Part shown: in pieces, positions 1 to 22,308 of the stretch
How the letters are laid out: every line of letters starts with the position of its first letter
Position numbering within the stretch: the first letter of the stretch is position 1
DNA from: a virus
Strand: one strand, 5' to 3'
IMG/VR virus record: IMGVR_UViG_3300020578_006784
Coordinates: 1 to 22,308 of that record
Length of the DNA: 22,308 nucleotides
Made by a program: the position numbers and the translations under genes
Notes under the pieces: model-generated
The model's database searches: none
What the model was told of the DNA's origin: nothing
Seen by the model: only the letters and a program-made list of their open reading frames with translations

Positions 1-316
1 TAGCAGTAGAGGCAGGAGCAGGGGCATTAGAGAATATTCTCTCATATTGCTCAACAATCTTCTCATCAAGCTCGATTTCCGAAGTCACGATAGAATCCTT
101 ATTATAAGTAAAGACTACACCGTCCTTGCGCTTATCTTGCTTAACAAATTCTCTAAAGAAGACAGGAATAAGCTGAACCTGCAATTGGTTGGCCTGGTTA
201 GGCTGCACAAATAAAACCGCAGGGTTTTTAGCTTTTAATGTATTCTTATCTTCCGAAAGAACCTCTGTTAAAATGGTTTGACCGACGTGATTTACAAATA
301 CTGTAATGTTACTCAT
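1..316 (-). CDS. conserved hypothetical protein, C-terminus outside the window
   Basis: The open frame starts with ATG at 316 and runs off the window edge, giving about 105 residues (start MSNITVFVNHVGQ). It reads as a beta-rich N-terminal part (short V/I/F strands, a region with VQLIPVFFREF), a K/D-rich stretch, and a Pro/Ala tail at the edge. I do not recognise a catalytic motif. It lies just downstream of the polymerase gene on the same strand but has its own sigma70-like promoter, whose -35 overlaps the gp43 stop codon, so it can be transcribed separately. The start is well supported because the -10 lies 6 bases before the ATG, as at other genes here. The real length cannot be judged. Confidence 0.75.
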   Translation of the reverse strand, partial: MSNITVFVNHVGQTILTEVLSEDKNTLKAKNPAVLFVQPNQANQLQVQLIPVFFREFVKQDKRKDGVVFTYNKDSIVTSEIELDEKIVEQYERIFSNAPAPASTA

Positions 317-350
317 AACATAATAATATATGATGCGAATAAAAAATCAA
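317..350 (-). promoter_or_regulatory. sigma70-like promoter of the 1-316 gene
   Basis: On the minus strand TTGATT (350-345), a 16-base spacer and TATTAT (328-323) are followed by 6 bases and then the ATG at 316. The predicted +1 is the start codon itself, so the mRNA would be leaderless. Confidence 0.6.
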
Positions 351-2938
351 GCACTTAATAAGGAGAAAAGATCACATTGAACAGCTTCACCAGGCTTCTG
401 CGGAGCCCAGTCAACTGCTTCATAAAACCGTTCGACTGCACTATACATAATTTTGTCAAACATTAAATCATGATCAGGTTCAAAAACTTTTGCAAATTCT
501 TCTGGATAGTAGTATTTGTACGCTATTGCGCTAATGCCAAACCTATTTGGTTGTTTGACGTAGAAAAATCTTATCTTATCGCCACTGCCTATTTTTTCAT
601 ATTTTTTATCTATGTTAAAAGTTTTTAACAACATATTGTGCATATAGGCGGCTTTAACGTGTAATGGCATAGATTTAACAGTTTTAAACCCGTCACATCT
701 ACTAGCATATTTTTCGTACCCTTTTAGACCAGTTACAAAAGATATGTCTCCTACAGGCAACGTTTTAAATAGTTCGTATGTTTGTGCAACAATCTCGCTG
801 GTTTTTTGCTGATCTTGAGTTAAAAGCATGGTTTCGACAATTTTCTTTGCGTGAGGTTTCAATGGAGCAGGCATTGTAGTTCTAGCAATTTCTACACCTG
901 TGTATTTAAATTTATTTGCGTGAATACCTTCTTCGTCTAAAACATGAATAACATAACGCTTTTTCTGCAAAAATACACCTACATCACAAATTACCTCGCG
1001 TTTAAAATTAATTCTACTATCATAACTGTTCAAAGCAGATTCACACCATTTCTTAATTTCGGTATTTAAATGCGTTTCAATATTTTGAACCTCATCATAA
1101 AATTCAGGGGCGATTTTACCTTTATCATCGAAAAATTTTAAACCACTCTTCTCGCATAAAGAATGCAATGTTATGTAAACTGAATCAGTATCATTGTAAA
1201 TAATTGGGTTATCTCTATCTATATCTTCTGCTGATAGCCCTGCCTTGTCTTGAATATATTTTGTTAATATGGAGTTGCCTTGCTTAATAACTGCCTGACC
1301 TGTTAAAGTAATACTTCTAGCAAGATCATCATCGCCTAGAGGAAAAACTTTATTACCTAAAGCGCCGTATACTGAATTAATGAAAATTTTAATTGTATGT
1401 TGTTTGATATTGAGTCTGCTTATTTCATCTTTTAATTTAGAATAGTCTGGATCAGTCTTTGGCAAACTAGATAGGTGCTTTTTAGCCTTTTTAAGATCCT
1501 TTCTTACTTGAACTCTGAGCTTATAGTTTTGATCTACCATCTCTGGGATAATGCCCTTGTTTTTTTGAGAAAACAAAACCTTAGCCTTGCTTAAGCTTAA
1601 TTTTTCTTGTTTGACTAGCTGGGCAAATTTTGAGATCGGTACTGCCACTGTCTTTCCATTAACATCTCGTATTACTACTTCTTTGTCATTTTGACTTTCA
1701 ATTACGCCCATTTTTGTTTCTGGAGAAAGATTAAGGGTGACCATAACAGAGGGGTATAGACTGTTTGCATCAAAACTTACAACATTTTTCTGAAACCCTC
1801 TTTTTGGTTCACTAACATAGGCGCCTTCGTTTTGTTTTCCATCGTCCTCAGCCCGTACAAACGTAGGAATTCTTCTATGCTTGTACCTAGCTCTAATTGC
1901 ACATGCACCAATAATAACGCTCATGCTGCCCATTGCAGCTTCCATAGTAGTAAGTCCTGTATAGCTGAGCATCCTCAATAACTCAAAGTATTGAAGCTTT
2001 TCTTCTAGTTTAACAAGCAACCTAACGTCTTGAACATTATAATCCACAAACGTCTCCCAGTCGGTATCAGCCAAACTACTTAGGTTTGTCTCACCGTAAT
2101 CAACCTTTTGTTCATTTAATTCTATTTTTGCAATACTGTTTAACTTATAGTTTTCGCGTAGTGTAAGGCAAAATCTTTTGTAAATGTCTAGGTAGTCAAG
2201 ACATGATATACCGTCTATATACCAACGTATTTGCTCCTTGCCGAACTGTCCTTTGAGTGTTCTACTATAAACACGGCCCACTGGACTTAGTCTAGCAACC
2301 GTCTCATCATCAAACAAAACTCTTGTACGATTAATAACATATGGCAAATCAAATAGAATGGAATTCCACCCCAGTATAACATCAGGATAGTCTTTCTCCA
2401 TGTGAGAAATAAATTTTTCTAACAATTCTTTTTCTGTTTTGCAGTGTATAAAAACTTGATCTGTTGTAATTTTTTTAAACGGCTTAACCCCCCATGTGAT
2501 AAACCTTTTAGTTAGAGTGTCGTAAATAGTAATAATATTGATAGGGTGGTTTGCAGTCTCTATATTAGGAAAATCATCTACAGAATATGTCTCTATATCT
2601 AAAAAGAAAATCTTAAGAGGAAATTGAGCAAACTCTGGTGTTTCGTTGGTCTCCCAGAAATTATCCAATAAAAACTGTTGGGCTGGGGATAGATTTTCAA
2701 AAACTCTTGTCGTACCTGTTTCTCTCAAGTACTTGGACTTTTCGAATTGATTTTTAAAGCTTTTTTTCTTTAAGTGTGTATTGAATATACTGATAGCATC
2801 CTTAGAGTTATTGCTTTCTAAGAAGATATATGGATGATAAGTTGAATCAATGGCAATTCTATTGCCGGCGTGATCCCAGGTAAAAAGTCTTATTAGCTCC
2901 TGTCTAGGATCGTATGCAACGTTTCTATAGCCAATCAT
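347..2938 (-). CDS. 43: family B DNA polymerase (T4 gp43)
   Basis: Replicative DNA polymerase with 3'-5' proofreading exonuclease, about 863 residues, close to the T4 gp43 length. Exonuclease motifs are visible in order: FLDIET near residue 115 (catalytic D and E), the WNSILFDLPY motif near 192, and YNVQDV near 303 (Y and D of Exo III). Polymerase motif A is DANSLYPSV near 390, motif B is the K-x3-NSVYGALGN segment near 520, and motif C is YNDTDSVY near 583 with both catalytic aspartates. The end carries a short hydrophobic-acidic tail (CDLFSLL), a likely sliding-clamp binding peptide by family analogy. I start at ATG 2938, not the upstream TTG at 2944, because TATAAT lies 6 bases before that ATG. 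No split, intein or intron is seen. Confidence 0.97.
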   Translation of the reverse strand: MIGYRNVAYDPRQELIRLFTWDHAGNRIAIDSTYHPYIFLESNNSKDAISIFNTHLKKKSFKNQFEKSKYLRETGTTRVFENLSPAQQFLLDNFWETNETPEFAQFPLKIFFLDIETYSVDDFPNIETANHPINIITIYDTLTKRFITWGVKPFKKITTDQVFIHCKTEKELLEKFISHMEKDYPDVILGWNSILFDLPYVINRTRVLFDDETVARLSPVGRVYSRTLKGQFGKEQIRWYIDGISCLDYLDIYKRFCLTLRENYKLNSIAKIELNEQKVDYGETNLSSLADTDWETFVDYNVQDVRLLVKLEEKLQYFELLRMLSYTGLTTMEAAMGSMSVIIGACAIRARYKHRRIPTFVRAEDDGKQNEGAYVSEPKRGFQKNVVSFDANSLYPSVMVTLNLSPETKMGVIESQNDKEVVIRDVNGKTVAVPISKFAQLVKQEKLSLSKAKVLFSQKNKGIIPEMVDQNYKLRVQVRKDLKKAKKHLSSLPKTDPDYSKLKDEISRLNIKQHTIKIFINSVYGALGNKVFPLGDDDLARSITLTGQAVIKQGNSILTKYIQDKAGLSAEDIDRDNPIIYNDTDSVYITLHSLCEKSGLKFFDDKGKIAPEFYDEVQNIETHLNTEIKKWCESALNSYDSRINFKREVICDVGVFLQKKRYVIHVLDEEGIHANKFKYTGVEIARTTMPAPLKPHAKKIVETMLLTQDQQKTSEIVAQTYELFKTLPVGDISFVTGLKGYEKYASRCDGFKTVKSMPLHVKAAYMHNMLLKTFNIDKKYEKIGSGDKIRFFYVKQPNRFGISAIAYKYYYPEEFAKVFEPDHDLMFDKIMYSAVERFYEAVDWAPQKPGEAVQCDLFSLLSA

Positions 2939-2944
2939 ATACAA

Positions 2945-2950
2945 ATTATA
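2945..2950 (-). promoter_or_regulatory. -10 element of the gp43 promoter
   Basis: A perfect TATAAT on the minus strand (2950-2945) is followed by 6 bases and the gp43 ATG. The -35 position is weak (a TGGCTT-like hexamer), so this could be an activator-dependent (middle-type) promoter. That last point is inference. Confidence 0.5.
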
Positions 2951-2972
2951 ATGGAATAAATACCTTAAGCCA

Positions 2973-2983
2973 TATAATATAAT
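2973..2983 (+). promoter_or_regulatory. -10 element(s) of the 2986 gene
   Basis: Overlapping TATAAT hexamers occur at 2973-2978 and 2978-2983; the first lies 7 bases before ATG 2986. No clear -35 is seen. A late-type box AATAAATA at 2955-2962 would instead give an 18-base leader. The region is divergent with gp43, so both promoters share about 45 bases. Confidence 0.45.
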
Positions 2984-2985
2984 AC

Positions 2986-3180
2986 ATGGATAAGATAATG
3001 CAATTTTTTGACTTTAACAAACCGTGCCCGCCAGAAATAACTGATTGTGACCAGCACAGAGCCCAATTTATAAGAGATTTGAATGATTTAAAAATGAGAG
3101 GTGGGTGCGGCACATGTATAGAAAAACAACTTAGACACCGATATATGGCAATGCTACAGTCGCATTTGAAGCAGGTATGA
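2986..3180 (+). CDS. small Cys-containing hypothetical protein (64 aa)
   Basis: This 64-residue protein starts MDKIMQFFDFNK. It has four cysteines, two of them in a CGTC pair near residue 41-44 followed by a basic helix (EKQLRHRYMAML). The spacing (one Cys near 14, one near 21, then CxxC) is compatible with a small metal or redox site, but no family is recognised. It is translationally coupled to the next gene: its TGA overlaps that gene's ATG as ATGA at 3177-3180. Downstream is a membrane protein that also carries cysteine pairs, so the two may act together. That functional link is inference from overlap and shared Cys content. Confidence 0.7.
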   Translation: MDKIMQFFDFNKPCPPEITDCDQHRAQFIRDLNDLKMRGGCGTCIEKQLRHRYMAMLQSHLKQV

Positions 3181-3497
3181 CAGAATATATAGTTGGTTGC
3201 CTGGCTGTCTGTAGCACGCTATTATTATGGTTTGCTAGCCCATTAAAAATAACTTTGGCGAAGCTTTTTTTTAGAAAAGATATATTGTTGCCCGGTGAGT
3301 TTGATGATATTTTATTTCTGAAGAATAAAATTATTGGTAAGTTAACTGCATGTTGGATATGTCTTAGCTTTTGGCTTTCATTATTTGTAGGTATAATACT
3401 TACTTTATTATTCAGCTGTACCTGGTACATGCCGCTAATAACGTTCTTTACCTACCCGTGCCTGGCATACATTTTTAAAACAATTGCTAAAATTTAA
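3177..3497 (+). CDS. small integral membrane protein, DUF1360-like
   Basis: A 106-residue protein with an N-terminal hydrophobic helix (about 3-20), a short basic loop (residues 24-34) and two or three further hydrophobic segments (about 55-77 and 80-102). It contains a CWICLSFW segment near residue 60, which resembles the Cys-x-x-Cys plus Trp pattern of small DUF1360-type membrane proteins; that assignment is from memory and tentative. It is coupled to the upstream 64-residue gene by an ATGA overlap. Its last four bases overlap the convergent glycosyltransferase gene. Likely location is the host inner membrane. Function is unknown. Confidence 0.7.
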   Translation: MTEYIVGCLAVCSTLLLWFASPLKITLAKLFFRKDILLPGEFDDILFLKNKIIGKLTACWICLSFWLSLFVGIILTLLFSCTWYMPLITFFTYPCLAYIFKTIAKI

Positions 3498-4735
3498 ATA
3501 CCGTTAATAGCATTAAGCTTTTTACGTTCAGGGCTACCATATGGGTGATTAAACAATTCATAGTAACAGTCTAAATTGGACCCATCTTCTAACCATCTGG
3601 TATCAGCTTGCTTACGTGCTTTAGCGCAAATGTTCATGTATTTACCTTTTTTACTTAGAACCTCTCTTATAATCCCTACCATTTCCTCACCAGTATTAAA
3701 CCTAAACTCTGCATCTTTGTATGTGCAAAGATCTTGGCATGCAATAGGCAGCCCAAAGCAATTTGCTTCTATCCATTTTAAATCAGATTTACTTTTGTTA
3801 AAATTATTATTCTGCAAAGGGGCAACCATCATGTTAATTCTCAAATTTTGTATTGCCTCACCATAATTGTAGAGATTTACCCATGGGTGAAATTCAACTA
3901 GGCCTTTATCAATCAAAGGTCTGATTGGCAAAGGAAATGCACCTAAAAATACCCACTGAAACTCATTGTATGTTTCATAGATGGCCCGTACGACATGCGC
4001 AAAATCATCATTTTGATTTACACGGTTCTCGACATCAAAATGAGCACCAGACCCTGAATATAGAATTCGCGGTTTGTGTTTGTAAGCGTCATAATTCGAG
4101 CTTATCTTTTTTTCATCATAAAATCTTCCTAGCCAAAATTTTGGAGGATAGTTAGGTATTATTGTAATATTCTTATGCCCTGTCTTCTCAGCATAATAAT
4201 CTTTCATAAACTGACAAGTAACAGTTACCTCGTCACATAGAGATATAATTTCTTGAGCATTTTTCCTAATCTCCGGATCTACAAAAGCTGTTTTAAATTT
4301 ATTATAATCAGGAATATCTTCGCTAAACACCACATCGTCAATTTCATATATTATTCTAAATCCATTGCCAGTTTGTTTTAACATCTGAGCAGATACCTCT
4401 TTAAGGAATTTGATAAACTGTAGTTGGGAGGACGTTGCTTGTCTTTGTACGCGCACTGCTCTGACATTCACATACCAGCGGGGATCAAGTACCATGACCG
4501 TGCTACCATGCACAGTCATTTTATTGTATGCATTTAAAAGATGTTCTGGCCAAAGCATTCTCCAGAAACCACAGCCAGAGTAATCGGCATAATACTGCAC
4601 GGCACGAGGAAGATTTGTATCAGGCGGCGGTGTATTGTCTGGCTTTAGCACAGGAGCAGGTTGCTCTTGTGCTGCAAGTGATTGCCTGTTGATTTGTTGA
4701 AGAAGAGGATTGGTGTATATACCGGTGGTAAACAT
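3494..4735 (-). CDS. putative GT-B glycosyltransferase
   Basis: A 413-residue protein with features of a GT-B (family 4-like) glycosyltransferase. The N-terminal half has Rossmann-like strands and an IIYEIDDVVF segment near 132. The junction is NITIIPNYPPKFW near 195. The C-terminal domain opens with PRILYSGSGAHFD near 223, continues with FVFLGAFPLP-like strands, and has a donor-site helix (SDLKWIEANCFGLPIACQD near 318-336). The Pro/Gln-rich N-terminus (residues 15-45) is probably disordered. It sits downstream of gp46 but has its own sigma70-like promoter across the gp46 stop codon. Target is unknown: phage DNA, a virion protein or a host surface glycan are all possible. Similar genes are frequent in marine T4-type phages. 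Confidence 0.75.
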   Translation of the reverse strand: MFTTGIYTNPLLQQINRQSLAAQEQPAPVLKPDNTPPPDTNLPRAVQYYADYSGCGFWRMLWPEHLLNAYNKMTVHGSTVMVLDPRWYVNVRAVRVQRQATSSQLQFIKFLKEVSAQMLKQTGNGFRIIYEIDDVVFSEDIPDYNKFKTAFVDPEIRKNAQEIISLCDEVTVTCQFMKDYYAEKTGHKNITIIPNYPPKFWLGRFYDEKKISSNYDAYKHKPRILYSGSGAHFDVENRVNQNDDFAHVVRAIYETYNEFQWVFLGAFPLPIRPLIDKGLVEFHPWVNLYNYGEAIQNLRINMMVAPLQNNNFNKSKSDLKWIEANCFGLPIACQDLCTYKDAEFRFNTGEEMVGIIREVLSKKGKYMNICAKARKQADTRWLEDGSNLDCYYELFNHPYGSPERKKLNAINGI

Positions 4736-4742
4736 TTCTATA

Positions 4743-4770
4743 TATATAGACTATTTTATATGAATTTCAA
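4743..4770 (-). promoter_or_regulatory. sigma70-like promoter of the glycosyltransferase gene
   Basis: Minus-strand TTGAAA (4770-4765), a 16-base spacer and TATATA (4748-4743) are followed by 7 bases and ATG 4735. The -35 overlaps the gp46 stop codon. The TA repeat makes the exact -10 register uncertain. Confidence 0.5.
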
Positions 4771-6572
4771 CGTATACCTGCGCAAGAGAGAGTGGTAATT
4801 CCGTTATTTTTCTCTAGTGTAATAAGATCTCCGTTCACAAATTTAGCACATTCTTTTCTATGAGATATCACATAAATGCCAAACATATTTTTTGAAACTA
4901 ATTCATTGAGTAAATTTAAAACCAACTCTACACCGGTTTCGTCCAAGCTCGTATCCAGAAGCTCATCATAGAACTGTATGCTATAGAATATATTTCCTTG
5001 CAGACTTAACATATCAATAAAACTGAACATAATAGCCAAGTCTATTACTTTTCTTTCCGCCCCACTAAAATTAAAATATGTGGTTATTTTACCTTTATCG
5101 TTAATAATTTGTTCTTCAAAATATTCGTTGAAAGTTATTACAGCATTGGAATTAAGTTTTTTAAGATAGTATGAAAGCTTGCTGTTAAACAATGTTAAAA
5201 TTCTCTTTACAATAAAACTCTTTACCCCTTCTTCACTTACAACAAATTTGACTGTGTCTAGCAGGTTTAATGCCTTTTCTAAGCCTTCAATCTTTTTTAG
5301 GATATCTGCATGCTTAGTTTTTGCATCATCAAGAAGTTTGTTAAGACTTGTGCTGGTATCGGTTAAATGCTGTAAGTCCTGATCTACTTGTTTATTGTAT
5401 TGCTTGAGCTGTTCTATTCTATCTCTATTATGTTTTAACTGCTGAACTGCTAAAGTGCTTTGATTAATATTATTTTGACCTTTTTTAATTGCATCTTGTA
5501 TTTTTGTCTTCAGGCCAGTAAGCTCAAATATTTTTGCCTCAAAGGTTTTTATTTCTTCTTCCCTGCTCTTTATCTCCATCTTAAATTCATCTTTCTTTTG
5601 TTTAATATGGTTAATATGCGTTTTGTCTATAGGTTTCAAGCATGTAGGGCATACATCCTTGTCTGTTCCAATCTTCGATACAGTTGTAAAGACTATTTCA
5701 TTTTTAGTTTCCAGAGTTGCCACTTGCTTACCTAGCTCTTGTATCTTTGTATCACACTCGGCTAATTTTTCATTTAACAATACGAGGTTTTTAGATATTT
5801 CTTCAGTATTAATTTCTTTATAACCACTGATTTGATCCTCTAGTTGGCTCAACTCTACTGTGTTATCCTTTTGTCTTTTTTCAAGAGTTTTTTTTCTATT
5901 TTCATATTCAAGATGCAAGGTCTTCTGTTGCTGCTGCGTGGTATTAATACTGTTAGAAACTTCATCAGACCTGGTAGATTCAATATCAAATTCTTTTTTA
6001 ACAGTAGACTGTTCTTCCCTAAGTTGAGAGAGCATTTTACTAAAAATTTCTAAATTAAATATACCTTCAATAAATTTTCGCTTCTCTGCTTTCTTTTTTG
6101 CCATAAATGGCACAGTGTTATTAACAGTCATAATAACGCAGTTCTGAAATATTTCAGGGGTGCATTGAAGTATTTGCATCACATACTCAGTAGTATTAGC
6201 AATACTATCTCTAGTTATATCATGATCATTTTGGTATAAGGTACAGCGACTTGGTTCGAGTGTTCTTACTATTTCGTAATTATTAATTTCATTGTTACTT
6301 TGTATACTAAAACTTAATGAAACTTCACATGTCTTTCCTGTGATGTTATTAATAACAAATTCTTTTTTTAATTCACGCAAAGTAGTGCCAAACAAAGCAA
6401 AATGAAGTGCGTCAGGTATAGTGCTTTTACCCACTCCGTTGCGTCTGTCTATCTGATCTCTGTTAATGCCTGTAATGCCATGAAGCCCTGGCTTAAAATT
6501 AATAATTACAGGCGTGTGCCCGACACTTAAGAAGTTTTTAATGGATAATTTTTTAAAAATAATCTTCTTCAT
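4767..6572 (-). CDS. 46: recombination endonuclease subunit, SbcC/Rad50-like (gp46)
   Basis: ATPase subunit of the gp46/gp47 complex that resects DNA ends for recombination-dependent replication and host DNA breakdown, 601 residues. The P-loop NGVGKST is near 45-51; an insertion separates it from the preceding GIN, as in several phage relatives. A long coiled coil follows (about 180-430), broken by the zinc hook CPTC at 308-311. The C-terminal lobe has the ABC signature FSGAE near 501-505, a Walker B/D-loop segment QFYDELLDTSLDETG from 532, and the switch His in VISHR near 570. Its ATG overlaps the gp47 stop as ATGA, the last link of the operon that starts at uvsY. Confidence 0.96.
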   Translation of the reverse strand: MKKIIFKKLSIKNFLSVGHTPVIINFKPGLHGITGINRDQIDRRNGVGKSTIPDALHFALFGTTLRELKKEFVINNITGKTCEVSLSFSIQSNNEINNYEIVRTLEPSRCTLYQNDHDITRDSIANTTEYVMQILQCTPEIFQNCVIMTVNNTVPFMAKKKAEKRKFIEGIFNLEIFSKMLSQLREEQSTVKKEFDIESTRSDEVSNSINTTQQQQKTLHLEYENRKKTLEKRQKDNTVELSQLEDQISGYKEINTEEISKNLVLLNEKLAECDTKIQELGKQVATLETKNEIVFTTVSKIGTDKDVCPTCLKPIDKTHINHIKQKKDEFKMEIKSREEEIKTFEAKIFELTGLKTKIQDAIKKGQNNINQSTLAVQQLKHNRDRIEQLKQYNKQVDQDLQHLTDTSTSLNKLLDDAKTKHADILKKIEGLEKALNLLDTVKFVVSEEGVKSFIVKRILTLFNSKLSYYLKKLNSNAVITFNEYFEEQIINDKGKITTYFNFSGAERKVIDLAIMFSFIDMLSLQGNIFYSIQFYDELLDTSLDETGVELVLNLLNELVSKNMFGIYVISHRKECAKFVNGDLITLEKNNGITTLSCAGIR

Positions 6573-7621
6573 TTACACTGGTTGTATAGTGATATTGTGT
6601 ATTCAACTACATCTTTTTTATTTTGTATGTCGAGCATCTCAACAAAATCTGTTATGGCTCGGGTAATATCTACACCACTCAAGTCAACTTCTTCTTGATT
6701 GCCTGCACCGAACTTATCAAAATTAGCAGTATTATCTACCACATAGCTAAGAGGTGTGTAGGTACTTATTTTTGTAGATAGTCTGTCTAAATCAGTATTA
6801 GATATAGTTTTATCTATTTCTAATTTAATAATATTATTATTAATAAGCTGCTTACCTTCAGTCTTGAAATTCTTCATTTTGATTAAATCTGTCAAAGATA
6901 TTTTCACGTGTTTAGGTGAAATATTGTTTTCGTAAAATGTGTATGATGAATTAGACATATCTAAAATATAATAGCCCTTGGTTGATCCTTCATCACCAAA
7001 ATCTAACTGGAACGGCGATCCTACATAAAGAATAGTGCCTTTTTTATATTTCCTTTCCTCTCTTAGATGAAAATGCCCAGAAATAATAAGCGGGGCCTTG
7101 GCAATTAAATCATCTGTTTTAAAGCCATGGTCGCAAGTTTTATGAGCATTCATCTTAAAGCTTTCAATTTCAAAGTGTCCAAATATTATATCTGATTGAG
7201 GAATATCTTTAATCTCGGTTCCCCAAGGAGCAAAAAAGCACTCTGTTCCGCAGAACTGCATGGTTGTAGGAGAATCAAGCACTGTAATATTAGGTCTGCC
7301 GCTAAAAATCCTAATACTGTTAACGCTACAATTATTTTTATAAAAAGAATCGTGATTACCAGCAAGCATGTATAGATGAAAACCGCTAAACAAATTCAAT
7401 ATTACACTTGCTTGATGAAGAGTGTTCACAGTTATCTCGCTTCTACTATGAAAAAAATCGCCGCAAAAAATTATATCTGTTATATTTTTTGCTTCTAATT
7501 CAGAAATAATCCACTTAGCCCAGTTGTAGGATATCTCATGCCAAGTAGGACTATTGACATGAACCCCTAAATGCAAATCAGATATTACGGCAACTTTTTT
7601 AGAGTTAGGCATTACTCTCAT
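6569..7621 (-). CDS. 47: recombination endonuclease subunit, Mre11/SbcD-like (gp47)
   Basis: Metallophosphoesterase nuclease partner of gp46, 350 residues. Metal-binding motifs are in the right order: ISDLHLG (D15, H17), FCGDFFHSR (D55), AGNHDS (N89, H90), a GHFE segment in mid-protein and SGHFH about 190, which together form the two-metal site. The C-terminal third is the less conserved part that contacts the gp46 coiled-coil base in this family. The start at 7621 overlaps gp55 by 17 bases; an in-frame ATG at 7612 is an equally possible start. The stop overlaps the gp46 ATG, matching the need for equal amounts of both subunits. Confidence 0.96.
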   Translation of the reverse strand: MRVMPNSKKVAVISDLHLGVHVNSPTWHEISYNWAKWIISELEAKNITDIIFCGDFFHSRSEITVNTLHQASVILNLFSGFHLYMLAGNHDSFYKNNCSVNSIRIFSGRPNITVLDSPTTMQFCGTECFFAPWGTEIKDIPQSDIIFGHFEIESFKMNAHKTCDHGFKTDDLIAKAPLIISGHFHLREERKYKKGTILYVGSPFQLDFGDEGSTKGYYILDMSNSSYTFYENNISPKHVKISLTDLIKMKNFKTEGKQLINNNIIKLEIDKTISNTDLDRLSTKISTYTPLSYVVDNTANFDKFGAGNQEEVDLSGVDITRAITDFVEMLDIQNKKDVVEYTISLYNQCK

Positions 7622-8192
7622 TATAGATACTATTATCTAATATTCCAGTAACGTCCTGAGTATAAACACGTACGCCTGACTCATCTTCGTTTTGGTTTAT
7701 TAGCTCACTATAATGCTTTTCTCTATAATCTGTTATTAATTGATGGTGTTTCTTTTCCTTCTTAATACGGCTAATAAAGGCGTGAAATGCTATCGTGGTA
7801 AAATAGCTAAACGGGCTAAAACCATGGTCTAGTTTAAACTTTTTATATTTCAGTGCCTGGTACATTTTTACTACAGCATCTCCTATCATCTCATCCCTAT
7901 AACTATAGTTAATAAAATTAGGGGCAAAAGATAGTCCGTAGGCAATACGCCTTATGGCTTCAGCAAGATAATCGGTAATTTTATCGGTTTTATAGTATTG
8001 ACGGATTTCATCTTCAAACTGCTTACTATTAACGTAATGAGGTTTTTCAGATGGTTTGAGCTTCTTACCTTTGATGACGCTCTCACCAGTCAGTACAGCC
8101 ACCGCGGTACTAATATCTAATATCTCTGGAATATCAGAATATACTGATCTCTTAGATTTCTTAATAGTGTTCTTTTTTTGTTTTTTCTTCAT
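7605..8192 (-). CDS. 55: late-transcription sigma factor (gp55)
   Basis: Phage sigma factor that directs host RNA polymerase to late promoters, 195 residues, close to the T4 gp55 length. A Lys-rich N-terminus (first 17 residues) is followed by the sigma region-2-like core, FINYSYRDEMIGDAVVKMYQ around 105-124 and FSPFSYFTTIAFHAFISR around 138-155, ending in a basic patch KKEKKHHQ. The acidic tail ends near a hydrophobic stretch that may contact the sliding clamp as in T4; that is inference. It sits between uvsW (4-base ATGA overlap) and gp47. Many TATAAATA-type boxes in this window are its expected targets. Confidence 0.93.
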   Translation of the reverse strand: MKKKQKKNTIKKSKRSVYSDIPEILDISTAVAVLTGESVIKGKKLKPSEKPHYVNSKQFEDEIRQYYKTDKITDYLAEAIRRIAYGLSFAPNFINYSYRDEMIGDAVVKMYQALKYKKFKLDHGFSPFSYFTTIAFHAFISRIKKEKKHHQLITDYREKHYSELINQNEDESGVRVYTQDVTGILDNSIYNESNA

Positions 8193-9673
8193 AAATTTTG
8201 TTCTATAACCTTTTTAGTTTGATATGGTATGCGTTCTTGATCATAGAGAGATTGTCTTTTAAGTTGATGCCTTTTACCGTATGTAAATTGGTCTGCTATA
8301 TCTATAATGTAAAGTTTGCTCTTATTTTCATGTAACCTGAGCCCTCTGCCTATACTTTGTATTATTCTCACCTTGGCTTTACCTCCACCCGCAAAAATAA
8401 TGAAATGTACATTTTTAATATTAATACCTGTGCTGAATATTTTACTTATGGCCACACATACAATATTGTTATCTTTTTCCATTAATTCTTTTACTTTTTC
8501 TCTGTCCTGTATCTCTACTTCTCCCCTAATAAAAAATACTTGTTTTCTATTGCAACTCTTTGTAAGACAATCATGTAGCGCCTCTCCATGTTTAATATAA
8601 TCAATTAATATTAATACATTGTTAGGGGCGTTATTACATAACGATGCAATCGTTCGGTTCCTGAAAGAATTTTCAAATAAAAATTCTAATTCTGTACGAT
8701 ATTTTTCTGCAGGATTAACTAGGTCTTCTAGCACAGGTGGTTGTGAATTATAATGTAGTTCTAGAATATTTGCTGTGACATTAGAAATATAATTTTCATT
8801 GCGTAGCTGAAAACTATTTTTTTCATAGATAATAGGCCCTATCTTACCGATAATATTCCATTGATCTAATTTATCTTCTGGTAAAGTACCAGTGAATCCA
8901 AATCTAACATTAGTTTTAATATTCTTAAGGATGTTGTTTACCTTGTTGCCTCTGCGTACTTTATGCACTTCATCCACAACTAGTAAATCTATATTTTCTA
9001 GCCAGGATAAATCAGAATTTTCTGATTGAAGAATACCCAGATTGGCTATTATCACATTAAACGCGTTTGTTTTATCAGTTTCAATTGGGTGGCTACCTGT
9101 CCACTTGCGACTGATAAACGGTACCCCGTAGTTACTAAAATCATTATAGGTTTGCTCAACCAACCCCAGATCCGGTACAATTAACAAACATTTAAAATTA
9201 TTTTTCATATGAAAAAAATTAGACAGAAGAGAAGCCATAATTAGAGTCTTGCCACCAGCTGTTGCTAGCACCACTGTGCCTCTGCCAGCATCAAGACATT
9301 TGGTAACAATGGCTTTTTGATAATCTCTCAATTTTAAATTAAGATTATCATACGGTTGATTCGTAAAATGTACATTATGTTGATATGCTGTTGGCCCAGG
9401 TAAAATGTAGTTTAGGAATTCTGCTGAGGCTCTAATACTGTCCTTAGGACAATAATTATTTTGAAGTAGAAATTTAGATATCTCAAAAAACATGCACGGG
9501 TCCAATCGCCCTCCAGGTGTAATCGCATAGGTGCGAGATGGTATAAACCTTCCGCGCAAACGAGCAAATCTCGCGCCTTCGTTCTTTACAGAAAAGTGTT
9601 CTCTTACATCATTAAAATGATCACCGGTTAGGGTACCGTACTTTCCGTTTTTATCTATATCAAAATATACCAT
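8189..9673 (-). CDS. uvsW: recombination helicase UvsW
   Basis: SF2 helicase that migrates branched DNA and resolves R-loops, moving T4-type phages from origin- to recombination-dependent replication; 494 residues versus about 500 in T4. An N-terminal domain of about 100 residues precedes the helicase core: RDYQ (Q-like motif, 116-119), ATAGGKT (Walker A, 137-143), DEVH (motif II, 234-237), GFTGTLP (motif III, about 259), and QSIGRGLR (motif VI, 439-446). The ATG shares one base with the uvsY stop (TAATG). A GGAG lies about 10 bases upstream inside uvsY, one of the few Shine-Dalgarno-like sites seen. The uvsY-uvsW pairing is conserved in T4-type phages. Confidence 0.95.
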   Translation of the reverse strand: MVYFDIDKNGKYGTLTGDHFNDVREHFSVKNEGARFARLRGRFIPSRTYAITPGGRLDPCMFFEISKFLLQNNYCPKDSIRASAEFLNYILPGPTAYQHNVHFTNQPYDNLNLKLRDYQKAIVTKCLDAGRGTVVLATAGGKTLIMASLLSNFFHMKNNFKCLLIVPDLGLVEQTYNDFSNYGVPFISRKWTGSHPIETDKTNAFNVIIANLGILQSENSDLSWLENIDLLVVDEVHKVRRGNKVNNILKNIKTNVRFGFTGTLPEDKLDQWNIIGKIGPIIYEKNSFQLRNENYISNVTANILELHYNSQPPVLEDLVNPAEKYRTELEFLFENSFRNRTIASLCNNAPNNVLILIDYIKHGEALHDCLTKSCNRKQVFFIRGEVEIQDREKVKELMEKDNNIVCVAISKIFSTGINIKNVHFIIFAGGGKAKVRIIQSIGRGLRLHENKSKLYIIDIADQFTYGKRHQLKRQSLYDQERIPYQTKKVIEQNL

Positions 9674-10068
9674 TAAGAAGTCTCCATCTTAATAAGCTCT
9701 ATTAAGTTCTTAATATCAAACCCAATGCTTTGCATTGTTTTTTCTACTCTTTCAAGAAAATCAATTACATTTTTATGTATCGCTATATCTTCATTTATTT
9801 TAATAACATCTGGGTGCTTTTCAGCAGCCCTCTCCAGGGTTGGTGCGGTAAGTCTTACGCCAGACTCCACCCTTATTTCCTCAACAACCCTCTTTACAAC
9901 CTCGTCTTTCTTTTTATATAAATCATTGTAATTGTTCTTTTCTATCATTAATCGTGACACCCACTTTGCTTTTTTTGCAGGAAGCATCAGAGCGGCTTCT
10001 TTTAGATTCAATTCATCTATAATGACATCTTGCTCTAATTCTTTTACATATTTCTCAACTAACGTCAT
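9673..10068 (-). CDS. uvsY: recombination mediator UvsY
   Basis: Recombination, repair and ssDNA-binding protein that loads the UvsX recombinase, 131 residues against 137 in T4. It is mostly helical. The N-terminal part (LEQDVIIDELNLKEAAL, then KKAKWVSRLMIEK) matches the T4 pattern of D-x-x-ID, a helix, and a KW-containing basic stretch. A second conserved part is HPDVIKINEDIAIHKNVIDFLERVEKTMQSIGFDIKNLIE. It is the first gene of the operon uvsY-uvsW-55-47-46 and has a good sigma70-like promoter with the -10 six bases before its ATG. Identity rests on pattern similarity plus its position next to uvsW. Confidence 0.85.
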   Translation of the reverse strand: MTLVEKYVKELEQDVIIDELNLKEAALMLPAKKAKWVSRLMIEKNNYNDLYKKKDEVVKRVVEEIRVESGVRLTAPTLERAAEKHPDVIKINEDIAIHKNVIDFLERVEKTMQSIGFDIKNLIELIKMETS

Positions 10069-10073
10069 AAATA
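10066..10073 (+). promoter_or_regulatory. late-type promoter box (CATAAATA) before the 10106 gene
   Basis: CATAAATA at 10066-10073 overlaps the complement of the uvsY start codon. T4 spacing gives +1 at 10079 and a 27-base leader without a Shine-Dalgarno site. A degenerate box, CAAAAATC at 10093-10100, would put +1 exactly on ATG 10106; which is used is unclear. Confidence 0.45.
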
Positions 10074-10074
10074 C

Positions 10075-10102
10075 AGTATAGTGTAACTACTACAAAAATC
10101 AA
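10075..10102 (-). promoter_or_regulatory. sigma70-like promoter of the uvsY-uvsW-55-47-46 operon
   Basis: Minus-strand TTGATT (10102-10097), a 16-base spacer and TATACT (10080-10075), then 6 bases to ATG 10068. It is the only clear promoter found for the five-gene operon and predicts a leaderless message. Confidence 0.65.
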
Positions 10103-10105
10103 TAT

Positions 10106-10318
10106 ATGAAGTCGTTCAAACAGTTTGTTTTAGAAATTAACGCGGCAGGTGCAGGTGGCGTTTTTGGCAATGCATCGAGTATGGACCATGGTGGTGCTGT
10201 TGGCAATACCGATTTTTATGCTCCAGGTGATACAAGAGTACCGTCTGCCCTTGGAGCTAAAAAAATAGGCAAAAAGAAGAAAATAGTTGTACAGCGAAGA
10301 TCCTTGTCTAAGTACTAA
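10106..10318 (+). CDS. small late protein with capsid-targeting-like N-terminus (70 aa)
   Basis: A 70-residue protein beginning MKSFKQFVLEINAAG. These first ten residues closely resemble the T4 internal-protein targeting peptide MKTYQEFIAE, which is cut after the Glu by the prohead protease gp21. The middle is Gly/Ala/Asp-rich with no predicted fold. The C-terminus is strongly basic (KKIGKKKKIVVQRR), suited to DNA binding. A small, basic, packaged internal-head protein is a reasonable inference; no homologue is recognised. It follows a late-type promoter, and its TAA directly abuts the GTG of the next gene. Confidence 0.7.
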   Translation: MKSFKQFVLEINAAGAGGVFGNASSMDHGGAVGNTDFYAPGDTRVPSALGAKKIGKKKKIVVQRRSLSKY

Positions 10319-10732
10319 GTGGACTTAGGACATTGGACATTAAATGAAGGTGTTAGCATAACAGAAAACAGCTTTGGATTTATTTATGAGATAGTCAACA
10401 CTGTTACAGGTAAGAAATATATTGGTAAAAAACAATGTAAATCTAAATTAAAAAGAAAGCCATTAAAGGGGAAGAAGAATAAAAGAATAGAAATAAAAGA
10501 GTCAGATTGGAGAGAATACACAAGCTCGTCAGCAGAGTTAAATGAAGACATAAAAAAGTATGGCAAAGATAAATTTGTTTTTAGGATTTTAAAAGAATGC
10601 GGCTCCAAATGGGAGTTAGCATATTTTGAAATATCTGAACAGATTGCAAAGAATGTTTTGATGGGAGATGATTATTATAATGGTATTATAAATGTAAGAA
10701 TAGGACGGCCACCAAAAGGCTTTAAATTATAA
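10319..10732 (+). CDS. GIY-YIG-like endonuclease (SegE-like)
   Basis: A 137-residue protein with the GIY-YIG nuclease layout: GFIYEI (20-25), KKYIGKK (32-38), a basic insert (KLKRKPLKGKKNKR), SDWREYTSSSAEL (62-74), KDKFVFRIL (84-91) and a Glu in AYFEISEQ (101-108) where the catalytic acid is expected. The first motif reads F-I-Y rather than G-I-Y and the second Y-I-G is intact. This resembles the single-domain SegE-type proteins of T4-like phages. Homing activity is not shown; no separate DNA-binding domain is visible. The GTG start at 10319 abuts the preceding stop (TAAGTG). It is the only usual initiation codon ahead of the domain, so the start is plausible but not certain. Confidence 0.72.
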   Translation: MDLGHWTLNEGVSITENSFGFIYEIVNTVTGKKYIGKKQCKSKLKRKPLKGKKNKRIEIKESDWREYTSSSAELNEDIKKYGKDKFVFRILKECGSKWELAYFEISEQIAKNVLMGDDYYNGIINVRIGRPPKGFKL

Positions 10733-10748
10733 AGAAAGCTAGTATAAT
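10721..10748 (+). promoter_or_regulatory. sigma70-like promoter of the 10755 gene
   Basis: TTTAAA (10721-10726), a 16-base spacer and TATAAT (10743-10748) are followed by 6 bases and GTG 10755. The start codon coincides with the predicted +1. Confidence 0.5.
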
Positions 10749-10754
10749 AGCGAG

Positions 10755-11294
10755 GTGAAGTATTTTAGAAACATACCTGAACTTAATATTAAAATACTAG
10801 ACCTCGAACAAGTATTGCTCGAGCAAATTGAACCTGATGTAGAAGATGACAATCATAAGTTTTGTCTAGAGCAAAAACAAAGACTTTTAAAGAAATTTAT
10901 TGTTTACAGAATATGTGATTTTCTGATGAAAGTTTTAGAGCAGCCTAATACAAATGGCTGTAAGTTGTTGTTTTATTTGCCTTTTAACTTTAAGCTCAAC
11001 TTTATCAAAGATCATGCTCTTTACGTGCGCAGTACGTTGGTTCGAATTGCGAAAATTCTTTCGTTGAGTTTATATTCTAACAATATTAACGCATATGATT
11101 TTTGGCGTTTGCTTCAAATGAAAACAGGAGAAGGCAGAGAGGCCCGGGCCCGGATATCGTTTATTTTTAATAGAAAATTAAAAAGACCAAATCTCGATAT
11201 GTTTAATAAGTTTTTGTTAAAGAACGGTATATCTAAGATAGAAGGGGATATAGCCAATAATTACAAGGTAAAATTAGGTTTGTTTATAACATAA
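10755..11294 (+). CDS. hypothetical protein (179 aa)
   Basis: I do not recognise this protein. It is largely helical. Features are a Leu/Glu-rich N-terminal region (about 10-50), a hydrophobic LLFYLPFNFKLNFIKDHALY segment near 74-93, and a basic C-terminal half with EGREARARISFIFNRKLKRP (about 128-147), consistent with nucleic-acid binding. The GTG start at 10755 is chosen because TATAAT lies 6 bases before it and no ATG lies nearby in frame. Unlike its late-type neighbours it has an early (sigma70) promoter and its N-terminus (MKYFRNIPELN) lacks a convincing LxE/IxE cut site. It is therefore probably expressed early and not a virion protein. Confidence 0.65.
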   Translation: MKYFRNIPELNIKILDLEQVLLEQIEPDVEDDNHKFCLEQKQRLLKKFIVYRICDFLMKVLEQPNTNGCKLLFYLPFNFKLNFIKDHALYVRSTLVRIAKILSLSLYSNNINAYDFWRLLQMKTGEGREARARISFIFNRKLKRPNLDMFNKFLLKNGISKIEGDIANNYKVKLGLFIT

Positions 11295-11297
11295 ATA
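11290..11297 (+). promoter_or_regulatory. late-type promoter box (CATAAATA)
   Basis: CATAAATA at 11290-11297 overlaps the stop codon of the preceding gene. T4 late spacing gives +1 near 11303, three bases before ATG 11306. It probably drives the 11306-15246 gene block. Confidence 0.65.
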
Positions 11298-11305
11298 TAT
11301 TGTAT

Positions 11306-11719
11306 ATGAAGTTCTTAGATAGCCTTGCTGAAAAATATAAGGAGTTAGAACTAGGGGCCCCTGATTGGGTTAATGAGGCTGGTACTACACCGCCTTTGCC
11401 AGCAACACCGGCTACTACTCCTGTGGCTGCAACCCCTGCCGCCCCTGCAGTGCCAACAAACCAACCGCAGTCAGTTGTAAATGCATTAATGAAAGCCATG
11501 GATGTGTTGCAAGATGATCCAGAAATACAAAAAGTAAAAACAACAGTTTCACAGAAAGTGACAGATGCAAAAAAGCAAATTACCGATACTGGTGCAAAAG
11601 TTGTTAGTACTATTGACCAGGCATTGCAAAATTTGGGTAAGATAACTTCAAGTACAACAACCGGCGGGGCTACACCTGTGACACCTTCAACTAGCAGCGT
11701 AACTGGGGCAGGAAAATGA
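11306..11719 (+). CDS. Pro/Thr/Ala-rich late protein, paralogous N-terminus A
   Basis: A 137-residue protein starting MKFLDSLAEKYKELE. The N-terminal helix contains SLAE, which fits the T4 prohead-protease cut pattern (L/I)xE. It is followed by a low-complexity linker of P, A, T and V (about 27-55), a helical region (VVNALMKAMDVLQDDPEIQKVK, then about 70 residues rich in K, T and V), and a Gly/Thr/Ser tail. The ATG at 11306 is preferred over the in-frame TTG at 11300 because it places the gene 3 bases after the predicted late +1. It is coupled to the next gene by an ATGA overlap and shares that protein's opening MKFLD. A head-internal or virion role is inference. Confidence 0.65.
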   Translation: MKFLDSLAEKYKELELGAPDWVNEAGTTPPLPATPATTPVAATPAAPAVPTNQPQSVVNALMKAMDVLQDDPEIQKVKTTVSQKVTDAKKQITDTGAKVVSTIDQALQNLGKITSSTTTGGATPVTPSTSSVTGAGK

Positions 11720-12087
11720 AATTTCTAGATATTGTTAGTAATAAGTTAAAAACACTTAACGAACAGGTACCAGGGGAAATGCCACCCATGGCGCCAGCAG
11801 ATCCAAATGCTGCTGCAGCCATGATGGGAGGAGCAGCACCTGCGCCAGCTCCCGCACCAGAGGCTGCTCCTGATCAAGGTCCTACGCCTCTCACAGCCGA
11901 GGGTGAGGTATTCCTAGTAAGACTGCTCAAAAAAGCTTTGTTCATGAATCCAGGTGATCTGGATGAAAAGGCTTTGAAAGATTTGCCTGAAATTAATGAG
12001 ACTAATGCTTCACAAGTGCTCAGCTCAATAGTTGATATTATGAAGAAATATTCTAATACTATTGACGTTGAGACTCAACCTGAGTAA
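11716..12087 (+). CDS. Pro/Ala-rich late protein, paralogous N-terminus B
   Basis: A 123-residue protein starting MKFLDIVSNKLKTLNEQVPG; TLNE fits an (L/I)xE prohead-protease site. A Pro/Ala/Met-rich linker (about 20-55, with runs such as APAPAPAPEAAP) is followed by a compact acidic helical domain (VFLVRLLKKALFMNPGDLDEKALKDLPEINE, then SSIVDIMKKYSNT). It overlaps the preceding gene by ATGA, with the purine-rich GGGGCAGGAAA just before the start. Its organisation (MKFLD helix, P/A linker, helical module) matches that of its neighbour, which suggests an old tandem duplication. Function is unknown; late expression and the N-terminus argue for a virion protein. Confidence 0.65.
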   Translation: MKFLDIVSNKLKTLNEQVPGEMPPMAPADPNAAAAMMGGAAPAPAPAPEAAPDQGPTPLTAEGEVFLVRLLKKALFMNPGDLDEKALKDLPEINETNASQVLSSIVDIMKKYSNTIDVETQPE

Positions 12088-12093
12088 TTCTGT

Positions 12094-13308
12094 GTGGCAT
12101 ACAAAAGCTTAAACAAACTTTATTTAGAAGATGTCTATGGTGCACCTGTACCAGTTCTACCTAGACAGCAAGTAGCAAATACTGCTTCAGTTCAGAATCA
12201 AATTACAGTGACACCATGGCCGGATGATGTTAAAAGAATACCTTTCATACAAAGAGGTGCAAAAGGATCCAAGGAAGGTCAAGGCAATGGCGAAATGCGT
12301 GTTGCAGGGTTGTTTGAAAAACAACAACAAGATGAATCAGATGAAGTATATTTTCGTAGACTAGCGAGTTATACTTCTGGTCAAAACAAAGCATTTGACG
12401 TTTCATTACCTAATAATATTAAATTTGAAGTTAAAGAAATAAAGCCTAAAAAGGACGTGCGTATAGCAAAAACTGGTAGCGAGGCCGAAGGTAAGATTTC
12501 TACAGCTGTAGAAGCTATAATGAAATATTTGTCTGATTACTATAAAACCCTAGATAAAACTAGCCAACAAACACTGGACACCTTTTTGCGTAGAAAAATA
12601 AGACAAAAAGGTGACAGCTTTAATGTTGATGACACCTGGACACTACTAACCTATTGCAACGATGTAAGGAAATATAAACGAAATATGGGTAAACAATTTT
12701 TTTATGGCAACATGAGAACACCTTTAAGAGGTAATAGAAAACTATTGACTGTAATATCTCTGGAAGAACTCGAAAAATATTTAACAGAATTTTGCTTAGG
12801 ATCACAGGAGAATCAAATAACAGCTACACCGGAAGAGAATAAAAGATTAAATGATAATGTTGATAAACTATTCAAATTATTATCAGATCTTTATTTGCCT
12901 TCGGAGCTTGAGCACAGTGACCGTACAGCCAGAGGCAGGGAATTAGAAGGCAGAGCAGAAGATATAGATAGAGAATTAACGGCTTTTAAGTGCTCCATAT
13001 CATCTGGAGAATGTAGAAGTGATGAATGGTTCTGCGCCGCGTGGGGAAGAGTGCTAGATGCTGGTCTTTTTGATAGAATACAGGAAATGCTCATAGGTGA
13101 TAAAAGCGAAGTTATGACGTTATTTCCTGATGAAGTACAGGGGTTATACATAGTTAGTGAAGAGGGGTATGAATATATTCCTAGAGAGCAGCTTAGAAGT
13201 TATATCTACATAACTAGCCTTGCTGGCCAAGGACCCAAAATAGGCCGTATATCTGATAAACCTAATCTTGATGTTGCATCGGAAGATGAAGAAGATGAAG
13301 CTATTTAA
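12094..13308 (+). CDS. hypothetical late protein with a possible PD-(D/E)XK nuclease core
   Basis: A 404-residue protein with GTG start at 12094, six bases after the previous stop. The N-terminus (MAYKSLNKLYLEDVYG) is followed by a low-complexity P/V/Q-rich stretch. Residues about 67-130 carry a pattern like the PD-(D/E)XK core: an acidic residue in GEMRVAGLFE, then FD at 101-102, nine residues, and E112-V-K114 followed by basic residues and a Lys/Gly loop. The rest is helical, with Cys pairs near 299-317 and an acidic tail (EDEEDEA). This nuclease reading is inference from a short motif and I cannot confirm it without profile search. It sits upstream of two nucleotidyltransferase-like genes in the same late block. 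Confidence 0.6.
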   Translation: MAYKSLNKLYLEDVYGAPVPVLPRQQVANTASVQNQITVTPWPDDVKRIPFIQRGAKGSKEGQGNGEMRVAGLFEKQQQDESDEVYFRRLASYTSGQNKAFDVSLPNNIKFEVKEIKPKKDVRIAKTGSEAEGKISTAVEAIMKYLSDYYKTLDKTSQQTLDTFLRRKIRQKGDSFNVDDTWTLLTYCNDVRKYKRNMGKQFFYGNMRTPLRGNRKLLTVISLEELEKYLTEFCLGSQENQITATPEENKRLNDNVDKLFKLLSDLYLPSELEHSDRTARGRELEGRAEDIDRELTAFKCSISSGECRSDEWFCAAWGRVLDAGLFDRIQEMLIGDKSEVMTLFPDEVQGLYIVSEEGYEYIPREQLRSYIYITSLAGQGPKIGRISDKPNLDVASEDEEDEAI

Positions 13309-13921
13309 AGAGTTTGTAGAGAAAAAAGACTACACGGGCATAGGATTATTCCCTGGTGCATTCAAACCACCGCACAGAGGACATTTTGAAACTGTAAAAC
13401 AGGCAGCTGTTGAAAATAAAGAACTTATAATATTGGTATCCAGTGCAGATAGAGACGGTATTACCACTACCGATTCCTTAACAATATGGAATATATACAA
13501 ACCTTATTTACCGAAAAATGTAAGTGTATATTTTGCACAATCATCGCCAGTGACTGTGGTGTATCAAATTGTAGATATATTAAACAATGATGTTTTTACA
13601 CCAACACAACGAGCTCAGGTACCTATTCCTGTTGCAAAAGAAATAGCTAATAAACTCAGCAAAACGACTTCACCATATACTGTAAATCTTTATGCAAGTG
13701 AGGAAGATATGAAAAGATATGATGCATTTTTTAATCCTAAGAGTAAAGGTGTTTATGTGGGTAACAAAGTAAAAGAAATAATTAAAAAAGATGTGGTTAG
13801 GCTTGCATCGGCTACAGATGCAAGAGCAGCGCTTCTCAAGAAACGCTATGAAGACTTCAAGACATTTTTGCCTGATATAACAAAAGAGGACAAATTAAAA
13901 ATATACAACCTGCTAAAATGA
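13295..13921 (+). CDS. HxGH-type nucleotidyltransferase (NMNAT/cytidylyltransferase-like) with capsid-targeting-like N-terminus
   Basis: A 208-residue protein of the HxGH nucleotidyltransferase superfamily. GAFKPPHRGH (21-30) is the nucleotide-binding signature (GxFxPxHxGH), and ASATDAR (171-177) sits where the ISSTxxR motif is found. Such enzymes transfer NMP or CMP to a phosphorylated acceptor, for example in NAD synthesis; the acceptor here is unknown. The opening MKLFKEFVEKKD resembles the T4 capsid-targeting peptide. I start at ATG 13295, 14 bases inside the previous gene, rather than at 13268 or 13286, because that start gives the MKxFxxF N-terminus seen elsewhere. Its TGA overlaps the next gene's ATG, pairing it with a ligase-like protein. 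Confidence 0.8.
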   Translation: MKLFKEFVEKKDYTGIGLFPGAFKPPHRGHFETVKQAAVENKELIILVSSADRDGITTTDSLTIWNIYKPYLPKNVSVYFAQSSPVTVVYQIVDILNNDVFTPTQRAQVPIPVAKEIANKLSKTTSPYTVNLYASEEDMKRYDAFFNPKSKGVYVGNKVKEIIKKDVVRLASATDARAALLKKRYEDFKTFLPDITKEDKLKIYNLLK

Positions 13922-15246
13922 ACACTTTTAAAAATTTTTTGGGTCAAGAGACTGTTTTACTAGAAGATGCAGCTCATCTTAAGACACATCTCTCCCATAT
14001 AGAAGATTTAGCAATAGAAAAAGGCAAAACTGGTTTTCAAGAATTTGCAGATCATATTGATGCAGTTACAAAGAAGTTAAAAGGTTTCGAAACTAATCAA
14101 GAGATGAATGCGAAGATAGATGGTAGCCCTATGATTTTGTTTGGTGAAGACCCTAGACCTCAATTTAAAAAAGCTTTTTTTATTTCGCTTAAAGGTGGAT
14201 TGAGCCAAACAACCCCAAAAATCATGCATACAGATGAAGAAATAGAGCAACTCTATGGTGGGGAGTCAGCTTTGAAAGAAAAGTTAAAAAGCTTATTAAA
14301 ACATTTAAAGCCGGTTTATCAAGGCCCTAAGATATATCAAGGCGACGTTTTATTTTCTATTCCTTCTGATAAAAAAACATTAAAAATAGGTGAAGAGAGC
14401 TTCTTAGCATTTAAACCAAATGTAATTGTGTATGCTGTCCCAATAGACCCAAACAGTGAATTGAGTAATAGAATATCTAAGGCTGCTGTGGGTGTAGTAG
14501 TACATGAATCGTTTAGGGGTGTTTCTGAGAATAAAGACACGTCAATATCACTTCAATCAACTGGCAGAAATGTACAAGATTTAATTGAGAGAAGCAAGCG
14601 CTATAACGTTTTTATTGAAGGGAGTAATTATACCTCAGTGAAGGCTGATATACCAGATCAACAGCTTAAAAAAATACAATCTGATACAGCAAAAGCAAAA
14701 TTAGTAATTTCAGAAATAGAAGATGATTTTAACAATGCATATATTAATAGTCCGGTGCTCTCGTTGCTAAAAATATTTTTAAACAGGCAAGTTGATATAG
14801 CACCAGCGGGCATTTTCGGCGCTGCGTCAAGAGGTGAAGAGTTTTTATATGAAGATTTTATAAGAAAATTTCGTGAGTTTATCTCTGACAGGTATAATAA
14901 GGAAATTGAATTGAAAAAGACCCCGCGGGGCAAAGCTTTAGTTGATAATAGGCTAAAAGAGATATTAAACTTTCTTGAAGCACATAAAGAAAGCCTAACC
15001 AAATTATTAATGGCAACTTATTACATGACTGCTGCAAAATATCATTTATTGAGGTCGCTCACTACCATGGAATCTAAAGTTGGCAGAACATTTATGCAGA
15101 ATTCAGATGGCTCTTTTGTACCTACAAAAGATGAAGGATTTGTGTTGTTTATGGGAACGAACCATGTAAAGTTGGTTGATAGATTAGAATTTACTAAGAT
15201 TAACAGGCTTCGCGGCGGTAAGCAAAAGCAAGAACTTACCGCGTAG
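13918..15246 (+). CDS. ligase-like nucleotidyltransferase (KxDG superfamily) with capsid-targeting-like N-terminus
   Basis: A 442-residue protein resembling the covalent nucleotidyltransferase superfamily (DNA/RNA ligases, capping enzymes). KIDGSP (66-71) fits motif I with the lysine that would carry AMP/GMP. IYQGDVLF (139-146) sits like motif III. FKPNVIVYAVPID (165-177) sits like IIIa. Near the C-terminus EGFVL (406-410) and HVKLVDR (416-422) match motifs IV and V. A helical insertion of about 200 residues separates IIIa from IV, so this is not a standard ligase. The first residues, MNTFKNFLGQETVLLE, again look like a capsid-targeting peptide. It is coupled (ATGA) to the HxGH enzyme. It overlaps the convergent 15236 gene by 11 bases. 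Activity is inferred; an inactive binding protein is possible. Confidence 0.75.
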   Translation: MNTFKNFLGQETVLLEDAAHLKTHLSHIEDLAIEKGKTGFQEFADHIDAVTKKLKGFETNQEMNAKIDGSPMILFGEDPRPQFKKAFFISLKGGLSQTTPKIMHTDEEIEQLYGGESALKEKLKSLLKHLKPVYQGPKIYQGDVLFSIPSDKKTLKIGEESFLAFKPNVIVYAVPIDPNSELSNRISKAAVGVVVHESFRGVSENKDTSISLQSTGRNVQDLIERSKRYNVFIEGSNYTSVKADIPDQQLKKIQSDTAKAKLVISEIEDDFNNAYINSPVLSLLKIFLNRQVDIAPAGIFGAASRGEEFLYEDFIRKFREFISDRYNKEIELKKTPRGKALVDNRLKEILNFLEAHKESLTKLLMATYYMTAAKYHLLRSLTTMESKVGRTFMQNSDGSFVPTKDEGFVLFMGTNHVKLVDRLEFTKINRLRGGKQKQELTA

Positions 15247-15736
15247 CTTCCAAGTTGAAAATAACTTGTCTTAAAACATTCTCTACCACTTCTTTGCTTT
15301 CACCGTGCAGCATTTCTTTTACTTTACCCACCACATTATTGCTATGGTCAGAGAGCTCAGAATCGAACTCACCTTCTTTTTTAAACTTGTCATACTCGAG
15401 ATAATTTTTTACACCATCAAGATAGCTGGCGGCGACAGTAATTTTACTAAACACCCAAGGCTCAATATCTTGACAGTCTTTTAAAATATTGTATAGTTCT
15501 TTTGCTGCTTTGTGTATTTTGTATAGTTCGCTTTTAGCCATATAAGTCTCTGTTTCTGTTTCTTCGGTGTTGTGGTCAGGTGTTAATGCGGTTAATTCTT
15601 CTTGATCTTTAACAACTATTTGTGTAGGGTTATTAGGGGTGGGCACTGTGTCCCTGCCTTCACCGGGGGTAGCACCGCCTGCGACGTGTTGTGTATATTC
15701 TTCAGATAAATTGACTATGTCGCGTTTCTTGTTCAT
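15236..15736 (-). CDS. hypothetical late protein (166 aa) with conserved helical module
   Basis: The N-terminal half (about 1-70) is low-complexity, acidic and Thr/Pro-rich. The C-terminal half holds a helical module that starts MAKSELYKIHKAAKELYNIL and continues through EPWVFSKITVAASYLDGVKNYLEYDKF. Modules of this type (helix, PxWVxxKI, Y-rich helix) recur in marine T4-like phage proteins in my memory, with no assigned function. ATG 15736 is preferred to ATG 15742 because the late box AATAAATA (15750-15743) predicts +1 at 15737. NLSE near residue 9-12 fits a prohead-protease site, so this too may be a virion component; that is inference. Its 3' end overlaps the ligase-like gene. Confidence 0.65.
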   Translation of the reverse strand: MNKKRDIVNLSEEYTQHVAGGATPGEGRDTVPTPNNPTQIVVKDQEELTALTPDHNTEETETETYMAKSELYKIHKAAKELYNILKDCQDIEPWVFSKITVAASYLDGVKNYLEYDKFKKEGEFDSELSDHSNNVVGKVKEMLHGESKEVVENVLRQVIFNLEATR

Positions 15737-15742
15737 TTTCAT

Positions 15743-15750
15743 TATTTATT
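15743..15750 (-). promoter_or_regulatory. late-type promoter box (AATAAATA), minus strand
   Basis: Minus-strand AATAAATA spans 15750-15743, predicting +1 at 15737, one base before ATG 15736. It lies back-to-back with a plus-strand TATAAATA, with only two bases between the boxes. Confidence 0.5.
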
Positions 15751-15752
15751 CT

Positions 15753-15760
15753 TATAAATA
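15753..15760 (+). promoter_or_regulatory. late-type promoter (perfect TATAAATA)
   Basis: An exact T4 late consensus TATAAATA at 15753-15760 is followed by five bases and ATG 15766. With the T4 register (-13 to -6) the +1 is the A of the ATG. Confidence 0.8.
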
Positions 15761-15765
15761 GTAAT

Positions 15766-16170
15766 ATGCATAACTTTAGTCGTATTTTTATCGAGCAAAT
15801 TCTTGGGTTGTTCGAAGGTATTACTATTCAACATGTTGGAACAGTTAAGGCTAAAGTAGATACTGGTAATAGCGCACACAATGTACTGCATGCGGTAGAT
15901 TTAAAAGAAAAAGATGGAAAAGTAACTTTTAAAACTGTAAATGAAAAGATCTTAACTCTACCTGTTACGGATCATATTACAATTCATATTGGTAGCGGAA
16001 ACAATGAAGAAAGACCTGTTGTTAAATTAGATTGTAGCATTGGCACAGAACAATTCAACCAAGTGCCTTTTAGCCTGGGAGATAGAAGTCAGAACGATAC
16101 ACCTGTGTTACTAGGCGAAGGATTCATTAGGCAAAACGGCGGTGTAGTCAATGTGAATATAAACCGCTAA
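15766..16170 (+). CDS. retropepsin-like aspartic protease domain protein (RimK-associated Zn-protease-like)
   Basis: A 134-residue protein with the one-domain retropepsin pattern. VKAKVDTGNSAHNVLHA (residues 27-43) carries the catalytic-type DTG at 32-34. It continues with a strand-rich middle (PVVKLDCSIG near 84-93, resembling the flap/inner strands) and ends with PVLLGEGFIRQNGG (113-126), the hydrophobic-Gly segment that closes this fold. This matches the family often annotated as 'ATP-dependent zinc protease', related to proteins found beside RimK. Activity would need a dimer. The N-terminus MHNFSRIFIEQILGLFE has two possible (L/I)xE-like sites, so it may be packaged or matured in the prohead. 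A perfect late promoter drives it as a leaderless mRNA. Confidence 0.8.
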   Translation: MHNFSRIFIEQILGLFEGITIQHVGTVKAKVDTGNSAHNVLHAVDLKEKDGKVTFKTVNEKILTLPVTDHITIHIGSGNNEERPVVKLDCSIGTEQFNQVPFSLGDRSQNDTPVLLGEGFIRQNGGVVNVNINR

Positions 16171-16459
16171 AGCCAATAGATTTTAAAATGTGATTTAAAT
16201 TATAAGCGTGCACAGCTTTTACCACGCATACTGTAGGTGCATACACAAAGTCAGTATCTACACGCATTCCTACTTCCTCACCAGGTGATAAGATATCATC
16301 AACATAATCCATAGCACCTCTGCTTTTTAAAAAAGCATAAAATGTGTCTTTAGGTTCTCCTTCTATAATTACATTATAACGACAATACTCGTGAGCGTAG
16401 AGTGTCAGATCCCTAAAACAAGAAATGCTGGTTGGTGGGTTTACCAGATCCCCGCGTAT
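16148..16459 (-). CDS. small protein gene without a standard start codon (about 103 aa)
   Basis: On the minus strand an open frame runs from an in-frame TAG near 16474 to TGA at 16150-16148. It reads like real protein: residues FRDLTLYAHEYCRYNVII, then AFLKSRGAMDYVDDILSPGEE, then FVYAPTVCVVKAVHAYNL. No ATG, GTG or TTG precedes the well-formed part; the first internal ATG would give only 54 residues. At 16471-16466 there is a TGTAAT followed by 6 bases and ATA at 16459-16457, in frame. That is exactly where leaderless starts lie elsewhere here. An AUA start, a mutated start codon, a sequencing error or an inactive gene are all possible. It lies downstream of folE. Function unknown. Confidence 0.5.
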   Translation of the reverse strand: MRGDLVNPPTSISCFRDLTLYAHEYCRYNVIIEGEPKDTFYAFLKSRGAMDYVDDILSPGEEVGMRVDTDFVYAPTVCVVKAVHAYNLNHILKSIGFSGLYSH

Positions 16460-16465
16460 AATTAG

Positions 16466-16471
16466 ATTACA
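16466..16471 (-). promoter_or_regulatory. possible -10 element before the start-less 16148-16459 gene
   Basis: Minus-strand TGTAAT (16471-16466) lies 6 bases before the in-frame ATA. No good -35 is visible upstream. The support is mostly the spacing shared with other genes. Confidence 0.3.
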
Positions 16472-16484
16472 CTAATTATTTAGT

Positions 16485-17138
16485 CTAGATAAGTTTTCGG
16501 TTTTGAGCAAATTCAATAAACTTATAAAATTCATTTCTTGAATTATCTTTATCATCAAGAAATGCTCCAGACATTCTAGCAGTACGCATAGTAGAATCAT
16601 GACGAATACCGCGATTAGAACAGCAGGTGTGGGCGGCCTCAATCATAACTGCAACACCTTTATTCTTTTCGCAAACCTCATCAATATATTTGTGAATTTG
16701 CATTGTAAGGTTTTCTTGAACTTGAGGACGACGAGAAAACCAATCTACAATACGATTTAACTTACTAAGACCTATAACCTTGCCATCTTTAGCAGGAATA
16801 TAAGCTACATGCGCAAACCCCATGAAAGGGGCATGGTGATGCGAGCATAGTGAGGTTACTTTAATGTTGGTTTGTGAAACAATACCGTCATACTTATCTA
16901 CATTATCAAAAGCGGTTACCTTAGGTGGCTCGCTATAACACCCCCAAGCAAAATCCTCAACAAATGCCTTAGCAACCCTATGAGGTGTATTAGAACTATT
17001 TGGATCATTACGCCAATCATACCCTAAAGCGTCCATATAAGCTTCATATGCCTTGGCAGCTTTTTCTACGATTTGTGCTCTTTCTTCGGGTGTATGTGGA
17101 TGATTATGGTTTGCAAATTGAAGTTTCTTTTTAAACAT
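16485..17138 (-). CDS. folE: GTP cyclohydrolase I (FolE)
   Basis: Converts GTP to 7,8-dihydroneopterin triphosphate, the first step toward preQ0 and folates; 217 residues, typical for FolE. SLCSHHHAPFMG (96-107) carries zinc ligands C98 and H101. The second zinc Cys is in EAAHTCCSNRGI (about C172). TPHRVAKAF (51-59), GLSKLNRIVDWFSRRPQVQENL (123-144) and the final MRTARMSGAF complete the active site. With QueD and QueE nearby, use in 7-deazaguanine synthesis is more likely than folate synthesis; that is inference. It has its own promoter, TTGATT/TATAAT with 7 bases to the ATG. All expected catalytic residues are present. Confidence 0.95.
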   Translation of the reverse strand: MFKKKLQFANHNHPHTPEERAQIVEKAAKAYEAYMDALGYDWRNDPNSSNTPHRVAKAFVEDFAWGCYSEPPKVTAFDNVDKYDGIVSQTNIKVTSLCSHHHAPFMGFAHVAYIPAKDGKVIGLSKLNRIVDWFSRRPQVQENLTMQIHKYIDEVCEKNKGVAVMIEAAHTCCSNRGIRHDSTMRTARMSGAFLDDKDNSRNEFYKFIEFAQNRKLI

Positions 17139-17145
17139 ATAACTT

Positions 17146-17172
17146 ATTATATTACTATTCTTTATTAATCAA
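17146..17172 (-). promoter_or_regulatory. sigma70-like promoter of folE
   Basis: Minus-strand TTGATT (17172-17167), a 15-base spacer and TATAAT (17151-17146), then 7 bases to ATG 17138. The spacer is slightly short; reading the -35 one base upstream gives 16. Confidence 0.55.
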
Positions 17173-17173
17173 G

Positions 17174-17181
17174 ATTAAATA
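17174..17181 (+). promoter_or_regulatory. late-type promoter box (ATTAAATA)
   Basis: ATTAAATA at 17174-17181 matches six of eight positions of TATAAATA. It predicts +1 at 17187, one base before ATG 17188. It overlaps the divergent folE promoter region. Confidence 0.45.
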
Positions 17182-17187
17182 ATCAGT

Positions 17188-18537
17188 ATGCGTATAGACA
17201 CATTAATAGAGAGCACACTTAGAAACTCCCAACTAAAAAGAGTGCGTATCAAAGTCGATCCGGCTCAACTACTTATGCAAAATTTTCACATGGTTGATAG
17301 TTACGAGGGCTATATTCTTGAAGAAGATGGAGAAGATATCAAGGTGTTTATGTTGAATCTGCCGGATGAATTTGATCCAATTCAAACAGTGAATAGACGG
17401 CATGTTTCTGCTTGCAAAGGTAATAGCCAGATAACATCTAAAGTTCTTGCACAATTAGAGAAGGAGGGGGTATTACCAGATAATCCCACATATCAGAAAA
17501 TTAAAAACACAACCAGTTCAGATTTTATAGATCAATTCTTGAGAGAGCTAGGATATGATGATAAAAAATTAATAGAATTCTACAAGTCCATGTCTTTGGA
17601 GCCTGTTACTGAAGGTATAGCCAGTAAATTAAAAGATATTGGTAGTGTTGTTAAGGACATTGACCCTTTGCAAGCGGTCCAAAAAACAACAAGTGGGCTT
17701 GCAAAAGTACCAGGTTTAATAGTTGGCAAAGATAATATTATAGGTAGAGTAGCAAAATTTATTGACCCAACTGGCTCAGGCTTCATGAAAGTAGATTCTT
17801 TATTAGCTGGTGCTAGTGAGAAATATGAAAAGAGCAGAGAAAGTAATTTAAGAAAAGGCACTCCCATTTTTTTCGGAAGACTACCTGGGTTTGAAAATGC
17901 GGGACAATCGGATGATATAGAGTATCAAATATCTGGTATGGTAGGTCAAGAAGAGAAGAAGAAAATACCGTCATCTATTAAAATAGAAAATGTATACCCT
18001 CTAAGTGTAAAAAACAGATTTGAGGTACATCTAGATTACCCAACAATATACAATCCACAAAAAACTGGTATGGTATATTTAATACACAAAACTACCGGTC
18101 GAATTGCAGAGGAATACCCAGTTAAAATACAGGACAATAAAAACCGTATTGTAGCTGTATATGACAAGGAAAGACACGATAAAATTAAGAAGTCAAAGCC
18201 TAGTGCTGGAGAAAAGCTTATTACTGATATTGATACTGATAGTGCACGTCAAGATATAATAGCAAACCTAGTTGTAAACAAGTTATCTGCTTTTATGAAC
18301 GCAATTAAAGGAGTTAGTTGGCAACCACGCGATGCCGAGGCTATTATTTCAAAAAGAGATAATATAGTAGGAAATATAACCAGTATAGGCGAGACAACAG
18401 GTCTTGCCGCTCTTGAGAGGGCCATAGAAGAATTAATGAACGATAAAACTGTGACAGCTACTACCAATCCAACAGCGGCCATCAACAGGTTACTTGAAAA
18501 GTTAAAGAACAGCAAATTGCTAGATAAAGATAAATAA
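17188..18537 (+). CDS. hypothetical late protein (449 aa)
   Basis: Not recognised. The protein starts MRIDTLIESTLRNSQ; LIE at 6-8 fits the (L/I)xE prohead-protease pattern. An N-terminal domain of about 130 residues (VRIKVDPAQLL, GYILEEDGEDIKVFMLNLP, helices to about 135) is followed by a Gly/Lys-rich helical stretch (about 140-220). A beta-rich region comes next (IKIENVYPLSVKNRFEVHLDYP, then GMVYLIHKTTGRI, about 265-330), and then a helical C-terminus. No membrane helix or catalytic signature is evident. A late-type promoter box precedes it with +1 one base before the ATG, and folE diverges on the other side. A virion or internal-head component is the favoured inference. Confidence 0.65.
   Translation: MRIDTLIESTLRNSQLKRVRIKVDPAQLLMQNFHMVDSYEGYILEEDGEDIKVFMLNLPDEFDPIQTVNRRHVSACKGNSQITSKVLAQLEKEGVLPDNPTYQKIKNTTSSDFIDQFLRELGYDDKKLIEFYKSMSLEPVTEGIASKLKDIGSVVKDIDPLQAVQKTTSGLAKVPGLIVGKDNIIGRVAKFIDPTGSGFMKVDSLLAGASEKYEKSRESNLRKGTPIFFGRLPGFENAGQSDDIEYQISGMVGQEEKKKIPSSIKIENVYPLSVKNRFEVHLDYPTIYNPQKTGMVYLIHKTTGRIAEEYPVKIQDNKNRIVAVYDKERHDKIKKSKPSAGEKLITDIDTDSARQDIIANLVVNKLSAFMNAIKGVSWQPRDAEAIISKRDNIVGNITSIGETTGLAALERAIEELMNDKTVTATTNPTAAINRLLEKLKNSKLLDKDK
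18529..18536 (+). promoter_or_regulatory. late-type promoter box (GATAAATA)
   Basis: GATAAATA at 18529-18536 lies within the last codons of the preceding gene. It predicts +1 at 18542, one base before ATG 18543. Confidence 0.55.
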
Positions 18538-18542
18538 CATAT

Positions 18543-18698
18543 ATGCCGGCAAAATCTGAAAAACAAAAAGAAAGTTTTGATGATAGGGTAAATGCAATTT
18601 TAGGTAAGTATTTCATTACAGAAGAAGAACATTGTAAATATGCACAAGAAGGTTGTGATTGTGATAACTGTGCAGAGTGCAAAGTAAATCAAGAATAA
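18543..18698 (+). CDS. Cys-rich microprotein (51 aa)
   Basis: A short reading frame, ATG 18543 to TAA 18698. It starts MPAKSEKQKESFDDRVNAIL, a charged helix, and ends with a cysteine cluster: C31, C38, C40, C43 and C46 in HCKYAQEGCDCDNCAECK. The spacing C-x6-C-x-C-x2-C-x2-C resembles a small zinc-binding knuckle. The late box GATAAATA places +1 one base before the ATG, which supports it as a true gene despite its size. It sits 5 bases after the 17188 gene and just before the queD promoter. No family is recognised; a small metal-binding regulator or virion accessory are guesses only. Confidence 0.6.
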   Translation: MPAKSEKQKESFDDRVNAILGKYFITEEEHCKYAQEGCDCDNCAECKVNQE

Positions 18699-18701
18699 CC
18701 A

Positions 18702-18729
18702 TTGATAATACTATTTCTCATACTATAAT
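18702..18729 (+). promoter_or_regulatory. sigma70-like promoter of queD
   Basis: TTGATA (18702-18707), a 16-base spacer and TATAAT (18724-18729) are followed by 6 bases and ATG 18736, so the message would be leaderless. Confidence 0.7.
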
Positions 18730-18735
18730 AGTTGT

Positions 18736-19368
18736 ATGAGTTTTCAAAGCACCAAAGTAATTGAATTAGGAAGCTGCGCATTTAGACAATGGAAGGCTGA
18801 TCACAGTCACTGCAAGTTTATCCATGGCTACAGGTTAGTGGCTAAGTTTTGGTTTGCTGCTTCTGAACTAGATAATAAAAATTGGGTTGTAGATTTTGGT
18901 GGTTTAAAGCAGTTGAAAGAGGCTCTTGAGAAGCAGTTTGATCATACATTCTGTGTTGCTGGTGATGATCCTTTGCTGTCCTATTTTAAGCAATTGCATG
19001 ATCTTGGTGCCGTGGATTTACGAGTGATGCAGAATGGAGTGGGTATTGAGCGTACTGCTGAATGGTGTTACAACACTGCAGATAAAATTATTAAAGAAAT
19101 CACCAATGGCAGATGCTGTGTTGAAAAGGTAGAGGTGTGGGAGCACGAGAAGAACTCTGCTATATACAGCGTAAAGAAAGCTGGGGACTGCAAGCCAAAA
19201 ACACAAGAGAGTGTTGCAACTGTAGTGGCAGCTCCTGCTGAGCCTATTCAACAAGTTGTTAATACTGTGAATGCAGGTATTAATGTGGAACCAAAACCTG
19301 CACAGGTGGGTAATAATGTAACTAGTGGTTGGGGTAATCCCTTTGGTGGGACGTCTTGGGGAAATTAA
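18736..19368 (+). CDS. queD: QueD-like 6-carboxytetrahydropterin synthase with altered metal site and C-terminal tail
   Basis: Member of the PTPS/QueD family, which makes 6-carboxy-tetrahydropterin from dihydroneopterin triphosphate on the way to preQ0. The core spans about residues 5-150: HSHCKFIHGY (23-32) with the family Cys at 26, WVVDFGGLK (50-58), FDHTF (68-72) with the His of the catalytic pair, and VEVWEHE (132-138). Two differences stand out. The usual HGH reads HGY, and the usual early AAH motif reads CAFR, so zinc binding must use other His (H23, H25, H30) or be changed. A tail of about 60 residues rich in A, P, V and T, ending in GWGNPFGGTSWGN, is extra relative to bacterial QueD. 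Its 3' end overlaps phoH by 47 bases. Confidence 0.82.
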   Translation: MSFQSTKVIELGSCAFRQWKADHSHCKFIHGYRLVAKFWFAASELDNKNWVVDFGGLKQLKEALEKQFDHTFCVAGDDPLLSYFKQLHDLGAVDLRVMQNGVGIERTAEWCYNTADKIIKEITNGRCCVEKVEVWEHEKNSAIYSVKKAGDCKPKTQESVATVVAAPAEPIQQVVNTVNAGINVEPKPAQVGNNVTSGWGNPFGGTSWGN

Positions 19369-20080
19369 TAGTCTTAAGAACATTAACAATATATCTTAAT
19401 AATTTGCTACGAGTAATGTCGTCTTCAGTGAAGTGGAAGCATTCTATACCGTTGTTCTTAGATTCTGGTGTATCAAAACCGGTCATCATGCATTCAAAAT
19501 CTTTTTTGTGAATATCTGACTGTCTAGAGTCTCCTATAAAAAATAACTTACAATTTTTTCCAACACGTGTTAAGATTGTTATCAACTCGCTTCTATCAAA
19601 ATTTTGTGCTTCGTCTGCAATAACCACACAATTTGTAAATGTGGCCCCTCTTAAGAAGTTAACAGGTATGCTTCTAATATATTCGTTTTCAAACAATACA
19701 TTTGTTACTTGCTTACCAACAAGCTCATCACACTTCTCAATAAGGGGTAGGCACCATGGTTTAAATTTGTCATCTACTTCTCCAGGTAAGCTACCAAGCT
19801 TTCTGTTGGCAGACTCTACAATACTTCTAACGTAAAGAACTTCATCAATACGTTTCTCTTTTAATAACGTTAAAGCTATGAATACAGATAGATATGTTTT
19901 AGAACTTCCTGCAGGGCCATCTGCAAAAACTATGTTTGTACTATCGTCCAAGACTTTATCAACAAAGGCTTTATGGTGATCGTTTAAATGAAATTTTTGA
20001 TCTATTCTGTAATTTCTTAAAAGATCTGTTTTAATTAATTCTTTGCTGTTATTCTTTGGGTTCTTTTTGAAAGAACTCAT
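19322..20080 (-). CDS. phoH: PhoH-like ATPase
   Basis: PhoH-family P-loop protein, 252 residues, a frequent auxiliary gene in marine phages whose exact role (RNA metabolism, phosphate stress) is unsettled. Walker A is GPAGSSKT (55-62). The core follows with EVLYVRSIVESANRKLGSLPGE in two parts (80-101), Walker B VVIADEAQNF (152-161), and GDSRQSD (183-189). The N-terminus is Lys/Asn-rich. The start at 20080 is backed by a late-type box that puts +1 one base upstream, so phoH appears to be expressed late, unlike its divergent neighbour queE. The 3' end overlaps queD by 47 bases on the opposite strand. Confidence 0.92.
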   Translation of the reverse strand: MSSFKKNPKNNSKELIKTDLLRNYRIDQKFHLNDHHKAFVDKVLDDSTNIVFADGPAGSSKTYLSVFIALTLLKEKRIDEVLYVRSIVESANRKLGSLPGEVDDKFKPWCLPLIEKCDELVGKQVTNVLFENEYIRSIPVNFLRGATFTNCVVIADEAQNFDRSELITILTRVGKNCKLFFIGDSRQSDIHKKDFECMMTGFDTPESKNNGIECFHFTEDDITRSKLLRYIVNVLKTINFPKTSHQRDYPNH

Positions 20081-20086
20081 CTACAT

Positions 20087-20094
20087 TATTTATG
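20087..20094 (-). promoter_or_regulatory. late-type promoter box (CATAAATA) of phoH
   Basis: Minus-strand CATAAATA (20094-20087) predicts +1 at 20081, one base before ATG 20080. It directly abuts the -35 of the divergent queE promoter. Confidence 0.6.
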
Positions 20095-20123
20095 TTGATT
20101 TTGCTCCATATTGTATATATAAT
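20095..20123 (+). promoter_or_regulatory. sigma70-like promoter of queE
   Basis: TTGATT (20095-20100), a 17-base spacer and a perfect TATAAT (20118-20123) are followed by 6 bases and ATG 20130. This is the best sigma70-like promoter in the window. Confidence 0.75.
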
Positions 20124-20129
20124 TTGAAT

Positions 20130-20870
20130 ATGTCTGATACTATTTTTCTAAGTGATGATAAGATATTCTATACCATAGAAGGGGAAGGAGAACATGTAGG
20201 TAAGCCTTCTGTATTCATGAGAGTATCCATGTGTAACCTAACTTGCAAAGGATTTGCATCAGCAGACTCTCCCCATGGGTGTGATAGTTTTATCAGCTGG
20301 TCTGTAAAAAACAGATTTACTGTTAACGAAATACTAGATTTGCTCGACAATGAAGGTCATACAAAGCATTTGCGTGAAAATGCTATATGGAAGATAACGG
20401 GCGGCGAGCCTCTTATTCAGCAAAAAATGCTTCTTGAATTGGTGAGGGCGTTTGCCAAGCGTAATGGATTTATACCTAAGATTGATTTTGAAACAAATGC
20501 TACAATACAGCCTCTAGATGAATGGTCAGTCTATCAAGTTACATACACCACATCTCCTAAGATGACCAATAATGGTGATCCAGAAGAAAAAAGATACAAG
20601 CCTGCAGTACTCAGATGGCACGTTAGTGCCGGTTCCGGATTCAAATTTGTAATTAGCGAGGAAAAAGACTTGGATGAAATATATGAAAAGTATATCAATC
20701 ATCCAGATGTGCTAGTACCAAAGCACAGGGTATGGCTAATGCCATGTTGCGGTAGCAGAAATGAACATGTTGAAAAAGCTGCTATGGTTGCTGAGTTGGC
20801 CAAAAAACATGACATGAAGTTTAGTCCAAGACTGCAATTAGTAATTTGGGACAAGGCTCTCAAAGTGTAG
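20130..20870 (+). CDS. queE: 7-carboxy-7-deazaguanine synthase (QueE), radical SAM
   Basis: Radical SAM enzyme that contracts 6-carboxy-tetrahydropterin to 7-carboxy-7-deazaguanine, 246 residues. The N-terminal YTIEGEGEHVGKPSVFMRVS (14-33) is typical of QueE. The cluster cysteines are C35, C39 and C51 (C-x3-C-x11-C), an expanded loop compared with the usual C-x3-C-x2-C. KITGGEPLIQQ (88-98) is the SAM-binding GGEP motif. The C-terminal half contains VTYTTSPKMTNNG and FKFVISEEKDLDE, as in the family. I start at 20130, not at the upstream in-frame ATG 20043, because the promoter -10 ends 6 bases before 20130 and the extra 29 residues would overlap phoH. Confidence 0.93.
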   Translation: MSDTIFLSDDKIFYTIEGEGEHVGKPSVFMRVSMCNLTCKGFASADSPHGCDSFISWSVKNRFTVNEILDLLDNEGHTKHLRENAIWKITGGEPLIQQKMLLELVRAFAKRNGFIPKIDFETNATIQPLDEWSVYQVTYTTSPKMTNNGDPEEKRYKPAVLRWHVSAGSGFKFVISEEKDLDEIYEKYINHPDVLVPKHRVWLMPCCGSRNEHVEKAAMVAELAKKHDMKFSPRLQLVIWDKALKV

Positions 20871-20890
20871 TTGCTTTTTGTATAACGAAC

Positions 20891-20898
20891 CATAAATT
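20891..20898 (+). promoter_or_regulatory. late-type promoter box (CATAAATT)
   Basis: CATAAATT at 20891-20898 differs from the common box at the last base. T4 spacing puts +1 exactly on ATG 20904. Confidence 0.5.
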
Positions 20899-20903
20899 AG
20901 CTT

Positions 20904-21101
20904 ATGAATGTAAACATCGATGTAAAGATACAAGGTGACAATGGTGGTCTAGAATCGTGGAGAGTAATTCTTAACCAAGATGATTTAACCTCTATTATCC
21001 GTGAAAAGGGAATCAACGCTGGTAATGAAGCTCTAGAACACTTTGTAGAGAAGTTTGTTACACAATTCAAGGAAAAGCTAGGCTCTGTTATTAATAGATA
21101 A
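20904..21101 (+). CDS. small acidic/amphipathic hypothetical protein (65 aa)
   Basis: A 65-residue protein starting MNVNIDVKIQGDNGG. A short beta hairpin-like N-terminus (IDVKIQ, then WRVILNQDDL) is followed by a long amphipathic helix (GNEALEHFVEKFVTQFKEKLGSVI). No family is recognised. It has its own late-type box with +1 on the ATG, and it ends just before the hairpin that covers the next gene's start. The codon content and the promoter support a real gene. The frame on the opposite strand over the same bases is treated as a shadow. Confidence 0.6.
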   Translation: MNVNIDVKIQGDNGGLESWRVILNQDDLTSIIREKGINAGNEALEHFVEKFVTQFKEKLGSVINR

Positions 21102-21123
21102 TCCACATAAATAATATGTGGAT
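21101..21123 (+). repeat. perfect inverted repeat (8-base arms, 7-base loop) over a late promoter and a start codon
   Basis: The arms ATCCACAT (21101-21108) and ATGTGGAT (21116-21123) pair perfectly around the loop AAATAAT. The right arm contains the GTG start (21118) of the VanY-type gene; the left arm and loop contain the late box. In a read-through RNA the start codon would be buried in the stem. Confidence 0.75.
21106..21113 (+). promoter_or_regulatory. late-type promoter box (CATAAATA) of the VanY-type gene
   Basis: CATAAATA at 21106-21113 predicts +1 at about 21118-21119, on the GTG start and beyond the left arm of the inverted repeat. Confidence 0.65.
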
Positions 21124-21894
21124 TCTGATAATAAACAACTGCTAAGCCGTTACGATCTTATATCTGAAGCATTTACAGGTGCTAACGGCCGTTTAAATAC
21201 TTCTCAACTCACAGAAGTTCAACCAAACAAATTCTTAAGACCTGATGTAGCTCAACGGTTTCAAGCCATGGCTCAAGCGGCTCGAGCTGATGGTGTTAAC
21301 TTGCAAATTACTGATGCATATCGTAGTTATGAGCAACAAGTTGATGTGGCTCGTCGCAAAGGATTGTACAGTCAAGGTGGTCTAGCCGCTTATCCAGGTA
21401 CTTCTAACCATGGTTGGGGAACTGCAGTAGATTTAAATGTAAGAGGTAACCCGGGTGCTTTTGAATGGTTAAAGCAAAATGCAAGCCAGTATGGCTTTAC
21501 AAATATTCCAAGAGAACCCTGGCACTGGGAAGTTAAGTCAAAAGGTCAGGTACCTCCTGTACGTGTTTCACCTCAGCAACAAGCTGCACAGAGTCAATTA
21601 CCACCTCAAACACAACAGCAACAATTTCAGTTGCCTCCACAGCAATTCCGACCACCAACTCCTTTAATGCCAATTCCACAATACCAATCTAACCAGGCTC
21701 AATACACTTATCCACAGTTTATACCAAATTATTATGGCGGTTATGGGCAACAGAATATGGCCATGAATCCTTTGGGATTAATTACAGGCATGTTGGGTGG
21801 CATTGGAAATATGAGCGGTGGTGCTTTAGGACCAATAGCTGGCTTTGGCAATTTATTAGGCGGTTTATTAAATAACATAGGTAACATTGGCTAA
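21118..21894 (+). CDS. VanY-type D,D-carboxypeptidase/endopeptidase domain protein (M15/LAS peptidase)
   Basis: A 258-residue protein with an N-terminal LAS peptidase domain that cuts peptidoglycan cross-links. ITDAYRSYEQQ (64-74), GTSNHGWGTAVDLN (94-107) with zinc ligands H98 and D105, and REPWHWEVK (132-140) with catalytic E133 and zinc ligand H136 give a complete active site. Residues about 150-190 are Gln/Pro-rich and the C-terminal 50 are Gly/Met/Asn-rich and hydrophobic, unlike a simple soluble endolysin. The N-terminal SRYDLISEAFTG contains ISE, a possible prohead-protease cut site. The start is GTG 21118; an ATG two bases upstream is out of frame and stops early. It could act as lysin or as a virion-associated peptidase. 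Confidence 0.85.
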   Translation: MDSDNKQLLSRYDLISEAFTGANGRLNTSQLTEVQPNKFLRPDVAQRFQAMAQAARADGVNLQITDAYRSYEQQVDVARRKGLYSQGGLAAYPGTSNHGWGTAVDLNVRGNPGAFEWLKQNASQYGFTNIPREPWHWEVKSKGQVPPVRVSPQQQAAQSQLPPQTQQQQFQLPPQQFRPPTPLMPIPQYQSNQAQYTYPQFIPNYYGGYGQQNMAMNPLGLITGMLGGIGNMSGGALGPIAGFGNLLGGLLNNIGNIG

Positions 21895-21895
21895 T

Positions 21896-22308
21896 ATGAA
21901 CGATTTTAAAAATTTAAATTTACTCTATGAATCTTCTGTTAATAGTAAATTACTAACAGAAGATGAGAAATACATTGAACAAATAATTTTAGAAGTAGCA
22001 GATGAAGACTTGGATGCTGCTGCTGATGAAAAAGCTGAAGAGGGAATGTTTTCCAAAGGTATAAAACAAGGCATTATAAATTTAGCATGGTATCTGGCCA
22101 AAGTAGTTGATCCTTCAGGTGTATTGAGTTGGGGAGATTTAGGAAAAGCAATCTCAGGGTGGATGGCAAAACCATCAGTCTCAAATGCACTGTGGGTTGT
22201 ATTTGGAGTATACTGTGTAATACCATCGTTTGTGCCCACCGCCGCAGCTGCAGCAGCAGCTGGTGCAGCAGGGGGTCTAGCTGCTCCGGTCACAGGTGTT
22301 GCCGGTGG
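21896..22308 (+). CDS. hypothetical protein with hydrophobic Ala-rich segment, C-terminus outside the window
   Basis: The ATG at 21896 lies one base after the VanY gene's stop codon, and the frame stays open to the window end (137 residues). It starts MNDFKNLNLLYESSVNSKLL; LYE resembles the (L/I)xE site, and the MxxFKN opening is like the ligase-like protein's MNTFKNF. Acidic helices follow (residues 23-50), then a hydrophobic region (about 95-110, ALWVVFGVYCVIPSF) and an Ala/Gly-rich stretch that may be membrane-active. It is cotranscribed with the peptidase gene, so a shared role in lysis or in the virion is possible. The minus-strand frame over the Ala-rich part is a low-complexity shadow. 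Confidence 0.65.
   Translation, partial: MNDFKNLNLLYESSVNSKLLTEDEKYIEQIILEVADEDLDAAADEKAEEGMFSKGIKQGIINLAWYLAKVVDPSGVLSWGDLGKAISGWMAKPSVSNALWVVFGVYCVIPSFVPTAAAAAAAGAAGGLAAPVTGVAG

Follow-up and report, generated by a model that had tools for sequence, protein, structure and literature searches.

Putative T4-type capsid-targeting sequences on unrelated late proteins of a T4-like aquatic phage

Genes of the window and their N-termini

The stretch of DNA analysed here (22,308 nucleotides; hereafter the window) is a 22 kb fragment of a T4-like aquatic phage, for which megablast against phages returned zero matches. A sequence-only reading had proposed that seven of its proteins begin like T4 internal proteins, that two more carry looser (L/I)xE sites, that all are expressed late and that the phage may package a set of enzymes with its DNA. 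The quoted N-termini are all present in the sequence, those at 11306, 13295 and 21896 being internal ATGs of slightly longer open reading frames (Table 1).

Table 1. Features of the window named by first coordinate in the text; ↓ marks a predicted cut
Feature	Coordinates	Strand	N-terminus and remarks
70-aa IP-like protein	10106..10318	+	MKSFKQFVLE↓INAAGAGGVFG...; F4/F7 rule
137-aa Pro/Ala-rich protein	11306..11719	+	type C-like tag MKFLDSLAEKYKEL; late box upstream
123-aa protein	11716..12087	+	type C tag MKFLDIVSNKLKTLNE↓Q; start overlaps upstream stop
404-aa protein, function not assigned	12094..13308	+	MAYKSLNKLYLEDVYG
NMNAT-like nucleotidyltransferase	13295..13921	+	tag MKLFKEFV; domain from residue 16-18; PF01467 7.5e-5
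DUF6267 protein	13918..15246	+	22-aa tag MNTFKNFLGQETVLLE; PF19782 6.7e-60
168-aa protein	15236..15742	-	type-B-like start (NLSEEY); late box; absent from the sequence-only reading
Late promoter box	15754..15760	+	TATAAATA at 15753-15760; 13 nt before ATG 15766
Retropepsin-like 'Zn_protease' domain protein	15766..16170	+	tag MHNFSRIFIE↓Q; PF05618 5.5e-9
449-aa protein	17188..18537	+	MRIDTLIE↓ST; weak
M15-type peptidase	21118..21894	+	type B tag MDSDNKQLLSRYDLISEAF, weak; late box upstream
Start of larger protein, cut by contig end	21896..22306	+	MNDFKNLNLLYE↓SS

We define the canonical tag by an aromatic residue at position 4 and Phe at position 7 (the F4/F7 rule), taken from mutational data on T4 IPIII, in which these positions are the most important for targeting; they send T4 internal proteins into the head core (PMC9026906). 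The rule is matched by three of the 28 called window proteins (10106, 13295 and 13918), where shuffling the residues of these N-termini gives a mean of 0.17; no replication protein of the minus strand matches it. Of the seven proposed likenesses to the T4 signal, these three hold, as does 15766, which has F4 but I7 and follows the rule only via its orthologs (MVTFKQFFYEQ, MVSFKQFFYEQ, MRSFKQFFYEQ, MRRFGKLFIEQ, MKLFKTFVNEQ); 11306 and 11716 have another shape, and 21896 (F4/L7) is looser. The rule is also unmatched in 17188 and 21118, whose looser (L/I)xE sites are singly indistinguishable from chance. Applied to the gene neighbourhoods of two families, the rule matches 111 of 844 proteins, where shuffles give 0.65; the majority are members of the families queried, and about a dozen come from other families. 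Orthologs are not independent, and the number of families (four to seven) therefore sets the significance. The regular expressions describing the type B and type C tags were composed after inspection of the data, and their shuffle values are thus not blind tests. A looser motif (aromatic or Leu, with E anywhere in the next five residues) was dropped, as it gave 22 matches in S-CREM2 against 12 in shuffles, without virion bias.

Behind the canonical tag lie unrelated sequences. The 10106 protein continues with a segment resembling the gp23 N-arm (pairwise similarity to gp23, E = 8e-4) and ends in a basic C-terminus (KKIGKKKKIVVQRR); its predicted cut site aligns with CVNE↓AN in gp23 of the clade, and its orthologs begin MKSFKQYVIE, MRTFKQFVYNE, KTFKTFFYE and MKTFKDFVKE. 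The 13295 protein, with orthologs beginning MKTFRQFLTES, MKTFRQFLIES and MKPFKIFLEQ, passes the PF01467 cut-off, has the (H/T)xGH signature as GLFPGAFKPPHRGH, which places it by profile with the NMNAT/cytidylyltransferases, and matches NMNAT chains in the PDB; a scan of viral contigs with this NMNAT gave a near-identical record as its sole match. From its KxDG, QGD, EGxV and KxVDR motifs, 13918 is a candidate ligase-like nucleotidyltransferase; K66xD68G69, E406G407xV409 and K418xxDR are almost invariant across 36 DUF6267 homologs, and ligases top the Foldseek list, with a best E of 0.04 and zero matches below E = 0.001. DUF6267 homologs exist without a tag as well as with tags of several kinds; those without begin at about residue 23 of 13918, whose tag is disordered in the model. 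The 15766 protein lies over the PF05618 cut-off and conserves a DTG-type motif, KVDTGN; its AlphaFold2 model has a pLDDT of 36. Some ortholog tags (MKTFRQFLTES, MVSFKQFFYEQ and MRTFKQFVYNE, for example) are closer to the canonical form than those of the window. Pfam and PHROGs yielded no function for 10106, 10755, 11306, 11716, 12094 and 17188.

The proteins at 11306 and 11716 display a second shape, MKFL[DE]xx...LxE, kept in relatives (MKFLEIINKKLAEINEQ, MKFLELIEKKYSELNEQ). Orthologs of the former begin MKFLEKLKEHYQTL and MKFLDNLAKQYQAY, those of the latter MKFL(D/E/N)xxxxKxxELNEQ, and these tags probably serve the same route as the canonical one, with less certainty. At 12094, M(A/D/Y)YKSLxxxYxE is conserved in five of six clade members and is possibly a variant tag. 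The start of 17188 resembles that of T4 gp24 (MAKINELLRE↓ST), and its orthologs keep LIE or IIE, there being no untagged homolog for comparison. A domain homologous to the 21118 peptidase bears a type A tag (MISFKKFVKEAY) in the relative G003, proteins at the place of 21896 in relatives begin MKTFKQYVANEYKPLNE and MVTFEQYNSSTISE, and orthologs of the minus-strand 15236 protein begin DLVQLSEAYENMIVNE and EVLNITEAYKKIVINE.

Late promoters, cut sites and the protease

ATAAATA boxes lie 40, 16, 13 and 12 nt upstream of 10106, 11306, 15766 and 21118, respectively, in the geometry found at gp20, gp21 and gp18-type genes of relatives, and these four genes are predicted to be expressed late. The genes 11716–13918 and 21896 lie further along in these blocks; there is no ATAAATA box before 17188. 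Across the window the boxes are not in excess (9 observed vs 13 expected); it is their placement before start codons that stands out. Two minus-strand genes, 15236-15742 and PhoH, also have a late box, and strand therefore does not equal early or late. Strand was dropped as a proxy, with late boxes on both strands and with the structural genes and DNA polymerase of G003 on one strand.

The gp21-type protease that the sequence-only reading called for is encoded by relatives: PF03420 is found in two large ones, G003 and G004 (1e-36 and 1e-35), with conserved catalytic regions; the 22-kb window lacks it, which is unsurprising in a fragment. Within about 20 residues of the start, (L/I)xE occurs in 11306 (LAE9), 11716 (LNE16), 13918 (LLE16) and 21896 (LYE12), while 10106 (VLE10) and 15766 (FIE10) have a site relaxed at P3 and that of 13295 is poor. 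In T4 itself, ipIII reads MKTYQEFIAE↓A and ipI MKTFKEFTSTTTPVSTITE↓A; since ipI shows as much, a cut site can lie as far as residue 19, as in 13918. A good (L/I)xE site is absent behind the tag of 13295 and of its G008 ortholog, and cleavage of both is thus doubtful; blocking the processing of T4 IPIII need not abolish its targeting (PMC9026906).

Tagged enzymes in cyanophage virions

Strong independent support for the tag comes from cyanophages. In S-CREM2, the F4/F7 rule is matched by 4 of 52 virion proteins detected by mass spectrometry and by 1 of 167 others, the latter a 26-aa ORF (Fisher p = 0.012, moderate when taken alone); three of the four virion matches are all three 'regulatory' virion enzymes (Table 3, PMC10665884). 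The virion-detected kinase of S-CRM01 (PMC10665884) begins MISFDQFLSE, and the virion-detected cytidylyltransferase of S-SZBM1 (PMC9146016) begins MRFRQFIIEA. The cytidylyltransferase/NMNAT starts with M..F..F(I/L)xE↓A in 77 of 80 T4-like viral contigs, and a variable linker joins this tag to the enzyme; the unconstrained P1' residue is A in 51, S in 4 and T in 1 of 56 distinct N-termini. The F/F/E positions are fixed and the linker is free to vary, and because synonymous codons vary, selection acts on the protein. Virion proteins lacking the tag also occur (for example S-SZBM1_139, DUF680). Cytidylyltransferase/NMNAT has been detected in virions of several cyanophages.

NMNAT/cytidylyltransferase, an APH-like kinase and a SAM hydrolase in cyanophage virions bear the same tag as the window proteins, and virion Cas9 has an internal variant (LRFASFMAEAA). 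The published reports leave the presence of such enzymes unexplained or ascribe it to possible contamination, and those consulted describe no targeting tag.

Packaging, rival explanations and meaning

At least four unrelated proteins (the 70-aa IP-like, NMNAT-like, DUF6267 and retropepsin-like proteins) very probably carry a T4-type capsid-targeting sequence, through which they would be packaged and then injected. We infer a route in which the tagged proteins would be made late, the F4/F7 face of the tag would bind the prohead core, and the phage gp21 protease would cut most of them after (L/I/V/F)xE; the cut proteins would remain in the head alongside the DNA and, injected at the next infection, could act as enzymes ahead of phage gene expression. 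The earlier assignment to a T4-type signal is borne out by gp21 in relatives, the S-CREM2 virion bias, the 77 of 80 cytidylyltransferases and DUF6267 with and without a tag, and the interpretation is supported for at least four families.

The motif could be due to chance, or be a side effect of A/T richness in the codons of late genes and of the composition of their N-termini, as the genome is AT-rich, MK-rich starts are frequent and single looser sites (17188, 21118) are attainable randomly; however, composition-keeping shuffles yield far fewer matches than observed in both the window and the neighbourhoods, where about a dozen matches lie outside the query families, and the pattern of fixed F/F/E, variable linker and synonymous codons makes this extremely improbable. 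It is also very unlikely that these are ordinary intracellular enzymes with N-termini conserved for another reason, such as interaction with the phage assembly site, and that they contaminate cyanophage virions: although carry-over of abundant enzymes into the preparation was named as possible by the S-CREM2 authors (PMC10665884), and carry-over also in PMC9602691, virion detection is far commoner for motif-bearing than for motif-less proteins, and gp21 cuts by the rule (I/L)xE↓A, which FLTE↓A, LLTE↓A and ILTE↓A follow at the position where gp23 is cut.

The tag might instead bind another part of the virion (neck, tail, baseplate) or serve only scaffold assembly, in which case its bearers would be virion parts and not injected cargo. 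Detection in cyanophage virions does not separate head from tail, and the scaffold proteins gp22 and gp67 likewise have (L/I)xE sites. On the other hand, T4 internal proteins are directed to the core of the head by the same positions (PMC9026906), enzymes of small molecules or host macromolecules make up the cargo domains, and zero tail and baseplate proteins of S-CREM2 match the rule, leaving this explanation a small probability.

Packaging by a T4-type tag has its closest parallel in IPI, IPII and IPIII. Common to both are the aromatic residue 4, F7, a putative (L/I)xE cut site at 10-19, late expression (here predicted), a single tag in front of unrelated cargo and the gp21 protease, here encoded by relatives of the window. 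The T4 internal proteins are small and inhibit type IV restriction enzymes (Ip1-3, PMC12373910), whereas the cargo here is mostly enzyme-like (NMNAT, ligase-like DUF6267, retropepsin-like) and the canonical tag has other shapes beside it. T4 Alt is similarly an enzyme packaged in the head, cut by gp21 near its N-terminus and injected; it is an ADP-ribosyltransferase, and none was found in the window. The ejection-protein propeptides of phiKZ/SPN3US share packaging and prohead protease maturation after Glu, but their tags, like those of the packaged Dar proteins of P1, are different and the proteases distant.

The mechanism, the T4 capsid-targeting sequence, is already known; the enzyme cargo of aquatic phages appears to be undescribed, as does the seeming exchange between tag types. 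Because the same tag is found on enzymes detected in marine cyanophage virions, these phages probably bring finished enzymes into the cell together with their DNA. More tentatively, and with somewhat less than even confidence, the tags may be interchangeable and supply an exchangeable, preloaded enzyme kit (NAD-salvage, ligase-like, retropepsin, kinases, SAM hydrolase, Cas9), with one small tagged protein copying the N-arm of the major capsid protein; the tag set comprises MKxFxxF...LxE, MKFL[DE]I...LxE and M[DN]xDxxxIxExY. Cyanophage virion proteomes hold enzymes that their authors could not tell from contamination, and a common T4-like tag offers a mechanism for their presence and lets injected proteins be predicted from sequence in a phage group that is among the most abundant in water. 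If true, these phages would alter NAD, nucleotide or protein metabolism ahead of any phage gene expression.

Probable targeting tags in the window and its relatives

The N-termini quoted in the sequence-only reading, which held that late proteins share a start like the T4 internal-protein (IP) signal, which gp21 cuts after (L/I)xE, are real. In T4 IPIII, targeting information lies mainly in residues 4 and 7, while the cut is determined at 8 and 10 (PMC9026906), and the rule used here, Phe or Tyr at 4 with Phe at 7 (F4/F7), is taken from these data. It matches 3 of 28 window proteins (10106, 13295 and 13918, named by gene start) versus 0.17 in shuffles, 4/107 in related contig G003 (0.53 in shuffles), 4/83 in G008 (0.46) and 2/149 in G004 (0.71), with no match among the replication, tail and baseplate genes of the window and of cyanophage S-CREM2. 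Orthologs of 15766, a retropepsin-like Zn_protease, start with MVTFKQFFYEQ, MVSFKQFFYEQ, MRSFKQFFYEQ, MRRFGKLFIEQ or MKLFKTFVNEQ, and those of 13295, an NMNAT-like enzyme, with MKTFRQFLTES, MKTFRQFLIES or MKPFKIFLEQ; such starts strengthen the weaker cases. The T4 record gives ipI as MKTFKEFTSTTTPVSTITE/A (slash, cut site), and thus the cut may follow the targeting part as late as residue 19; the DUF6267 protein 13918 has the same layout (MNTFKNFLGQETVLLE), and in its AlphaFold2 model a disordered tag (residues 1–26, pLDDT <50) precedes a well-predicted enzyme (mean 84).

The window, an IMG/VR contig of 22,308 bases from a T4-like phage, encodes DNA polymerase, gp46/47-like SbcCD proteins, late sigma factor gp55, UvsW, UvsY, PhoH and queuosine-type enzymes, and has no DNA-level match to phage records. 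With the DUF6267 protein as query, nine related contigs and one near-identical 13-kb record were found; three of the nine, G003 (105 kb), G004 (127 kb) and G008 (64 kb), keep the window's gene order. The gp21-type protease gene that the earlier reading had said to look for is present in G003 and G004 (PF03420; 1.1e-36 and 9.9e-36), its GELNHP and SSR stretches, which presumably hold the catalytic His and Ser, being conserved with T4. ATAAATA late boxes lie 12–16 nt 5' of many start codons, gp18-, gp20- and gp21-like genes included, and few Shine-Dalgarno-like sites scored. T4 promoter geometry would put transcription start at or next to the ATG, and on that analogy the late mRNAs would be leaderless. 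Separately, the window encodes GTP cyclohydrolase, QueD and QueE, and G003 has a QueC-like protein (by eye); these may form a 7-deazaguanine DNA-modification pathway.

Features with coordinates or N-termini
Feature	Record	Position	N-terminus or remark
70-aa protein	window	10106-10318
ATAAATA late boxes	window and others; L013-L029	15753-15766 (window)
GTP cyclohydrolase, QueD, QueE	window	16485-20870
QueC-like protein	G003	31202-31945
Adenylate kinase and HAD phosphatase, tagged	L178; L208	3718-4296; 1917-2522	near DUF6267 genes
M[DN]xDxxxI(F/A/S)ExY....E start	G004	62201, 88920, 122940
M[DN]xDxxxI(F/A/S)ExY....E start	G008	17794, 43373, 45619
M[DN]xDxxxI(F/A/S)ExY....E start	G003	32617
Cas9-like gp12	S-CREM2 (L053)	7704-10313, minus strand	LRFASFMAEAA at residues 17-27
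Virion SAM hydrolase	S-CREM2		MKDFDSFLEE, F4/F7 match
Virion APH-like kinase	S-CREM2		MKRFDAFLTEE, F4/F7 match
Virion cytidylyltransferase	S-CREM2		MKNFSSFLTEA, F4/F7 match
Virion gp136	S-CREM2		MQTFSMFFSED, F4/F7 match

Cyanophage virions and the cytidylyltransferase tag

Enzymes are reported from purified virions of cyanophages S-CREM2, S-SZBM1 and S-SCSM1 (PMC10665884, PMC9146016, PMC9602691), and two of these papers leave undecided whether they are cargo or contamination. When every annotated S-CREM2 N-terminus was scored, F4/F7 matched 4 of 52 virion proteins and, among the remaining 167, a single 26-residue ORF (Fisher p=0.012). Three of the four virion matches, the SAM hydrolase, kinase and cytidylyltransferase, are the exact set of 'regulatory' proteins in that phage's Table 3 (PMC10665884). 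Two further virion-detected proteins are near misses, gp13 (MKDLHSFLTEQ) and Cas9-like gp12, whose tag-like stretch may be compared with LSLDSFIKEAA in S-CRM01 g128. The S-CRM01 kinase, reported from virions (PMC10665884), starts MISFDQFLSE, and the S-SZBM1 cytidylyltransferase, a virion protein (PMC9146016), MRFRQFIIEA.

Among 80 T4-like viral contigs with the cytidylyltransferase family, 77 carry a start M..F..F(I/L)xE (one-residue register shift allowed) and the other three near variants. Across 56 distinct N-termini the tag Glu, at whose following position the search pattern left the residue free, precedes Ala 51 times, Ser 4 times and Thr once, and two positions before this Glu only Ile, Leu or Phe occurs; the linker that follows is unconserved and very variable in length (30–128 residues, start to catalytic motif). 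For the fixed Phe and Glu, synonymous codons replace one another, so it is the protein that is under selection. The pattern is the gp21 (L/I)xE/A rule; at the known T4 gp23 cut (FLTE/AEI), cyanophages read LLTE/APT and ILTE/AAP.

Probable enzyme cargo, apparent tag exchange and probable packaging

Of the window proteins, 10106, small with a basic tail, is the most IP-like. Past its predicted cut it is similar to the N-arm of gp23, the major capsid protein of the clade (FVLE/INAAGAGGVFG..DFYAPGDTRVP against CVNE/ANVAGGTSSVFGG..DWYASGDARLP; E=8e-4 when just the two sequences are compared and 3e-4 for G004 gp23 among all proteins of the clade). By eye, a stretch of S-CREM2 virion protein gp160, GATGFTGAAAPEGP, resembles that phage's own gp23, GADGFTGAAAPGGP. 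Protein 13918 has KxDG nucleotidyltransferase motifs in order, and DNA and RNA ligases top its structural matches, none significant. Tagged adenylate kinase and HAD phosphatase families elsewhere in such phages carry types such as MKTFKHFYFEA and MQSFKQFITEQ. In distant relatives L046, L047, L050 and L051, two enzymes of the window's kinds, the Zn_protease and a cytidylyltransferase, are fused in one protein, which starts MSKSVRDFLNED in L046 and L047.

Among 45 DUF6267 N-termini examined, 17 bear the F..F tag and 11 lack a tag, starting at the domain itself (MAK followed by NTHLEHLED); others bear a different tag, likewise LxE-ended before the domain (MKLYEIKRQTPEFLLVES, MKFLEISKPLVTQLLTES), of the shape seen in window 11306 and 11716. 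On the clade's M15-type peptidases the tag is of the F..F type in G003 (MISFKKFVKEAY) and of a third shape both in the window and in G008 (MDSDNKQLLSRYDLISEAF); the peptidase domains align at 29–37% identity. From this variety, tag shapes seem to have been exchanged on one kind of enzyme, the second and third shapes having been defined post hoc from the same data. Another N-terminus, M[DN]xDxxxI(F/A/S)ExY....E, is common to unrelated proteins, mostly downstream of late boxes (see table).

The tag on 10106, 13295, 13918 and 15766 is very probably a functional T4-type capsid-targeting sequence, with the tagged proteins packaged. The same function is somewhat favoured for 11306, 11716 and 21896, and only tentatively proposed for 17188 and 21118. 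Cleavage is likely in most cases and doubtful in 13295, because it has no good cut site; by analogy with T4, the tagged proteins may be injected. T4 is already known to have capsid-targeting sequences and to package enzymes, and many T-even ip genes were identified through this tag (PMC12373910). Our literature search found no paper linking it to virion enzymes of cyanophages or other aquatic T4-like phages; the mechanism is thus known. New, as far as checked, are the members described here, enzymes as the cargo and what seems to be an exchange of tags.
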